Shown here: piece by piece, positions 1 through 64,000 of the stretch | Numbering within the stretch: the first letter of the stretch is position 1 | Layout of the letters: every line of letters starts with the position of its first letter | Source: Pseudovibrio exalbescens | GTDB taxonomy: Bacteria; Pseudomonadota; Alphaproteobacteria; Rhizobiales; Stappiaceae | DNA: 64,000 nt | Assembly: GCF_028737195.1 (NCBI RefSeq) | Contig: NZ_JAQZAJ010000001.1 | Coordinates: forward strand, 310,001-374,000 | Direction: 5' to 3' | Translations under genes and position numbers: made by a program | The notes under the pieces: model-generated | Database searches by the model: none | Told to the model about the DNA's origin: nothing | The model's input: only the letters and a program-made list of their open reading frames with translations

Positions 1-1
1 T

Positions 2-661
2 CACACATCTGTTGGTGCTCGCACGCGCATCTTTCCTTTCGCAAGCATTGGACACCAGCCGCAGGATCTGAAGTACGCCGGAGAGGAAACACGCCTCGAA
101 ATCGGAACGGACAATCAGATCCGCGAACACGCGACCATGAATCCCGGTACTGCTGGCGGTGGTGGCTTGACCAAGATCGGTGACCACTGTTTGTTCATGG
201 CGAGCACGCATGTGGGGCATGATTGCATGGTGGGTAACAGTGTTATCCTTGCCAACAACGCGACACTCGCAGGGCACGTTGAAGTAGAAGATTTCGTGAT
301 TTTTGGCGGGCTCTCTGCGGTGCGGCAGTGGTGCCGCATTGGGTCCCACGCCATTGTGGGCGGTCTGACTGGTGTTGAATTCGACGTTATTCCTTTCGGC
401 TCCGTGATTGGTGACCGTGCTCGTCTTCACGGGCTGAACCTGATTGGTCTGAAGCGCCGCAATTTCAGCCGGGATGAAATCCATGCGCTGCGTCATGCCT
501 ACAAGGAAGTCTTTGAAGGTAGTGAAGGCACGCTTCGAGAGCGGGCACAAAAGGCCCGTGATGCCTATGCGGACCGCGAAGGTGTCCAGCAAATGACCGA
601 GTTCCTGTTGGTGGAAGGCGAACGCCGTTTCTGCACGCCGAGAAAGGGTGCTGAGGGGTAA
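2..661 (+). CDS. lpxA: UDP-N-acetylglucosamine acyltransferase, 5' end missing
   Basis: First enzyme of lipid A synthesis: it transfers a 3-hydroxyacyl chain from acyl-ACP to O3 of UDP-GlcNAc in the cytosol. The frame is open from base 2; the first 45-50 residues lie outside the window. Visible are the family motif IGHQPQDLKY, then TRLEIGTDNQIREH, left-handed beta-helix hexapeptides around GDHCLFMASTHVGHDCMVG with the catalytic-site His, and the C-terminal helical domain. The gene ends 9 bp before lpxI, as expected for an lpxD-fabZ-lpxA-lpxI-lpxB operon. Confidence 0.96.
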   Translation, partial: HTSVGARTRIFPFASIGHQPQDLKYAGEETRLEIGTDNQIREHATMNPGTAGGGGLTKIGDHCLFMASTHVGHDCMVGNSVILANNATLAGHVEVEDFVIFGGLSAVRQWCRIGSHAIVGGLTGVEFDVIPFGSVIGDRARLHGLNLIGLKRRNFSRDEIHALRHAYKEVFEGSEGTLRERAQKARDAYADREGVQQMTEFLLVEGERRFCTPRKGAEG

Positions 662-670
662 CTTGGTGCC

Positions 671-1531
671 ATGACAGCACAAAGGCCTATTGCTGTTGTT
701 GCAGGTGGCGGGCGTCTGCCTGAGCAGGTTATTCGCTCTGCAAAAAACAGCGGACGGGAAGTGGTTACAATTGCCATCAAAGGGGAGGCGGATGCCTCCC
801 TTTCTGCGTTCCAACCGGTGGAGCTGGGGTGGGGGCAGATTGGCAAGCTGTTCGACACGATCAAACGCGCTGGTGCGGAAGAAGTGATTTTGATTGGATC
901 AGTCACACGCCGGCCGGACTTTACTTCTATCATTGGTGATCTTGGAACCATGCGGCGGTTGCCGCGCATCCTTGCCGCTCTTGTGGGCGGTGATGACAGC
1001 CTTCTGGTGAAGGTGATGGGTATCTTTGAAGGGGAGGGTCTGAAAGTGGTTGGAGCCCATGAGTTGGCGCCTGAGCTGCTGGCAAAGCCCGGCCTCATGG
1101 CTGGCCCGACGCCGGACGACGGCGACCTTTCTTCCATATCTCTTTGTCTGGAAGCGGTAAACGCACTTGGCGGGTTGGATATCGGCCAGGGGGCCGTTGC
1201 CGTTGGCAGCCGGGTCGTGGCCCTTGAGGGGGCTGAGGGAACAGATGCCATGCTTTTCCGATGCGCAGAGCTTCGGGAAAATGGACGCGTGCGGGCCAAA
1301 GGCGCTGCGGGTGTACTGGTCAAGTGCTCCAAGCCGCAGCAGGATTTACGGGTCGACCTTCCAACCGTGGGACCACAGACAATTCGCGGCGCGCACAAGG
1401 CGCAGCTCAAGGGCGTGGCGGTGGAGGCCGAGCATGTGCTGATTGCCGACCTTGAGGAAACGCTGGCGCTTTGCAAGGAACTTGGCATCTTTCTTTTCGG
1501 TATTGACCGGGGCCGGGAGGCATCCAGATGA
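671..1531 (+). CDS. lpxI: UDP-2,3-diacylglucosamine pyrophosphatase LpxI
   Basis: Hydrolyses UDP-2,3-diacylglucosamine to lipid X and UMP in lipid A synthesis; LpxI replaces LpxH in most alphaproteobacteria. The 286-aa product begins with the DUF1009-type glycine-rich stretch VVAGGGRLPEQV, carries EVILIGSVTRRPDF near residue 80, and a C-terminal catalytic domain with DLPTVGPQTI. Length is normal for the family. It lies between lpxA (9-bp gap) and lpxB (ATGA overlap), which supports the call. Confidence 0.95.
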   Translation: MTAQRPIAVVAGGGRLPEQVIRSAKNSGREVVTIAIKGEADASLSAFQPVELGWGQIGKLFDTIKRAGAEEVILIGSVTRRPDFTSIIGDLGTMRRLPRILAALVGGDDSLLVKVMGIFEGEGLKVVGAHELAPELLAKPGLMAGPTPDDGDLSSISLCLEAVNALGGLDIGQGAVAVGSRVVALEGAEGTDAMLFRCAELRENGRVRAKGAAGVLVKCSKPQQDLRVDLPTVGPQTIRGAHKAQLKGVAVEAEHVLIADLEETLALCKELGIFLFGIDRGREASR

Positions 1532-2721
1532 AGCAGGAAAAACCGCTCTCGCTTTATGTCGTGGTTGGTGAAGAGTCGGGCGATCAATTGGGCGCTGAGC
1601 TGGTGAAGGCACTTCGCGGGCTGTCAAGCGTTCCCGTCGTGCTACACGGTGTGGGCGGCGAACGGCTTGAGCGCGAAGGTTTGACCTCACTGTTTCCGCT
1701 TCACGAGATTGCCGTGATGGGTCTGTCGGCCGTTCTGGCTCGGCTTCCCAGCATCGTACGCCGGGTCTACCAGACGGTGGATGATGTGGTTGCCAAGAAC
1801 CCGGACATTCTCCTGATCATCGACAGTCCGGACTTCACGCACAACGTTGCAAAGCGGGTGCGGAAAAAGGCGCCCCACATTCCGGTGGTGGACTATGTTT
1901 CTCCGTCTGTGTGGGCGTGGCGGCCTGGCCGGGCGAAGAAGATGGCAGCCTATGTGGACCACCTTCTTGCGCTGTTGCCATTTGAGCCTGATGCTCACAA
2001 ACGCCTTGGTGGACCAGAGACCACCTATGTGGGGCATCCGTTGATTGAGCGCCTGGAGGATTTAAGGCCTTCTGAGGGCGAGCGAGCGCCACTGAGCGAG
2101 GACGCGCGTACCGTGCTGGTTCTGCCCGGAAGCCGCGGCAGCGAGGTCTCACGCCTGCTGGAGCCGTTTGGAGAGGCCGTTGAGCGGGTGGCGCTGGCCC
2201 ATCCGGCAACCAAGTTCATTTTGCCTGCTGTGGCCCACCAACTTGACCGCATTACAGCAGGTGTTGAGGGGTGGAGCGTAAAGCCAGAAATCGTTGTGGG
2301 CGAGGCGGAAAAGTTTGCGGCCTTTCGAAAAGCTCATGTGGCTTTGGCAGCGAGCGGTACGGTCTCCCTTGAGCTGGCGATCTCCGGCGTTCCCATGGTG
2401 GTTGCCTACAAGCTGGATTGGTTCTTCCGCCGTTTGAAGGACATTCATCGGTTTGTTCCCATAGCCTCGGTAGACAGCATGGTGCTGCCGAATCTCGTGC
2501 TGGGGAGCAAAGTCGTTCCAGAATATCTCGATGACGAAGCCAACGGCGAGGCTTTGGCCCAGAAGGTGATTTCTCTGCTCGATGAGGGGGTTGCGAGAAA
2601 CCTTCAAGTGGAGGCGTTCAGTCAGCTCGACCGCGTCATGCGTCTTCCGGGGGGAGAAAGTCAGGCAGGCATTGCGGCGGATATTGTCTTGAAAATCGCT
2701 GAGAAGCGACACGCGCGTTAA
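1528..2721 (+). CDS. lpxB: Lipid-A-disaccharide synthase LpxB
   Basis: GT19-family glycosyltransferase that condenses lipid X with UDP-2,3-diacylglucosamine to the lipid A disaccharide at the inner membrane surface. The 397-aa protein shows the N-terminal VVVGEESGDQLGAELV, the HGVGGERLEREG region, PSVWAWRPGR and the nucleotide-binding VLPGSRGSEVSRLL. The start overlaps the lpxI stop as ATGA, so translation is probably coupled. The operon ends here: an intrinsic terminator starts 30 bp downstream. Confidence 0.96.
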   Translation: MKQEKPLSLYVVVGEESGDQLGAELVKALRGLSSVPVVLHGVGGERLEREGLTSLFPLHEIAVMGLSAVLARLPSIVRRVYQTVDDVVAKNPDILLIIDSPDFTHNVAKRVRKKAPHIPVVDYVSPSVWAWRPGRAKKMAAYVDHLLALLPFEPDAHKRLGGPETTYVGHPLIERLEDLRPSEGERAPLSEDARTVLVLPGSRGSEVSRLLEPFGEAVERVALAHPATKFILPAVAHQLDRITAGVEGWSVKPEIVVGEAEKFAAFRKAHVALAASGTVSLELAISGVPMVVAYKLDWFFRRLKDIHRFVPIASVDSMVLPNLVLGSKVVPEYLDDEANGEALAQKVISLLDEGVARNLQVEAFSQLDRVMRLPGGESQAGIAADIVLKIAEKRHAR

Positions 2722-2750
2722 GGTGTCAGGTGCTTTACTCGGTATCGCCG

Positions 2751-2779
2751 CGCGGGGTCTTTATGGGCCCCGCGTTTTT
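2751..2779 (+). terminator. Intrinsic terminator of the lpx operon
   Basis: CGCGGGG (2751-2757) pairs with CCCCGCG (2768-2774) and is followed at once by TTTTT. It lies 30 bp after the lpxB stop. Confidence 0.85.
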
Positions 2780-2823
2780 GTTTGGCCCCGCGTTCTTGTT
2801 GAGCAAGACGAGGGCACTCCCCA

Positions 2824-2851
2824 ATAAAAAAGAGGGCCGGAGCCCTCTTTT
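2824..2851 (-). terminator. Intrinsic terminator of gltA
   Basis: On the minus strand AGAGGGC pairs with GCCCTCT around a 4-nt loop (2831-2848), with a T-tract on the 3' side (the A run at 2825-2831 on the plus strand). It lies 23 bp after the gltA stop, back to back with the lpx terminator. Confidence 0.85.
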
Positions 2852-2874
2852 GATGCTGTTCGTGTACCAAGCGT

Positions 2875-4167
2875 TTAGCGGCGCTGGTCGATTGGCATGT
2901 AGTCGCGGGAGCTTGCGCCAGTGTAGAGCTGACGTGGGCGACCGATGCGCTGGGATGGATCCTCCACCATTTCCTTCCACTGAGCGATCCAGCCGACAGT
3001 ACGGGCAAGAGCGAACAGCACAGTGAACATGGTGGTTGGGAAGCCAAGAGCACGAAGTGTGATGCCGGAGTAGAAATCGATGTTCGGGTAGAGCTTCTTC
3101 TCGATGAAGTACTCGTCGGACAGAGCGATCTTTTCCAGTTCCATTGCGACCTGCAGAAGCGGATCGTCCTGGTGCCCCAGTTCTGCCAGCACTTCATGTG
3201 TGGTCTTTTGCATGATGCGCGCGCGCGGATCGTAGTTCTTGTAGACGCGGTGACCAAAGCCCATCAGACGGAACGGATCGTCCTTGTCTTTTGCGCGGGC
3301 GATGAACTCTGGAATGCGGTCTACGGAACCGATCTCGGAAAGCATGTTGAGCGCAGCTTCGTTTGCGCCGCCGTGGGCAGGGCCCCAAAGACAGGCGATA
3401 CCTGCCGCGATACAGGCAAATGGGTTTGCGCCGGAAGAGCCGGCGAGGCGAACCGTCGAAGTGGACGCGTTCTGCTCGTGGTCAGCATGCAGAATGAAGA
3501 TGCGGTCCATCGCACGGGCCAGAACCGGGTTCACCTTGTAGTCTTCACAAGGCACGGCAAAGCACATGTGCAGGAAGTTGGAGGCGTAGTCCAGATCGTT
3601 GCGTGGATAAACGAATGGCTGACCAATGTGGTACTTGAACGCCATTGCGGCGATGGTCGGCATCTTCGCAACCATGCGCAGGGATGCAACCATGCGCTGA
3701 TGCGGATCGGTGATGTCGGTTGAGTCATGGTAGAACGCAGACATGGCGCCCACGATACCTGTCATCACAGCCATTGGGTGCGCATCGCGGCGGAAACCGG
3801 AGTAGAAGCGCCCCATCTGTTCATGCACCATGGTGTGGTAGGTCACACGGTGAACAAAGTCGTCTTTCTGCGCACGGGTTGGCAGCTCTCCGTAAAGCAG
3901 CAGATAGCAGCTCTCCAAAAAGTCGCCATGCTCGGCCAGCTGTTCAATAGGATAGCCACGGTATAGCAGCGTGCCCTGATCGCCGTCGATGTATGTGATT
4001 TTGGATTCACAAGATGCGGTTGAGGTGAAACCGGGGTCGTAGGTGAAGCAGCCAGTCTCTTTATATAGCGCGCCAATGTCGATGACGTCTGGGCCAACTG
4101 AACCTTCGCGGACGTTAAGGTCCCAGGAATCGCTTCCGATAGTCAGCTTTGCAGTTTTGTCGCTCAT
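2875..4167 (-). CDS. gltA: Citrate synthase (type II)
   Basis: Condenses oxaloacetate and acetyl-CoA to citrate, the entry step of the TCA cycle. The 430-aa product has the hexameric proteobacterial citrate synthase layout: N-terminal beta region with [21 protein letters not shown], catalytic His motifs [12 protein letters not shown] and [14 protein letters not shown], and the Asp loop [13 protein letters not shown]. The sequence AAAGGGGG lies just before the start. A 230-bp gap to gltX gives room for its own promoter, and the gene has its own terminator, so it is probably transcribed alone. Confidence 0.98.
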
Positions 4168-4397
4168 ATAGGCAACCCCCTTTGTTAAGGTCCCCCGTCT
4201 TCTTATGCCCTGAACTTGTATACACAGGGATACATTTCAGCATCTGATGCCAACGCCGGAGGAGTGTTGTCGTGGAGTTGCTATCGCATTTAGGGTTTTC
4301 CCGCAAGCACTGGTAGCTATGGCTTTTGTACTAATAGGGAAACTACCGCAGCGACTCTGGGAAAAGTGCGTCAGTAGTTCCCCCATTTTTCCGTCAA

Positions 4398-5822
4398 TTA
4401 GTGTGCGACATCACGAATTCGTGCGACAGATTCTGTCTTTCCGAGCACTTCCAGAACATCAAAAATTCCGGGAGAGGTGCCACGACCAGTCAGTGCTGCG
4501 CGCAATGGCTGAGCGACCTTGCCAAGTTTCAGCTCTTCGGCCTCTGCAAATTCGCGAACCACAGCATCGGTTGTTTCTGCGGTGAAGGTTTCCAGTTCAT
4601 CAAGCTTCGGTGCCAGACGGCCGAGCAGCGCGCGGGCATCGTCGGACAGGAGCTTTTCTGCCTTCTCATCCAGATCCAACGGACGCTGAACCCAGAGGTA
4701 ACGCGCGGACTGGTGCAACTCCACCAAGGTTTTGGCGCGTTCCTTCAGTCCAGGAAGGGCTGCGAGGAACTTGCCCTCGTTGCCGCTCTGGGAGAGCCAG
4801 TTCAAAACTTCCAGCCCATCCTCGATTGCGGCCAGATAGACCTTGAAGGCTTCAAGAAGCTCTGCGTCTTCTGTAGAGCGCATGTAGTGCCCATTCAGAT
4901 TTTCCAGCTTCTGGAAGTCAAAGCGGGACGGGGACTTACCGATGGCATCAAAATCAAACCACTCGATCATCTGATCGGTGGAGAAGATTTCTTCATCCCC
5001 ATGACTCCAGCCAAGGCGGGCCAGATAGTTGCGCATGGCTGCAGGAAGGTAGCCCATGGCGCGGTAGGCCTCAGCGCCCAGTGCGCCGTGGCGCTTGGAC
5101 AGCTTTGCACCATCTGGGCCATGGATCAGCGGGATATGCGCCATCACCGGCACGTCCCAGCCCATTGCGCTGTAAATCAATGCTTGCCGGGCGGCGTTGG
5201 TGAGATGGTCATCGCCGCGCACGATGTGGGTGACGCCCATGTCATGATCGTCAACTACCACAGCCAGCATATAAGTCGGTGTGCCGTCGGAGCGGAGCAG
5301 AACCAGATCATCCAGATCCTTGTTTGGGAAGGAAATGGTTCCCTGGACCTTGTCGTTGATGATGGTTTCGCCATCCAGAGGGGCCTTGAGACGAACAGCA
5401 GGAGCCACTCCTTCAGGAGCTTCGGAAGGGTCACGGTCACGCCAGCGGCCGTCATACCGCGGCGGGCGGCCTTCTGCGCGCGCTTTTTCGCGCATCTCCG
5501 TCAGCTCTTCTTGCGTGGCATAGCAGTAATAAGCCTTGCCTTCTGCTACCATCTGTTCGGCAACTTCCCGGTGGCGGTCTGCTCGTGCGAACTGGGAGAT
5601 CGGATCTCCTTCCCAGTCGATGCCCATCCAGCTGAGACCGTCGAGCAGGGCGTTGACGGCTTCATCCGTCGAGCGTGCGCGGTCGGTGTCTTCGATGCGC
5701 AGCAGCATCTTGCCACCGTGGCCCTTCGCATAGAGCCAGTTAAACAAAGCGGTGCGGGCGCCGCCAATGTGGAGGTATCCCGTTGGAGAGGGCGCAAAAC
5801 GCGTGACGATGCTCTCAGTCAT
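4398..5822 (-). CDS. gltX: Glutamyl-tRNA synthetase
   Basis: Class I synthetase that charges tRNA-Glu (non-discriminating forms also charge tRNA-Gln in bacteria that use GatCAB). The 474-aa form starts [15 protein letters not shown]; an upstream in-frame ATG at 5912 would add 30 residues without family similarity and was not used. The HIGH-type signature LHIGGART lies near residue 15, the KMSKS-type loop [10 protein letters not shown] near residue 240, and the C-terminal anticodon-binding domain follows. Divergent from comEC across 119 bp. Confidence 0.97.
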
Positions 5823-5941
5823 TTTGTGATTTTTCAGTCTCTCGAGTTTAGCCAAGCAAATGCGGCGGGAGCCGCAGTGTTGCGCGCTGTGTACCATACC
5901 GTGTCCGAGCACCCAAGGGCTGTATTCCAGTTAGACGCGGA

Positions 5942-8296
5942 TTGACGGTGAACACTGACAGGGAAGTGTACGACGCCTCAGATGTTGCTGAGCAGTTCGG
6001 GAGGCGTAGTGCCTCTGCCGGCCGCTTTGCCGTGGCTTTCAGGCTAAACACTGAACTGGAAGGGCTTGGACAAAAAAAGAGACCAGACTCGGCGAAGGGG
6101 CGGAACTGGCGGGGCTATTTTGCGCCGCGTTACTGGGGGGCTGCGGCGTTTGCCAAGGCGCTTCATGAAGACTTGCAGCGCGGTGTTGCACCGTTGTGGG
6201 CCGCTACTTTTTTCGCGGCTGGGATCTGGTTCTACTTTTCAATTCCTTTTGATCCCCAGCTCTGGGCGCTTATCCTGTGCTGTTTGGGGGCAGGAGCGGC
6301 ATTCGTTAATGAACGCCTTGCCCGGCGGACGGGGCTTGTCTCTGGAATGGTATTGATCTTTTTTGCAGGTGTTACTGCCTCGCAGCTTCACGTGGCGTAC
6401 CTCGTTGGGCCTCAGCTTGACCGACAAATCACAGCAAAGGTTTCGGCGCGCGTTGGCGAGGTCGAGAAAGTCGAGGATGGGCGAACCCGGCTGACCCTCC
6501 AGTTCCTGGAGGTATCAAACCTGTCCCCTGATGAAATGCCTAGGTGGGGGCGGATATCTGTGCGTGGCGCGGTGCCTGACCTTGCCCATGGGGATGTGGT
6601 TGAATTGCGGGCGCGGCTGATGCCGCTCTCTGGTGCGGTGTATCCCGGCGGCTACGATTACGCGTGGAATGCATTCTTCAAGGGGCTGCAGACCTCTGGG
6701 TATGCGCTGTCGAAAGTCACGGTTGTTTCTACCACAGCGCCTTCATCTGGTTTCAATGGTGTGCCTGTGTTGCGGCAGGGTGTTTCAGGTCGCATCCTCC
6801 ACCACTTAGGGCCAAGTGCTGAGGGTGGGCTTGCTGTTGCCCTTTTGGTTGGCGAAAGAGGTTTCTTGCCAGAAGAAGATCGCGAGGCGCTGCGAATGGC
6901 GGGCCTTGCGCACTTGCTTGCCATTTCCGGGCTGCACATGAGCTTGGTGAGCGCACTTGTATATTTTGCCATTCGGCATGGATTCGCGTTTCTTCCCCGC
7001 GTTGCCTTGTCCGGCCAGATATCACGCATTGCGGCGTTTGGCGCATTGGGGTTTGCCAGTTTTTATCTTGTACTCTCCGGAGCTTCTGTGGCCACTCAGC
7101 GGGCCTACATCATGGTTCTCATCGTGATTGTGGCCAGCTTGCTAGGGCGGAGAGGGCTGAGCCTAAGAACGCTGGGATTTGCTGCGCTGATTGTCCTGAT
7201 GATTGCACCTGGAAACCTGTTGCAGCCGGGCTTTCAGATGTCTTTTGCCGCAGTTGCCGCGCTGATTGCCGTCTATGGTGCTTGGCGAGAGGTTGGACGC
7301 GGACGCGGGCGCAAAAGGCGCCAATCCCGAATGGGTGCCTTGGTACGCGGGCCTGTTCTGTGGCTTCTGGCCTGCGGGGCGACCTCACTGATTGCCGAGT
7401 TCGCCATCGGGCCAATTGCGGCATTCCATTTCCAGAAAATCGCGCCCTATGGGCTTGTAGCCAACTTGCTGGCCATGCCGGTCTTCAGCTTCGTTGCCAT
7501 GCCTCTTGGCATCTTGGGTTTGATGTTTATGCCACTTGGTGCGGAAGCGCCGTTTTTCTGGGGAATGGGCATGAGCCTCAACCTCATCTTGCAGGTGGCC
7601 CACTGGGTCCACGAACTTTCCGGCGACATGGGCGTCATCGGCTTGGTGAGCTGGCTGGGCACGCTTTTGATGGTGGGGTCCGTGCTTGTGTTTGCTCTGC
7701 TGCCGGGAAGGTTCAAGCTGCTTTTTCTGCTGCCGCTCAGCTTGTCAGCGGTCGCTTTTGCTGCCTATGAGCCACCACATCTCTTGATCTCGGACAATGG
7801 CCGAACCATTGCATTCTTCAATGTAAATGGAGAACCTAGGGTATCTGCAACTCGGGAAGGATTTGTTGCGTCTTCCTTCCTGCAGGCCTTCGGGGTCGAA
7901 AAACGGAGCTTTTCAGATCACCGGGCGCTACGGGATGACCGTACCTGTGATGCAGTTGGGTGCGTTTATATTGCCGGGCTTGAAAAGCCACCTGATCAAG
8001 GCGCAGGCAAGGGCCAGTTCATACGTATTGCAGTGACCAAGGAGCTTTCTGGGCTATCCAGAGACTGTGCCCTTGCAGATGTGGTGGTGACGCAATTGCA
8101 GGCTCCTGAGGATTGCCGCGCCCCGCTGGTTCTGGATGTAGCTCAGCTGACTGAGCGAGGAAGCCATGCGATATGGCTGAAACCCACTCCAGATGGCTTG
8201 AAAATTGCGCGGGTTGTTGCGGCCTATGGAACGCACCGACGGGCCTTCCAGCCCGCCGTTGAAAACTGGGCGCGCGGCTTAGTAGCTGCGGAATAG
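5942..8296 (+). CDS. comEC: ComEC/Rec2 family DNA-uptake channel protein
   Basis: Inner-membrane protein that conducts single-stranded DNA during natural transformation. The 784-aa product has an N-terminal DUF4131-like part with hydrophobic segments (about residues 85-150), an OB-like region (about 160-270), and the multi-helix Competence domain with the family motif [18 protein letters not shown] (about residues 322-340). The C-terminal part lacks an obvious metallo-beta-lactamase HxHxDH motif, as in many alphaproteobacterial homologues. The start used is TTG; GTG at 5948 is an alternative. The 3' end overlaps lexA by 18 bp in convergent orientation. Confidence 0.92.
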
Positions 8297-9028
8297 GGAG
8301 ACAAGCTTGCCCTGAATGCGCACACGGTCAGGGCCGAAAATGCGGGTCTCATAGGCAGGGTTTGCAGCTTCCAGTGCAATCGTGCCGCCCTTTTTACGCA
8401 GACGCTTCAACGTGGCTTCTTCATCGTCAACCAGCGCGACAACGATATCGCCGGTTTCTGCCGTATCACCGCGTTTGATGAGTACGGTGTCACCGTCCAG
8501 AATCCCGGCCTCAATCATGGAATCACCGCGCACCTCAAGGGCATAGTGATCACCCCGGCCGAGCATGTCTGCGGGCATGGTAATGGTGTGACTGTGGGTC
8601 TGGATCGCTTCAATTGGTACACCAGCGGCAATGCGGCCCATTACCGGCACATCTACCATGGCGCCCGCTGTTGCAGCAGAAGGGGAAGAAACGGCAGGAA
8701 CTGGTGTGGCGGCTTGTGGAGCCTTCTCTTCAGTGTTCTTGCCAAGAGACCCTTCAATCACCTCGGGGGCAAAGCCCTTGGAGCGGGGCTGCGCGCCTAA
8801 GGCGTAGCCGCTGGTCTCAGGCAGTTTGATCACTTCAAGCGCTCGCGCCCTGTTGGGCAGCCGGCGAATGAACCCACGCTCCTCCAGTGCGGTGATGAGG
8901 CGATGGATGCCCGATTTTGAGCGAAGCTCCAGCGCGTCCTTCATCTCGTCAAAAGAGGGGGGAACGCCTGCTTCCTGCAATCGCGTATGGATGAACATGA
9001 GCAGTTCATGTTGCTTTTTCGTCAGCAT
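8279..9028 (-). CDS. lexA: LexA SOS repressor
   Basis: Repressor of the DNA-damage response; it cleaves itself when RecA filaments form. The 249-aa protein starts [10 protein letters not shown] (ATG at 9028; 16 upstream residues in the open frame are not conserved). The winged HTH spans about residues 1-65 ([21 protein letters not shown]), the Ala-Gly cleavage site lies in [12 protein letters not shown], the catalytic Ser in GDSMIEAG and the Lys in [15 protein letters not shown] Pro/Ala-rich linker joins the two domains. An SOS box lies 70 bp upstream, so the gene is autoregulated. Confidence 0.97.
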
Positions 9029-9097
9029 TGGCAGCTTCCCCGTCGTGGTGCCCAGATAAGTGTGAATTCGGTACAAAACGCGAACACTACACTACCT

Positions 9098-9112
9098 GTT
9101 CCTATTGTGTTC
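9098..9112 (-). promoter_or_regulatory. SOS box upstream of lexA
   Basis: GTTC-N7-GTTC is complete (GTTC 9098-9101, GTTC 9109-9112), the established LexA operator of alphaproteobacteria. It lies 70 bp before the lexA start and 80 bp after the moeA stop, so it should control lexA. Confidence 0.88.
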
Positions 9113-9191
9113 TGCAACCGTTAAAGACGGGTTATTACCCCCAAAAACAATAGGTTTTGGGCCTGATTTAGGCGAAAAGAACCATGATTCC

Positions 9192-10400
9192 TCAAAACAG
9201 CAAGTAAGGTACCTGCTCACCAATCTCCGCAGCAGGTGCATGGGGTGGACGCACGATGAGTGCGTCGGATGCGCTAAGAAGAGAGAGCATGGACGAATCC
9301 TGCCGCTCATTGGCCACCAGCTTCTTGTTGCCGTGATTGTCGACCTCGATCCTTGCGCGCAGATAGTCCTGTCGCATGTCATTGGGCTTGAGAGGTGCGC
9401 CGAGGGGCAGTGTCTGTTCTGCCTTATGAGCTGGGGCGGTTTGAGCCAGTAGCGCCTCAATGAGCGGCTTTAGGAACAGGAGGCCGCACACAAGGCTGGA
9501 AACTGGGTTTCCCGGAAGGCCGAGCACCCTCATTGGGCCAATGCTGCCGGCCATCAGTGGCTTGCCCGGACGCATGGCAATGCGCCAGAACTGAAGATCC
9601 ATACCCGCTGACCCAAGAGTGCTCTGAATGAGGTCATGGTCGCCAACGGACGCGCCGCCAAGGGTGACCAGCACATCTGCCTTTTCCTTGATGGCGCGAG
9701 CGACCCGGCTGCCTATGTCGGCGCTGTCATCCGGGGCAATGCCAAGCATGAGCGGCTGCCCGCCGCATCGTCGCACCAGTTCTGCTATGCCCACTTGGTT
9801 TGAGGCAATGATCTGGTTTGGGCCTGGTGTCTCGCCAGGTTCGACCAGTTCATCGCCGTTTGCAAGAATGGCAACCAGTGGGCGGCGGCGGACGGGAAGG
9901 GCGGCGTGGTTCATGGCTCCGGCCAAGGACAAGGCGCGGAAATCCAGCTTGGTTCCGGCGGTGAGGAGCGCGTCGCCCTGCTTGAAATCAAGGCCTGCTG
10001 GGCGAATGAACTGGCCTTCTCTTGTTGGTTCATGGGCAAACAGCTGATCGCCTTCACGGCGCGCGTTTTCCTGAATGAGAATGGCGGTGGCACCGTCAGG
10101 CACCGGCGCACCGGTGAAGATGCGCAATGCTTGGCCCGGCTGCATGGTGCCTTGGTAGGAGGAACCAGCGGCGACTTCGCCAATCACAGTCAGGGGCTTG
10201 TCGGGGCTCATTGTGTCGCTGCTGACAACCGCATACCCATCCATAGCGGAAGCGGAAAATGGCGGCTGGGTGCGGGTTGCATGCACGTCTTCGGCCAGAA
10301 TGCGTTCCCCTGCGCTTGCAAGGGCAACGCTTTCAACCGCGACGGGGTCGATACCTTGCAAAAGGCGGGCGAGGGCTTCTTCGACAGGGATAAGGCTCAT
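9192..10400 (-). CDS. moeA: Molybdopterin molybdotransferase MoeA
   Basis: Inserts molybdate into adenylated molybdopterin, the last step of molybdenum cofactor synthesis. The 402-aa product shows [11 protein letters not shown] (about residue 50), [13 protein letters not shown], the nucleotide-fold part with [19 protein letters not shown], and the family motif [11 protein letters not shown], then [10 protein letters not shown] and the C-terminal domain IV. It overlaps moaC by 4 bp, so the two are translated together. Confidence 0.96.
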
Positions 10401-10903
10401 GATGCGCTTTTCTCCTCTGCTGCCAGGTAATCGTCCGACTTGCCGCCCGTTTTTTCGATGAGGCGAATATCTGTGATTTCCATGGCCTTATCGACGGCCT
10501 TGGCCATGTCATAGATGGTGAGGCAGGTGATTGATGCAGCGGTGAGAGCTTCCATCTCCACGCCGGTCTGGCCGGTCACCTTGGTTAGAACTTCAACATC
10601 CAGCCCGGGCAGGTCGCGGTTTTCAGAAATGTCGACGGTGATCTTGGTCAGTCCCAAGGGGTGGCAGAGGGGAATAAGCTCGTGTGTGCGCTTGGCAGCC
10701 ATGATGCCTGCAATGCGAGCTGTGGCCAACACATCGCCCTTTTTTGCGTTGCCGGAAAGGATCATCTCCAGCGTCTCAAGCTTCATGCGCACAGACCCCC
10801 GTGCCCGCGCGGTGCGAGAGGTCTCGGCCTTTCCGGAGACGTCCACCATGTGTGCTTCGCCAGAAGCATTCAGATGAGTAAGAGTGGTGGATTTCTCAGG
10901 CAT
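10397..10903 (-). CDS. moaC: Cyclic pyranopterin monophosphate synthase MoaC
   Basis: Works with MoaA to make cyclic pyranopterin monophosphate from GTP, the first stage of molybdenum cofactor synthesis. The 168-aa protein carries [14 protein letters not shown], the [28 protein letters not shown] region with the conserved catalytic residues, and [12 protein letters not shown]. Length is typical. It is downstream of trpC (54-bp gap) and coupled to moeA. Confidence 0.96.
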
Positions 10904-10957
10904 GAATACCCCTCAAGCCATTGGTGAATCAGGAGGGGTATTCCAACGTAATTGTGC

Positions 10958-11749
10958 TTAGGTGCGCAAGAGAGAACGCGTTGCTGCAGTCACATTTTCT
11001 TGACGCATCAGGCTCTCCCCGATCAGGAAGGTCGTAATGCCGCTGCGTTTCATGCGCGAAAGGTCTTCCGGGGTGAACAGGCCAGATTCGCCGACAAGCA
11101 GGCGATCCTCCGGAACCATGGAGGACAAACGTTCGGTTGTCTCAAGCGCAGTCTCGAAGGTCTTGAGGTTGCGGTTATTGACGCCAACGAGACGGGAATT
11201 GAGCTCAAGGGCCCGTTCCATTTCCTCTTCGTTGTGTACCTCGATGAGCGCATCCATGCCGAGGTCGAAGGCAGTCTCTTCCAGATCTTTGGCAAGACGA
11301 TCATCAATAGCGGCCATGATGATCAGGATACAGTCTGCACCCCATGCCCGTGCCTCGTGCACCTGATAAGTGTCATAGAGGAAGTCCTTGCGAAGGACCG
11401 GCAGGCTGACCACATTTCGGGCGGCAATCAGGTATTCAGGTTTGCCCTGAAAAGAGGGCGTATCCGTTAGGACCGAAAGGCAGGCTGCGCCGCCTTCTTC
11501 ATAGGCTTGGGCCAGAAGAGGGGGATCAAAGTCTGCGCGGATCAGGCCTTTGGATGGGCTTGCCTTCTTGATCTCGGCAATGAGGCCATATTTGCCCTCG
11601 GCTTTCTTTGCTTCAAGCGCCTTCAAAAAGTCGCGGGGCGCGGTCTGGTCCGCTGCCATGGCCTTGAGGTCCTCAAGCGAGGTTTTTGCCTTGGCCGCTG
11701 CGATTTCTTCGCGCTTGTAGGCTTCGATCTTTTTTAAAATATCGGCCAT
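10958..11749 (-). CDS. trpC: Indole-3-glycerol phosphate synthase
   Basis: Closes the indole ring in tryptophan synthesis. A monofunctional 263-aa TIM barrel: [16 protein letters not shown] (substrate-binding Lys and Glu), the conserved [45 protein letters not shown], and [11 protein letters not shown] with the phosphate-binding [13 protein letters not shown]. It follows trpD by 23 bp. Confidence 0.97.
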
Positions 11750-11772
11750 GAATTGCGTCCTTTAGGGTTGGA

Positions 11773-12789
11773 TCAGCTGTTTGAAATCGCAACGAGCTTT
11801 TCAAGGTGGCGTTTGGCGCTGCCTGTGTCGATGGACTGTGCTGCCAACTCCACGCCTTCCTTCAAGGTGGCGGCTTTGTCGGCGACCATCAGTGAAGCTG
11901 CTGCATTAAACACTACGATATCCCGGTAGGCGTTTTTCGTGCCGTCCAGAACATCCAGAAGCGCGGCCGCGTTTTCCTTCGGCTCACCGCCCTTAAGGTC
12001 CGCGGCGTTTGCAAAAGGAAGGCCAGCGTCCTCTGGGGTTATGGTGAACTCGGTAATGGCACCGTCTTTAAGTTCGGCTACAAAGGTCTCGCCGGTGGTG
12101 GTGATCTCATCAAGACCATCCGAGCCGTGAACGATCCATGCTTTCTCTGTGCCGAGGACACGCAGGGTTTCGGCAACGGGACGCACCCAGTTCCTGGCAA
12201 AAACACCGGTCATCTGACGCTTGACAGAAGCGGGGTTGGCCAGCGGCCCAAGCAGGTTGAAAATCGTGCGCGTTCCAAGCTCCATGCGGGCAGGGCCTAC
12301 ATGCTTCATGGCGGCGTGGTGGTTCGGGGCAAACATGAAGCCGATGCCAGCGCCATTGATGCACTCAGCAATCTTGCCGGGCGCGATGTCCAGATTGATT
12401 CCAAGCTCGGCCAGTGCTTCCGAGGAACCGGATTTGGAAGAGAGCGAGCGGTTGCCGTGTTTTGCAACGGGCACACCGCACCCTGCAACAACAAGCGCCG
12501 TGCATGTTGAGATGTTATAGGTGCCTGAACCGTCTCCGCCGGTGCCAACAATATCTATCGCGTTTGCTGGTATGCCTTCAACAGGGATCATCTTGGCGCG
12601 CATCGTTTCAACAGCGCCGGACAGCTCATCGATCTGCTCACCGCGCACCCGCAGCGCCATCAGAAAGCCGCCGATTTGTGCGGGTGTTGCCTTGCCGGAC
12701 ATGATGATTTCGAAAGCCTCGCGGGCTTGCTCGCGGTTCAATGCGGTGCCATTGGCCACAATGGCGATCAGTTCTTTCAAATTACGCAT
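11773..12789 (-). CDS. trpD: Anthranilate phosphoribosyltransferase
   Basis: Joins anthranilate to PRPP. The 338-aa protein starts MRNLKELI (ATG at 12789; the open frame extends 16 hydrophobic residues further with no family support). PRPP-binding motif [17 protein letters not shown] lies near residue 80 and [19 protein letters not shown] near 105; the later [15 protein letters not shown] is also typical. TrpG and TrpE are not encoded beside it, so the trp genes are split in this genome. Confidence 0.96.
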
Positions 12790-12809
12790 GCCCGTGATCC
12801 CAATGAGAA

Positions 12810-12843
12810 CAAAAATAACGGCCGGATAGTTGAACATCCGGCC
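12810..12843 (-). terminator. Intrinsic terminator between ppiD and trpD
   Basis: On the minus strand GGCCGGAT and ATCCGGCC form an 8-bp stem (12820-12843 in plus coordinates), followed within 3 nt by ATTTTTGTT. It is 20 bp downstream of the ppiD-like stop and about 20 bp upstream of trpD, so it could end ppiD or attenuate read-through into trp. Confidence 0.75.
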
Positions 12844-12862
12844 GCTTCAAATTCAACTCGAC

Positions 12863-14749
12863 TTAGCGAGAAACGCCCGTGACTTGGTTGAACAAGGCCT
12901 GGTTGACCTGAACGCCTGCCTCCTGTTCCACCCGATCCACAAAACCGCCAATCAAGGAGTTCTGCAAGTCTGCGGAAAGCTGGCTGGCCAGATTACGGAC
13001 CGGTGCAGAATCTTCGAACATTGCCGGAGTGGTGATGTCCGTGACTTCCAGGACCAGACGGGAGCCATCCTGAGCCGCAACTTCGGCCTTTGTGCCAACA
13101 GGGCCGGAGAAGACAGCGTTGAGTGCTTCTGCGCCCATCACCTCAGTCATTTGCTCACGTAGAAGACCACTTGCAGATTTCACTGTGAGGGAGCGTTCTG
13201 TGGCGACGTCGTCGAGGGACTTGCCGGAGTTTACTTCCGCCAAGACTTCCTCCGATGTTTGTTTCAGAAGTTCCGCCTGACGGTAGGCCGTCCAGTCCTT
13301 GATCACGCGATCACGGACCTCAGAGAGCTCGCGGTCTCGTTCCGGGGTTACTGCGGTTACTTCAAACCAGAGGTAGCCATCACGTCCAATGTTGAGAGCA
13401 TCGTTCTCAACGCCAATGTCGCTGTTGAAGGCTGCAGCGATAAGCTCGTTGCGTGCAGGAAGATCAGCCTGCTGTTCGTCCAGACCGCGGCCTGACTGAT
13501 CAAAGGCCGGTGCATCTACAAGCTCAAGGCTGAAACGCTCGGCGATTTCTTCAAAGGTGCTGCCGCCAGCACGCGCATCTTCCACCTCATTGTAGATGTC
13601 GAAGATTTCGTCAGCAGCAATGTCCTGCGCCAGATCCGTGCGGATTTCATCGGCCACTTCTTCAAGGGGCTGAACGTCGGCTGCGTTGATTTCTACGGCC
13701 TTCAGCAAAACGGTGGTGAAACGGCCTTCGATGACGGGGCTGACTTCGCCCTCTGCCAGTGCAAAGGCGGCTTCGCCGATGGTATCATCAAGGAAGCCCG
13801 CGCGGCCAAGTAACCCAAGGTCAACATCTGAAACGTCGACGTTGCGCTCGGCCATGATGTCCTCAAAGGACTTGCCTCCAGCGATTTCTGCCGCAGCAGC
13901 TTCTGCCTCTTCAACGGAAGGGAAGGAGAGCTGATAGATGCGGCGCTGTTCTTGAACCTGATAGCGGTCCTTTACACGCTCATATTCTTCGCGGACCTGT
14001 TCTTCCGTCAAAGCTTCTGGTTGGGCGATCTTTTCAGCGGTGACTTCGATGAAGCGAACCTGACGGTATTCAGGTGCGCGGTATGAGCTGATGCGATCGG
14101 AGAAGAAAGCGTTCAATTCTTCTTCGGTTGGTTCGCCGATATCGCCAAGGATTTCATTGGTCAGCTGAAGGTAAGCAACCTTACGTTCTTCTGTGCTGTA
14201 GTGGTTGAACGCTTTGACCAGCGCCTCAGGAGCGACCATGCCGCCTACCAGAGCGTCGATGAGCTGCAGGCGTTCAGCCTGCGCTTGCTGGCGCACAACG
14301 AACTCGTCCTCGGAGATGCCCGCGTTCCGCAGCACCATCGCAAGACGGCTGCGATCAAACCCGCCGTTGATGCCGCTGAAGGCCGGGTTTTCCTGAATGG
14401 TCTTGATCACCGCTTCGTCAGAGACGCCCAGGCTCAGGCCGGTCGCTACATCATTAAGCGCGGCTTCGCCAATCAACTGGCCAAGAACCTGAGTCGGAAT
14501 GCCAAATGCCGCACCCTGTTCAGGTGTGATCGGCTGGCCAAGCTGGCGGGACAGGTTGTCGAGTTGGCGGCGGTATGCATCCTCAAACTCCATAGAGGAG
14601 ATTTCAGTGTCGCCAACTTTTGCAACCGATGTGTTTCCAAAACCGGTGAATACGTCGGCAATCCCCCAGATAGCAAAGCTTATGACAAGCAAGCCGATGA
14701 GTACTTTTGCAAACCAAGTCCCAACGCTTTTTCGCAGCGCGTCCAGCAT
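12863..14749 (-). CDS. PpiD-type periplasmic folding chaperone / peptidyl-prolyl isomerase
   Basis: Membrane-anchored periplasmic chaperone of the SurA/PpiD family that helps outer-membrane proteins leave the Sec channel. The 628-aa product has one N-terminal TM helix (about residues 15-35, ending FAIWGIADVFTGF), a SurA-N-like domain, a parvulin (PpiC) domain (about 240-360), and a long C-terminal domain with a second, degenerate parvulin-like part. In Hyphomicrobiales this gene usually neighbours tpiA, secG and trpD; tpiA is not next to it here. Confidence 0.9.
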   Translation of the reverse strand: MLDALRKSVGTWFAKVLIGLLVISFAIWGIADVFTGFGNTSVAKVGDTEISSMEFEDAYRRQLDNLSRQLGQPITPEQGAAFGIPTQVLGQLIGEAALNDVATGLSLGVSDEAVIKTIQENPAFSGINGGFDRSRLAMVLRNAGISEDEFVVRQQAQAERLQLIDALVGGMVAPEALVKAFNHYSTEERKVAYLQLTNEILGDIGEPTEEELNAFFSDRISSYRAPEYRQVRFIEVTAEKIAQPEALTEEQVREEYERVKDRYQVQEQRRIYQLSFPSVEEAEAAAAEIAGGKSFEDIMAERNVDVSDVDLGLLGRAGFLDDTIGEAAFALAEGEVSPVIEGRFTTVLLKAVEINAADVQPLEEVADEIRTDLAQDIAADEIFDIYNEVEDARAGGSTFEEIAERFSLELVDAPAFDQSGRGLDEQQADLPARNELIAAAFNSDIGVENDALNIGRDGYLWFEVTAVTPERDRELSEVRDRVIKDWTAYRQAELLKQTSEEVLAEVNSGKSLDDVATERSLTVKSASGLLREQMTEVMGAEALNAVFSGPVGTKAEVAAQDGSRLVLEVTDITTPAMFEDSAPVRNLASQLSADLQNSLIGGFVDRVEQEAGVQVNQALFNQVTGVSR

Positions 14750-15104
14750 ATTTTTAAATCCGTTTTCATCTGTCGAAGCAGAGGTGATGTGAGTTCACCC
14801 GCTACTGAATGCAAGGCGGGCGGATCATAAAGAGCCTGTATTGTGTGGGCAAGGTTGTGTGGCCCAAAATCTAGAGTTCTTCTGGGATTTAGCTGCGAAT
14901 TCACAAGGAGTTGCCCCATTCGCTGCTTGCGCGCCTAAGGCGAGGGTGTTGATAAACACCAAAACGGGCCCAGTTCAGCAAAGTGCTGGCGGTTTTTGAG
15001 GTGGTGAAATGCAGATGCAATTCGATGCCATGTGTTTAAGGGTGGAAACCAAGATGAATTTAGGCTAGAAGGCCGCAAAACGAATTTCAAACCTACGGAA
15101 ACCA
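14750..15104. other. 355-bp intergenic region between ppiD-like gene and secG
   Basis: Divergent promoter region for the ppiD-like gene and secG. It holds a small inverted repeat GGTGTT/AACACC (14945-14960) but no convincing ORF. tpiA commonly sits at this place in relatives; I looked for TpiA motifs in all frames and found none. Confidence 0.6.
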
Positions 15105-15476
15105 ATGGATACCGTTATTATTGTAATCCACCTGATGGTCGTGGTTGCTCTTGTGGCCATGATCCTCTTGCAGCGGTCTGAAGGTGGCGCTCTCGGCATC
15201 GGGGGCGGCGGTGGCGGCGGTGGCTTCATGTCAAGCCGCGGTACTGCAAACGTACTGACCCGCGGAACTGCCATTCTGGCAGTGATCTTCTTCGCAACCT
15301 CTCTTGGCCTGTCTTTGATTGCACGTTGGGATGACCGTCCTGCGTCTATCCTTGATGAAGTGCCTTCTGCTCCTGTCGAGCAGAGTGAAGGTACTTCAGG
15401 CAACGGCATTCTCGATCAGCTTGATGGCGCTCCAACCGAGCAGCCATCTGGTCCTCAAGTGCCAACAGCACAGTAA
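15105..15476 (+). CDS. secG: Preprotein translocase subunit SecG
   Basis: Small accessory subunit of the SecYEG channel. The 123-aa protein has two TM helices (about residues 3-22 and 52-70) separated by the family loop ILLQRSEGGALGIGGGGGGG, and an acidic Pro/Gln-rich C-terminal tail as in other alphaproteobacteria. It is directly upstream of pyrG, as in many Hyphomicrobiales. Confidence 0.95.
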   Translation: MDTVIIVIHLMVVVALVAMILLQRSEGGALGIGGGGGGGGFMSSRGTANVLTRGTAILAVIFFATSLGLSLIARWDDRPASILDEVPSAPVEQSEGTSGNGILDQLDGAPTEQPSGPQVPTAQ

Positions 15477-15522
15477 TCTACCTGCCACGCAGCAGGTGAG
15501 AGCTATAAGTTACTGAGTACGG

Positions 15523-15543
15523 CGCTGCGATCAGATCGCAGCG
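15523..15543 (+). terminator. Strong hairpin between secG and pyrG
   Basis: CGCTGCG and CGCAGCG pair around a 7-nt loop (15523-15543). The T-rich stretch that follows is weak (TCCGTCTTTATG). It may end secG or be part of the pyrG leader. A second small stem ACCTGC/GCAGGT lies at 15480-15497. Confidence 0.5.
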
Positions 15544-15607
15544 TCCGTCTTTATGCGTTTAATAACAACAGAGTGTTTGCAGACGCTCTTCAAGCAAATG
15601 GTAGTGA

Positions 15608-17239
<1,632 letters not shown>

Positions 17240-17261
17240 CCAATCAGGTGCGGGAGGGCAC

Positions 17262-18128
17262 ATGAAGGCGATTGATCACATCGTGATTACGGGAGCGTCC
17301 ATTGAGACGCTCTCTGCGTCTTGGGAAACGCTTGGCTTTACGCCGACCCCCGTTGCTCAACACCCATGGGGCACCATAAACCGCCTGATCCAGCTGGATG
17401 GGGCGTTCTTGGAGCTGCTGAGTGTTGCGCAAGGGGCGAGCATTCCTAAAGCCCATGAAGGGGCGTTTTCCTTCGGTGCCTTCAATCAAGCCTTTTTGAA
17501 CAAGCGGCAAGGGCCGTCCATGCTGGTTCTGGACAGCAGCTCGCCGGAGAAAGACCGCGCTGCCTTCGAGCAAGGTGGACTGCCGGTGTTTGAACCGTTT
17601 TCGTTTGCGCGGATCGCCAAGGCGCCCGACGGAACAGAGCGAAAGGTGGGATTCGACCTGACGTTCACGCAGAACCCGCTTTGCGCTGAGATGGGCTATT
17701 TCACTTGCTTCAATCGCTATCCGGAAAACTTCTGGCGGCCCGAATACCAGCAGCATGCCAACACTGCGAAGAAACTTTCCAGTGTGGTTTTGGTGGCGGC
17801 CGATCCGGGAGATCATCACGGCTTCCTGAAGGCGTTCACCGGTGTGGGGACGGCAAACCTAAGCAGTCTTGGGGTTTCAATCGAGCTTTCAGGGGCCACC
17901 TTGAAGGTGCTCTCTCCCAGTGCGTTTGAGAGCATCCATGGGTATGCCTGTCCCGTTGAGGGACGTGACATGCGTCTTGCTCACCTAGAGATTTCAGTGA
18001 CTTCTCTTGATGCCTTCAAGCGTGCTGCCAAGACCGATGGGGGCTATGAGCGTGGGGGGGCGTTTGTGCTGCCGGCCGATCAGTTGCTCGGTACTGGCCT
18101 CTCCATTGTCGGTCCACGATCAGCATAA
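17262..18128 (+). CDS. VOC-fold (glyoxalase-like) protein
   Basis: 289 aa with two vicinal-oxygen-chelate repeats; the first begins AIDHIVITGASIETLSASWETLGFTPTP. This form resembles the Glyoxalase_3-like family, whose substrates are mostly unknown. ATG at 17262 follows GGGAGGG; an open frame begins 87 bp earlier inside pyrG and was rejected. It is 22 bp after pyrG and probably co-transcribed. Confidence 0.85.
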   Translation: MKAIDHIVITGASIETLSASWETLGFTPTPVAQHPWGTINRLIQLDGAFLELLSVAQGASIPKAHEGAFSFGAFNQAFLNKRQGPSMLVLDSSSPEKDRAAFEQGGLPVFEPFSFARIAKAPDGTERKVGFDLTFTQNPLCAEMGYFTCFNRYPENFWRPEYQQHANTAKKLSSVVLVAADPGDHHGFLKAFTGVGTANLSSLGVSIELSGATLKVLSPSAFESIHGYACPVEGRDMRLAHLEISVTSLDAFKRAAKTDGGYERGGAFVLPADQLLGTGLSIVGPRSA

Positions 18129-18210
18129 GTTCTCAAAAAGATCGCGCGGATGCTCTTTGATGTAAGGGCATCCTAAACTCTCCGTGGTTTTGATTTGGGA
18201 GAGAGTTTTC

Positions 18211-18588
18211 GTGCGCGCGCTTGCCTTTGCTCTGACACTGATGGCGGTTTGCGTAATGGCAGGGAACGCTCATGCGTGGCCGGCACGGTCAACCAGTCCA
18301 TTGAACCTTCGTGTGGCGCCGGGGATCCACAACCACATCATCCTCACCATTCCATTCGGTGGTTATCTCAGAGTGGTTGGATGCAGTTCATGGTGTCAGG
18401 TGGAGTACGCCGGAAGGCACGGCTGGGTAAACTCAAACTACATTGCGCCCTTGGAGGGCGGGCCGCCACCCGTTGTTACTGCGCCGCCAATCACACGCCC
18501 GCCTTATTGGGGGCTGCCTGTTTTCAAGCGCCGTCAACCAATTCCGCAGCCAGTGCCGCCAGCGGGTATTCCACGCGCTTCAAACTAG
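18211..18588 (+). CDS. Secreted SH3b-domain protein
   Basis: 125 aa starting at GTG 18211, 7 nt after GGAGAG. Residues 1-22 form a signal peptide ending GNAHA, followed by a bacterial SH3 domain (about 27-85; LNLRVAPGIHNHII, then VVGCSSWCQVEYAGRHGWVNSNYI). Two Cys within CSSWC could pair. The tail is Pro-rich (PPPVVTAPPITRPP). Such proteins usually bind peptidoglycan. Next to an exporter locus, but the link is unproven. Confidence 0.75.
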   Translation: MRALAFALTLMAVCVMAGNAHAWPARSTSPLNLRVAPGIHNHIILTIPFGGYLRVVGCSSWCQVEYAGRHGWVNSNYIAPLEGGPPPVVTAPPITRPPYWGLPVFKRRQPIPQPVPPAGIPRASN

Positions 18589-18598
18589 TTAGCTGATT

Positions 18599-18790
18599 CT
18601 AGCTCCGGTAGGCGTAAGGGAACCACTTCTCCAATGGAGAAGTTGGGGGTGTTGAAGCAGCTTTTGGGGTTGCCAGACGCTTTTGAAGGGATTCGATGTC
18701 GACGGTGAGAGCCGGAGCAACGAGCAGGGTTTGATCTTTGCTCGCAGGCTTGTTTTCAGCGCTGATTTCCAGCTGCCAATCGAAACTCAT
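18599..18790 (-). CDS. Unrecognised 63-aa protein beside the exporter locus
   Basis: Starts MSFDWQLEISAE after GGAGTT with 6-nt spacing, and ends EKWFPYAYRS. No signal peptide, no TM segment, no Cys and no double-glycine leader. The middle is Ala/Thr/Pro-rich (ATPKAASTPPTSPLEK). It lies between the SH3b gene and the TolC gene on the opposite strand. It could be a substrate or regulator of the exporter, or unrelated; I do not recognise a family. Confidence 0.5.
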   Translation of the reverse strand: MSFDWQLEISAENKPASKDQTLLVAPALTVDIESLQKRLATPKAASTPPTSPLEKWFPYAYRS

Positions 18791-19042
18791 GTGTAACTCC
18801 AACTCATTACGCAATACTAGGGGAGTTCGCCAACTCGGCTGCCTTCCTGTTTAGCGCGAATTTATGAAATAAGACTTAGCCTGCACTAAAGGGATTTGCA
18901 GATTTTTACAATATCAGTATCCATGTGTCTCAATACTCAATCTACAAGTAATGGATGATTATCAAGGTGATGTAATTACCTCAATTCTGTTTTAATTCTT
19001 CCGCATTCGCCCAATTGTTTTGCGTAAAGGGCTTGATGCAGT

Positions 19043-20458
19043 ATGTGTTTAAATCAGCGTGTTCTTTCATGTCTGTTGTTTTTTCTTGGCGTCTTGCCGG
19101 GAAATGCAATGTCTTTGAAAGAAGCAGTTTCTCTGACTGTTTTCAGTAATCCAGAAATAGGCGAGGCCATATTCAATCGTAATGCGATTGGTTTTGAGCT
19201 GAAGCAGGCCAAAGGTCAGTGGCTGCCGCGGCTTGATCTTGAAGCGCGTGGCGGCGTGGAATGGTTTGATGAGCCATCTACGCGGCGGGAGACGGAGTTC
19301 TGGTATGGCCCTTATGAAATTGGCATTCGGGGTCAGCAGAAGATCTTTGATGGCTATGCCACCACCTATGAGATAGAGCGCCAGCGGGCGCGCCTTGATG
19401 CCACGTCCTTTCGAGTTTGGGAGCGGTCCGAATTCATCGCACTTTCTGCCGTTCGCGCCTATTTGGAAGTGGCCCGCTTGCAGGAAGTTCAAGGGGCCGC
19501 GCGGCGCAACAGTTCCTATCATGTGAAAGTGGCGACGGATATGCGCGAGGGGCTTTCTCGGGGCGCGGTGTCTGTTGCCGACGTTCAGCAAGCCAACGAG
19601 CGCGTTCTGGCGGCCAACCTTGCCTTGGAAGAAGCTGTTGAGGCGCAGGAGCTGGCCAAGACGATTTTCCTTGAGTTGGTGGGCCGGGAGATCAACCAGG
19701 CCCAGCGCGTTCCCTCGCAGTCAGGCCGTATTCCTTCTGCTTATGCAGCCGTTCTTGCTGAGGCGCGGGCAAATAATCCTTTGATTGCCCTGCGCAATGC
19801 AGACATCGATGCAGCAAATGCCCAAGTGAAGATCGCCGAGGCTGAATACTATCCTCAGGTGGATCTGGAGGTTTCTTCTCGCATTGGTGAAAACCTTGAA
19901 GGGGAGATAGGCACCAAGCGTGATGCGCGGGCAGCGGTTGTGATGCGTTGGAACATCTTTAACGGCAACATAACGAAGAACAGGCGCGCCGAAGAAATCG
20001 AGCGGGCCGGTGAAGCGCGCATGCGATCGCAGCAGGCCTACCGAGAAGTGGCCCGGGAGACGCGGGAATCATGGGTGCGCCGGGTGGAACTGGGAAAACA
20101 GATCGCGCTGCTCTCCAGGCAGCTGGATACCTCCCAACAATTGCTCACCTCCTATGAGGAGCAGTTCACCGTTGGTCAGCGGTCCTTGCTTGATGTTCTG
20201 GACACTCAGAACACAGTCTTCCTGTCGGAAGTCGCAGTGATTTCTGCTCGCTATGCCCAGCTGTTCACTGAGTACAGGATTCTGGCTGCCATGGGAAAAC
20301 TTCTCGACACGCTTGGCGTGAGCAGTCCGGCGCAGGCGACGGCAGGCATTAGGACTGTGCGCGACGATCTTGAAACCGGAGAGTCGTTGCCGGGCAGTGC
20401 CCTGCCGGGCCTTTCTGCCCAGTGGCGGCGTGGCTCGCCTTATACGGCGCGGCCATAA
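19043..20458 (+). CDS. TolC-family outer-membrane export channel
   Basis: Outer-membrane duct of a type I secretion system. 471 aa: signal sequence (about residues 1-22), then two OEP repeats beginning SLKEAVSLTVFSNPEIGEA and ARANNPLIALRNADIDAANAQVKIAEAEYYPQVDLE, with the typical GQRSLLDVLDTQNTVF near residue 385. Length and layout are those of TolC/LapE-like proteins. The A/T-rich 200 bp upstream probably hold its promoter. Partner genes (ABC exporter and HlyD-like adaptor) follow within 5 kb. Confidence 0.93.
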   Translation: MCLNQRVLSCLLFFLGVLPGNAMSLKEAVSLTVFSNPEIGEAIFNRNAIGFELKQAKGQWLPRLDLEARGGVEWFDEPSTRRETEFWYGPYEIGIRGQQKIFDGYATTYEIERQRARLDATSFRVWERSEFIALSAVRAYLEVARLQEVQGAARRNSSYHVKVATDMREGLSRGAVSVADVQQANERVLAANLALEEAVEAQELAKTIFLELVGREINQAQRVPSQSGRIPSAYAAVLAEARANNPLIALRNADIDAANAQVKIAEAEYYPQVDLEVSSRIGENLEGEIGTKRDARAAVVMRWNIFNGNITKNRRAEEIERAGEARMRSQQAYREVARETRESWVRRVELGKQIALLSRQLDTSQQLLTSYEEQFTVGQRSLLDVLDTQNTVFLSEVAVISARYAQLFTEYRILAAMGKLLDTLGVSSPAQATAGIRTVRDDLETGESLPGSALPGLSAQWRRGSPYTARP

Positions 20459-20487
20459 GCGTGCATACGAATTTTATGGAGAGTGCC

Positions 20488-20895
20488 ATGAAGCGAAAAA
20501 TGATGCTGGTATCGGGATTTGTGCTGTCATGGGCGGCAATGACTTCCGGGCTGCAGGCGGCTGATCTTGCAGGTGAGCAGCCAGGCCATTCGCTTTATCG
20601 CCCTTGCTCTGACTTCAAGCAGCAGCTGCCAGCTGGTGGCCAGGAGCAAATTTCCATGACCATTCGCCAGTTTTTTGATGAGGCCAACCCAGTAGTTCTG
20701 GCTGGACAGCGGGGTCAAGGTGGCGAGCAGACATTCCTTTGGGCGCAAGAGACCCGCGATTGGTGCGGTGTGGCCATTGGCTACGAGAAAGAGGGTTATC
20801 TGGATGTGGAGGCCATCAACCGTTGCCTGTGCTTCCGCACCTTTTGGTCTGCCAACAGGCCTCTGTCGCGGCAGAACCAATTGGTGCTGAAGTAG
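20488..20895 (+). CDS. Unrecognised secreted protein in the exporter locus
   Basis: 135 aa, ATG at 20488 after GGAGAG, 30 bp downstream of the TolC gene and so probably in one operon. A signal peptide (MKRKMMLVSGFVLSWAAM..., cleavage after GLQA) is followed by a small mature domain with four Cys (PCSDF, DWCGV, RCLCF), which could form two disulfides. No known family recognised. A periplasmic helper or a substrate of the exporter is possible. Confidence 0.75.
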   Translation: MKRKMMLVSGFVLSWAAMTSGLQAADLAGEQPGHSLYRPCSDFKQQLPAGGQEQISMTIRQFFDEANPVVLAGQRGQGGEQTFLWAQETRDWCGVAIGYEKEGYLDVEAINRCLCFRTFWSANRPLSRQNQLVLK

Positions 20896-20930
20896 CTAAT
20901 GCTTTCTCGCTTAAACCAGCCCGGTCCGAT

Positions 20931-23102
20931 CTAACCGGTAATCAAGTCGATAACCGCATCCTTTGGTCCTTCTGCCACCACCTTGCCGTCCCCGAGGATG
21001 ATGAGACGGTCCACCAAGGCCAGCGGCATGGTGCGGTGGGTGGTCAGGATCAAGGTTTGATCGGGGTGCAGGGCCTGACGCAGGTTGTGAACGAACGCGC
21101 GCTCTGAGCGGCTGTCCATATTTCCTGTTGGTTCATCAAGGAACAGGACGGGGGGAGGCGCTAGGAAAGCCCGTGCCATGACAATGGATTGGCGCTGGCC
21201 GCTTGAAAGGTTGCGGCCATGGTCTTCTATGAGCATGTCCAGGCCGAGCGGGCTGGACTGGACGATGTCAAGGGCGCCGGTAACTTGGAGTGCCTTTTGT
21301 ACGTCCTCATCGCTGTATCCAGCCCGGCCTAGGGTGACGTTACTCCGGATCGTGCCCTGAAGCAGGCACGCATCCTGACCTATGACACGGATGGCAGTTC
21401 GAATGGCTTCTCCGTTAAGGTCCCGCGCGTTTTGATTGCTGATGGTGTAGGTGCCGTGCTGAGGCTGATAGACAGCGCCCAGAAGGCGGCCAAGCGAAGT
21501 CTTGCCGGAGCCGATCTTCCCAAGGATCGCAACCTTTTCTCCCTGTTTGATCTCCAGATCCAGGTTGGTGAATACCGGCGAAGTTTCAGTCGAATAGGAA
21601 AACGTGATCTGTTCGAGCTTCAGATCCAGCGGAGCAGTCAGATCCGTCCCCTGTGCTGGACTTTGGTTGGATGACACCTCAAGATCGAGAAGCGGGGACA
21701 GTGTCTTGTAGGCCGCGTGGGCAAGGTGAAGGCTAGGATACGCGTCTGCCATGCGCTGGAGAGCCAGTGCGCAGAATGCAGAAAGCATGAAAGTTGCAAA
21801 GTACGCGCCCAAAGACAACGTGCCTGCCATGATGAAAGAGGCCCCCCACAGGAGCTGCAGAGCCAGCGCGCTGTAGGTAATCAGCTCAATGGTGCCGCGA
21901 TTCCAAAGAACGAGCCACGTGAAGGTCCGTCTTGGCCGGATGCTTTTTGCTCCTGCTTCCTGCCAGAGCTCGCGAAGCAAGCCTTCGCTTTGATTGAGCT
22001 TGATGGTCTCCAGTGCATACAGCGTTTCTTCAAAAAGGCTGGTTTCGGTGCCCGAGGTTTGCAAATAGCGCTTGGCGGAACGCCCAAAAGGCATGGCGAG
22101 CACTGCAAAGGTGAGCAGCGACAAAAGGGCCGCTGCCCCCATGACCAGCGCTGCGGTTGGATGCAGGAGTGCTAACACGGACAGAAAAACGGGAAGGGAT
22201 AAGGCATCTGCTAGTGGCAGCATCAGGCTTGCGCCACTGGCTTCACGTATGCGCGCTATGGTGCTGAGCGGTAGGGGCAACGGTCCGACGAAGGGCTGGC
22301 GGCCTGACAGCGGGAGAGTGAGAATGCGCTCGAACAACAGATCGGACAGCGAACTTTCAAACCTGCGCCCCAGCCAGTTGACATAGGTCGCGCGCAGCGT
22401 CTTGAACCCGATGAGACTGAGGGCAGCGACCACGCCTCCAATCGCGAGGGTTTGCAGGCTGAGGGGATCGGACGCTGGCAGGTAGCGGTCTACTGCGAGC
22501 ATGCAGAGAAGGGGGAACAGGGCGCTGAGGCAAGCTTGGGCCAGCGTAAAGCCGCTGACAAGGGCAGCGTCCATCGCTTTGGGCCGAGCGAGGTTGACTT
22601 TGGGCCGCGATGGCGTCGCGGCTGGTCTGGGAAATGAAAAGGTTTTTGTTGGCTGATCGACGGGCTTCGGTTTTACTTGAAAGGCTTCGATGATTTTCAG
22701 CTCGGCAAGCTTTTCCATGGCCGGTTCGTCGGTGGCCGCGTTGCCTGCAGTGGAAAGCCCGGATTGCCATTTCAACGGCAGAAACAGTCCGCGCCCCTCG
22801 GGCAGGAGGACAAGCAACGGAAAAGCCTCTTCCGCCAGATCCGGCAGAGGCCCGTCAATGGGGGAAGCCTGCAATCCCAATGGTTCAACCAGATCAAGAA
22901 CTGCGCAGATGACCTGCTGAATGGGTGTATCATCGCCCACGGCCGGAAAGGCCTGAAGCGGCTCCATCGCCTCGCCGGACAAGTCAAAATGCGCGAGCAT
23001 TTGGTATAGCGCGTCACGGAGCGGTGCGGTGGTCCGCACGGCACTGCATTCATCCAAGAGCTTGTGCTCGTTTTCAGTTTGTTGCTCTTGCACACCAAGC
23101 AT
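20931..23102 (-). CDS. Type I secretion ABC transporter (permease-ATPase)
   Basis: 723 aa exporter of the HlyB/LapB type. Residues 1-140 form a cytosolic domain that resembles a C39-like domain only loosely and has no catalytic Cys at the usual place. TM segments lie at about 175-450. The ATPase shows Walker A GKIGSGKT (528-535), signature LSSGQRQ (632-638), Walker B VLFLDEP (652-658) and the H-loop TTHR. Divergent from the HlyD-like gene across 85 bp and convergent with the preceding secreted-protein gene. Confidence 0.92.
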   Translation of the reverse strand: MLGVQEQQTENEHKLLDECSAVRTTAPLRDALYQMLAHFDLSGEAMEPLQAFPAVGDDTPIQQVICAVLDLVEPLGLQASPIDGPLPDLAEEAFPLLVLLPEGRGLFLPLKWQSGLSTAGNAATDEPAMEKLAELKIIEAFQVKPKPVDQPTKTFSFPRPAATPSRPKVNLARPKAMDAALVSGFTLAQACLSALFPLLCMLAVDRYLPASDPLSLQTLAIGGVVAALSLIGFKTLRATYVNWLGRRFESSLSDLLFERILTLPLSGRQPFVGPLPLPLSTIARIREASGASLMLPLADALSLPVFLSVLALLHPTAALVMGAAALLSLLTFAVLAMPFGRSAKRYLQTSGTETSLFEETLYALETIKLNQSEGLLRELWQEAGAKSIRPRRTFTWLVLWNRGTIELITYSALALQLLWGASFIMAGTLSLGAYFATFMLSAFCALALQRMADAYPSLHLAHAAYKTLSPLLDLEVSSNQSPAQGTDLTAPLDLKLEQITFSYSTETSPVFTNLDLEIKQGEKVAILGKIGSGKTSLGRLLGAVYQPQHGTYTISNQNARDLNGEAIRTAIRVIGQDACLLQGTIRSNVTLGRAGYSDEDVQKALQVTGALDIVQSSPLGLDMLIEDHGRNLSSGQRQSIVMARAFLAPPPVLFLDEPTGNMDSRSERAFVHNLRQALHPDQTLILTTHRTMPLALVDRLIILGDGKVVAEGPKDAVIDLITG

Positions 23103-23187
23103 GCAGTTCTCCGCAGTCAGTTACCATGGGCCTCGGCAGTTATTTTTCTGATGTACCCTCAGGTTAATTTAGTTTGATTCCGATGGT

Positions 23188-24549
23188 GTGACGCCTCTGG
23201 ATCGCGCGGGTCAATTTTTGCATGGGGTGTTGATGGGGACCGCTAAACGCTTAAGACGCATGAGATTACAAGCTGTCCAGCAGGATGCAAAGGACAAGGT
23301 GTTTCGCCGGATTTTTGCTAGTCTGTTGCTTGCTTTGACGTTTGCGTCCTGTTTTGGCCTCGCTCTGTGGGCAAACGGTGCAGATCTGCCCGAGACGTTT
23401 CACGGTCAGGCGCGAGTGATTCACAAAAACGCGCCTGCGATCGTGTTTGAGCCCGATGGATTGCGCCTTTCGAGTCTCCTGGTGGAGCATGGCCAGCTTG
23501 TTGAAAAGGGAGAGTTACTGGGAAAACTTGTGAGTGTTTTTCCGGTGCCTCTGCCCAAAGATCCGGTCCCCGGAAAGCTGAGCCTTTTGGACGAAGAAGC
23601 AAATGATCTGAAAAAGCAGCAGGCCTATATCGCCGCGCTTCAGTCCGGCCAGAGCCCGAACAGCGCTGAACTGCGTGAGATGTCTCAAGCGCCGTTTGTT
23701 AAAGAGGGTCTTTCTGACCTCGTGTTCAAGCTGCGCAAGATAGATGAAACTCGGGCTCATCATCTGGCCGAGCAGCGCGCCGCACGCAACTTGCTGAAAC
23801 GACTTTCAGACCAACTTGCGGAGAAGCGGGCGGAATGGAACGAGAAAATGCCGCTCGTGCAGCGGCAACTCCTTCCTAAAACGCTGATTGCACCACTAAC
23901 GCGCTCTATCGCGACATTACAGAGCCAAATTCAGTTGGCGCGCGGCGCTTTTAATCGGCACAGCCAATCCATCACGACCAGTTCCGAAGAGCGCGCACAG
24001 GTATTGGCCAAGTACGAGCGCGGTTTAGCCAACTCCTTGAGTGCCGTTGAAGCGCGGATTTCCGATCTGGAGCGGGCGGTGGAAACGGTTAAGCCTGCAT
24101 TTGTTGCTCCCGCATTCCCGGCACCGATTGGTGGTCGTATACAAGTTCTGCGCAGCCCGGAAGACGGGCATATCCCCAGCACTCCTGTCATTGCGATTTT
24201 GCCTGAACAGGAAGAACTTGTGGTGGAGCTTGAGATTGCAGCCACAACGCTGGCCAAGCACGCGCTGCAAGACGGAGAAACGGTGCGGCTGGACTTGAGC
24301 GCGGGCAGCTTCACCAAAGATGGTGGATTTGTGGAGGGTACACTTGTTCTGCCGGACGAGACCCTTGGACACGCGTCATCGGAGGTGTTTCGGTCCCGCC
24401 GGGTTTTTGTAAAACTCGATAACGAGCCGGAAGCGGATCAGCTGGTGGCGCAATCAGATGCCATGTGGCAACCGGTAAAGGTGCATTTGGGCCGGGGTAC
24501 GATCCTTCAAGAAATCACCCCGGCCTTCATGATGGCATCGGTGAACTAG
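23188..24549 (+). CDS. HlyD-family membrane fusion protein
   Basis: Periplasmic adaptor linking the ABC exporter to the TolC channel. 453 aa: one TM helix (about residues 36-58, RIFASLLLALTFASCFGLALW), a half lipoyl motif near residue 90-115, a long alpha-helical hairpin (about 140-305), and the second lipoyl half and beta-barrel (IGGRIQVLRSPEDGHIPSTPVIAI). The start is GTG 23188; GTG 23227 or ATG 23233 are alternatives. Its stop shares the palindrome CTAG with the stop of the convergent cyclodeaminase gene. Confidence 0.9.
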   Translation: MTPLDRAGQFLHGVLMGTAKRLRRMRLQAVQQDAKDKVFRRIFASLLLALTFASCFGLALWANGADLPETFHGQARVIHKNAPAIVFEPDGLRLSSLLVEHGQLVEKGELLGKLVSVFPVPLPKDPVPGKLSLLDEEANDLKKQQAYIAALQSGQSPNSAELREMSQAPFVKEGLSDLVFKLRKIDETRAHHLAEQRAARNLLKRLSDQLAEKRAEWNEKMPLVQRQLLPKTLIAPLTRSIATLQSQIQLARGAFNRHSQSITTSSEERAQVLAKYERGLANSLSAVEARISDLERAVETVKPAFVAPAFPAPIGGRIQVLRSPEDGHIPSTPVIAILPEQEELVVELEIAATTLAKHALQDGETVRLDLSAGSFTKDGGFVEGTLVLPDETLGHASSEVFRSRRVFVKLDNEPEADQLVAQSDAMWQPVKVHLGRGTILQEITPAFMMASVN

Positions 24550-25496
24550 CTGCTGGCTTTGGCGGTTTCGTAGGCCAAGATTGCTCCGGCGAGATCTTCC
24601 AGCGCCGCACCGACCGACTTGAAAAGGGTGATTTCGCTGTCGTCACGGCGACCTTGGTGGTGACCGCGACAAAGATCATAAAGATCTGCAAGAATAGAGT
24701 CGGGCGTCAGGATGCCCTCACGAAGCGGAATGGCAAAGTCGCCACCTTCCGTCATTGCACCTTCTCTGGTGTCGGCAAAAAGGCTGCTCTTCAAAATTGC
24801 GGCATCATCAGATTCTCGCATTGAGGGCTTGAACGCGCCGACAAGATCGAGATGGCAACCATTGGGCAAACAGTCCCCGGAGACCACGGGTGTTTCTGAA
24901 AGGGTGGCAACGGAAACAATATCCGCGGTTGCACAGGTCTCCGGTAAGTCCTCAGAAACTTCACATTGTATACCGAGGCGGTCGGCAGCAGCTGCAGCGA
25001 TTTTGTCGGCCTTGTCCTTTGAGCGGCCCCAGACAGTCACTTTTTCAAGCGCTCGAACTGCGGCGTGAGCTTCAATCAGATTCAGCGACAGCCGGCCAGT
25101 ACCAACCATTACCAAATGACGGGCGTTTTTTCTTGCCAGATAGTCAGCGGCCAGAGCGGAAGCGGCAGCCGTGCGGCGCGCTGTAAGCTCTCCGCCATCA
25201 ATCAGTGCCAGAGTTTCGCCGGTGGTGCCATTGGAGAGCACATAACTCGCTGATATGGCGGGCATGTTTCGGGTGCTGTTTCCGGGGAAAACACTGGCGA
25301 GCTTCACTCCAAAGTACTTTCCGGGCTGCCATGCGGGCATGAGAAGCAGTGTTGCATCCGGTTCGCCCGGGACTTCCATGTTGTGGTGATGGCGCAAAGG
25401 CATCTCGCAGCCAGAAGCAAACATGGCCCGGAGTGCGTCAATGAGTGCAGGGAAGGCGAGGTGGTTTTTTGTATCTTCGGGCCCGAGCAAGAGCAT
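24546..25496 (-). CDS. Ornithine cyclodeaminase/mu-crystallin family protein, split from its leader by the prophage
   Basis: 316 aa of the OCD/mu-crystallin family, NAD(P)-dependent dehydrogenases acting on amino or imino acids (ornithine cyclodeaminase, alanine dehydrogenase, ketimine reductase); the substrate cannot be told. Visible: KLASVFPGNSTRNMP, GELTARRTAAASALAADYL and a Rossmann motif VMVGTGRLS. The start codon is hybrid: A from the first prophage base (25496) and TG from the target duplication. Read across the empty site, the native leader AAAGGAGG-AACGAA-ATG now lies at 62,418-62,432. Unless a phage promoter reads out, the gene should be silent or weak. A GTG at 25520 inside the phage end would add 8 residues and is artificial. 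Confidence 0.9.
   Translation of the reverse strand: MLLLGPEDTKNHLAFPALIDALRAMFASGCEMPLRHHHNMEVPGEPDATLLLMPAWQPGKYFGVKLASVFPGNSTRNMPAISASYVLSNGTTGETLALIDGGELTARRTAAASALAADYLARKNARHLVMVGTGRLSLNLIEAHAAVRALEKVTVWGRSKDKADKIAAAAADRLGIQCEVSEDLPETCATADIVSVATLSETPVVSGDCLPNGCHLDLVGAFKPSMRESDDAAILKSSLFADTREGAMTEGGDFAIPLREGILTPDSILADLYDLCRGHHQGRRDDSEITLFKSVGAALEDLAGAILAYETAKASS
25491..25495. repeat. Left copy of the 5-bp target duplication GAGCA
   Basis: GAGCA immediately before the TGT terminus of the prophage; the same 5 bases follow the ACA terminus at 62413-62417. Confidence 0.9.
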
Positions 25497-25511
25497 GTGG
25501 GGGGGACTGTT

Positions 25512-25648
25512 ATTCTGCACAGGTGAAAAGTTGGGTTAATTCTCACGAACCCATTGAAAACGTTAAATAATGCTAATTTCGGGATAAAAAACCATTTTGC
25601 ACAACACTGCGTGGCTTATGGTCAATAAGGGCGCGAAGTTGTGCATAG
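25512..25648. repeat. Left-end candidate transposase-binding sites
   Basis: ATTCTGCAC at 25512-25520, TTTTGCAC at 25595-25602 and GTGCATAG at 25641-25648. The first and third have counterparts at the right end in inverted orientation. Their place, outside the repressor gene and within 150 bp of the terminus, is that of MuA end-binding sites. Function is inferred. Confidence 0.65.
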
Positions 25649-25673
25649 AGCGCGCAAAAATGCGCAGGCCCAA

Positions 25674-26333
25674 CTAGCTGAAGCGGTGCCCACACCAGAC
25701 GACTTTGCCGATGATGTGGAAATCTTCCAGATCAGAGCGCTTAAGCAACTCATCTTTGTACTCTGGATTTTGGCTAATAAGCTCAAGATCACCCTGAATG
25801 GTTGGTCGCAATCGCTTCACTCTTGCCATCCCGCCATAAACAAATGCGTAAACTCCATCCGCTAGCTCGTTGCGCTTGCGGTCAATCATCACCAAGTCGC
25901 CATCTGCGATGAGCGGATCCATGCTATCGCCTTGAGCGGTTAGAATGATTAGCCCATCCTGCGAAGCCCTTCCCAACTTGCCGCCCAAAAACTCGCGGGT
26001 AAACGGTATTTCTTCCACCGTCTCTAGATGGTCTCCGTTCAGTGCACCGGTACCTGCAGCCAAGCGGACGTCAACCCTTGGGATTGTAATAACGTTTAGA
26101 GGGAGTGTGCTCTGATCATCACTTGGCCGCATTGGCCCAATGCCCGTGGTAAGCCAACCTATGTTGACGTTAGCGCCTTTGCATATTGCTAAGAGCGTTT
26201 CAAGCGTCGGACTGGACCCCTTGCGTATACTGCGCAACGTTCCCTCACTAATACCGACTTTTTGCGCGAATAATCGCGCACTCAAGTCGCCTCTTATAAG
26301 ATCCAGTCGCTCAATAAAGCCGTCAGAGTTCAT
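25674..26333 (-). CDS. Prophage repressor (HTH + S24 peptidase)
   Basis: 219 aa starting MNSDGFIERL (ATG 26333, preceded by GGAG at 9 nt; ATG 26342 and 26372 lie closer to or above the SD). N-terminal HTH with ARLFAQKVGISEGTLRSIRKG (about residues 18-40), then a LexA/CI-like S24 peptidase with Ser in QGDSMDPLI and Lys in GGMARVKRL. Repressors of this kind cleave themselves when RecA is activated, so the phage is expected to be DNA-damage inducible, unlike Mu c. It is the only leftward gene of the early region. Confidence 0.9.
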   Translation of the reverse strand: MNSDGFIERLDLIRGDLSARLFAQKVGISEGTLRSIRKGSSPTLETLLAICKGANVNIGWLTTGIGPMRPSDDQSTLPLNVITIPRVDVRLAAGTGALNGDHLETVEEIPFTREFLGGKLGRASQDGLIILTAQGDSMDPLIADGDLVMIDRKRNELADGVYAFVYGGMARVKRLRPTIQGDLELISQNPEYKDELLKRSDLEDFHIIGKVVWCGHRFS

Positions 26334-26432
26334 TAAAACCATCTCCGACCGTCGTGCCAGAGTTACACACAATACGCCTCAACTCGCTATTCAATAATAA
26401 TATCAAATAGATAGCTTATTGTTACGCAACTT

Positions 26433-26492
26433 GCGCGATGATCATAACTCTGACGCGCGATATAACGCTTGATAATGCGTATTTTATCGCGC
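26433..26492. promoter_or_regulatory. Early control region with three GCGCGAT elements
   Basis: GCGCGAT at 26433-26439 and 26455-26461 and its complement ATCGCGC at 26486-26492, in the 261-bp gap between the divergent repressor and ner genes. The spacing and position fit operators for the repressor and/or Ner. The surrounding sequence is A/T-rich, suiting divergent promoters; I do not assign -35/-10 boxes. Confidence 0.5.
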
Positions 26493-26552
26493 ATCATGTC
26501 TTCATTCGTTACCAACGAGCGCAAATCACCAAGGTGAACTGCGCGGTGAAAA

Positions 26553-26581
26553 AAAAGCGGCTGCTGCAACAGTCCGCTTTT
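26553..26581 (+). terminator. Terminator-like hairpin just before ner
   Basis: AAAAGCGG pairs with CCGCTTTT, with an inner CTG/CAG, and ends in TTTT. It lies 13 nt before the ner ATG and abuts its ribosome binding site (GAAGGAGA). It may attenuate early transcription or hide the ner SD. Confidence 0.5.
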
Positions 26582-26594
26582 CGAAGGAGATCCA

Positions 26595-26915
26595 ATGGCC
26601 AAGCGTAAGCCCCAAACTTGGGACAAACACTCGATCAAAGCAGAGCTTCACCGACAAGGCTGGACCCTAACTGAGATTGCGACCAGAGAAAGCATGCACC
26701 GTACCACGCTGACCAAGGCTCTGGATACCGGCACAGGTCGCGGTGCGGAAATTATCTCCAAATATCTCAGTATTTCCATTCAGGAGTTGTGGCCCAATCG
26801 CAAGAAGCGCTCCCCTCATGTGATATACGATAGCGCTAAACATGGGCCTAGCGCTAGTCAGAAAAACCGTGTTCCGTCTGATAGTGGACAGCGTACGGCA
26901 GAGGCTGCAGCATGA
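26595..26915 (+). CDS. ner: Ner-like early regulator
   Basis: 106 aa; residues 1-70 match the Ner/Nlp layout: WDKHSIKAELHRQGWTLTEIATRE, then HRTTLTKALDTGTGRGAEIISKYLSISIQELWPNRK, with the hallmark ELWP. Mu Ner is a small DNA-binding protein that turns down early and repressor transcription after induction. The polar 35-residue C-terminal tail is longer than in Mu Ner. It is the first gene of the rightward early operon and has a strong SD (GAAGGAGA). Confidence 0.88.
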   Translation: MAKRKPQTWDKHSIKAELHRQGWTLTEIATRESMHRTTLTKALDTGTGRGAEIISKYLSISIQELWPNRKKRSPHVIYDSAKHGPSASQKNRVPSDSGQRTAEAAA

Positions 26916-27106
26916 AATGGTCTGGCCTCACTCTACCTACTGCCTCGCGGTTTTATCGCCGCTTTGATTATGGCAGCTGCAATGACAATCACCTGAAAGA
27001 CTTCGCCAGTATCCTCGCCCTTACCACAGTATGCATTGCACTTGCTGTTTGGGTCTGGGCGCTGTGTGTGATCGTTATGGCATATCGAACGGGAGTAGCC
27101 TCATGA
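26912..27106 (+). CDS. Small membrane protein, early operon
   Basis: 64 aa, overlapping the ner stop as ATGA. One clear TM helix (about residues 34-57, LALTTVCIALAVWVWALCVIVM). No family recognised. The tight overlaps with both neighbours argue that it is translated. Confidence 0.6.
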   Translation: MKWSGLTLPTASRFYRRFDYGSCNDNHLKDFASILALTTVCIALAVWVWALCVIVMAYRTGVAS

Positions 27107-27558
27107 GGACCCGTCGCTGCCAACATACAGGAGATCTGCTGAACTGGCAGCCTCCCAAAGTGGAGGCGCGCTTTGATCCCGACAGGGTACGGGCAGCATC
27201 TCTACCAGCAAAAGTCGCACGCGCACTTTCAGAGGCGCTTAGGGCCGACCGTCGCTCGCGAGAAGAAATTGCAGCCCTCTTATCGGATCGGCTTGGCGAA
27301 ACCATTCGCCGGGACAGTTTGGATGCCTGGGCCAGTGAAGCGCGCGAAAGCAGCAATATATCGGCTTACCGCCTAATGGCGTTGGTGGCTGTTTTGAACT
27401 CCAAAGAATTGCTCAACGAGCTCCTTAGCGGAACGGACATGATCGTGGTGGATCGGAAGTACCGCCCGCTAATCGAACGTGAACTCATGGAAGAAGCCCA
27501 ACTCAGGCTTAAGAAGATGATCCAACAAGCTGACCGTGAATGGAGGGGAAAGAAATGA
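27103..27558 (+). CDS. Conserved-type early phage protein of unknown function
   Basis: 151 aa from ATG 27103, overlapping the previous stop. An HTH-like pattern spans about residues 30-75 (ALSEALRADRRSREEIAALLSDRLGETIRRDSLDAWASEARE), suggesting DNA binding. Proteins of this kind are common just before the transposase in Mu-like phages of alphaproteobacteria. Role unknown. Confidence 0.7.
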   Translation: MRTRRCQHTGDLLNWQPPKVEARFDPDRVRAASLPAKVARALSEALRADRRSREEIAALLSDRLGETIRRDSLDAWASEARESSNISAYRLMALVAVLNSKELLNELLSGTDMIVVDRKYRPLIERELMEEAQLRLKKMIQQADREWRGKK

Positions 27559-29816
27559 CTGGAACTGTTCCAGCCCTCACAGAAAACGGCGGCCAGCGTA
27601 CGTGGTTCACGGCAGGCGAGTTGGCTGAGTTAAAGCTAGCGACCTTACCAGAAACAGAGAGCGCTTTAATTCGTTTTGTAAAACGCCAAGACTGGCAATC
27701 AACTTCACTTGCCCGCAAACGAAAAGGCCGCGGTGGCGGATGGGAATATCACATAGACCTTCTGCCTGAACCCGCACGGAAGGCGTTAGATGCCCGTTTC
27801 AATATCGAGCGCCTTAACGCTGGATTGCCCTCAGTGCAAAAGAATTCGCCCGTCTCCGAGCAAGCCACACTTGCAAAAGCCGACGGAAGTCAGCGCAAGT
27901 CTGCGGAAGCACGAAAGCAGATCCTTCAAATGGTCGAGCAACTCGTGGTCCGTGGCATGTCTTATGACAAGGCGGTTCTGGGTCTCGTAGCCAAAGTAAA
28001 GGTGCTGCTGGATCAGGATGTGCTTACTGAAGAAGAGCAGCATCTGTTGCAGTTGGTTCGCACCGCCAAAGACAAGGGCAAAGGCATTTCTCGCCGTGCA
28101 ATCTACAACTGGCGTAAAGCGTTCAGGGAAAATGGCTTTGCGGGCCTCATTCCTGGCAAACGCCAACAGGATCAGTTGAACTCGTCGCGATATGCATGGG
28201 CTCCGGGCTTTTTGAAATTTTATGCTGACCCGCGCAAACCGACTGTTGCGCTGGCACTAGATCTCTATCGCGCAAGCCTACCGGACCCTTCCAAGGCACC
28301 AAGCTATGACCAGGTGAAACGCTACCTGTCAAAGCTCAAGAAGGCTGACCCGATCTCCGCCTTTAAAGGGCGCGAAGGGATCTTGGCGCTCAAGGCGCGC
28401 AAGGTCTATGTCAGCAGATCCACTGAAGGCCTTGAGCCTACCGATATCTACACTGCCGACGGAAAAACCTTCGATGCGTTTGTAGCTCATCCTTTTTCAG
28501 GCAATCCGATCCGACCTGAGATAACCACCATTCTGGATGTGGCGACGCGCAAGTGCGTTGGTTACTCAATTGGCTTGAAGGAGAAGGCCTATGATGTGGC
28601 TGAGGCACTGCGCAACGCCAGTACGGCTGCCGGTGTGGCGGCGATCTTCTACGTCGACAACGGCAAAGGCTATAAAAACCTGCTTCTTGATGACGCTGCT
28701 GTGGGTATGCTTGCGCGCCTCGGCACTCACAAGGAGCACAGCCGCGCCTACAACTCCCAGGCTCGCGGGATCATAGAGCGCTTCAATGGCTCAGTTTACA
28801 CCCGCCTTGCCAAGACCCTGCCAAGTTATGCAGGGCGCGATCTGGACCGGGAGGCCTCTATGCGCCTTGACCGGCAGATTAAGAAGGATCTGAAGGAAAA
28901 GGGCGCATCTGAGCTGCTCATCGGCTGGAAGGAATTCCTGACCCTATTTGATGGGGCGCTTCAGTATTACAATGATCGTCCTCATTCCGGACTACCGGAA
29001 ACACGAGACCCCATTACCAGATCTAAACGGCACTTTTCGCCGAACGAGTATTGGGCGCATTTCGAGGCAAACGGTTTCCAGGCGGTGCGGCTCAGCGGTG
29101 AAGACAGTGATGATCTGTCCCGCCCGGCAATGCGCCGCAAGGTCTCCCGCGGGCTCGTTACCGTTGAGAAGAACCGCTACTTCGCGCTAGAGCTGGAGCG
29201 TTATGATCGCCAAGAGGTCATGGTTTGCTATGACATCTTGGATGCTGGCCAAGTCTGGGTTCGGGAGCTGGATTTCGTAGACGGAATTGAGACGCCGGGC
29301 GCGTTGATCTGCACAGCCAAGTTCGAAGGCAACAGCGAGGCCTACTTTCCAAAGCCCGTCATTGAAAGCGCCCGCGAGAAAAAGGCGGATGCAGCAAGGA
29401 AGCGGCTCCAGGACAAGTTACGGCGCGTGGAACAGGACCAGCGTCCGGGCTTCCTGCTGGAGCATTCCGGTGAGCAGCCCATGGAAGTCTATTCCTCAGC
29501 ACCCGGCTTTGAGGAGCCAAATGACGATGAACTGGTTGGCGTTGTTATGCAGCCGGTTCAGGCCGAGACCAACGTGGTTTCCATTTCAGAACCGGAACCT
29601 GTTCCAGCTCCCAAACCAATATCTCGATCAGGCAGGCCAGTATTTAAGTCCAAGGAAGAGCTTGCCATCTGGGTCCTCGATAACCCTGAGAAGATGACCG
29701 AACAGGACAAAAAAATCCTGTCGGGATGTCTCACCAACAGGACTTATCTGGATCTTTTTGAAGCGCTTGGCATCGACATAGAGGGCCTTCGAAACCTCCT
29801 CCGTGCCGCTGCCTAG
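27555..29816 (+). CDS. MuA-like DDE transposase
   Basis: 753 aa from ATG 27555 (GGAGGGG 6 nt upstream; ATG 27540 would add 5 residues). Carries out strand transfer of the phage ends for lysogeny and replication. N-terminal Mu-type DNA-binding domain (about 15-80), further HTH region (about 160-200), and an RNase H-like core with the acidic triad D302 (TADGKTF), D368 (YVDNGKG) and E408 (GIIERFNG). The C-terminal region (about 600-750) should contact MuB. Overlaps the upstream stop by 4 nt. Confidence 0.95.
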   Translation: MTGTVPALTENGGQRTWFTAGELAELKLATLPETESALIRFVKRQDWQSTSLARKRKGRGGGWEYHIDLLPEPARKALDARFNIERLNAGLPSVQKNSPVSEQATLAKADGSQRKSAEARKQILQMVEQLVVRGMSYDKAVLGLVAKVKVLLDQDVLTEEEQHLLQLVRTAKDKGKGISRRAIYNWRKAFRENGFAGLIPGKRQQDQLNSSRYAWAPGFLKFYADPRKPTVALALDLYRASLPDPSKAPSYDQVKRYLSKLKKADPISAFKGREGILALKARKVYVSRSTEGLEPTDIYTADGKTFDAFVAHPFSGNPIRPEITTILDVATRKCVGYSIGLKEKAYDVAEALRNASTAAGVAAIFYVDNGKGYKNLLLDDAAVGMLARLGTHKEHSRAYNSQARGIIERFNGSVYTRLAKTLPSYAGRDLDREASMRLDRQIKKDLKEKGASELLIGWKEFLTLFDGALQYYNDRPHSGLPETRDPITRSKRHFSPNEYWAHFEANGFQAVRLSGEDSDDLSRPAMRRKVSRGLVTVEKNRYFALELERYDRQEVMVCYDILDAGQVWVRELDFVDGIETPGALICTAKFEGNSEAYFPKPVIESAREKKADAARKRLQDKLRRVEQDQRPGFLLEHSGEQPMEVYSSAPGFEEPNDDELVGVVMQPVQAETNVVSISEPEPVPAPKPISRSGRPVFKSKEELAIWVLDNPEKMTEQDKKILSGCLTNRTYLDLFEALGIDIEGLRNLLRAAA

Positions 29817-29847
29817 CACACCTTTCAAGCACTATAGGAAATATCAG

Positions 29848-30618
29848 ATGCGGAATGAATTTGTAAAGACCTCTAACGTGAACCGCTTTTTGAATGCGCT
29901 AACAGCGCTCAATGAACGCGGTGCCCAAGAGGCTTGTCTGGTGGTCGTGGACGGACTGCCGGGCCTTGGTAAGACCACAACCTTGCGCAAGTGGGTGGCC
30001 CAGACCGGCTCTATTTACCTGCGTGCCAAGAAGGAATGGACCCCTTCATGGTTCATGAACGAGCTGCTGGAGACCTTGCGTGTCCATCCGCCTCACGCCT
30101 TCCAGAAAAAGTACCGTAAAGCTCTGGAAGAACTGGCGAGCCGTCAGCAATCAGCCGGAATTGAGAACCGTACATTCGGTCTCGTGATCGACGAGGCTGA
30201 CCACATTTCAAACAAGTCCGCCATTTTGGAAACCATCCGTGACATATCTGACATGATTGAGTTGCCGGTCATCCTCGTAGGTATGGGCAAAGTCAACGAC
30301 AACCTGACCCGGTTTCCTCAGGTGGCTTCCCGTGTTTCTCAGAAAGTGCGCTTTGAAAAATGCTCTGAAGAGGATGTGCGAGCCTTGCTCGACGGACGCT
30401 GCGAAGTGCCGGTGGCCGATGACCTTCTGAAGTTCGTGCATAAGGTTTCAAGCGGGTTTAACCGGGAAATCCTTGAGGCCATTGCAAATATCGAGCGTCA
30501 CGGACTGTTGAACCCTCCAGGCGAAGGGGGGCTGACCATGGCCGATATGGCGGGCGTTACCATTATCAACGATCGAACATCCAACCGCCCAATCAATGTG
30601 CCGGAGGTGCTGGCATGA
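29848..30618 (+). CDS. MuB-like AAA+ target-selection ATPase
   Basis: 256 aa from ATG 29848, after AGGAAAT. Walker A GLPGLGKTTT (about residues 36-45) and Walker B LVIDEADH (about 112-119) define an AAA ATPase of the MuB/TniB group, which binds target DNA, activates the transposase and gives target immunity. It follows the transposase directly, as in Mu. Confidence 0.92.
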   Translation: MRNEFVKTSNVNRFLNALTALNERGAQEACLVVVDGLPGLGKTTTLRKWVAQTGSIYLRAKKEWTPSWFMNELLETLRVHPPHAFQKKYRKALEELASRQQSAGIENRTFGLVIDEADHISNKSAILETIRDISDMIELPVILVGMGKVNDNLTRFPQVASRVSQKVRFEKCSEEDVRALLDGRCEVPVADDLLKFVHKVSSGFNREILEAIANIERHGLLNPPGEGGLTMADMAGVTIINDRTSNRPINVPEVLA

Positions 30619-31199
30619 TGCTTCCTGGCGAGATCCCTACAACCATACTCTACAGTTTGGGAGATGGTGCGTGCAGGACCATGGATGAACTGGATGAGGA
30701 ACTCGACCTCTCGCGCCGCCAGATATCCAAAGGAGCGACCAAACTGATCTTTCGCGGGTTGGCAGAACGCGTCGAGGCAGGCTGCTACCGGTTGACCGAC
30801 GCTGGAAAGCAGGCTGTTCAAAACGGCGTCCAACTCACCAGCGGCCCTATCAAGCCGGATCGAGGCAAACGCCGTAAGCCTCAGCGCAATACACTGAGAC
30901 AGCGCGCCTGGAACATAATGCGGATGGGAGATGCTTTTACTATTCCTGACCTGATGATGGTCGTTCAGACCGGAGGCGAGAAGACGGCCGAAAACAACTT
31001 GCACCGCTATATCCGGGCGCTGACGAAGCACGGTTATCTTCTCGAAATGCCACGCCGCATGGCTGGCACCAAGCTGACATCTAATGGGTACAAACGCTGG
31101 AAGTTGCTTAATGACACAGGGCCGATTGCGCCTGTTTTGCGATCCCGAAGCAACGTCATGTTCGATCACAATCTCGGTGAGGTGGTGCCATGCAGATGA
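30615..31199 (+). CDS. Winged-helix phage protein, unknown role
   Basis: 194 aa, coupled to the MuB-like gene by ATGA. Two winged-helix-like parts: residues 8-65 (CRTMDELDEELDLSRRQISKGATKLIFRGL) and about 95-160 (FTIPDLMMVVQTGGEKTAENNLHRYIRALTKHGYL). Likely a DNA-binding protein of the early operon, function unknown. Confidence 0.72.
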   Translation: MMLPGEIPTTILYSLGDGACRTMDELDEELDLSRRQISKGATKLIFRGLAERVEAGCYRLTDAGKQAVQNGVQLTSGPIKPDRGKRRKPQRNTLRQRAWNIMRMGDAFTIPDLMMVVQTGGEKTAENNLHRYIRALTKHGYLLEMPRRMAGTKLTSNGYKRWKLLNDTGPIAPVLRSRSNVMFDHNLGEVVPCR

Positions 31200-31549
31200 G
31201 AGTTGCTCGTATGCTTGAGGACCAGGTGCGCGAGCTTGGAAGCAAGCAGGCGGTTGCCTCCAAGATGGGTGTTTCCCGTACAGCAGTAAGCCTTTATCTG
31301 ACCGGCAGGTTGGAGGCAAACGGCGGGCGGATCGATCGGTTTGAAGCCAGAGCCATTGAATGCTTCTGCGACAGGGTGCTTTGCCCCCACCTCCACCAAG
31401 ACATTGCGCAGGAGGATTGCGCGGCATTTCGAGAACGCCCATGCCCCACATCTGATCCAGAGGCCCTTCGACACTGGACAGCATGTAGGCGCTGCCCAAT
31501 GAACCCGGCCAACGCCAGTCAAGAGGCCACATGCTCAGTGAAATGCTGA
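31190..31549 (+). CDS. HTH protein with Cys-rich C-terminal half
   Basis: 119 aa. Residues 5-45 form an HTH (GSKQAVASKMGVSRTAVSLYLTGRL). The C-terminal part has Cys at CFCDRVLCPHLH, EDCAAF, RPCPTS and ACRRCPMNP, suggesting a metal site. Overlaps its upstream neighbour by 10 bp. Such proteins occur in Mu-like early operons; role unknown. Confidence 0.7.
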   Translation: MQMRVARMLEDQVRELGSKQAVASKMGVSRTAVSLYLTGRLEANGGRIDRFEARAIECFCDRVLCPHLHQDIAQEDCAAFRERPCPTSDPEALRHWTACRRCPMNPANASQEATCSVKC

Positions 31550-31791
31550 AAGAACTGCGAGCGCTGTTCATTCTTCACCGGCCTGCAGAGCCCATGGAAC
31601 CAGAGACCTATGAGTTCATTGCCAGCTCTCTTCAGATCAGCAGCGAAATAGCCGAGCAGTTGGAGCGCCTCGCAAGAAGCAAAGCCCAGGAGCTTGAGCC
31701 ACAGCACCTCGACGATCCCAAGATCATGCCATTCCCGGTCTTTAGCCGGGACCCGAAATCAGACCTGAAAGGAACAGAAAATGACACTTGA
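31531..31791 (+). CDS. Small hypothetical early phage protein
   Basis: 86 aa, overlapping genes on both sides (19 and 11 bp). Mostly helical by composition (MLSEMLKELRALFILHRPAEP, then ISSEIAEQLERLARSKAQELE). No family recognised. Confidence 0.6.
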   Translation: MLSEMLKELRALFILHRPAEPMEPETYEFIASSLQISSEIAEQLERLARSKAQELEPQHLDDPKIMPFPVFSRDPKSDLKGTENDT

Positions 31792-32410
31792 GACCAACGC
31801 TCCGGCCATTCCGGAAGGCTACTGGAAGAACCCCAAAGGTGCCTATGTGCCGCTGGAGACAATCAAGCTCGAGCATCAGGAAGAAGATGCCTTGGTTAGA
31901 CAAATCGTTGGCACGGCACGACACCTTAATCGGTCACTTGCCAAGTTCAAATCTGATGCGCTTGGGGATGTGCAGGCCTTTCGCGATCTGATCGCAGAAA
32001 AATACGGCGCAAAACGAGGCGGCAAGAAGGGCAACATGACCTTGTTGACCTATGACGGAACGCTGGCCGTTCAGGTGGCGATTTCAGAGCACATCAGTTT
32101 TGGCCCTGAACTGGAAGCCGCGAAGTCGCTTATCGACCAGTGTATTAGCAGATGGAGCGAAGGAGCCAACCAAAACTTGCAGGTGCTGGTGGATGATGCC
32201 TTCCAGGTGGACAAGGAAGGCAAGATTTCGACCTCCCGAGTTCTGGCTCTACGCCGCTCCAATATTGAAGATGAAAACTGGCAAAAAGCCATGGATGCCA
32301 TCTCGGATGCTGTACGGGTCACTGGCTCTAAGACATACCTGCGGATTTACGAGCGGGATCCGATGACGGGCACGCAAACCCCGATCTCGCTTGATCTTGC
32401 AGCGGTTTAG
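31781..32410 (+). CDS. DUF3164 family phage protein
   Basis: 209 aa. The start (IPEGYWKNPKGAYVPLETIK) and the centre (MTLLTYDGTLAVQVAISEHISFGPEL) match the DUF3164 family found in nearly all Mu-like phages between B and gemA. Function unknown; it may act with DNA at replication-transposition. Confidence 0.88.
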   Translation: MTLETNAPAIPEGYWKNPKGAYVPLETIKLEHQEEDALVRQIVGTARHLNRSLAKFKSDALGDVQAFRDLIAEKYGAKRGGKKGNMTLLTYDGTLAVQVAISEHISFGPELEAAKSLIDQCISRWSEGANQNLQVLVDDAFQVDKEGKISTSRVLALRRSNIEDENWQKAMDAISDAVRVTGSKTYLRIYERDPMTGTQTPISLDLAAV

Positions 32411-32419
32411 GAGGCAAAG

Positions 32420-32824
32420 GTGAGCCGCTATCTTGCTCAAATCCATATTGCAAAGAAGGAATTGGCGCTGGATGAGGACAGCTACCGAGCCATTCTATTT
32501 CGGGTAACCGGAAAGGGCAGTGCGAAGGATCTTACCGAAGCACAGCGCCTGCGCGTTGTTACGGAGTTCAAGCGCATTGGATGGACCAACAAAAAGCAGG
32601 GCGGGAGTTTCCGCCCTGCTTCAAGCAAAGCCTATGTGCGTAAACTATACGCTCTGGCTAAGAGACTTGATGAACTGGGGTATTGGAACGCGCCCTATAA
32701 AGACGCGCTGCGCGTTTTTGTGAGAACAAGATGCGGTGTCGATAACCCGGAGTGGCTGACATATGCGCAAGCCAACCCTTTGATTGAAGCACTCAAAGAG
32801 ATCGAAGGGAGGTTATCGGGATGA
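32420..32824 (+). CDS. gemA: GemA-like regulator (DUF1018, Mu gp16)
   Basis: 134 aa, GTG start. Opens LAQIHIAKKELALDEDSYRAILFRVTGKGSAKDLTEAQ, the hallmark of GemA/gp16; in Mu it affects host gene expression and DNA supercoiling. The C-terminal YVRKLYALAKRLDELGYW is also typical. The next gene is on the opposite strand, so the early operon probably ends here. Confidence 0.88.
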   Translation: MSRYLAQIHIAKKELALDEDSYRAILFRVTGKGSAKDLTEAQRLRVVTEFKRIGWTNKKQGGSFRPASSKAYVRKLYALAKRLDELGYWNAPYKDALRVFVRTRCGVDNPEWLTYAQANPLIEALKEIEGRLSG

Positions 32825-32826
32825 GG

Positions 32827-33144
32827 TTACTTACAGCGAGCTGCACCCAAAAATTGCATGGTCTTGCTATGAAAAACTGTAATTGTAAACTCGTGTCCTT
32901 CTGGCTTCGAGAGATCAGAAAGACTGGTCTTGCAAAACGCTTGGTCCAGGACAGTATTCCAAGCAATACCCGCCTCAGAAGATTTGAGCATCAACTGATC
33001 TGGTGCGTTCCATTGCGCAGTTTCAACTCGTTTGTAATCAAGAACCGTTGCGAGCGCTTTTGCCTGCCAAGGTTCAAGACTTGCTGGTTGCGCGTAAACG
33101 GTTGTGGCGAGCAGGCACGCTGCGGCTGCCCATGGATATCTCAT
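32827..33144 (-). CDS. Small secreted protein encoded against the phage operon (moron)
   Basis: 105 aa, ATG 33144 after GGAG at 9 nt. A clean signal peptide (MRYPWAAAACLLATTVYA, cleavage before QPA) precedes a mature domain of about 87 residues with two Cys (FCKTS and ARCK at the C terminus) that could pair. It lies on the minus strand between gemA and the mor region, so it has its own expression signals and may be made in the lysogen. No family recognised. Confidence 0.7.
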   Translation of the reverse strand: MRYPWAAAACLLATTVYAQPASLEPWQAKALATVLDYKRVETAQWNAPDQLMLKSSEAGIAWNTVLDQAFCKTSLSDLSKPEGHEFTITVFHSKTMQFLGAARCK

Positions 33145-33226
33145 GTTAAACACTCCGTGGTGAAAGGAAAACTGTTCGAGTTATTCAATCATCGCTTAGC
33201 CTCAACTGCAACCTTGGGAGGCATCT

Positions 33227-33439
33227 ATGCATGACCTTCACCCGGTAACGGATCACGCGGTACTGCGCTATATGGAGCGTGTTTTGGACATTGATGTCAG
33301 TGCAGTTCGCAATCTGATTCATGCTGAGACGGAAACCGCTTTGACAGCTGGTGCCACAGGTCTTTTGCGCAATGATGTGCGCTATGTTTTTGCCAACGGG
33401 AAGGTCGTTACTGTGATATCGGGTGGCGCACATGGTTGA
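33227..33439 (+). CDS. Small phage protein upstream of the Mor-like gene
   Basis: 70 aa (LHPVTDHAVLRYMERVLDIDVSAVRNLI, ending VRYVFANGKVVTVISG). Short proteins with this HAVLRYxER pattern are frequent next to mor in Mu-like phages. The fold looks like a small alpha/beta domain; role unknown. SD GGGAGG lies 5 nt upstream. Confidence 0.7.
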   Translation: MHDLHPVTDHAVLRYMERVLDIDVSAVRNLIHAETETALTAGATGLLRNDVRYVFANGKVVTVISGGAHG

Positions 33440-33842
33440 TACCCGCCAGCTTACTGAGGACATGCGTGACGTCTACGAGATCTGCGGTGAAGATGTCGCA
33501 TTGGAGCTATTGACGAAACTCCCTGGTGTGGAGGTAAAGGTCCCTGCTAGATGGAGCGAGGCTAATCCGCTTTCTCGCATCAGTCGTGACAAAGCGGAGC
33601 GGCTTATCGCTGATTTTGCTGGTAACAAACTCTACGTCCCAACACATGCAGACCGGTTGGACACACGCAAGATTGCCCGCCAAATGGCACAGGATGGTCA
33701 GAACACTATCGATATTGCTTTGAGGCTCAATGTCTCGGAACGCCATGTCCGTAATCTGCTCTCCGGAAAACGGCTGCCGCGTCCACGCAAGGTCGATGAC
33801 AGACAAATTGATCTTGAAGAGTTCCTCCAGAGAGACTTGTGA
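33432..33842 (+). CDS. Mor-family middle/late transcription activator
   Basis: 136 aa from ATG 33432 (GTG 33423 possible). N-terminal dimer region (LTEDMRDVYEICGEDVALELLTKLPGVEV), and a C-terminal HTH (NTIDIALRLNVSERHVRNLLSG) as in Mor/C of Mu, which bind dyad DNA and switch on middle and late promoters. Directly downstream lies a gap with a GGAAC/GTTCC dyad. Confidence 0.88.
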   Translation: MVDTRQLTEDMRDVYEICGEDVALELLTKLPGVEVKVPARWSEANPLSRISRDKAERLIADFAGNKLYVPTHADRLDTRKIARQMAQDGQNTIDIALRLNVSERHVRNLLSGKRLPRPRKVDDRQIDLEEFLQRDL

Positions 33843-33863
33843 GTTCCGAGCGGAACAGTTCCG
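33843..33863. promoter_or_regulatory. GGAAC/GTTCC dyad, candidate activator site before the lysis-head operon
   Basis: GTTCC (33843) gagc GGAAC a GTTCC: two overlapping dyads, the second being CGGAACAGTTCCG (33851-33863), 61 bp before the endolysin ATG. A near-identical CGGAACACTTCCG stands 68 bp before the baseplate gene at 56772. Position and symmetry fit a Mor/C-type site. Confidence 0.5.
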
Positions 33864-33924
33864 TAGCACAGAACCTGAAAAAATATGAGGCTCGCTTCAG
33901 TACTGACGATCTGAGGCGGGCCTT

Positions 33925-35157
33925 ATGTCTTCTATCATCCGACAATTACGCCGCATGAATGGCGAGCGTACCTCTGGCACCCATTTGCTAAAGCAAGGAG
34001 CTGAACGGCTTGGCTGCGAGCTATCCACACTGCAAGCGGTCCTTGAAGTAGAAAGCAAGGGAGCTCCGTTTGATGAAGAGGGTCGTTTAGTCCTTCTTCC
34101 TGAAAAGCACATATTCTTTCGTGAACTGCCAAAAGCCAAACGCACCCAAGCCATCGCAATGGGCCTTGCCAGCAAAAGATGGAAGAGAGCCAACTACAAG
34201 GGGCTTGGTCCAGCAGGCTCTGATGCACGGTGGGACCGTCTCTCAGCTATGGCGGCGATTGACGAAACCGCAGCTTTGAAGGCTTGCAGTTACGGCCTTG
34301 CTCAGATCATGGGTTTCAACTTCCAGCTATGTGGCTTTGCACGTGTTCAGGACTTCGTGCTTCACTTGGCGCAATCGCGCGACAATCAGATCACATCGTT
34401 TGTAATGTTTCTCGAAAGCGTGGGGTTGGGCGCGGCACTGCGCAAAAAGGACTGGCGATCGATTGCACGGATCTATAACGGCCCAGGCCAAGTTGACCAT
34501 TACGCTGCTCTGCTTGAAGCCGCATACAATCGTATTGCGGGTGCTCACTATGATTTTGCCATTCGGGAAGGAGCTACAAGAACAAGCAGGGTCAGCGAGA
34601 AGTTGCTCGGCATGGGGAGTTCAGGCTACCGCGTCAAGGCTCTACAAGCCCGTCTTTCGGAGTTGGGGTATAGCTGCCGTGCAGATGGCGACTTCGGACC
34701 AGCAACCAAGCGAATGGTTGTGGCGTTCCAAAGCGATTATGGGCTTAGTCCCGATGGCATTGTTGGTGAGACAACTGAAGCGGCGTTAGAAAAGGCCGTC
34801 CCGATTACTCAGCGCCAGGGGGAAGCTCGGCAAGACCTATCTCTCCGCGATCTTCGCAAAACAGGTTCGGTGACCGTCCAAAAAGCTGATGGCTTGACGC
34901 GTATCGGGCAACTGCTGCTTGGAACCGGAGTTGGCGTTGGCGCACTTGGAGAAAAGGCAGAAGGTTTTTTTGCCCATATTGGGACCGGAGCAGATCAACT
35001 TGCATCCTTGCGCTCAAAGCTCTCCCCACTCTTGAAACTGATGACGGACAACCAGTGGCTAATCCTCCTCATTGTTGGATTGGGCGTTGTATATCTGGCG
35101 CGACAGATCAAGCAGCGGCGGCTCGAAGATGCTCAGAACTGGAGGCATTTGGGATGA
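33925..35157 (+). CDS. Endolysin: N-acetylmuramidase with peptidoglycan-binding domain and C-terminal TM
   Basis: 410 aa. Residues about 15-195 match the DUF3380 N-acetylmuramidase family (Glu in AVLEVESKG near residue 40; ACSYGLAQIMGFNF), which cuts glycan strands. A PG_binding_1 domain lies at about 230-290 (VKALQARLSELGYSCRADGDFG). A single TM helix (about 375-395, WLILLIVGLGVVYLARQI) near the C terminus is unusual for an endolysin and could hold it in the inner membrane. It starts the lysis cassette. Confidence 0.9.
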   Translation: MSSIIRQLRRMNGERTSGTHLLKQGAERLGCELSTLQAVLEVESKGAPFDEEGRLVLLPEKHIFFRELPKAKRTQAIAMGLASKRWKRANYKGLGPAGSDARWDRLSAMAAIDETAALKACSYGLAQIMGFNFQLCGFARVQDFVLHLAQSRDNQITSFVMFLESVGLGAALRKKDWRSIARIYNGPGQVDHYAALLEAAYNRIAGAHYDFAIREGATRTSRVSEKLLGMGSSGYRVKALQARLSELGYSCRADGDFGPATKRMVVAFQSDYGLSPDGIVGETTEAALEKAVPITQRQGEARQDLSLRDLRKTGSVTVQKADGLTRIGQLLLGTGVGVGALGEKAEGFFAHIGTGADQLASLRSKLSPLLKLMTDNQWLILLIVGLGVVYLARQIKQRRLEDAQNWRHLG

Positions 35158-35573
35158 GCGTACTCCTGTCTCTTGCAGCAAAAGGCTTGAGCTTTTTGGG
35201 CGGCAACGTACTTGACCGGGTGCTGAAGCATCTGGAAGCGCGCGCCAGTTCCCAAAATGAGCGCGACCGTATCGGCGCACAGTTGGCGGCCAGCGAAATC
35301 AAAGCTGAACTGGAGGCAAGACGTTCGGCTCGCGATCTTGTTTTGGCAGAACAAGGTTGGTGGGTGACCGCAATGATCCGACCCGCCTTTGCATGGCCGA
35401 TCGTGCTCTGGTCGGGGGCGATAGTTGTAGATAGCATCTTTCAGTTTGAATGGAACGTTGCCTCGCTTCCCGAACCCCTCAACTCCTGGGCCGGATGGAT
35501 TGTCGGTGCCTACTTTCTCACTCGTCCCTTCGAAAAGGCCGTGCGTGGCATGACATCCCGGAGAACCAAATGA
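35154..35573 (+). CDS. Holin, 3-TM type
   Basis: 139 aa from ATG 35154, ATGA-coupled to the endolysin. Pattern of the 3TM holin family: amphipathic N-terminal part, charged helix EIKAELEARRSARDLVLAEQGWWVTAMIRPAFAWP, then two TM helices with WAGWIVGAYFLTRPFEKAV. It should form the membrane lesions at lysis. Confidence 0.85.
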   Translation: MSVLLSLAAKGLSFLGGNVLDRVLKHLEARASSQNERDRIGAQLAASEIKAELEARRSARDLVLAEQGWWVTAMIRPAFAWPIVLWSGAIVVDSIFQFEWNVASLPEPLNSWAGWIVGAYFLTRPFEKAVRGMTSRRTK

Positions 35574-35776
35574 ACGAAGAAATCCATAGCCGTCTTGGCC
35601 GGATTGAGGGCCTGCTGCAAGGCATCGACAAGAAGCTGGATGGTGTTGAAGCGCGTCAGGAAAAGCAGGACACGCGTCTGCGCGCCGTTGAACAAAAGAG
35701 CTTTCTGAACTCGGCAGTGACGGCTTCCGTGGTCTCAGTCGGTGTTGCCATCATCAAGGGCAAGATTGGGGCTTAA
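35570..35776 (+). CDS. Small coiled-coil/TM protein of the lysis cassette
   Basis: 68 aa, ATGA-coupled to the holin. Residues 1-45 form a charged helix with heptad pattern (RIEGLLQGIDKKLDGVEARQEKQDTRLRAVEQK); one TM segment follows (SAVTASVVSVGVAIIKG). The form resembles XhlA-like or spanin-like helpers, without clear identity. Confidence 0.65.
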   Translation: MNEEIHSRLGRIEGLLQGIDKKLDGVEARQEKQDTRLRAVEQKSFLNSAVTASVVSVGVAIIKGKIGA

Positions 35777-36280
35777 ATGAAGAAGGCGTCAAAAGACGAG
35801 CAGAAACGGCAAGCCCGCTCCAAGTTCATTTTTGAGCGTCAGGCAATTCCGACGATAGCCTTCGGCCTTGGTGTGTCTGAAAGCACCATCCGGCGCTGGA
35901 AGCATGCCGCTAAGGCGGCAGGCGATGATTGGGATGCAGCCCGTTCAGCGAATATGCTTGCTGGCGATGGCCTTGAAGCCGTGGTTACCTCGGTCGTTGA
36001 AGATTTTGTAGTGCTGTTTCAGTCATCTATTGAGCAAATAAAACAAAGCGAAATTGCTCCTGACGATCGTGTGAAAATGATGGCCTCTCTTTCTGATGCC
36101 TTCAACAAAATGGTCTCGTCTGCTGGCCGGGTAGCTCCGAAACTCTCAGAATTGGGTGTGGCCCAGGACGTTCTTCACCGACTGGGAGTGTTTATTCAAA
36201 AACACCACCCATCGCATGCGGAAGTTTTTTTGGAAGTGCTGGAGCCTTTTGGTGAGCACCTGGCGGAGGTCTATGGATGA
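35777..36280 (+). CDS. DUF1804 protein, probable small terminase subunit (Mu gp27-like)
   Basis: 167 aa. N-terminal HTH (QAIPTIAFGLGVSESTIRRWKHAAK, residues 24-48) and a helical remainder, as in DUF1804/Mu gp27. It stands directly upstream of the large terminase gene, the usual place for the DNA-recognition subunit. Confidence 0.85.
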   Translation: MKKASKDEQKRQARSKFIFERQAIPTIAFGLGVSESTIRRWKHAAKAAGDDWDAARSANMLAGDGLEAVVTSVVEDFVVLFQSSIEQIKQSEIAPDDRVKMMASLSDAFNKMVSSAGRVAPKLSELGVAQDVLHRLGVFIQKHHPSHAEVFLEVLEPFGEHLAEVYG

Positions 36281-37917
36281 GTGAGAGAAGAGCAGCTCTC
36301 AGCGCCAAGGACTTTAAAAAATCCTTGGCCGAAATGGCGGAGTCCTTTCGGCAAAAAATCGATCTTGAGGTGGACGCATTTCCGGTTGACAACAAAGCCC
36401 GCGCACAACGGATTGCGAAGGTCGCGGATCCGGAAACGGGCTATCGCTTTTTCGCTGAGACCTACTTCCCACACTACCTTACAAGCCCTCCCAGCAAGCT
36501 GCATCTGGACCTTTATGCAAACCTACCGCTAATCGTCCTGGACGAAAACGGCCGCCGTGAATTGATTACTGCGCCGCGCGGATCAGCCAAATCCACCCAC
36601 GTCTCGTTGATCTTCCCGCTTTGGTGCATCGTGCTTGGTCTGAAGCATTACATCATGCTGATCATGGATGCCTTTGAGCAGGCCGCTGTCATGATTGAAG
36701 CTCTGAAGGCCGAACTGGAGAACAACCCGCGTCTAACCTATGATTTCCCGGAGATATGTGGACAAGGCCGAACTTGGCGCGAAGGTGATTTGATCACCCG
36801 CAACAACATCAAAGTGGAAGGTTTTGGTACCGGCAAGAAGTTACGAGGACGGCGGCACGGGCCGTTTCGTCCCGATCTCGTGATCCTGGACGACATTGAA
36901 AACGACGAGAACGTGGAGAGCCCAAAGCAGCGCAGGAAGCTTGAAAACTGGGTTGAAAAGGCTGTTCTGAAACTCGGCTCCGCTGACGGGCGTATGGATG
37001 TACTTTATGCCGGGACAGTTTTGCATTTTGATGCGGTCATCGTTCGGTTCGCGAAGAAGCCGCGTTGGCGTGTGGCCGAGTATCAAGCCGTATTACAGTG
37101 GCCCGACCGGATGGACCTGTGGGACCAATGGGAAGAGCTTTATCTTAATGACGGAGAGCTGGCGGCTGATGCGTTTTATTCTGCACACGCGGCCATGATG
37201 AATGAAGGAGCCGTCCTGAACTGGCCGGAACTTCATCCGCTCGACTATCTGATGAAAGAGCGTACGGGTTCTCATTCCGCTTTCGAGAGCGAGTACCAAA
37301 ACAAGCCAATGAGCGAAGACAATCCGTTCCGCTCGCTCGTCTACTATGTTCAGATGAAGCGCGATTGGCTGCATTTTGGGGCCATCGATCCCTCCCTTGG
37401 CAAGAACAACAAGAACCGAGACCCGAGCGCGATCTTGATTGCAGGGTTTGACCGGGAAACACAGGTTCTGGACGTGGTGGAAGCATCCATTCGCAAGCGC
37501 CTGCCTGACATGATCATTGAAGACGCCATCGCTTTGCAACGGATGTATAATTGTCAGGCTTGGTTCGTTGAGACTGTCCAGTTTCAGGAGCTGCTACGCA
37601 CAGACTTGATGAAAGCATCAGCTAAAGCTGGTCTGGCCATGCCATGCTTTCCGGTAACGCCCATCGCCGACAAGAACTTGCGCATTGAACGCCTGCAGCC
37701 ACCAGTCGCAGCCGGTTTGATCCGCTTTAACAAGGCCCATCAGACTTTAATCGAACAACTGCAGCAGTGGCCCAATGCGGCCCATGATGATGGCCCTGAC
37801 TGTCTTGAAATGCTCTGGACGCAAACTCTTTCCATGGCCTTCACCACGTTGAGCGCCACGACGATCAGCAGTGCACCGCTCCCCTCAGCCAGCCCGCTTG
37901 GAGGATACCGCCTATGA
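36277..37917 (+). CDS. Terminase large subunit (Mu gp28-like)
   Basis: 546 aa, overlapping the small subunit by 4 bp. Packaging motor: Walker A-like APRGSAKSTHVSLIFPL (about residues 92-108), Walker B DLVILDDIEND, and a C-terminal RNase H-like nuclease with GAIDPSLGKNNKNRDPSA. Mu-type terminases cut host DNA beside the phage end and package by headful. Confidence 0.94.
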   Translation: MSERRAALSAKDFKKSLAEMAESFRQKIDLEVDAFPVDNKARAQRIAKVADPETGYRFFAETYFPHYLTSPPSKLHLDLYANLPLIVLDENGRRELITAPRGSAKSTHVSLIFPLWCIVLGLKHYIMLIMDAFEQAAVMIEALKAELENNPRLTYDFPEICGQGRTWREGDLITRNNIKVEGFGTGKKLRGRRHGPFRPDLVILDDIENDENVESPKQRRKLENWVEKAVLKLGSADGRMDVLYAGTVLHFDAVIVRFAKKPRWRVAEYQAVLQWPDRMDLWDQWEELYLNDGELAADAFYSAHAAMMNEGAVLNWPELHPLDYLMKERTGSHSAFESEYQNKPMSEDNPFRSLVYYVQMKRDWLHFGAIDPSLGKNNKNRDPSAILIAGFDRETQVLDVVEASIRKRLPDMIIEDAIALQRMYNCQAWFVETVQFQELLRTDLMKASAKAGLAMPCFPVTPIADKNLRIERLQPPVAAGLIRFNKAHQTLIEQLQQWPNAAHDDGPDCLEMLWTQTLSMAFTTLSATTISSAPLPSASPLGGYRL

Positions 37918-39509
37918 GCCGCAAGAACAAACGTACACGGCGTACCAACGCATCAACGCAGACCGACCAGCCAAAGGTCGCAAGGCTGCCCCGCGCCAGT
38001 AGCAAGCTGATCGCAACGGCTCAAAACGATATCACTGTTCCGTTTTACTCAGATGTGTTGGTGCCTCAGGATCCAACAATCGATGCCAAGGGACGCGGCA
38101 AGGGCCTCAAACTCTATGATGAGGTCATGCAGGATGGACGCGCGCGTACCACAATCAACAAACGCATCAGCAAGGTCACTCGCCGGGAATGGAATGTGGA
38201 GCCCGCGAGCGAAAACGCCAAGGATCTGGAGATTGCCCAGAGCGTAACTGGTATTTTGAAGGACTTGCCGTTCGACAGGATCTGCAAGCGGCTACTGAAG
38301 GCGGTTCTCAAGGGCTTTGCGGTTGCGGAGATCGTCTGGGGTCGAAAGGATGGGCTTATTGTCCCCATCGAAATCAAGGATGTTGACCCGTCTCGCTTTG
38401 TTTTTGACCGTGACTGGAACCCGCGTCTACTCACCTTGACGAGCGGCTTTGAAGGCGAAGCTCTGCCACCGCGCAAATTCATCGTGCATCGGTTTGATGA
38501 AGCGGGAAACAACCCCTATGGCCACGGGCTGGGCTCAGTGCTGTTCTGGCACGTGCTCTTCAAACGAGAAGGCGTGAGCTTCTGGATGAAGTTCATGGAC
38601 AAGTTCGCCTCTCCAATTCCATTTGGGCGCTATGCACATGGCACTTCCAAGCCGGAACAGGACAAGCTTCTGGGCGTGCTCAAGCAGATGGTCTCGCAAG
38701 GTGCGCTCGTTGCTCCGATCGGAACAGAAGTGGAGTTTCTCGAAGCCACCAGAGCTGGCGAAGCGGGCTACGAAGCGTGGGTGCGCTACTGGGATGAACA
38801 AACCAGTGAAGTCGTGCTTGGTTCAACCCTTGCCACAGGCGTAAAGGGGCAAGGATCAAGAGCTGCCAGCCAGACCCATGCCGATGAGACCGACGCTTTG
38901 GTTGATGATGATGCAGACGCTCTATCTGAAACCCTGAATGCCACACTCCTGCGATGGATTGTGGAGCTCAACTGGCCAGGCCAAAACGCGCCGCAAGTCT
39001 GGCGGCCACGTCCAAAGAACGAACAACTTGACGAGGAACACAAGAGCAAGCGCCATGATCGCCAGAAGAAGGGGCTGGAGGTATTGGGCCGCATGCGCCG
39101 TGAGGGCTTTGAACCCGAGGATGTAACTGTTTGGTTGAGTGACCTGGCGGGCGTCAATGTAAAGCCTGTGCAGATAAATGCGCCGTTAGATAAAGGCCCT
39201 TCTGACACACAAGACTTCGCTGAAGGAGACCTCCACCCGGTGGGAGAACTCACGCGGCAATTGGAGGAACTGGCGGGGCCAGAGGTTCATGACTGGATAG
39301 ACAAGATCAGAGAGACGGTTTCTGCTGCGGGCACCTATCAAGATGCCTCCGACGCCCTCCTTGAAGCCTATCCGCTTTTCTCCGCCGATCCACTGGGTAG
39401 CCTGATTGGGGACGGTTTGGCAGTTGCGGAAGCAATGGGCCGACTGGAGGTTATTGATGAGACCGGTGTCGTGAACATCTCAAAGGAGAGCGGCTCAAAA
39501 AAAAACTGA
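37914..39509 (+). CDS. Portal protein (DUF935, Mu gp29-like)
   Basis: 531 aa, ATGA-coupled to the terminase. DUF935 features: VPQDPTIDAKGRGKGLKLYDEVMQDGRA, KAVLKGFAVAEIVWG, PPRKFIVHRFDEAGNNPYGHGLGSVLFWHVLFK and the helical DETDALVDDDADALSETLNATLLRWIVELNWPG. Forms the DNA gate of the head. It ends at a TGA directly after an A9C run that forms a possible -1 slippery site. Confidence 0.93.
   Translation: MSRKNKRTRRTNASTQTDQPKVARLPRASSKLIATAQNDITVPFYSDVLVPQDPTIDAKGRGKGLKLYDEVMQDGRARTTINKRISKVTRREWNVEPASENAKDLEIAQSVTGILKDLPFDRICKRLLKAVLKGFAVAEIVWGRKDGLIVPIEIKDVDPSRFVFDRDWNPRLLTLTSGFEGEALPPRKFIVHRFDEAGNNPYGHGLGSVLFWHVLFKREGVSFWMKFMDKFASPIPFGRYAHGTSKPEQDKLLGVLKQMVSQGALVAPIGTEVEFLEATRAGEAGYEAWVRYWDEQTSEVVLGSTLATGVKGQGSRAASQTHADETDALVDDDADALSETLNATLLRWIVELNWPGQNAPQVWRPRPKNEQLDEEHKSKRHDRQKKGLEVLGRMRREGFEPEDVTVWLSDLAGVNVKPVQINAPLDKGPSDTQDFAEGDLHPVGELTRQLEELAGPEVHDWIDKIRETVSAAGTYQDASDALLEAYPLFSADPLGSLIGDGLAVAEAMGRLEVIDETGVVNISKESGSKKN
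39483..39509 (+). other. Candidate -1 programmed frameshift site at the portal/minor head junction
   Basis: AAGGAG (39483-39488) stands 11 nt before the heptamer A AAA AAC (39500-39506, in the portal frame), which is followed at once by the portal stop TGA. This spacing is like the SD-stimulated dnaX site. A -1 slip enters the frame of the gp30-like protein, which has no ATG, GTG or TTG before its conserved N terminus. Confidence 0.5.
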
Positions 39510-40855
39510 AAACGGGCGATCAGAGCATCAGTTTTGCAGCTCCCTTTGAAGAAGCCCTCGAGTTCTATCGCCAGAAGGTAAACTTGCCTTCCCAGGCTTG
39601 GACCGACCACCTTCATCAGGCGCATGATCGTGCCTTTGTCGTGGCCGGAGCCACCAAAGACGCCTTGTTGGAAGACTTCCGCACAGCCATTGATGATGCC
39701 ATTGGCAAGGGTGTCCCCTTGAAAGGTTGGCTGGACAAGAACGATATCTACCATCCCGGTTTTCTCGACAAGTTCGACGAAATCGTAAAACGCCACGGCT
39801 GGGACCATAAGGGCAAGCGGCTTTGGCGGGCACGGGTGATCTATGAAACCAATCTGAAAACAGCCTATGCCGCCGGGCGCTACAAGCAGATGCGCGAGCC
39901 TGCGACGCTCAAGGCCTTCCCATATTGGCAGTACGTTCACGCACATGAGCGGGTTCCGGTACAAGCGCGGGCATCGCACAAGGCATGGGATGGGTTGATA
40001 CTGCCTGCTACCGACCCTTGGTGGGATGTCTACTATCCGCCCAACGATTGGCTGTGTTCATGTGGGGTTCGACCGATCTCTAAGGCCCAGCTGAAACGCC
40101 TGGGCAAACAGGCCCCGGATCAGTCCCCCGCCATCACAAAGATCATCACACGGGATCCCGCCACTGGTGAGATGATCGAGTACCCGAAGGACGTTGGTAT
40201 GGGCTGGGGGCATGCCCCAGGGCAGACCTGGTCGGATGCCTTGGTGCCGAGAGAGCTACAAAAACCGCTCAGACCCAAACCCGCACTGCCAGATCTTGTT
40301 CCCGATGCAACCGGCACCATCAAGACAACCCGGATCAAACCCAAAGCGGAACCCGACCTGCCAAAACTTAGCGAGATCGCCGCTCCGGTTCCGAAACTGG
40401 AGCGAATGCCACCAGACCTTTCAGAGCGTGAGTATGTTGATGCGTTCTTGAGCCCGTTTGGGGCAAAACAAGGCAAGCCAAAGCTGGTGCGGGATAAAGC
40501 CGGCCACGTCCTCGTGATTTCCGAGGCCTTGTTCAAGAGTGCCACGGGGGCGTGGAAGGTAAAGAAGTTTGGCCGTGAGGCTTACATGACCTATCTGGCC
40601 GCAACCCTATCGGATCCAGACGAGATCTGGGTGGACTGGAGCACGGGCGAGCTTGGAGAAATTATCCTGGTACGCCGCTATCTTCGCTATTTTGAAGATG
40701 CCGCGGGGTTCATCTCGTTCAGCTATACCCGAAAAGGTTGGGAGGGGCAGACGGCGTTCACACCAGTCAATGGAACAGGAAACCCGCGTCCCAAGTATCT
40801 TGAAAACCACCGTTCGGGAGCGTTGCTTTACAGAAGAGCTGGAAGGAACGAGTGA
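39506..40855 (+). CDS. Phage minor head protein (Mu gp30/SPP1 gp7-like) with C-terminal nuclease-like domain
   Basis: About 449 aa if read from CTG 39506. The conserved start (FAAPFEEALEFYRQKVNLPSQAWTDH) lies upstream of the first standard start, TTG 39584, so either CTG is used or the protein is made by a -1 shift from the portal gene. Head-morphogenesis domain: TNLKTAYAAGRYKQMREPATLKAFPYWQYVHAHERVP and YYPPNDWLCSCGVRPIS with paired Cys. The C-terminal 140 residues (from LSEREYVDAFLSPFG to the end) look like the PBECR2 phage RelE/EndoU-like nuclease domain. Confidence 0.88.
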   Translation: MKTGDQSISFAAPFEEALEFYRQKVNLPSQAWTDHLHQAHDRAFVVAGATKDALLEDFRTAIDDAIGKGVPLKGWLDKNDIYHPGFLDKFDEIVKRHGWDHKGKRLWRARVIYETNLKTAYAAGRYKQMREPATLKAFPYWQYVHAHERVPVQARASHKAWDGLILPATDPWWDVYYPPNDWLCSCGVRPISKAQLKRLGKQAPDQSPAITKIITRDPATGEMIEYPKDVGMGWGHAPGQTWSDALVPRELQKPLRPKPALPDLVPDATGTIKTTRIKPKAEPDLPKLSEIAAPVPKLERMPPDLSEREYVDAFLSPFGAKQGKPKLVRDKAGHVLVISEALFKSATGAWKVKKFGREAYMTYLAATLSDPDEIWVDWSTGELGEIILVRRYLRYFEDAAGFISFSYTRKGWEGQTAFTPVNGTGNPRPKYLENHRSGALLYRRAGRNE

Positions 40856-40977
40856 TGGGCGAACTGTCTGGCGTGTCGGCCGCCGCCCTTCTGGTCTTTA
40901 AGATACAGCCATCGCCGCTGTTCATACACCAAAAGCGCTGTCATCACTCACTCTTAACATATGCTCGAAAGGCCTGA
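40855..40977 (+). CDS. Possible 40-aa ORF between gp30-like and gpG-like genes
   Basis: ATG overlaps the gp30-like stop (TGATG) and the frame stays open to TGA at 40975, 7 bp before the next start. One hydrophobic stretch (AAALLVFKI). It may be a coupled mini-gene or chance. Confidence 0.3.
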   Translation: MGELSGVSAAALLVFKIQPSPLFIHQKRCHHSLLTYARKA

Positions 40978-40983
40978 GGTTCA

Positions 40984-41472
40984 ATGATCTCTCTTATTCT
41001 CGACAGCAATGATTTCGAGCGCAGCGTCACTCGGCTTGCAGAGCGCGTTGCAGATACAAAAGTGGTTCACGATATCATCGGCGAAGTGCTGCTTGATGAG
41101 ACCCGAGAGCGCATTCGCAAGGAGCAAGCACCTGACGGCTCCAAGTGGCCGAGCTTGCATCCCATCACACTCAAGAACCGGCAGTCCAGATCCGGTATGC
41201 TGAGAGACAGTGGGGAACTGTTCCGCTCCATTCACAAGACCACCTCAGCGACCAGAGCTGAAGTCGGCACCAACCTCAACCATCCCAAGGTCTGGGCTAA
41301 CCAGTATGGCGCGACCATCAAGCCGCGCCGGGTGCCGTTCCTGGCAATTCCCTTTGGCAAGAGCGGAATTGTCTTGTCCAAGGGCGTCACCATCCCCGCG
41401 CGGCCCTTTATCGGCATCGGACGCGGAGATGAGGATTTGGTGAGGGAAACGCTGGAGGGGTACTTGGGTTGA
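40984..41472 (+). CDS. Virion morphogenesis protein (Mu gpG-like)
   Basis: 162 aa. Matches the phage virion morphogenesis (tail completion, P2 gpS/Mu gpG) family: EVLLDETRERIRKEQAPDGSKWPSLHPITLK, RSGMLRDSGELFRSI, VWANQYGATIKPRRVPFLAIP and PARPFIGIG. Takes part in joining head and tail. The last gene before the A/T-rich cargo. Confidence 0.88.
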   Translation: MISLILDSNDFERSVTRLAERVADTKVVHDIIGEVLLDETRERIRKEQAPDGSKWPSLHPITLKNRQSRSGMLRDSGELFRSIHKTTSATRAEVGTNLNHPKVWANQYGATIKPRRVPFLAIPFGKSGIVLSKGVTIPARPFIGIGRGDEDLVRETLEGYLG

Positions 41473-41609
41473 CCAGAATATGAATCCAATCGTCTAGCTG
41501 CACCGCAGCAATGGATAATACTAAAAAACTATCCATTACTGTGGAGCAAAAAGTGTAGACGTCTGAAAGGCCATTGCAATCAGAAGTTTATATGATTCTG
41601 GAGTTTTTT

Positions 41610-42605
41610 ATGACGTCAAAAAAAGCAGTGAATGTCCAGTATAGGAGTTTTCGTATAGTCAGCGAAAAGCCAATCAACAAAACAGTTTTCGAGCTTGTTG
41701 AGGAAAGCTTAGACGAAGTAGTTAATAACATAACTCGACGAAATGACCCAAAAATAAGGAGCCGCGAAATACAGGACAGCGGCATAGCTTTACTGAATCG
41801 ATATGAAGCTGTCAAAAATTGGAGCTTCGGAGAGCTGGTTTTATTCAATACAGATAACAATGTTCCAGTAGTAATACAGGAAGAAGGAGCTAATATTCTT
41901 GATTTAAGGAGAATGGAGCTAGAAAATGGAAGACATTTATTGAAAGGGGTTCTGTATTGCATTTTTGTAGATAATCATATTCTTTATATTCAACCGCCTA
42001 ATGTTAGTCAAAAACTTTTGGAGAACTATCTCGTATGGCTAATTTGCGATGTGGGTGCTAAACTGGACGGGGAAATTGCCTTGGATCCTAAAGTCGAAGC
42101 GGGTGGCGATGCCACAGACGTGGAGGATATCTCGATTTCCACTCGAAAACAGAGGCGTTCTGGAGCTAGATTAGAAGCCGAAGAAATCGACGTCGTCGAA
42201 GAACAAAAAGCAGATGGCGGCTCGTCCTCCGATATAAACACAGCGCTGAAGCTTGCGGATATAGTTGGGTTAGACAAGGCGAAGCTTGAGCAATTAGTTG
42301 AGAAGTCTGATGGGGCTGAACTGATTGCTGATGTGACCTTTAAGTTCAGACGGAAAGGTAAGAGAGTTCGGTTTAATCGTGTCGATATGGCGCCAATTCT
42401 ATCCGATATTGAGGAGGACAGCTTAAAACTCAGAGGGCAGAACGGTGAGATCACTGGAGAACTAACTCGGATTTCCTACAAGGGGGGACGGGTGGATGAA
42501 ACAGGAGGCTTATTAATCCCCGATGATGCCAGACGTGTTTTAATCGAAGCCTATCAACACTTTCGTTCTAATGCCTACATAGACGGCGAAGATTTGGAAC
42601 AATAA
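41610..42605 (+). CDS. Cargo protein A, unknown function (A/T-rich two-gene unit)
   Basis: 331 aa from ATG 41610 (GGAG at 7 nt; a TTG at 41574 would add 12 residues). No TM helix or signal peptide, so cytosolic. An N-terminal alpha/beta part of about 155 residues (ending NYLVWLICDVGAKL) is joined by an acidic linker (DISISTRKQRRSGARLEAEE) to a C-terminal part with basic FKFRRKGKRVRFNRVDM. The sequence is clearly richer in A/T than the flanking head genes. Its stop overlaps the next start (TAATG), so the two form one unit. I do not recognise the family. Superinfection exclusion or defence is a guess from position and partner. Confidence 0.8.
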   Translation: MTSKKAVNVQYRSFRIVSEKPINKTVFELVEESLDEVVNNITRRNDPKIRSREIQDSGIALLNRYEAVKNWSFGELVLFNTDNNVPVVIQEEGANILDLRRMELENGRHLLKGVLYCIFVDNHILYIQPPNVSQKLLENYLVWLICDVGAKLDGEIALDPKVEAGGDATDVEDISISTRKQRRSGARLEAEEIDVVEEQKADGGSSSDINTALKLADIVGLDKAKLEQLVEKSDGAELIADVTFKFRRKGKRVRFNRVDMAPILSDIEEDSLKLRGQNGEITGELTRISYKGGRVDETGGLLIPDDARRVLIEAYQHFRSNAYIDGEDLEQ

Positions 42606-43222
42606 TGGGACGTATTTCAAAGCTTGAGTTGCTTAGATTGACCTTTTTGCTAGGAGCAGCGCTTGCTGGCGGTCTTTATCTGGATGACGACGCACTCAAA
42701 GGGGTGGCCTCAATAATCGCCGGATTTGCTGGTCTGGCGATCTCTGCCCTCGTTCCTACTATGATCTGGTCCGCAACATCACTGCACACAAACTTTAAAG
42801 GTTTGGTGGAATTCAACAAATATCGGCAAGCGATCTCAAAACAGTTGAGCTTTTTGGGGGGCTTGTTCTTCTCGATCATTTTGTTAGGAGTTGTTTTGAT
42901 CCTAGGTGGCCTCTTCGGGTGGAAAGATGTCACAACATCGGTTGGGCCTCAGGCGTCGCATTGGTTCACCATCCATTGGATGGCGTTTATAAACGGTGCC
43001 ACTGTGTTTTTCTTATTGCAGGTGGGATTGAAGTTCGTCGCATTGGTGAGTGCAATCCGTAGCCTGTTTAACTTCCATGCCGATGCTATGGAAAAGCAGA
43101 TCAAGGACCAGATAAAGGAAAAGCATGACTTGATTGCAAGGTCGGACAAATTGCCAATGGACCCCCGGCGTGAGTTTGGAGAAACACTCGGAACACTCGG
43201 CGAGCACAACAAGCCACATTGA
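42605..43222 (+). CDS. Cargo protein B, 4-TM membrane protein
   Basis: 205 aa, translationally coupled to cargo protein A. Four predicted TM helices: about 11-27 (LTFLLGAALAGGLYLDD), 34-56, 84-105 (LGGLFFSIILLGVVLILGGLFG) and 125-150, then a charged C-terminal helix (DAMEKQIKDQIKEKHDLIARSDKL) in the cytosol. A membrane partner for the soluble protein A, a form seen in many sensor-effector pairs. No family recognised. Confidence 0.8.
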   Translation: MGRISKLELLRLTFLLGAALAGGLYLDDDALKGVASIIAGFAGLAISALVPTMIWSATSLHTNFKGLVEFNKYRQAISKQLSFLGGLFFSIILLGVVLILGGLFGWKDVTTSVGPQASHWFTIHWMAFINGATVFFLLQVGLKFVALVSAIRSLFNFHADAMEKQIKDQIKEKHDLIARSDKLPMDPRREFGETLGTLGEHNKPH

Positions 43223-43399
43223 TTCCAGAAGTGCATTTATTTTTAAATAGGCAGAGATGCAGTCTGACTAAAATCTTTTAATCCATGATTTTGAAATAGA
43301 CTTATGGAGAGCGCAACCTTCCTCTGCCATTATTTTTGATGAGAGCTTGTCGACCATACTTACCTCATTAGTTGTATCAGGTCATAGCTGTGTTGCATA

Positions 43400-43654
43400 T
43401 TAAGGCGGAGATGCTTCCACATCCACAGCCGCCTCATTACGAAAGCCTCCATGATCAGCCATGGGCTGTATTTTTCCACCTTGTCTCGTTTCAACCTCCT
43501 CCCGCTTGTACCCTCGACCTTTGCAATCCTCGCATTCCACTATAGCGAGGCAATATGGGTCCAGCACTCCATGCCCTTTGCATGAAGGGCACTGGATGTA
43601 CCGCACATCCGGTTGAGGGTCCGTGCTGTTCTTTGGCTCAGGTTTCATCAGCAT
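43400..43654 (-). CDS. Small DnaJ-type zinc-finger protein on the minus strand
   Basis: 84 aa from ATG 43654, with GGAGG 5 nt upstream. Two CxxCxGxG repeats (CPSCKGHG and CEDCKGRG) form one DnaJ-like zinc knuckle; the rest is polar. It faces the phage operon, beside the two cargo genes. Small proteins with such motifs are frequent in phages, role unknown. Confidence 0.65.
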   Translation of the reverse strand: MLMKPEPKNSTDPQPDVRYIQCPSCKGHGVLDPYCLAIVECEDCKGRGYKREEVETRQGGKIQPMADHGGFRNEAAVDVEASPP

Positions 43655-43968
43655 CTGTCCCTCCAGTTGGGTGTTGCTTTTCAAGGCGCACAGAGCGTTG
43701 AGTACACGCCTCAGCTAGCGCGGGCCCCATCTTTTTGAAGAGGCGGCGTTAGAGGCCCGTTAGAAACACACATGAAGCCTGTTTGATCTGACAATGGCGC
43801 TGGCCGTGCTGCTGGGCTACCCAACTTGCCCAACATGCATTTCAGAGATCCTGTTCACGAAGCTATGCGCGACACCCCAAAAGAGCGGCGGAAGTGTTCC
43901 GGCGCTCTTTTTTAATCTGGCTGCGATGATGGCTCCAACTTGAACTCAGGTGTTGGAGCAAACGCAAG
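43655..43968. other. 314-bp gap between cargo and protease gene
   Basis: No convincing ORF. It contains a bidirectional intrinsic terminator at 43880-43913 and must hold the promoter for the protease-capsid operon, or read-through must supply it. I see no clear activator dyad other than the terminator stem. Confidence 0.55.
43880..43913 (+). terminator. Intrinsic terminator after the cargo region
   Basis: AAAGAGCG-CGGAA pairs with TTCCG-CGCTCTTT (one G-G mismatch, 3-nt loop), followed by TTT, with A4 on the other side so it may work in both directions. It separates the cargo from the head genes. Confidence 0.82.
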
Positions 43969-45117
43969 ATGGGCAAAACAGGATCGTCAGCCACGACCAA
44001 ACAAATTGAGGTGTTTCGTCCAGGTACCTTCCTGTCAATGGGGGGCACCTCGTTCTCCATCACGGGTGACGAGCTGTCCGCTCTGGCGGAGCGATATGAT
44101 GCCAAGGTGAACCCGGTTCCCGTCGTCGTCGGCCATCCCAAGACGAACGCGCCTGCATATGGCTGGGTACAAAGCTTCTCATATGACGAAGCTTCCGAGC
44201 GTCTCGTCGCTGAAGTTGGCGACCTAGACCCAGCCTTTACCGAGGCCGTGGAGGCTGGCCGCTACAAAAAGATCTCCATGAGTTTCTTCCAGCCGGGCGC
44301 ACCATCAAATCCAGCGGGCAATGAGCTCTATCCCCGCCATGTCGGATTTCTGGGAGGTGCGGCCCCTGCTGTCTCCGGCCTGAAGCCCGTGGAGTTCGCT
44401 GAGGGCGATGATGTTGTCACCATCGAGTTTGGTGAGCGCGCCTTCAAGGATGTGGCTGGGCTGTTCCGCCGTATCCGCGAGTTTTTCATTGAAGAGCACG
44501 GCAAGGAAACCGCCGACAAGGTGATCCCCAACTGGGAGGTCAACTGGATTGATGAGGCGGAAGATACCTTGCCAGCGGCGGAGTTCAGCGAATTTTCAGA
44601 AACTGAAGAGGACGATCAGGTGAGAAATCCGAAAACGCCAAAGTCAAATCCGAAACCAGAAGAGAGCACAGAGTTTGCCACCCGTGAGGCCGCTCTTGCC
44701 GTACGAGAGGCGGCGCTCCAGGCGCGAGAAAGGCAAGCGCGCAGCAAGGAGCATGAGGACTTTGCCGACAATCTAGTCGGAGAAGGACGTCTCGCCTCCG
44801 GGCACAAGCCCCGTGTCGTGGCGCTTTTAAACGGGCTTGCACAAGCCGATGCCGGATCCGTTGATTTTGCTGAAGGCAAGGAGACCAAAACAGAAGACCT
44901 TTTGGAGTTGGCAAAAGGACTTTTCAAATCTCAGCCGAAGATCGTCGAGTTCGGTACTCACGACCTGGGAGAACCGGCACAAGGCGATGAAGTTGATGAA
45001 CAAACCATCGCACAAGAGGCCGTCGAGTTTCAGGCTTCAAAGCGGGAAGCGGGCATTGAAGTTTCCATGACGGATGCTGTCACGGCGGTGCGCAAGAAGC
45101 ATGGCCTGAAGGGCTAA
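43969..45117 (+). CDS. Head maturation protease with C-terminal scaffold (Mu I/Z-like)
   Basis: 382 aa. The N-terminal 150 residues match Mu-type protease I (IEVFRPGTFLSMGGTSFSITGDELSALAERYD, VVVGHPKTNAPAYGWVQ, KKISMSFFQPG, YPRHVGFLGGAAPAV). The remainder is charged and helical (EAALAVREAALQARERQARSKEHEDFADNLV), as in scaffolds. An in-frame GTG at 44620 (residue 218) with AGAGG 8 nt upstream could start a separate scaffold protein, as gene Z is nested in gene I of Mu. Confidence 0.88.
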   Translation: MGKTGSSATTKQIEVFRPGTFLSMGGTSFSITGDELSALAERYDAKVNPVPVVVGHPKTNAPAYGWVQSFSYDEASERLVAEVGDLDPAFTEAVEAGRYKKISMSFFQPGAPSNPAGNELYPRHVGFLGGAAPAVSGLKPVEFAEGDDVVTIEFGERAFKDVAGLFRRIREFFIEEHGKETADKVIPNWEVNWIDEAEDTLPAAEFSEFSETEEDDQVRNPKTPKSNPKPEESTEFATREAALAVREAALQARERQARSKEHEDFADNLVGEGRLASGHKPRVVALLNGLAQADAGSVDFAEGKETKTEDLLELAKGLFKSQPKIVEFGTHDLGEPAQGDEVDEQTIAQEAVEFQASKREAGIEVSMTDAVTAVRKKHGLKG

Positions 45118-45159
45118 GGCCTCTTTTCCCTACTCAATCAGCTAATCGGAGATGAAAAG

Positions 45160-45531
45160 ATGCAGCAGTTCGGGCTCATCAAGAACTTCACCAGTCAAGG
45201 TGCGACGGAAAAATACCGTCTCATAGCTCCTGGTACAAAGGGCGGACATACCAAATGTGCAGCATTGGACGAGAAGATCCTCGGTACGTCCGGTGTACGC
45301 GGCGCAAAAGACGGCGAGCGTCTTGACGTTTATCTGGATGGCATCCGTGCCGTCACCTTTGGTGGTGATGTGGCTTTTGGTGATCCCCTGACCAGTGATG
45401 CCCAGGGGCGCGCAATCAAAGCCGAGCCTGCCAGCGGCGTAACAATTGCCATCGGCGGTCATGCCATGTGCACGGCAACCGCAGGCGCGGTGGGCGATAT
45501 GCATGTGCTGCCCGGTTACATCACAGGCTAA
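45160..45531 (+). CDS. DUF2190-type head decoration protein
   Basis: 123 aa. The form (MQQFGLIKNFTSQGATEKYRLIAPGTKGGHTKCAA; then GVRGAKDGERLDVYLDGIRAVTFGGDVAFGDPLTSDAQGRAI) is that of DUF2190/capsid decoration proteins, placed between protease and capsid as usual. Confidence 0.82.
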   Translation: MQQFGLIKNFTSQGATEKYRLIAPGTKGGHTKCAALDEKILGTSGVRGAKDGERLDVYLDGIRAVTFGGDVAFGDPLTSDAQGRAIKAEPASGVTIAIGGHAMCTATAGAVGDMHVLPGYITG

Positions 45532-45576
45532 AGCGGCCCATTTCCACGTTTCCCAATCCCACCAAGGATCTCTTAG

Positions 45577-46512
45577 ATGTCTGCAACTGACCAGTTTACC
45601 GAAAGCCCAACGCTTACGGCCATCGCAATCGGCTACAAGAACCCGGATGTATCTCTGATTGCCAATGATGTGCTGCCCCGTGTCCCGACACCCCGCAGTT
45701 TCAAGTACCACAGGTATGATGAGGCTGGTGACTTCACCGTGCCCGATACACGTGTGGGCCGCCGTTCGGCACCTAACCAGGTCGAGATTGAAGGCACTGA
45801 AAAAGATGCATCTGTCGAAGCCTATGGCATCGACATTCCGCTCGACAACGTAACGATTGAGGAAGCCAAGAAGAACAAGTGGAACCCGGAGGGCAAGGCC
45901 ACCGAGCGGGCTACCAACATTGTCAATCTGGATCGCGAAATCCGAGTGGCTGCAATACTCTCCGATCCAACCAACTACCATGCGGATAACGTGGAAGCGC
46001 TTTCCGGTTCTGATCTGTTCTCTGATACAGCCAGTGATCCCATTTCGATCATCGAAGACATGATGGCAACGTGCTGGGTGAAACCAACCCAGCTCACTTT
46101 CGGCTTCAAGGTCTGGCGTGATTTGCGCAAGCACCCGAAGGTGGTCAAGGCCGTCCACGGAAACTCCGGAGATCAGGGACGCGCAACCCGAGAACAGGTT
46201 GCAGAGCTTCTTGAGGTCAAGCGCATTCTGGTTGGTGAAAGCCGCGTGAACCTGAAACGCCCTGGCGAAGATCCCGTTCTTGCCCGTGTCTGGGACAATG
46301 TGGTTACAGGTCAGTACATCGACCGCACTGCAGATACCAGCGGCGGCATGACATTCGGGTTCACGGCAGTTCACGGCACCAAGGTTGCGGGCTCTCTACC
46401 GGCCAATATGGGCATTCGCGGCGGCAAGTTCATTCGCTCTGCAGAAGAAGTGCGTGAGCTTATTGTTGCGCCACGTGCTGGCTTTCTCATCCAAAACGCC
46501 ACAGCCGCCTAG
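45577..46512 (+). CDS. Major capsid protein (Mu gpT/E type)
   Basis: 311 aa. Position after protease and decoration genes and motifs such as TAIAIGYKNPDVSLIANDVLPRVP and VWDNVVTGQYIDRTADTSGGMTFGFTAVHGTKVA support a HK97-fold major head subunit of the Mu-like/E family. SD GATCTCTTAG is weak, yet expression must be high. Confidence 0.9.
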   Translation: MSATDQFTESPTLTAIAIGYKNPDVSLIANDVLPRVPTPRSFKYHRYDEAGDFTVPDTRVGRRSAPNQVEIEGTEKDASVEAYGIDIPLDNVTIEEAKKNKWNPEGKATERATNIVNLDREIRVAAILSDPTNYHADNVEALSGSDLFSDTASDPISIIEDMMATCWVKPTQLTFGFKVWRDLRKHPKVVKAVHGNSGDQGRATREQVAELLEVKRILVGESRVNLKRPGEDPVLARVWDNVVTGQYIDRTADTSGGMTFGFTAVHGTKVAGSLPANMGIRGGKFIRSAEEVRELIVAPRAGFLIQNATAA

Positions 46513-46582
46513 GCCTTTTTCGCTGTTCTGAGACGGGGTCTTGCCCCGCACTGTCTTTCAATCAAACAAGAGACCAATTGAT

Positions 46583-46924
46583 ATGCAGCCGGAAACCCAT
46601 TCCTTTCCCGTTCTTGCCAATCTCAAGCACAACGGCAAGCATTTTGCCAAGGGCGATGAGATCGAGATGACCGCCGCCCAGGCGAAAACGCTACAGACAC
46701 TCGGCGTGTTGGGAGACCCTGACGAGGACCGACCCGCGCTTTCTGCCGAGGAACGCCAGGAACTGATTTGTGAGGCCATTGCCGACCTGACGCCGGAGGC
46801 TGACTTCAACAAAGACGGCTCACCAAGCGTTAAGGCCGTCGAGCGGATCACAGGCTTTGATGTTTCTGCCGATGAGGTCAAAGCCGCGCACGCGGCATTG
46901 ATCGCGACCGCTGAAAACGCGTAG
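46583..46924 (+). CDS. Mu gp35-like head protein
   Basis: 113 aa from ATG 46583. N-terminal beta part (FPVLANLKHNGKHFAKGDEIEMTAAQAKTLQTLGVL) is the pattern of FluMu/Mu gp35; the C-terminal part (DGSPSVKAVERITGFDVSADEVKAAHAAL) is a small HI1506-like helical domain. A minor head component, role unclear. Confidence 0.75.
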   Translation: MQPETHSFPVLANLKHNGKHFAKGDEIEMTAAQAKTLQTLGVLGDPDEDRPALSAEERQELICEAIADLTPEADFNKDGSPSVKAVERITGFDVSADEVKAAHAALIATAENA

Positions 46925-46942
46925 GCAGGAGCGTTAGTTACG

Positions 46943-47413
46943 ATGGCAAGCCTGCGCTTTCTAACGATTGATGAGTTCATCCTGACACATGACGAGAGCA
47001 ATTTGCTCTCCCTTGCCGGGATTGGCGGACCGAACTCTGTTGGCGGTCGAACGCTGGACCGCGCCCGTCTGGAAGCGCAGCTTGCCCGCGCCGAGGCCAT
47101 GGCGTCCGGCTATCTTTATAGCCGCTATCCAGCTTTGAAAACGATCACGCCAGACCAGGCTCCTGAAGCCTTGAAGGGCGTGATCTCGGATCTAGCGATC
47201 TACTACCTGCGAGACCGGATCCACCATACGAACGCGGTTGAGGAAGAAACCCGCAATCGCTATCGGGACTGCCTGTCCTGGCTCAAAGATGTTCAAGCGG
47301 GCCGGGTCTCTCTGGGCTTGAGCGATGGCGGCGAAGCGGAACATCACTCTGGATCCATAGCCGCCGACTTTGGTGAAGGGCGCGCGGACAAAGTACTGGA
47401 GGGGTATCAATGA
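46943..47413 (+). CDS. DUF1320 head-tail connector protein (Mu gp36)
   Basis: 156 aa. FLTIDEFILTHDESNLLSLAG, ARAEAMASGYLYSRYP and VISDLAIYYLRDRIHHTNAVEEETRNRYRDCLSWLKDVQAGRVSLG are typical of DUF1320. It should form the adaptor ring below the portal. Confidence 0.88.
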   Translation: MASLRFLTIDEFILTHDESNLLSLAGIGGPNSVGGRTLDRARLEAQLARAEAMASGYLYSRYPALKTITPDQAPEALKGVISDLAIYYLRDRIHHTNAVEEETRNRYRDCLSWLKDVQAGRVSLGLSDGGEAEHHSGSIAADFGEGRADKVLEGYQ

Positions 47414-47871
47414 CGTTGATTGAACGTCTCCAGAACCAGATCGTTGAACGGCTCAAGCTCTACTTGCCGTCTGTAGCGCATGTAGACGGGTTCCCTTCCA
47501 AGCCGGAAGAGTTTGACCTTGCCAACTTTCAGATGGCAGCTCTGGTTCACTACGGAGGATCCCGTTACTCAAGCGACAATGGGCTGAACAACGCCACCCA
47601 AAGCCGTCAAATGCGCTTTGTTGTCGCCCTGAGTTTTACCAGCCTGAATGGCGAACATGGCGCTTATGTGTGTCTCGAACGGTGTCGAGCTGCACTTCAA
47701 AATTACCCGTTGGCAGGCTCCACCCCTTTGATGATGGAGCGTGAGGACCTTGTGGACCAAGCACCTGGCTTGTGGCGCTGGCAAATCGAGGTGAGCTGCC
47801 TTGTGCGTAGCGTTTCCGAACACCAAGGACCGCAACGTCCGGTCCCTTCAATTCCACGACAGGAGGACTAG
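47410..47871 (+). CDS. DUF1834 tail completion protein (Mu gp37)
   Basis: 153 aa, ATGA-coupled to gp36. DUF1834 layout: LIERLQNQIVERLKLYLPSVAHVDGFP, RQMRFVVALSFTSLNGEHGAYVCLERCRAALQNYPLAG, then GLWRWQIEVSC. Head-tail joining. Confidence 0.85.
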   Translation: MTLIERLQNQIVERLKLYLPSVAHVDGFPSKPEEFDLANFQMAALVHYGGSRYSSDNGLNNATQSRQMRFVVALSFTSLNGEHGAYVCLERCRAALQNYPLAGSTPLMMEREDLVDQAPGLWRWQIEVSCLVRSVSEHQGPQRPVPSIPRQED

Positions 47872-47874
47872 AGC

Positions 47875-48102
47875 ATGAGCGCTCATGACCAGATACCGGC
47901 CGAGTTTTCTGACTTCGTCTACAGCGGCCCGATCCAGTCGGTTCAGCTTAAGGCGAAGGGCGAAAACGGAGAGCACACGGTCTTTTTTGAAGGCACGTTT
48001 TTCCCTGGCAAGACATACACACTGCCCACAAACCACCCAACAATAAGCGCTTGGGTATGTGGCGGCATCTTGAAGACTGCGATGGAGAAGGCCAATGGCT
48101 GA
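47875..48102 (+). CDS. Small tail-region protein at the gp38 position
   Basis: 75 aa between gp37 and the sheath gene, the place of Mu gp38. A mostly beta sequence (IQSVQLKAKGENGEHTVFFEGTFFPGKTYTLPTNHP) that does not show the usual DUF2635 signature. Overlaps the sheath start by 8 bp. Role unknown. Confidence 0.65.
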   Translation: MSAHDQIPAEFSDFVYSGPIQSVQLKAKGENGEHTVFFEGTFFPGKTYTLPTNHPTISAWVCGGILKTAMEKANG

Positions 48103-49402
48103 ACGAATTTTTGGCGCTGAAATTGTAGATGCCAATGAAGATGGCGTTCTTGTTCGCGAGTTGAAGGCCGCCACTGCGTTTATCGTCGGCACTGCGCCAA
48201 TTCATGAAGTGCACGACACGCCCGAAGAGCAGGCCAAATATGTCAACCGCCCCATCTTGATCCGGCGAGAAGCGGACATAGCAAAGCTGTTTGGTCCTTT
48301 CCGGGAGGGCTACACCCTGCCGCAAAAGCTTCGGGCCATGTTCAAGCAGGCAAGAACTCGCGGGATTGGAACCATCTGTGTTGTCAACGTATTCGACCCG
48401 CAACAGCACAAGGACGATGCCGACCAGCCCGATCCAAGTAAGGTCGATCAACTGGATATCATTGGTGCATTTGATGCCACTGGCAAGCCCAGCGGCTTGA
48501 AGTTAGCCTATTCGTGTTATCAGCGTTTTGGTTGGTTTCCCAAAAACATCGCAGCGCCTGGCTTTGACGGCCTACCTGGTGTGCGCGCTGAAATGGCGGC
48601 GATCTGTGCACGTATTCGCGCCCGCTGCTATTGGGATGCGCCATATGGCGTCACCCTTCAGCAATTGCAGGAAGCTCGTGGGCCAATGGGATCCTTTGAC
48701 TTCCAGACCAATGACACGCGGGTCAATCTCTGTTGGCCAATGATGGAGACAGTCAATCTTGATGAAACCTCGGATCAAGCTGGCAAGGTCATCCCAGATC
48801 ACTACTCAGCCTATCTGATGGGTATCGTACTCATGAGCGTGATGGAATATGGCTACCACCACAGCCCCTCCAACCGCCCCATTAAAGGGATTGAAGGCGC
48901 AGCACAGGATGTTCTGTACGTACCGGGTGATGGGTCCAGTGACACACAAGTCACCCGCTCAAATGGTATCATCTCGGTAGAAGAGCGGTTCGGCAAAGGT
49001 CCTCATACCTCGGGGAACCGCAATGCTGGTTACCCAACCCAAACATCCATGCTCACCTTCTTTCACGCCCAGTACACCCAGGATGTTCTTGATGAAGCCA
49101 TCCTTCACTTTCTGGATGAAAAGAAGGATCGCAATGGCTCACTGGCGCGTATTGAGCAAGTTGAAGACGCTATCAATGCTTGGGGTATTGCCAAGACAGG
49201 GGGCAATGATCCTGAGCTCTCCGGGTTCAGGTTTGCCTTTGATCGCGAGAAGATGAGCGCCGCCTATGCAGCCGATGGCTGGTATCACTACACGCTTGAG
49301 TTCGCTCCAATCGGTATCATGGAAACAATCACCGTGCGCCGTTCCATCAACATCAATCTTCTGGCCGATGCACTGGGTTTGGCCCAGTCTGAAGCGGCCT
49401 AA
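48095..49402 (+). CDS. Contractile tail sheath protein
   Basis: 435 aa. Sheath family (Mu gpL/P2 FI): N-terminal FGAEIVDANEDGVLVRELKAATAFIVGTAP, insertion domain, and the C-terminal subtilisin-like sheath domain (GNRNAGYPTQTSMLTFFHAQYTQDVLDEAILHFLDEKKD; ending GWYHYTLEFAPIGIMETITVRRSININLLADAL). Shows that the phage is a myovirus. Confidence 0.93.
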   Translation: MAERIFGAEIVDANEDGVLVRELKAATAFIVGTAPIHEVHDTPEEQAKYVNRPILIRREADIAKLFGPFREGYTLPQKLRAMFKQARTRGIGTICVVNVFDPQQHKDDADQPDPSKVDQLDIIGAFDATGKPSGLKLAYSCYQRFGWFPKNIAAPGFDGLPGVRAEMAAICARIRARCYWDAPYGVTLQQLQEARGPMGSFDFQTNDTRVNLCWPMMETVNLDETSDQAGKVIPDHYSAYLMGIVLMSVMEYGYHHSPSNRPIKGIEGAAQDVLYVPGDGSSDTQVTRSNGIISVEERFGKGPHTSGNRNAGYPTQTSMLTFFHAQYTQDVLDEAILHFLDEKKDRNGSLARIEQVEDAINAWGIAKTGGNDPELSGFRFAFDREKMSAAYAADGWYHYTLEFAPIGIMETITVRRSININLLADALGLAQSEAA

Positions 49403-49426
49403 GTGGCTAAGAGAAAGGGATAGCGC

Positions 49427-49948
49427 ATGGCAGATTATCGCGGTCGCTTCGGGCAAATCACCAATGCTGAAATCTATTTGGGTGACAACACGCTTGTGGG
49501 TCTGGCCAAGACTTTCAAGATGCCAAAGATTGAGTGGAAGACGGTCGATATTGAAACGCTGGGACAGGTAGCCGTTTACAAGGCACCGACCCGAACGCTG
49601 GAAGCACTCACTGGTGAGCTCACCATGAGCAGTGTCGATCCCGAGCTTCAAGAAGCGTTTTTAAATCCAACGGTCACCCACACACTTCAGCTGCACAAGT
49701 ATGTGGATGTCAATGGTTCGGAAGGAGCCGACTTGGAGCGCTCATATACGCTCGTCACTGTCATTCAGGCGCGCTTCTTCGGTCATGAACTTGGTGAGAG
49801 CAAGAATGGGGATGCGGAAGAGCAAACCCACGAAATGTCTATCTCCCGTTTGGTGCAGCGCATTCATGACAGCAATCAGCCCTTGATTGAAGTTGACGTG
49901 TTTGCAAGCTCGGTTCGGAACTCTTCCGGCGAGATGTGGCGCAGATAA
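49427..49948 (+). CDS. Tail tube protein (P2 FII-like)
   Basis: 173 aa. NAEIYLGDNTLVGLAKTFKMPKIEWKTVDIETLGQVAVYKAPTRTLEALTGELTMSSVDPEL is the P2 FII major tail tube pattern rather than Mu gpM. From here the tail genes are P2-like. A strong terminator follows. Confidence 0.9.
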   Translation: MADYRGRFGQITNAEIYLGDNTLVGLAKTFKMPKIEWKTVDIETLGQVAVYKAPTRTLEALTGELTMSSVDPELQEAFLNPTVTHTLQLHKYVDVNGSEGADLERSYTLVTVIQARFFGHELGESKNGDAEEQTHEMSISRLVQRIHDSNQPLIEVDVFASSVRNSSGEMWRR

Positions 49949-49979
49949 GCGCATAACGGTCAATGTAGACCGCGACCTT

Positions 49980-50016
49980 AAGCCCTCCGTGCTCCTCCCG
50001 CGCGGGGGGCTTTTTT
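49980..50016 (+). terminator. Intrinsic terminator after the tail tube gene
   Basis: AAGCCCTCC (49980-49988) pairs with GGGGGGCTT (50004-50012) including one T-G pair, followed by TTTTTT (50011-50016). It should lower expression of the tail chaperone and tape measure relative to sheath and tube, a normal stoichiometric need. Confidence 0.85.
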
Positions 50017-50052
50017 GTTGTCTAACGCAAAACCCATTCTGCGAGGTGCGCC

Positions 50053-50433
50053 ATGAAGAAGATTGAAGAAAACACAGTCACAACACCGGAGACGCCGGGT
50101 GTTATCGCAAAGCTTAAAGCCTACCGGACCGCCAATGACGGTACCGAGAGCTTTGTACTTCCGGAGACACGGGTGGACGTGACGTTTCCCAAGTTCCGCA
50201 AGCATGGTGCCTGGACGCGCGCACTGTCGCTGGCCAAGAACAAGATTGGCCGGGCTCAAATCCTCTACATTTGCAACATTTGCCAGTTTGACGGCGAGAA
50301 AATCACCGAGGCCGATTGGAATGCCTATATCCCGGACACCGATGGCAATGCCTTGTTGGCAGAAATCTTCGGCGGCCCTGATGAAGACCTTGAAGAGGAC
50401 GATGAGGGAAACGGGAGCACGGCAGCGGCTTAG
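50053..50433 (+). CDS. Tail assembly chaperone, short form (gpE-like)
   Basis: 126 aa. SFVLPETRVDVTFPKFRKHGAWTRALSLAKNK and the acidic C-terminal end identify the phage tail assembly chaperone family (P2 gpE/Mu gp41 position). It binds the tape measure before tube growth. Near the 3' end the heptamer G GGA AAC allows a -1 shift into the downstream frame. Confidence 0.88.
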   Translation: MKKIEENTVTTPETPGVIAKLKAYRTANDGTESFVLPETRVDVTFPKFRKHGAWTRALSLAKNKIGRAQILYICNICQFDGEKITEADWNAYIPDTDGNALLAEIFGGPDEDLEEDDEGNGSTAAA

Positions 50434-50606
50434 CGCTGTCAACGCTTGCCTGTCACACATACATGGTCAATCGGGGCTGGTCCCCCGGTTACCTGGATGA
50501 TCTGAGCGAAGTCGAGTTCCTCTCTCACTTTGACGAGCAAGTCACTCTTGATGAGGCACGAGCAGAAGCCGAAAGGAAAGCTGTTGAGGCTGCGTCTCGG
50601 CGGTAG
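50406..50606 (+). CDS. -1 frameshift extension of the tail assembly chaperone (gpE'-like)
   Basis: The slippery heptamer G GGA AAC (50406-50412) sits in the chaperone frame. After a -1 slip the frame runs to TAG 50604, adding about 65 residues that include VNRGWSPGYLDDLSEVEFLSHFDEQV, the typical pattern of the distal chaperone part. An ATG at 50463 could also start a 47-aa separate protein. Position directly before the tape measure is as in lambda G/GT and P2 E/E'. Confidence 0.75.
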   Translation, partial: GKREHGSGLALSTLACHTYMVNRGWSPGYLDDLSEVEFLSHFDEQVTLDEARAEAERKAVEAASRR

Positions 50607-50620
50607 ATGGGGAGATTGCA

Positions 50621-53359
50621 ATGCGTCTTGGCATTACCGCTGAGTTTAAGGATCGCGCATCAAAAAAGATGCGGCGTCTGCTGGCTTTCAACACCCGGAT
50701 GGAAAAGCAGCTCAAGGCTCAGGAAAAGCTTCAAAAGGGACAACTGAAGTCATCTGAGAAGCAGGTCAAGACCACTCAAAAACTCGAGAAAGCGACAGGC
50801 CAAACAGCTCAGGCCACCGCCAAGGTGGCCAAGGCTCAACAAAAGGCGGCTCAAAGCGCGAAAGCGGTTGCGCGAGGGATAAATGATACCGCCCGCCAGG
50901 CAGAACGCTCTCGATATGCCATGAGCCGGTTTGTTGGCAAAACCGGAGAAGCGGTGCGCAAAGCCGCGCTGCTTTCTCGCGCCCTCGGCAAGGTCAAGGC
51001 TCAGGCAAACAAGATCCGCTCCGGAGGTAATCTCATCAGGGGCGGTGCGGGAAAGATCGGTCGAGGTTTGGCTCTTGGTGCTGGTCTTTATGCTGGGGCT
51101 TCAGGGCTAGCCGGTGGCGCAGCAGGAGCCGTGATTGGCCCAGCCGCGCAGATTGAAAACTATCAGATCCAACTCAATGCTCTGGAGGGATCAGCGGAGC
51201 GAGGTCGAAGGGCATTGGAGTGGGTTAGAAACTTCGCTGTTACCACGCCGCTCGAAACGAATGATGTCATCGAATCCTACGCAAAATTAAAGGCATTCGG
51301 GATTGATCCTACGAATGGGTCTTTGCTCGCGCTCACGGACACAATGGCGATGAACGGCGGTAATGCAGAGTATCTGCAGGGCGTCATTATGGCCGTTGGT
51401 CAATCTTGGACTAAGGGGAAGCTGCAAGGTGAGGAAGCCATGCAGCTCCTGGAACGAGGGATTCCTGTATGGGACATGCTTTCGGACGCAACCGGAAAAT
51501 CCGCCTCAGAGCTCATGAAAATGGCGTCCAACGGAGAGTTGGGGCGTGACGTCATTTCAAAGCTTGTTGAGCTCATGGGACAGCGGGCCGTTGGCGCTTC
51601 GGAAAAAATGTCTCGCACCTGGGACGGTATGATGTCCAACATGCGCCAGCATTGGTTCGATTTTCGAGTTCTCATTGCGGACGCAGGTGTCTTTGACTGG
51701 GCGAAGGACAAGCTTCAAGGGTTTCTGGATACGCTCAACCAAATGAAGGCCGATGGATCTCTGCTCCAACTCGCCGAAGAAATCAGTGCCAACATCATTT
51801 CCGGCTTGCAAAGCCTTTGGGCCTTTGGAGTGGAAGCGTCGAAGGTGCTGCAAGAAGTCGGATCCTGGCTGTCATACGCCGCGGATGCTCTTGGTGGGTG
51901 GAACAACCTTATTGGCATCCTAATCGCAATGCCGGTTCTGTCTGCGCTCACAAGCATAGCAACCGGGCTTGTTTCTCTTGGTGCGGGACTTGTGACCTTG
52001 GGCGGCGGAATTCTCGCGGTCGGTTGGCCGATCCTTGCCATTGTTGCTGTGGTAGCGGTTTTGGCTGCTGCCGCATGGCTCATCTATGACAACTGGGATG
52101 TGGTTTCAAAGTGGCTGGTTGGCGCCTGGGAATGGATGCAACAAGCCGCAGGCGCACTATGGGACTACCTTGAAACTGCATTCTCCTGGACGCCCCTTGG
52201 CATCATCATCAACAACTGGAGTGCCGTTGAGGCGTGGCTTGGTCAGCTTTGGCAGGGCATCAAGCAAACTGCGGACCTCACTTGGGAAGGCCTGAAAACA
52301 CTGTTTTCATGGACCCCGCTCGGCATGATCATCAGCAACTGGGGCGAAATCAGCACGTGGTTCACCCAGTTCTGGGCAGACCTTTCGGCTCTTGTCTCAA
52401 ACTGGAAGTGGCCAGAATTACCTGCTCTGGATCTTCCGAGCTTCGATGAAATCCGGGAAAGCCTGACTTACTTCTTCTCTCTGGACTGGCTTCCTGAGTG
52501 GGAATGGCCTGAGATCCCTCTGCCTGAACTGCCCGACATAGGCGGCATGATTGAGAACATGGCGCAAAGCGCCGGGGCGGCCTGGAACAAGGTCACCAGC
52601 CTGTTCGGTGATGATGACGCTGTTACCATCGCGGCTCGAGATCCAGCTAGCCTTGAGCGTGCCAATGCCGCTGCACAGAAACTGCAAGGAACACTTAGCG
52701 CGGTCGCCGCAATCGATGTTGGTTCGGCCATGTCCAAACTTAACTCCCTGCGAGAGTTCGCAGTTGGGATTCCAGACCTGATGCGCGGTGTCATCGCCTC
52801 GCTGGAAGCTCGATTGGATAGCCTCGACTTTGCGCGCCATGGCCGAAGGATGATGGAGACCATTGCCGCCGGGATGCGTTCACGCGCTCATTTGCTGGTT
52901 GACGAGATGCGCCGGGTTACCCAAACCCTTCGAGATCATTTGCCTTCTTCTCCCGCGAAATTGGGACCGCTCTCGGATATCCATCGGCTCAAGTTCGGGG
53001 AAACCATTGCCGCATCCATCAAGCCTGCTCCTATGGTGAATGCCATGCGCAAGGCCGCAGCGGCGACTATGACTGCAGCAACGCTTTCAACCGCATCGGT
53101 TTCGCCATCTTTGGCGGCGTCCGCACCGCAGGGCATCACGCCTCCGTCTCAAGCACTTCAGGCAGCTGGTGGACCCAGCGCAATGGGAGCAGCAGCCCCT
53201 GGCGGAACCATATCCGTCACCTTCAGCCCCACGATCACGATAGGCTCAGGAGCCTCACTTACGGAGGATGACATTGTCGCCGTCCTGGAGGAGCAGGCCG
53301 ACCGCATGGTTGACCTCATTGAACAGAAACTTGCTGAGCGGCGGAGGCTTGAGTTCTAG
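50621..53359 (+). CDS. Tail tape measure protein
   Basis: 912 aa. Residues about 10-110 are a Lys/Gln/Ala-rich coiled coil; the TMP core (LNALEGSAERGRRALEWVRNFAVTTPLETNDVIESYAKLKAFG) spans about 180-350 as in Mu/P2 TMPs; hydrophobic segments lie at about 425-490. Two imperfect copies of FSWTPLGxIIxNW stand about 42 residues apart (about 518-570). With roughly 1.5 angstrom of tail per residue, a tail near 135 nm is expected. Confidence 0.93.
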   Translation: MRLGITAEFKDRASKKMRRLLAFNTRMEKQLKAQEKLQKGQLKSSEKQVKTTQKLEKATGQTAQATAKVAKAQQKAAQSAKAVARGINDTARQAERSRYAMSRFVGKTGEAVRKAALLSRALGKVKAQANKIRSGGNLIRGGAGKIGRGLALGAGLYAGASGLAGGAAGAVIGPAAQIENYQIQLNALEGSAERGRRALEWVRNFAVTTPLETNDVIESYAKLKAFGIDPTNGSLLALTDTMAMNGGNAEYLQGVIMAVGQSWTKGKLQGEEAMQLLERGIPVWDMLSDATGKSASELMKMASNGELGRDVISKLVELMGQRAVGASEKMSRTWDGMMSNMRQHWFDFRVLIADAGVFDWAKDKLQGFLDTLNQMKADGSLLQLAEEISANIISGLQSLWAFGVEASKVLQEVGSWLSYAADALGGWNNLIGILIAMPVLSALTSIATGLVSLGAGLVTLGGGILAVGWPILAIVAVVAVLAAAAWLIYDNWDVVSKWLVGAWEWMQQAAGALWDYLETAFSWTPLGIIINNWSAVEAWLGQLWQGIKQTADLTWEGLKTLFSWTPLGMIISNWGEISTWFTQFWADLSALVSNWKWPELPALDLPSFDEIRESLTYFFSLDWLPEWEWPEIPLPELPDIGGMIENMAQSAGAAWNKVTSLFGDDDAVTIAARDPASLERANAAAQKLQGTLSAVAAIDVGSAMSKLNSLREFAVGIPDLMRGVIASLEARLDSLDFARHGRRMMETIAAGMRSRAHLLVDEMRRVTQTLRDHLPSSPAKLGPLSDIHRLKFGETIAASIKPAPMVNAMRKAAAATMTAATLSTASVSPSLAASAPQGITPPSQALQAAGGPSAMGAAAPGGTISVTFSPTITIGSGASLTEDDIVAVLEEQADRMVDLIEQKLAERRRLEF

Positions 53360-53827
53360 ATGATTTTTGCACGCCTGGGGAACATTCAGTTGGGTACATC
53401 CAGCGTCATGGCTGGCCCAACAGCGGCAACTGAGACGCTTGTAAATGACTTCCATGAACACAAGGTAGTTCGCGGCAAGCCAGTTCCCCAACGCGGCGGC
53501 GAAGCACTTGATCGGCGCAGCTTCAGCTTTTTCTTTGACGAAAGCTTCTGCAATCCCGAAGCAGAGTATGCCCGCCTTGTTGCTGCAAAGATTGCTGGCG
53601 ACGTCATGCCTTTCATTCCTGGTGGCGGCGGCTTTAACGGCAAGAACTATTTCATCAAGCAGATCAAGGGCACCACTCACAAAACGAGCGTGAGCGGCCG
53701 CGTGGTTCGAATTGCGGCAACTCTTGAACTGGTTGAAGTGCCGAATGGCGCTCTCAGCATTGGGGCGACGGGTATTGCAGGCGCGGCGGTTGCACTGTTG
53801 AACCCCTTGTTGAAGAGGCTGCGCTGA
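53360..53827 (+). CDS. Tail protein gpU-like
   Basis: 155 aa. Starts MIFARLGNIQLGTSSVMAGP and contains EHKVVRGKPVPQRGGEALDRRSFSFFFDESFCNP, matching the P2 gpU family (tail completion/baseplate). ATG follows the TMP stop directly. Confidence 0.85.
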   Translation: MIFARLGNIQLGTSSVMAGPTAATETLVNDFHEHKVVRGKPVPQRGGEALDRRSFSFFFDESFCNPEAEYARLVAAKIAGDVMPFIPGGGGFNGKNYFIKQIKGTTHKTSVSGRVVRIAATLELVEVPNGALSIGATGIAGAAVALLNPLLKRLR

Positions 53828-54072
53828 TGACCAACACAACGGGCGACTATCTGGAACATGTTACCGAGCCGGGCGAGCGCTGGGATACCATCGCCTGGGC
53901 ATACTATCAGGATGCGGGGATGATGGAATTGCTGATAAAAGAGAACCGGCATCTCTTCCCCGGTGAAATCGCTCAGTTTCCAGCTATTTTGCCGCCTCGG
54001 TTACCCCTGCGCATTCCCGTCGTGGAACAAGCTCCTTTGGACGTGAACCTGCTGCCGCCGTGGAAGCGATAG
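53827..54072 (+). CDS. Tail protein gpX-like (LysM-like)
   Basis: 81 aa with YLEHVTEPGERWDTIAWAYYQDAGMMELLIKENRHL, the P2 gpX pattern, and a Pro-rich end. TGATG overlap with gpU. A small baseplate hub component. Confidence 0.88.
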   Translation: MTNTTGDYLEHVTEPGERWDTIAWAYYQDAGMMELLIKENRHLFPGEIAQFPAILPPRLPLRIPVVEQAPLDVNLLPPWKR

Positions 54073-54080
54073 AGGCCGCC

Positions 54081-55193
54081 ATGGATCTACGTGAGCCCTT
54101 CCTGTCTTTGCTGATCAACGGCACCGAGGTGGCGGCAAACCTTGCCCCGCACTTGTTGGAGTTCGCCTGGACAGATCACCTTCATGGGGCCGCAGACGAA
54201 GTCGCCGTCACTTTGCGCGACGATGCAGGCCTGTGGCGCGGGCCGTTGCGGCCTGAGCACGGTGACAAGGTCGTTGCATCCATCGGATATGTTGGTTTTC
54301 CGCCCATGCCCTGCGGAAATTTTGAAGTGGATGTACCCGAAGCGTCCGGTGCGCGCCTCAATGATCGGGTCAGCTTTCGGGCAACTTCAGCCTATTTCAG
54401 CGAAGAGCAACGCACCAGGAAGTCCAAGGCCTTTGAAAACACCACCTTGAAAAAGGTGATCTCCGAGATCGCCATGGAGCTGGGCTATGCCGTCTCGGGC
54501 AAAATTGAAGAAATCCCGTTCCAGTACAAGCGCCAGCGCCGCGAACGGAGCCTTCAGTTCTTGCGGCGACTTTCTGAAGACTACGGTTATTTCTTCACCA
54601 TCAAAGACAAACAGCTTGTGTTCCACAAACGCAAGGAACTGGAAGACAGAGCCCCGGTTCATCTTTTTGATCTGGTAGACGGCACCTCAATCATCAGGTG
54701 GCGGGCTAAGGATCAGACAGCCCAGACATTTGGCAAGGCCAAAGTCTCTTACCACCATAGTCAGAAGAAAAAGCTGATCACCGGTGAAGCGGAAGACCCT
54801 TCAGTTGCATCCGGCGACACGCTCACGATTGATGAACGTGTTGAGGATGAAGAGGAAGCAAAGAAGATTGCCGAGGCCCGTCTTGCCAAGGCGAACGAGG
54901 ACGGGTTGACGGCTTCCGTGATCCTTGTCGGTAACCCGCTGCTGATTGCGGGACAGGTTGTGGCGCTGGGGTCAACCTTTGGCAAGTATGCCGCGCTCTA
55001 TCTGGTGCACAAGGCGGTTCACAGGATCAAGCGCGGATCCTACACCACCGAATTAGAGCTGAAGGCCATTCGCAAGGATGGTGCTGTGAAGAAACAAGAC
55101 AGCGCAACAAGCAATACCAGTTCTGCCAGCAGCACGGGCCTGTTCTCCGGGCCTGTTCAAAATCTTTCCAGACCAGCAGGCGAGACGTATTAA
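54081..55193 (+). CDS. Baseplate hub protein gpD-like
   Basis: 370 aa from ATG 54081 (AGAGG 5 nt upstream; GTG 54060 would add 7 residues). P2 gpD/T4 gp27 family: FAWTDHLHGAADEVAVTLRDDAGLWRG, then RRERSLQFLRRLSEDYGYFFTIKDKQLVFH and the GDTLTIDERVEDEEEAKKIAEARLAKAN region. The Ser/Thr-rich C-terminal 30 residues look disordered. Confidence 0.9.
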   Translation: MDLREPFLSLLINGTEVAANLAPHLLEFAWTDHLHGAADEVAVTLRDDAGLWRGPLRPEHGDKVVASIGYVGFPPMPCGNFEVDVPEASGARLNDRVSFRATSAYFSEEQRTRKSKAFENTTLKKVISEIAMELGYAVSGKIEEIPFQYKRQRRERSLQFLRRLSEDYGYFFTIKDKQLVFHKRKELEDRAPVHLFDLVDGTSIIRWRAKDQTAQTFGKAKVSYHHSQKKKLITGEAEDPSVASGDTLTIDERVEDEEEAKKIAEARLAKANEDGLTASVILVGNPLLIAGQVVALGSTFGKYAALYLVHKAVHRIKRGSYTTELELKAIRKDGAVKKQDSATSNTSSASSTGLFSGPVQNLSRPAGETY

Positions 55194-55202
55194 GGAGGCT
55201 CC

Positions 55203-55712
55203 ATGTCCCGAGTAACCGATGGCGAAGCCACAAGCCCGTTCAAGCGCGGCATCATTAAAGAACATGGCGCGGGTGGCAGAGCGCGGGTGGCGTTCCAGGA
55301 TGAGGACGGCAATGCTTCAGCGTGGTTATCCGTCAGCCAGCGTAACACCAAAGGGCAAAAGAGCTACGACATTCCTGCGGTTGGCACGCAGGTGTGGTGC
55401 CTTCTGGATGCCTATGGAGAGGACGGAGTCATCGGCGGTGCGGTATGGTCCGACGAGGACGCGCCTCCTTCCGAAGATCCGAACATTACCCATGAAGTTT
55501 TCGGGCCGCTGGAGATCTTCATCAACAAGACCACGGGCGAAATGAAGATCAAAGGCGCGCCCAAGATTACGCTGGACGCAAGCCTGATCGAGTTGAAAGG
55601 TGTTGTGAAGATTGAAGGTGCCAGTGTCACCCACAACGGCAAGGAAGTGGGTGAAAAGCATGTTCACAGCGGCATTTTGCCGGGACCTGCCAATACAGGG
55701 CCGGTGGTTTAG
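55203..55712 (+). CDS. Baseplate spike protein gpV-like
   Basis: 169 aa. OB-fold domain (IIKEHGAGGRARVAFQDEDGNASAWLSVSQ; DIPAVGTQVWCLLDAYGEDGVIGGAVWSDEDAPP) and a C-terminal beta-helix with the end HNGKEVGEKHVHSGILPGPANTGPV, whose HxH motif binds iron in the P2 V apex. The membrane-piercing tip of the tail. Confidence 0.92.
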   Translation: MSRVTDGEATSPFKRGIIKEHGAGGRARVAFQDEDGNASAWLSVSQRNTKGQKSYDIPAVGTQVWCLLDAYGEDGVIGGAVWSDEDAPPSEDPNITHEVFGPLEIFINKTTGEMKIKGAPKITLDASLIELKGVVKIEGASVTHNGKEVGEKHVHSGILPGPANTGPVV

Positions 55713-55795
55713 ATCAGCAATACACGACATGAACTATAAAGTTGTTTTTATATCAACATGACTCATCTAGGGTTTAAAAAACTTTTGAGGGCGGA

Positions 55796-56680
55796 ATGGA
55801 TAGCAACTTTGTAATTCACTTTTCTGGACATGATGCAGATCAACATTTGCTTAATATGGGGCAGTTGGGCAAGGCGCTGGTAGGTATAGATACAATTGTC
55901 AATACAGGGCTGATTGCTCTGACTCAAAATCGTCTGCCGAAAAAAGGGGAGCGGTATCAGCTACAGATTAAGGCAGGAGAGCCCAGAGAAGGATCATACG
56001 AGTTACTCGCATGGCTGAAAGACAATATAGCTGTTGGATTACCACTGGTGCATGAAGTCATGAATGCACATGCAAAAGAAGTCCTTTCGAACTGGTTGGG
56101 TTGGGTGTTTAAAATGGCAAGTGGGCGAGAAAAAGAAGCGGATCCGCACTATCAAGAGTTAATGGTATTCGCGAGGGAAATGCATAAAGATCGGCTGACG
56201 AGCGAAGAGAAGAATCGCGAGTTCTTTTTAAACGTCCTCGATAAAGTGATGCCTGCTGCAAAAGATGCAGTTGCACCCATCGGTCGTTCTGCAAAGGAGC
56301 TTTCCTTTCATGAACAGCAATCTTCTGAGTCCCCGACAACGACTGTAGATGTTGCTATGGCCGATGTAATTCGTTCAGGAGAGAAGTTAGTTATTGGAGA
56401 TCTAGCCCCATTTCGCGTCCGAGCTGACGGCTTAATCCGCCACAATCGCCAATTGAAGGTTGAACACCCTGAAGCGGACACCGGCTTTCTAACCTGCGCA
56501 GTTTCAGACCCCGTTTTTTCAGAGGACAACAACGTATATATTCAAGCGGTAGCAAACAGAGCTTTTTTAGATATTACGGCAAAGCCCACACGAAGAGAAG
56601 ACGGTACTTTGAAGACACTAACCATCATGGATGCCAAGATCGCGGAAGCAGACGATGGTGAAAATGGTGTAACGATCTAG
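55796..56680 (+). CDS. Cargo protein C inserted in the baseplate operon, unknown function
   Basis: 294 aa, more A/T-rich than its neighbours, placed between V and W where P2- and Mu-like phages have none. N-terminal alpha/beta part (NFVIHFSGHDADQHLLNMGQLGKALVGIDTIVNTGLIALTQNRLP, then GEPREGSYELLAWLKDNIAVGLPLVHEV), a middle helical region and a C-terminal beta part (NNVYIQAVANRAFLDITAKPTRREDG). No signal peptide; a soluble protein. No function recognised; morons at such sites often affect superinfection or host fitness. Confidence 0.78.
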   Translation: MDSNFVIHFSGHDADQHLLNMGQLGKALVGIDTIVNTGLIALTQNRLPKKGERYQLQIKAGEPREGSYELLAWLKDNIAVGLPLVHEVMNAHAKEVLSNWLGWVFKMASGREKEADPHYQELMVFAREMHKDRLTSEEKNREFFLNVLDKVMPAAKDAVAPIGRSAKELSFHEQQSSESPTTTVDVAMADVIRSGEKLVIGDLAPFRVRADGLIRHNRQLKVEHPEADTGFLTCAVSDPVFSEDNNVYIQAVANRAFLDITAKPTRREDGTLKTLTIMDAKIAEADDGENGVTI

Positions 56681-56690
56681 AGTATAGGGA

Positions 56691-56703
56691 CGGAACACTT
56701 CCG
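56691..56703. promoter_or_regulatory. GGAAC/TTCC dyad, candidate activator site before the baseplate operon
   Basis: CGGAACACTTCCG, differing in one base from CGGAACAGTTCCG at 33851-33863; both are followed by TA and both lie about 65 bp before a start codon of an operon. It probably supplies a new late promoter after cargo gene C. Confidence 0.45.
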
Positions 56704-56771
56704 TAACCTCTACATCTCCCGCGCGTTAGCTTGCCGACAACTAAAGGTTTTGGCAAGGACGTTAGCGGGCG

Positions 56772-57155
56772 ATGGTTTTAGATCCTCTCCATTGGCAGAT
56801 TAGGTTGGCGCAGGAAGATGACGCGCCTTGGAACGAGGCTGCAATCGGCCTTGATGACCTTGCCCAGAGCATCCGCCTGATCTGCCTGACGCCGAAGCTT
56901 TCTGTTCCCACCGAGCCAGAACAGTTTTGCGATGCGCTGAGTTATGTTGACCGTGTGCCCGCTGAGGCCATTCCGGGCATCTCCAAGGAGGTCTGGGAGG
57001 GCATAAGCCGCTGGGAGCCACGGGTGTTGTTGGATCGGGTCGATGTGGCCCAGGCGGGCTTTGCCTACTTCACTGCCTCCATTTACTGGCGTCCCCGTTC
57101 TGACGTGCTTGCCGAGCTTCAGCGCACCGATGTTGACCTGATGAGGGTTGCCTGA
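56772..57155 (+). CDS. Baseplate wedge protein gpW/gp25-like
   Basis: 127 aa. The C-terminal half (EGISRWEPRVLLDRVDVAQAGFAYFTASIYWRP) matches the GPW/gp25 family. ATGs of W and J overlap by one base at 57155. Part of the wedge that holds sheath to baseplate. Confidence 0.85.
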   Translation: MVLDPLHWQIRLAQEDDAPWNEAAIGLDDLAQSIRLICLTPKLSVPTEPEQFCDALSYVDRVPAEAIPGISKEVWEGISRWEPRVLLDRVDVAQAGFAYFTASIYWRPRSDVLAELQRTDVDLMRVA

Positions 57156-58297
57156 TGGTCGATCTCATCAAAGCCCTTAGCCCCGCCGAGTTGATCCGGC
57201 GGGGCCCACCGCAGCACTTCACAACCTCCGCCAAGGCCTGGAAGGAAAAGCTTGTGGCGTGGTGGGAAACCCATCCAGACGGCCCGCAGCGCAAGCTCTA
57301 TCCCGGTCACTATGAAATGCTGCTGATCAACGTGCTGGCCTATGGTTTTTCCCTCTTGGGCAAAGAGGGCCAAGATGCAGCGGACAAGCGCTGGCTGTTG
57401 TTTGCCTCCGGCCATTCTCTGGATGTGGCAGCGGCTAATAACGGCACCTTTCGGCTGAAGGCCAAGGCCGCCACAGTGACACTCAAGTTTACGCTTGAAG
57501 CACCGCGCACAAGCGATCTGGCTCTGCCTGCAGGGCTTACGGTAGGCTCCGCGGCGTTTTCATTTGCACTTGATAGTCAGTTGATCCTTAAGGCAGGAGA
57601 AACGGAAGCCGTTGGTCGTGCAACCGCTGTTACGCCGGGGGTCGAGGCCAACGGTCTGCTTGCAGGCCAGTTGACCCAGATGCCAGAGAGCTATCCGGAT
57701 GTGAAGGTGGTGAATACCAGCGCGAGCGATGGCGGCACCGAGGACGAAACAGACGCTTCCTTGCTGGAGCGCGCAACCCATGCCTTTGACCGTATTTCCA
57801 AGGCGGGACCAAAGGAAAGCTACCGCCAACAGGCCCGTGGGTTTTCACCTGACATCTTGGATGTAGAGGTGCTGCGGCCTGAGCCAGGGAAAATCGAACT
57901 TTATGTGCTGACCAAATCCGGGGCACCAAGTTCCGCTTTTTGTAGTGACCTGCTGGCCTACATGGACCCGGAAACCAAGCGCCCTCAGGGCGATGATTTG
58001 AGTGTTCACCCGGCAGACCAAGTGGTGCTGGACATTACGGGCACGTTGAAGACAACCGGCGATTTCGAGAGCATTCGGCAGGCCGCCGAAGACGCCATTC
58101 GCAGCGCTGGGTTGATCTGGTCGCAGCGGCTTGGGGAATATCTGGCACTTTCGGCCTTAACACCAGCAATACGGGCTGTTGAGGGCGTCATTGATGTTCA
58201 GTTGGAGGTGAGCGGGCTTTCAGGCAGGCAGCTTGGACCAACTCAGTTCGCCCTTATCCGAGACATTACATTAAGCGCGGAGACAAGCCATGGCTGA
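57155..58297 (+). CDS. Baseplate protein gpJ-like
   Basis: 380 aa of the baseplate J/gp47 family: GHYEMLLINVLAYGFSLLGKEGQDAADKRWLLFASGHSLDVAAANNGTFR, ASDGGTEDETDASLLERATHAFDRISKAGPKESYRQQARGFSPDILDVEV. Conserved length and layout. Peripheral wedge. Confidence 0.92.
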   Translation: MVDLIKALSPAELIRRGPPQHFTTSAKAWKEKLVAWWETHPDGPQRKLYPGHYEMLLINVLAYGFSLLGKEGQDAADKRWLLFASGHSLDVAAANNGTFRLKAKAATVTLKFTLEAPRTSDLALPAGLTVGSAAFSFALDSQLILKAGETEAVGRATAVTPGVEANGLLAGQLTQMPESYPDVKVVNTSASDGGTEDETDASLLERATHAFDRISKAGPKESYRQQARGFSPDILDVEVLRPEPGKIELYVLTKSGAPSSAFCSDLLAYMDPETKRPQGDDLSVHPADQVVLDITGTLKTTGDFESIRQAAEDAIRSAGLIWSQRLGEYLALSALTPAIRAVEGVIDVQLEVSGLSGRQLGPTQFALIRDITLSAETSHG

Positions 58298-59042
58298 CCG
58301 GCGCTTTCCCCATACCCTGATCCCGCCAAGCATCAACGAGCCACGTTCGCGCGCTGTGCTCGACGCCTTTGCGGCGATGGCCTCTGACTTTGACTTTTCG
58401 GTGCTGATGCAGCGCAACGGGCAAGAGATTTCTTCCGAGGCCTTGTCGCTCGCCCTTCATGACCGCTCATTGGAAGAGTTCATCGGTGAAGATGGCTTGC
58501 CAGAGCCTTTGGCGCGCAAACTTGTCGACAGGGCTTTTGAACTACACGAGAAAAAGGGGCGTGATGAAGGCGTTAAGCTTGCACAAAGCCTGCTTGGTAT
58601 CGCCGCTGACATTGAGCATTGGTGGCAGCAGAGCCCACAAGGCCTGCATGATACCCATGAGATCACACTGAGGTTGGGCGATCTGGATGAACCGCCTGAG
58701 GTACCGCTCAGCCTTGAGGTGCAAAAAAGCGCGTTCAAATCAGTCGCGGCAACGAAGCGCCACTCGCAGGAGACCGCCACACGTTGGCTGTCCATTACGC
58801 GCGCGCCAATCCGTTTTCGCGGCTTCGTGTCTGACCTTCATCAAACAAAGGTCCTGCCTCCGATCTCCACCGAGCTATCTAGCGCCATGCCGCTTGGCAT
58901 CGGTGCCGCTGCCTCAACCGGGGACGTCCTGCGCATCTGGCCATGGCGACCTGACGCGATCTCAAGTCATGGCCCAGCCGGGGCAGCGGCGCATGTGCGC
59001 GCCCGTTTTGTAACCACAACCGTCTATCCGAGGCCTCTATGA
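58290..59042 (+). CDS. Tail protein gpI-like
   Basis: 250 aa, overlapping J by 8 bp. P2 gpI family in the N-terminal 150 residues (the short motif QKSAFKSVAATKRHSQETA follows), with a C-terminal extension that ends ATTVYPRPL. Links baseplate and fibres. Confidence 0.85.
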   Translation: MADRRFPHTLIPPSINEPRSRAVLDAFAAMASDFDFSVLMQRNGQEISSEALSLALHDRSLEEFIGEDGLPEPLARKLVDRAFELHEKKGRDEGVKLAQSLLGIAADIEHWWQQSPQGLHDTHEITLRLGDLDEPPEVPLSLEVQKSAFKSVAATKRHSQETATRWLSITRAPIRFRGFVSDLHQTKVLPPISTELSSAMPLGIGAAASTGDVLRIWPWRPDAISSHGPAGAAAHVRARFVTTTVYPRPL

Positions 59043-60529
59043 GCAGTCCGACCTATTACACACGCCTGACCGACCATGGCTCGGCAGCGCTGAATGATGC
59101 CATTACTGGTGGCGGTGGCATTACATTGAGCCAGTTGGCTCTTGGAGATGCCAACGGCACGTCCTATGACCCTGACGGCTCCGAAGCCGCTTTACGCAAT
59201 GAGCTGCATCGTGTGGCAATCACCTCCATCACGCAGGATGTGCAGAACCCGGCATGGCTTGTCATTGAAGCGATTGTGCCACCAGATGTGGGCGGCTGGT
59301 GGATCCGCGAGGCCGGGGTGTTCGATACGCAAGGCAACATGTTCGCCATTGCGAAGTACCCCGAGACCTACAAGGCGATCCTTTCTGACGGGACGGCCTC
59401 TACGCTCACCATTCAGATCGTTCTGCAGATCACGAACACGGACGCCATCCAGCTCGTGGTCAATCCGCTTGATGGCTATGCCACCCAAGGCTGGGTGGTC
59501 TCGACCTATCCGTGGGCAACCAAAGCGGAAGCTGCTGATGAGACGGTTGAGCGCAAGGTGATCGACCCGAAACGGCTGCATGAAACACTGGCAGAGGTGA
59601 TGCCGCCACGCGATCACACACATCAGATGGACCAGGTCGTTGGGTTGATTGCGGCGTTGAACGCAAAATCTGGTGGGGACCATACTCACCGCTATGCCCA
59701 GTTGGAAGACAAGCCGACCACACTTGATGAGCTTGGTGTGCTTGATGTTTACACCAAGGCGCAGGTGGATCAGTTGATCGCTGATCTGATCAGCGCCGCT
59801 CCGGGGGCTTTGAATACGCTTGATGAGTTGGCCAACGCGTTGGGAGACAATCCTAACTTTGCAACGGATATCCTGAATGCTGTGGGGGCAAAGCTTGATG
59901 CCAACAAGGTCAGCGCGTTCTCACTCACCGTGCTGGCCTTAACAAGCTCCAGCGCATGGCGAGAAAAGCTTGGTCTCGGGTCTTTAGCCACCAAATCGAC
60001 CTCCTATGTGAAGGGGCTTGTCGGCTCTGCCGTGCCTCCCGGCACTGTCGCGCACTATGATGGCACGTCCGCGCCCAATGGCTGGCTCATCCGAAATGGT
60101 GCTGCGGTTTCGAGGGCGACTTACTCTGACCTTTTCAACGTCATCGGGACGAGACACGGTAACGGCAACGGCTCAACCACGTTCAACCTGCCTGATGATC
60201 GAGGCCGGGTAGATCGCGGGCTGGATCTTGGTAAAGGGCTCGATCCAGGACGTGTGATCGGCAGCCAGCAAGGGGACGCGATCCGGAACATTACCGGTGA
60301 GCTGTGGGGGTATCATATCGATTCTTATGTCGGACTAAACGCTTATGGCGGCGAAGGAATAGAAAATGGTGCTCTGACATTCACCAACAGAAGCACTTCC
60401 CGAATAGCTCAAAGTGCAAGCCACAACAACCAAAGTCGTGGCATCAAGCTGGACGCCTCACGACAAGTTCCCACGGCGCATGAAAACCGCATGGTGAACA
60501 CCGCCTATCTTCCGATCATCAAGTACTGA
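59039..60529 (+). CDS. Tail fibre protein (gpH-like)
   Basis: 496 aa, ATGA-coupled to I. N-terminal tail-collar fibre domain (TRLTDHGSAALNDAITGGGGITLSQLALGDANG; VPPDVGGWWIREAGVFDTQGNMFAIAKYPETYK), a shaft, and a C-terminal tail collar domain (VPPGTVAHYDGTSAPNGWLIRNGAAVSRATYSDLFNVIG). The distal part should decide host range. Confidence 0.9.
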   Translation: MSSPTYYTRLTDHGSAALNDAITGGGGITLSQLALGDANGTSYDPDGSEAALRNELHRVAITSITQDVQNPAWLVIEAIVPPDVGGWWIREAGVFDTQGNMFAIAKYPETYKAILSDGTASTLTIQIVLQITNTDAIQLVVNPLDGYATQGWVVSTYPWATKAEAADETVERKVIDPKRLHETLAEVMPPRDHTHQMDQVVGLIAALNAKSGGDHTHRYAQLEDKPTTLDELGVLDVYTKAQVDQLIADLISAAPGALNTLDELANALGDNPNFATDILNAVGAKLDANKVSAFSLTVLALTSSSAWREKLGLGSLATKSTSYVKGLVGSAVPPGTVAHYDGTSAPNGWLIRNGAAVSRATYSDLFNVIGTRHGNGNGSTTFNLPDDRGRVDRGLDLGKGLDPGRVIGSQQGDAIRNITGELWGYHIDSYVGLNAYGGEGIENGALTFTNRSTSRIAQSASHNNQSRGIKLDASRQVPTAHENRMVNTAYLPIIKY

Positions 60530-60537
60530 GGCGAATT

Positions 60538-61212
60538 ATGAGCACGAAAGTTGTCTATCAGCTCGACGACAAGGGCTATCTCGTTGGCGAAGCTTTGGCC
60601 CATGAGAGCCCATTGGAGGCTGGGGTATATCATCTGCCAGCGGGAACCGTGGAAACGCCGCCGCCCGCTCTTTCATCCAATCAGGCAGCTCGATGGGACG
60701 GGGCTTCATGGCACACGGTGCCCGATCATCGCGGCGAAGCATGGTTCGATACGCAGGGCGAAGCCGTTGAAATTCTGGATTATGGTGATCCGGAGGCACT
60801 GGGCTTAACACGCAGTTTTACACCGCCGCCGCCCACAACAGACGAGCTTTTGCAAGAACTGGGCACCATACGCAAGCTCGTGGAAGCGCAAGGGGTCCCA
60901 ATCACGCTTGCATCTGGCGAACAGGATGAAGTGGACAGCGATGACAAGGCTCAGGCCAAGCTGCTCTCAATTCTGACGCAGATCGACAAGGGGCTTCGTC
61001 CCGATCCCAGCACCTTCAAGTTCAAGAGCAACGTTTCTCGGAAAATCACCAATGCCGACATGCTCAGGATCGTTCAAGCGGTTCTGGCGCACGTTCAAGC
61101 CTGCTTTGAGGCGGAAGGCGATGTTCAACGCCAGATCCGTTCCGGGGTTCTAGACACAAAGGAGGCCTTAAAGCCCGCCTTCGACTTCGCGCTGAAGCAC
61201 GAGACTGGTTGA
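60538..61212 (+). CDS. Tail fibre assembly-like protein
   Basis: 224 aa directly after the fibre gene. Starts VVYQLDDKGYLVGEALAHESPLEAGVYHLPAGTVETPPPALSSNQAARWDGASWHTVPDHRG, the usual form of fibre-assembly or DUF4376-type proteins, followed by a helical half. Probably chaperones or caps the fibre. Confidence 0.8.
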   Translation: MSTKVVYQLDDKGYLVGEALAHESPLEAGVYHLPAGTVETPPPALSSNQAARWDGASWHTVPDHRGEAWFDTQGEAVEILDYGDPEALGLTRSFTPPPPTTDELLQELGTIRKLVEAQGVPITLASGEQDEVDSDDKAQAKLLSILTQIDKGLRPDPSTFKFKSNVSRKITNADMLRIVQAVLAHVQACFEAEGDVQRQIRSGVLDTKEALKPAFDFALKHETG

Positions 61213-61249
61213 AGGCGGAAGACATCCGGCGCTTTGCATTTGAAAACCC

Positions 61250-61325
61250 ATAAATATGGAGCGGAAGGCCCAGAGTTTTTCTCTGGGCACCGGGCCACAA
61301 GTACCACCCTGAGCCCGGCCAGTGC
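61250..61325 (+). other. Structured non-coding stretch before com
   Basis: GCCCAGAG (61268-61275) and CTCTGGGC (61281-61288) form an 8-bp stem with a T5 loop, directly followed by a second possible stem GGCAC-GGGC / GCCC-GTGCC reaching 61325. It lies within the 188-bp gap upstream of com, which holds no clear ORF. It may be a terminator without U-tract or a regulatory RNA. Confidence 0.45.
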
Positions 61326-61400
61326 CAACATGCATAACACTGCCTCCGCCGCATCAACCCCCAAGCAGGCGTTGTGGAGGTGTTTTATGCGAGAGAACGA

Positions 61401-61604
61401 ATGGAGTCTATCCGCTGTCAGAAGTGTTCGGCGCTTCTGTTCAAAAAAGATCACAAAGCCCTGGACGGGCGCATAGAAATCAAGTGCCGCCGTTGTGGCA
61501 CCTTCAATGACCTGAGGCCCGATGAGCCCATTCGCGATCAAAGAAAAAATGACGTTAAGCCCCATCACTCCCGTGAAGCCGGTCGCACCGTACATTGGCG
61601 GTAA
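61401..61604 (+). CDS. com: Com-like translational regulator (zinc finger)
   Basis: 67 aa from ATG 61401. ESIRCQKCSALLFKKDHKALDGRIEIKCRRCGTFNDLRP carries the CxxC...CxxC zinc site of Mu Com, an mRNA-binding protein that opens the mom start region. Here the gene overlaps a DNA methylase gene by up to 83 nt, in another frame, instead of mom. Confidence 0.85.
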   Translation: MESIRCQKCSALLFKKDHKALDGRIEIKCRRCGTFNDLRPDEPIRDQRKNDVKPHHSREAGRTVHWR

Positions 61605-62280
61605 AATGCAACTCGCAAAACACGTGGCTCATCGAGTTCATGAAGTACCCCACAAAACTTATGTTGAACCTTTTGTCGGCATGGGCGGGGTCTTCTTTCG
61701 GCGCGCAGAGCAGCCAAAGTGCGAAGTCATCAATGACGTCTCCGGTGATGTGGTGACGCTCTTTCGCATCCTTCAGCGGCACTACCCGCAGTTTCTTGAG
61801 GTGCTCAAATTTCAACTCACCAGCCGTTCCGAGTTTGAGCGGTTGTCCCTTACTGATCCAACGACCTTGACCGACTTGGAGCGCGCCGCCCGATTTCTCT
61901 ATCTGCAACGCACCTCCTTCGGCGGCAAGGTCGTTCCCTTGCTGGAAGATGTGCATGAGCGCCTCTCTGGCGTCATCATAGAGAACCTCGCCTATGCTGA
62001 CTGTATCAAGCGATATGACCGTCCCGATACACTCTTCTATCTGGACCCTCCGTATTGGGCCTGTGAGACCTACTATGGGAAAGGGGTCTTTAGTGCCGAT
62101 GACTTCCAAAAGTTGGCGGACCAGCTTGCTGGCATTCAGGGACGCTTCCTTCTGTCGATCAACGATGCTCCGGAGATCAGAGAGGTGTTTGCAAGTTTTG
62201 AAATGGAAGAGGTCGGGCTCAATTATACCGTCAACCCGAAGAGCCAGAAGAAGGTTCAAGAGCTAATTATCAGCAATTAA
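61522..62280 (+). CDS. D12-class DNA adenine N6-methyltransferase
   Basis: 252 aa from ATG 61522; ATG 61549 (MTLSPITP) is an alternative start. FxGxG-type SAM motif: APYIGGKMQLAKHV and YVEPFVGMGGVFFRR; catalytic DPPY in FYLDPPYWACET (about residue 173). It should methylate phage DNA against restriction, the job of Mom in Mu. The start lies inside com, so Com may control its translation. Last gene of the prophage, 132 bp before the right end. Confidence 0.92.
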   Translation: MSPFAIKEKMTLSPITPVKPVAPYIGGKMQLAKHVAHRVHEVPHKTYVEPFVGMGGVFFRRAEQPKCEVINDVSGDVVTLFRILQRHYPQFLEVLKFQLTSRSEFERLSLTDPTTLTDLERAARFLYLQRTSFGGKVVPLLEDVHERLSGVIIENLAYADCIKRYDRPDTLFYLDPPYWACETYYGKGVFSADDFQKLADQLAGIQGRFLLSINDAPEIREVFASFEMEEVGLNYTVNPKSQKKVQELIISN

Positions 62281-62363
62281 AAGGTGCTGTAGAAGGGGTG
62301 TTAGAAAGGAGGCTTGAGATGCGTTTCTAACGCCCCAAGTGACCACTGGGTTCCTGCAGAGCA

Positions 62364-62412
62364 CTATGCACTTCAAAACGCCCATCGGTGCAGAATTTCG
62401 CGCCGCGCGACA
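62364..62412. repeat. Right-end candidate transposase-binding sites and terminus
   Basis: GTGCAGAAT (62388-62396, the complement of ATTCTGCAC) lies 16 nt from the ACA terminus at 62412, mirroring the left end. CTATGCAC at 62364-62371 mirrors GTGCATAG of the left end. Confidence 0.7.
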
Positions 62413-62417
62413 GAGCA
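62413..62417. repeat. Right copy of the 5-bp target duplication GAGCA
   Basis: GAGCA directly after the ACA terminus; matches 25491-25495. Confidence 0.9.
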
Positions 62418-62566
62418 TTTCGTTCCTCCTTTGAATCTCAGGAGGACTTTAGTGATATCTGAGCGCCTGTGAAGGGTGCCAAAGACGAACTCACGCGCAA
62501 GTTTATTGCGCTTTAAAATGATGTTGAGATTTTGGGAGATCATCAATTTCACCATCTAAAGTAAGA
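62418..62566 (-). promoter_or_regulatory. Stranded leader of the cyclodeaminase gene
   Basis: On the minus strand this segment ends AAAGGAGG-AACGAA-A, continuing into TG CTC of the target duplication: the original ATG of the cyclodeaminase gene at 25496. CCTCCT (62440-62445 complement) can pair with the SD AGGAGG (62425-62430), a 9-nt loop, so translation was probably controlled. A second hairpin GCGCAA/TTGCGC lies at 62495-62511. The segment is now cut from its gene. Confidence 0.75.
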
Positions 62567-62611
62567 TGGTGAGCCCGCACGGGTTCGAACCGTGGACCTA
62601 CTGATTAAAAG
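62567..62611 (-). repeat. 3' fragment of a tRNA-Lys(UUU) gene, attachment site remnant
   Basis: 45 nt on the minus strand from the anticodon loop CTTTTAA through the T-arm (CACGG-TTCGAAC-CCGTG), the acceptor strand CGGGCTC, A and CCA. The 5' half of the tRNA is absent: the bases upstream do not complete the anticodon or D arms. It is what remains at the far end when an element integrates into a tRNA gene by recombination at the anticodon loop. Confidence 0.85.
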
Positions 62612-62718
62612 AAAGTTGGATTATTCAATTAAATCAAAGTCTTATTAGGGTTCACCGTGAGACTTTACGAAAAAGTCTCACGTGATCTGGAAGAATAACC
62701 CACAGGCTCGGGGTTCTT

Positions 62719-62910
62719 CTATTGTGCTGAGATTGCCTCAAGAATCTCGACGCGCTCACCAATGGCTGCCAGTAGTACTGCTACGGCGACCGCGTGTTGT
62801 TTCTCGGCGAGCCCGCCGGTAAGTGCCAGCTCTCCCAGGCGAACAAGCCCGGCAAGCTCGCAAATGGTATCCGTGATGTCTTCGGTGTGGTGGTTCAACT
62901 CAGAGCTCAT
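62719..62910 (-). CDS. Small hypothetical protein of the integrative element
   Basis: 63 aa (SSELNHHTEDITDTICELAGLVRLGELALTGG..., ending GERVEILEAISAQ), helical, with GAGG 6 nt before ATG 62910. No family recognised. Confidence 0.45.
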   Translation of the reverse strand: MSSELNHHTEDITDTICELAGLVRLGELALTGGLAEKQHAVAVAVLLAAIGERVEILEAISAQ

Positions 62911-63158
62911 AGGATGCCTCGTTTACTGAAACGTCAATGCATTCATGGTCGAGGCTCGGGCCGGATGAGCCCATTGGCGAGATTACGGCCTTGATTTACC
63001 TCAGGTTTCCTGTGCTAGGGCTCTGATAAACCTATAGTTTTCCTAGATTGAGCCTATGGGAAGCGAGTGGATTCGCTCACCCAACGACAACAAATGATCT
63101 CTGGTCGTGTAGGCGCGTTGGTATTTTAATAAACAATAAATCAAAACATCGGGGGAAT

Positions 63159-63175
63159 CGTCACGAAGTGTGACG
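63159..63175 (-). terminator. Hairpin after the integrase gene
   Basis: CGTCAC and GTGACG pair around 5 nt, 24 nt downstream of the integrase stop. There is no U-tract, so termination is only possible. Confidence 0.35.
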
Positions 63176-63199
63176 TAGGGAGAGGGGCAGTCTGCGGTG

Positions 63200-64000
63200 T
63201 TACCGCAACCCGCCCTGGTCCTTGAGCCATGAGCATAGCTTGACCATTGCCGCATCGGCCTGCGCTTCGGTGGTGCCGAGATAGTGCTTCAGGATCTCAT
63301 TGGCTGACTTGATCGAGTGGCCGGTAATTGAGCAGATCTCTGGTACTGTGCAGCCGGCGTTAGCAAGCCAGGTCACAGCGGTGGCGCGCAGGTCCTTGTC
63401 TTTGAACGTTGCAAGGCTTGGGGTGGCTGGTATGCCAAGTTCCGGATCTCCCTTGCTCGCCAAGTTTCGTACTTTTCGGAAAATGTTGCTGTAGTAGGTG
63501 TTGCCGGTGGCCGTTGAGAAGGGTTCGCGGCTGCGCTCGTTAAGGATGACATTAGGGTAGGTGACCTTCCAGCCCCTACGCCGGCGGGTTGCGGCCGTCA
63601 GGCGGGAAGATAATTCCGGCATTTCAGCGATGGATACCTGAGCCCCGGTCTTTGATTGGCGGAAGTAGACGCGCCCGTTCTTGCGGCCAGCTTCTTCCAG
63701 GCGCAGGCGGTCCCCCTGGCGCTGACCGGTGCAAAGCCCAAGCATGATGCTGTCGCCAATTTCCGGACGGCCATAGGCATCAGCCGCAGCGATGAGGGCG
63801 CGCATCTCAGCCAGCGTGCCGACGCGCGGGGCCGCCTTGCTCTGGCGCATACCCAACTGACGAAAAACTGGGCCCACAACACCTGTTTTGGACCGATGAC
63901 GATCTGCCCAACTCCAAGCACTGGATAGCGCTGCACAAATGGTGCGGGCGTGGCTGTCTCCTTTGTCTCTTCGCAACTTTCTATAGATGCCGTAGGCGAT
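63200..64000 (-). CDS. Tyrosine recombinase/integrase, N terminus outside the window
   Basis: At least 266 aa; the frame is open to the right edge (a TTG at 63976 is not needed as start). Core-binding part (LSSAWSWADRHRSKTG), then the catalytic domain: box I Arg in LCTGQRQGDRLRL, Lys in the beta-hairpin VYFRQSKTGAQV, box II KDLRATAVTWLANAG (His of HxLR replaced by Lys), ITGHS, and the nucleophile Tyr in LKHYLGTT. It integrates the element at tRNA-Lys. Confidence 0.9.
   Translation of the reverse strand: MAYGIYRKLRRDKGDSHARTICAALSSAWSWADRHRSKTGVVGPVFRQLGMRQSKAAPRVGTLAEMRALIAAADAYGRPEIGDSIMLGLCTGQRQGDRLRLEEAGRKNGRVYFRQSKTGAQVSIAEMPELSSRLTAATRRRRGWKVTYPNVILNERSREPFSTATGNTYYSNIFRKVRNLASKGDPELGIPATPSLATFKDKDLRATAVTWLANAGCTVPEICSITGHSIKSANEILKHYLGTTEAQADAAMVKLCSWLKDQGGLR

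Follow-up and report, generated by a model that had tools for sequence, protein, structure and literature searches.

A Mu-type transposable prophage of Pseudovibrio exalbescens, apparently complete and delimited to the base, and its candidate RexAB-like cargo pair

The window, a stretch of 64,000 nucleotides of the Pseudovibrio exalbescens genome analysed here as a whole, contains a Mu-like prophage lying against the start of a host gene. The features are as follows.

24546..25490, minus strand: host gene (a cyclodeaminase in the naming of an earlier sequence-only reading), interrupted at the start codon where the element inserted
25491..25495: left GAGCA, 5-bp target duplication
25496..62412, plus strand: Mu-like prophage, TGT...ACA, 36,917 bp
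25512..25520, plus strand: ATTCTGCAC, candidate transposase-binding core, left end
25674..26372, minus strand: CI-type repressor, HTH and peptidase S24 (PF00717 3.5e-20, PF01381 6.4e-7)
26595..26915, plus strand: HTH_35 regulator (Pfam 2.3e-14; phrog_769), which we take to be Ner-like
27540..29816, plus strand: Mu-type transposase A, 758 aa (Mu-transpos_C, HTH_Tnp_Mu_1)
29803..30618, plus strand: AAA+ transposition protein B (TniB, phrog_296)
32420..32824, plus strand: GemA-like protein (PF06252 2.5e-25)
33423..33842, plus strand: Mor-like late activator (phrog_836 1.6e-18; Pfam Mor slightly below the cut-off)
33925..35157, plus strand: endolysin (N-acetylmuramidase)
35777..40855, plus strand: small terminase-like protein (DUF1804), large terminase, portal and MuF-like protein with a PBECR2 domain
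40984..41472, plus strand: virion morphogenesis protein, Mu G-like (PF05069 2.1e-23)
41574..42605, plus strand: cargo gene 1, 343 aa, candidate RexA-like (phrog_3482)
42605..43222, plus strand: cargo gene 2, 205-aa membrane protein, candidate RexB-like partner
43879..43911: inverted repeat (15 bp) with A/T tails, resembling a two-way terminator
43969..46512, plus strand: head maturation protease to major head protein (phrog_976, phrog_1005)
48095..60529, plus strand: contractile tail, with sheath, tube, tape measure, gpU, gpD, baseplate, J, I and fibre
61522..62280, plus strand: D12-class adenine methylase (PF02086 5e-23)
62388..62396, minus strand: ATTCTGCAC, candidate transposase-binding core, right end, same offset
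62413..62417: right GAGCA, 5-bp target duplication

The first base of TGT lies at 25496 and the last base of ACA at 62412, with GAGCA directly outside each. The combination of TGT...ACA and a 5-bp repeat is by itself a weak signature and not decisive, because the window contains 12 such pairs at a spacing of 36-38.5 kb, the GAGCA pair included. When both ends had to carry a common inward-facing 9-mer, equally far in and no more than 40 bp from the end (pair spacing 10-60 kb), the 25496/62412 pair was the only one left; the 9-mer, ATTCTGCAC, occupies bases 17-25 counted from either prophage end. This is the one symmetrical repeat that was computed; further candidate transposase sites within the ends were picked out by eye. 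Each end pattern occurred once in the host genome, allowing up to 2 mismatches.

The termini of related elements agree with these limits. The left terminus was nearly identical in 10 distinct relative elements, each beside other host DNA, and the right-end alignment to a copy in genome G005, with which the window element is broadly collinear, ended at the same base as the window element. The prophage with ends GAGCA|TGT and ACA|GAGCA, for which the sequence-only reading had claimed 36,917 bp, is thereby confirmed as an observation; the search it had proposed for sequence from outside these limits within a relative phage found a common left terminus and different flanks, and did not refute it. 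Target duplications could be followed in part of the relatives. Of the four left ends in Ad37 (G004), two could be paired, by their identical 5 bp (GAACG, AATTC), with a right end on a different contig; no partner was found for the other two. Both ends of the G005 copy on C1 lie on one contig and have unequal flanks (GGTGA/CTTAC); the first copy on C6, also with both ends on one contig, has flanks that do not match each other, and the flanks of the two C6 copies match crosswise only (TTGGA, GATCA).

Joining the flanks, with the prophage and one GAGCA removed, gave AAAGGAGG-AACGAA-ATG CTC, and the start codon stood at exactly the restored position in 29/29 relative loci tested; these were the top matches in other genomes, and 50 other genomes gave some match. 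The earlier claim that deletion of the element restores the gene start was borne out to this extent, but the ATG itself is not lost, being present at both junctions. At the left one, the ACA end followed by TGCTC gives ACATGCTC, and the host gene retains its ATG without a Shine-Dalgarno sequence; at the right one, the old Shine-Dalgarno sequence and ATG start a frame that runs for at least 50 codons, the whole stretch read, into the phage end. The prophage parts the leader and Shine-Dalgarno sequence from the host gene.

Pfam and PHROG matches span the element from repressor through methylase, in the module order of Mu and at the size of about 37-40 kb expected of a Mu-type transposable phage. 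A Mu-type DDE transposase and its AAA+ partner are present at the left of the element, and three genomes of the same genus hold seven long copies that transposase A matched at 77-80%. The reading frames of the named module genes are open, and most of them gave full-length matches to a G005 copy, the exceptions being mainly the variable fibre and cargo genes; with these exceptions, the description of a prophage holding every module without visible damage was upheld, as was that of an S24 repressor. The latter has, besides its HTH and S24 domains, an Ala-Gly at 106-107 and the motifs GDSM and ARVKRL, which we take to be the cleavage site and the Ser and Lys motifs, respectively. Judged from these sequence features, RecA-dependent induction of the prophage is plausible.

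A Mu-type transposable phage has thus almost certainly inserted in the host start codon with duplication of GAGCA, leaving an apparently complete element at 25496-62412. What the analysis showed is the two ends, the duplication, the genes carried and their broad collinearity with those of relatives; the reading as an apparently complete Mu-type transposable prophage, delimited to the base, is supported by the relatives. That these ends are a chance coincidence of TGT/ACA and 5 bp, the true element being longer or shorter, is extremely improbable: 11 other such pairs lie in the window at similar spacing, but the relatives' alignments start at the identical base while the DNA outside differs, and the joined flanks restore a gene start. 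A decayed or grounded Mu-like prophage, with good ends and a hidden lesion that has cost it induction, is unlikely. In its favour, a few small ORFs at 26387-26638 (minus strand), 35450-35776, 50204-50500 and 61234-61476 align to relatives through stops. However, some of these four may not be genes, the named module genes mostly match relatives end to end, and both ends and the repressor motifs are present. In the history that we propose, the phage would have entered the start codon by transposase-catalysed strand transfer, duplicating GAGCA. The transposase would bind the symmetrical 9-mers at both ends; RecA-stimulated cleavage of the repressor may lead to derepression, upon which the induced element would transpose replicatively and packaging would take up host DNA at the virion ends.

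The element is an ordinary new representative of a known kind of phage. Phage Mu has the same module order, GemA, Mor, F, G and portal proteins and a 5-bp duplication, and the window element shares these traits, with a Mor-like protein and homologues of Mu F, G and portal. The two differ in the B protein, which matches TniB/phrog_296 here and carries a MuB_C domain in Mu (PF09077 gave no match in the element and a sole match in the genome, at G000:C1:266469 in a second prophage region), and in the repressor, which is of the S24 type here and is not known to be so in Mu. When transposase A was compared with 162 matching phage records, the best rows were Rhodobacter phage RcapMu and Rhizobium phage RR1-B (36-38.5% identity over 97-98% of the length), and the transposase of the Pseudomonas D3112 group resembles it at about 37%; the transposase is of the RcapMu/D3112 type. 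A megablast of 25400-50000 against 50,697 phage records gave no match. The RcapMu tail is likened to the tails of two siphovirus-like phages in PMC5488378, whereas the window element has sheath and tube genes. The D3112 group also has TGT...ACA ends, according to PMC5977238. D3112 and the window element have in common the order portal, F, G, cargo, protease and major head; they differ in the contractile-tail genes of the latter and in the content of the cargo interval, which holds AcrF2 and two small ORFs in D3112 and a pair of 343 and 205 aa in the window.

This pair (41574-43222), unnoticed in the sequence-only reading, is low in GC and lies between G and the protease. At 12/12 further loci opened, some of them near-identical, the gene 1 homologue is followed by a gene for a hydrophobic-looking protein; a simple hydropathy scan of the 205-aa protein and of lambda RexB counted 3 and 4 hydrophobic segments, respectively. 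In three phage records a pair of the cargo family lies just downstream of or near the repressor gene, whereas the window pair stands among head genes, far from the repressor. Tblastn of window gene 1 against phage records gave no match at 1e-3, and none of three viral_contigs scans, which started from window gene 1, from A3 and from the L100 gene, turned up a relative. The L208 pair, of 281+167 aa, could not be aligned with the window pair. A promoter scan of the cargo region returned 1 site, fewer than the 3.2 in shuffles, and a short antisense ORF that several relatives retain in this interval was not matched convincingly in the window (tblastn E 0.52).

The cargo pair more likely than not works like lambda RexAB, against other phages; a DNA-binding sensor would then trigger a membrane effector. 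As in RexAB, a membrane-type gene comes after a soluble-type one in the family, and relatives adjoin a repressor gene downstream; unlike RexAB, the window pair lies between G and the protease and has no sequence-profile match to RexA or RexB. When the model of a family member (pLDDT 57, pTM 0.61) was compared by Foldseek with 350,542 PDB chains, lambda RexA (8twq) ranked 1 and 3, with prob 0.95/0.87, E 2.3e-3/1.1e-2, TM 0.32 and rmsd about 19 (19.6 for the first) for a low-confidence model. The single-sequence fold of the window protein itself (pLDDT 31.9) was useless. Hhalign of the family against lambda RexA and RexB returned nothing, and the PADLOC RexA/RexB models matched lambda and no tested family member, a few weak matches going to other models (PDC-S04 0.015; 4TM effector 0.0014). 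Among PDB sequences, the family profile found nothing but HipB-like matches (best E 0.73), and the four BFVD matches at E <= 0.001 are all listed as uncharacterised. A RexAB-type pair of Pseudomonas putida was recognised by HHpred and structure, according to PMC12894663; the P. putida protein differs from the window pair in having an HHpred match. Kiwa (KwaA/KwaB) was rejected as the identity of the cargo: no Kiwa model matched in PADLOC or Pfam, and Foldseek points weakly to RexA. Alternatively, the pair may be an unrelated membrane-linked moron, either a virion part or a counter-defence such as an anti-CRISPR, which we consider doubtful though with an appreciable chance of being right. Its position is that of AcrF2 in D3112, sequence-level matches to RexA and RexB are absent, and the fold model is weak and superposes poorly; against this stand the place of the paired soluble-type and membrane-type genes beside a repressor in the three phage records, the first and third ranks of RexA, and the size of gene 1, whose 343 aa are far more than those of D3112 AcrF2 (CDS 273 bp).

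In the G-protease interval, where D3112 has AcrF2, Pseudovibrio relatives carry other genes, among them a PIN_8 nuclease-like gene and a second pair of a soluble and a four-segment membrane protein. A broader reading, finely balanced and leaning slightly to the doubtful side, is that this interval is a common arms-race site of Mu-like phages, with anti-CRISPR genes in the D3112-type phages of Pseudomonas and varying candidate anti-phage genes in the Pseudovibrio relatives, and that the window element has there a remote RexAB-type pair uncoupled from cI, a late-region site serving exclusion in the prophage state. If the RexAB-like reading of the cargo is true, RexAB-like exclusion would extend, by remote resemblance, to a family unnamed in the Pfam and PADLOC copies used, and the anti-CRISPR site of Mu-like phages would be a wider cargo site and a pointer to new defence and counter-defence genes. 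The base-exact, apparently intact transposable prophage and its several same-genus relatives provide material for comparing ends.

The prophage occupies 25496-62412 of the window (contig C1 310001-374000 of the host, in an assembly of 4.39 Mb), with TGT at 25496 and ACA at 62412, each bordered on the outside by GAGCA. This signature is by itself poor evidence, because 12 TGT...ACA pairs with equal 5-mers, the prophage pair included, are present in the window at a spacing of 36-38.5 kb. Both prophage ends also contain ATTCTGCAC at bases 17-25; among the pairs of this kind that are spaced 10-60 kb apart in the window, no second one has a 9-mer in common at a single offset within 40 bp. Ends were compared in 25 loci of relatives (some duplicates of one contig, some right-hand pieces only), and in nine distinct elements the left-end alignment starts exactly at base 1. 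The limits GAGCA-TGT...ACA-GAGCA proposed in the sequence-only reading are thus borne out by the coordinates, the unique inward 9-mer and the relatives' left ends.

Among relatives the left terminus differs by a base or two (locus L060 lacks one base), the alignment starts inside the element in L053 and L054, and no left-end match was found in L047, L050, L057 and L065. A pattern search of 16 genus genomes (up to two mismatches, no indels) found the left end six times in three genomes and the right end 13 times in six, once each in the host; two of the 13 look like chance. A separate pattern search added L046, a tenth distinct element with a left end. At the right end, alignment with the copy on contig C1 of genome G005 stops at the same base as in the window element, and alignments with the two copies on G005 contig C6 stop about 100 bases early, their ends being located by reading. 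Host DNA beyond the left ends is unlike between relatives, save L046/L058, and the limits were not refuted by outside sequence recurring in a related phage. By eye, L046 and L058, from two genomes, have insertions a few bases apart in apparently the same target sequence.

Target duplications were less uniform. In genome Ad37, which has four ends of each side, the 5-mers GAACG and AATTC occur at left as well as right ends, and no partner for left ends GCCTC and TCTAT was found among its four right ends. In the two C6 copies (L060-L063) the 5-bp duplications TTGGA and GATCA match crosswise. Either a mis-join or recombination of two inverted copies would account for this, and the contig appears to terminate inside one copy. 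The flanking 5-mers of the G005 C1 copy are unequal (GGTGA/CTTAC).

Joining the prophage's flanks gives AAAGGAGG, six bases and ATG CTC. A start codon lies at the aligned place in 29/29 loci tested, and 20 of them have a Shine-Dalgarno-like motif no more than 22 nt away; the loci tested were the best-matching ones, some match being present in 50 other genomes. Removing the element therefore restores the gene start, as proposed, but the insertion does not destroy the ATG, which is retained at both junctions. Since ACA+TGCTC recreates ATG on the gene side without a Shine-Dalgarno sequence, the target gene is probably silenced through loss of its leader and Shine-Dalgarno sequence, not of its ATG.

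Pfam and PHROG matches gave the following order:

S24 repressor, HTH_35 regulator, transposase A, TniB-like B, DUF3164, GemA, Mor-like, endolysin
terminase, portal, MuF, G, protease, major head
sheath, tube, tape measure, baseplate, fibre, D12 methylase

PF09077 (MuB_C) is absent from the prophage. The gene order is collinear with the G005 C1 copy, with mostly full-length matches. The cargo pair, 32821-33234, 55796-56680 and 60538-61212 lack a match there, the tail fibre (1-323 of 496) and 61234-61476 match partially, and the match of 27031-27558 is split in two. The claim that the modules show no visible damage agrees with the module hits and this collinearity. Four ORFs (26387-26638, 35055-35573, 35450-35776, 50204-50500) have alignments that pass stops in that relative. 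The MuF-like head protein (39584-40855) has a C-terminal PBECR2 nuclease-like domain (5.9e-32). The repressor combines HTH and S24 domains with an Ala-Gly pair at 106-107 and the motifs GDSM and ARVKRL, a sequence which suggests that the prophage may be inducible.

Seven long transposase copies (77-80% identity) were found in three other genomes of the genus; matches at 1e-20 occur in 5/16 genomes searched, host included, the rest being partial or weaker. Seven relatives lie in named genomes (five Pseudovibrio, one Cohaesibacter, one Kordiimonadaceae). The best public phage transposases reach 38.5% (RR1-B) and 36% (RcapMu).

MuB_C and Portal_Mu matches make it likely that this contig carries another Mu-like prophage, distinct from the first, at G000:C1:266469-275810, where the first prophage's end patterns were not found. 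Immediately beside the prophage a tRNA-integrated element seems to start:

window 62566-62618 and 63305-63808 (-), with G000:C1:407413-407464: possible tRNA-integrated element

The 3' part of tRNA-Lys (~52 bp) is repeated at 96%, the copies 34.8 kb apart and the intact tRNA-Lys at 407 kb; an integrase match beside the fragment is weak (22.7 bits, under the cut-off of 27.1).

Between the Mu G-like gene and the head maturation protease gene lie:

41574-42605: cargo gene 1, 343 aa, phrog_3482 (3.5e-18)
42605-43222: cargo gene 2, 205-aa membrane protein, three hydrophobic segments by simple scan
43879-43911: two-way terminator-like repeat

From the end of G (41472) to the protease (43969) GC is 0.46, against 0.546 in the remaining phage; a GC as low as that of the two cargo genes is reached in six of 706 overlapping, equally sized windows. 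The same interval in L206 holds a PIN_8 protein (PF18476, 1.2e-62) and a 460-aa protein that lacks any good match in Pfam, their genes overlapping on opposite strands. The G005 C6 interval also holds a PIN_8 protein, judged by eye on similar sequence. L208 has a 281+167-aa pair, the second protein with four hydrophobic segments; L209 has a 221-aa ORF, L207 and the G005 C1 copy small ORFs only, and L205 lacks the G side. Because PADLOC matches of site genes are weak (PIN protein PbeC 0.0042; L208 first protein cyclase 0.019), a defence role for the relatives' genes can be offered as a guess. D3112 carries AcrF2 between G and protease genes, and one study reports an anti-CRISPR region of low GC, named RGP G (PMC4378225).

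Relatives of cargo gene 1 occur in two genomes besides the host among 87 of the family (the G008 match passes one stop), and phrog_3482 in three besides the host among 385 of the class; in 5/5 of those loci it is followed by a gene whose product, 169-204 aa long, looks hydrophobic. In three phage records the pair lies downstream of a repressor gene, directly in Perceval and after one small gene in phi1_092021 and Ab105-2phi; lambda rexAB is likewise placed after the repressor gene. Both genes are also present in four viral contigs, three close to phi1_092021, and one copy is annotated 'DefenseFinder protein'. The accessible parts of the literature searched, of limited extent, report neither the window element itself nor any transposable phage with a RexAB-type pair, and a genus-wide Pseudovibrio paper, in its accessible part, handles phages only in bulk (PMC5959193).

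Taken together, the ends, the duplication and the content show that a Mu-like prophage with base-exact ends had been correctly recognised. The prophage is ordinary in kind, and the added interest lies in its cargo pair.
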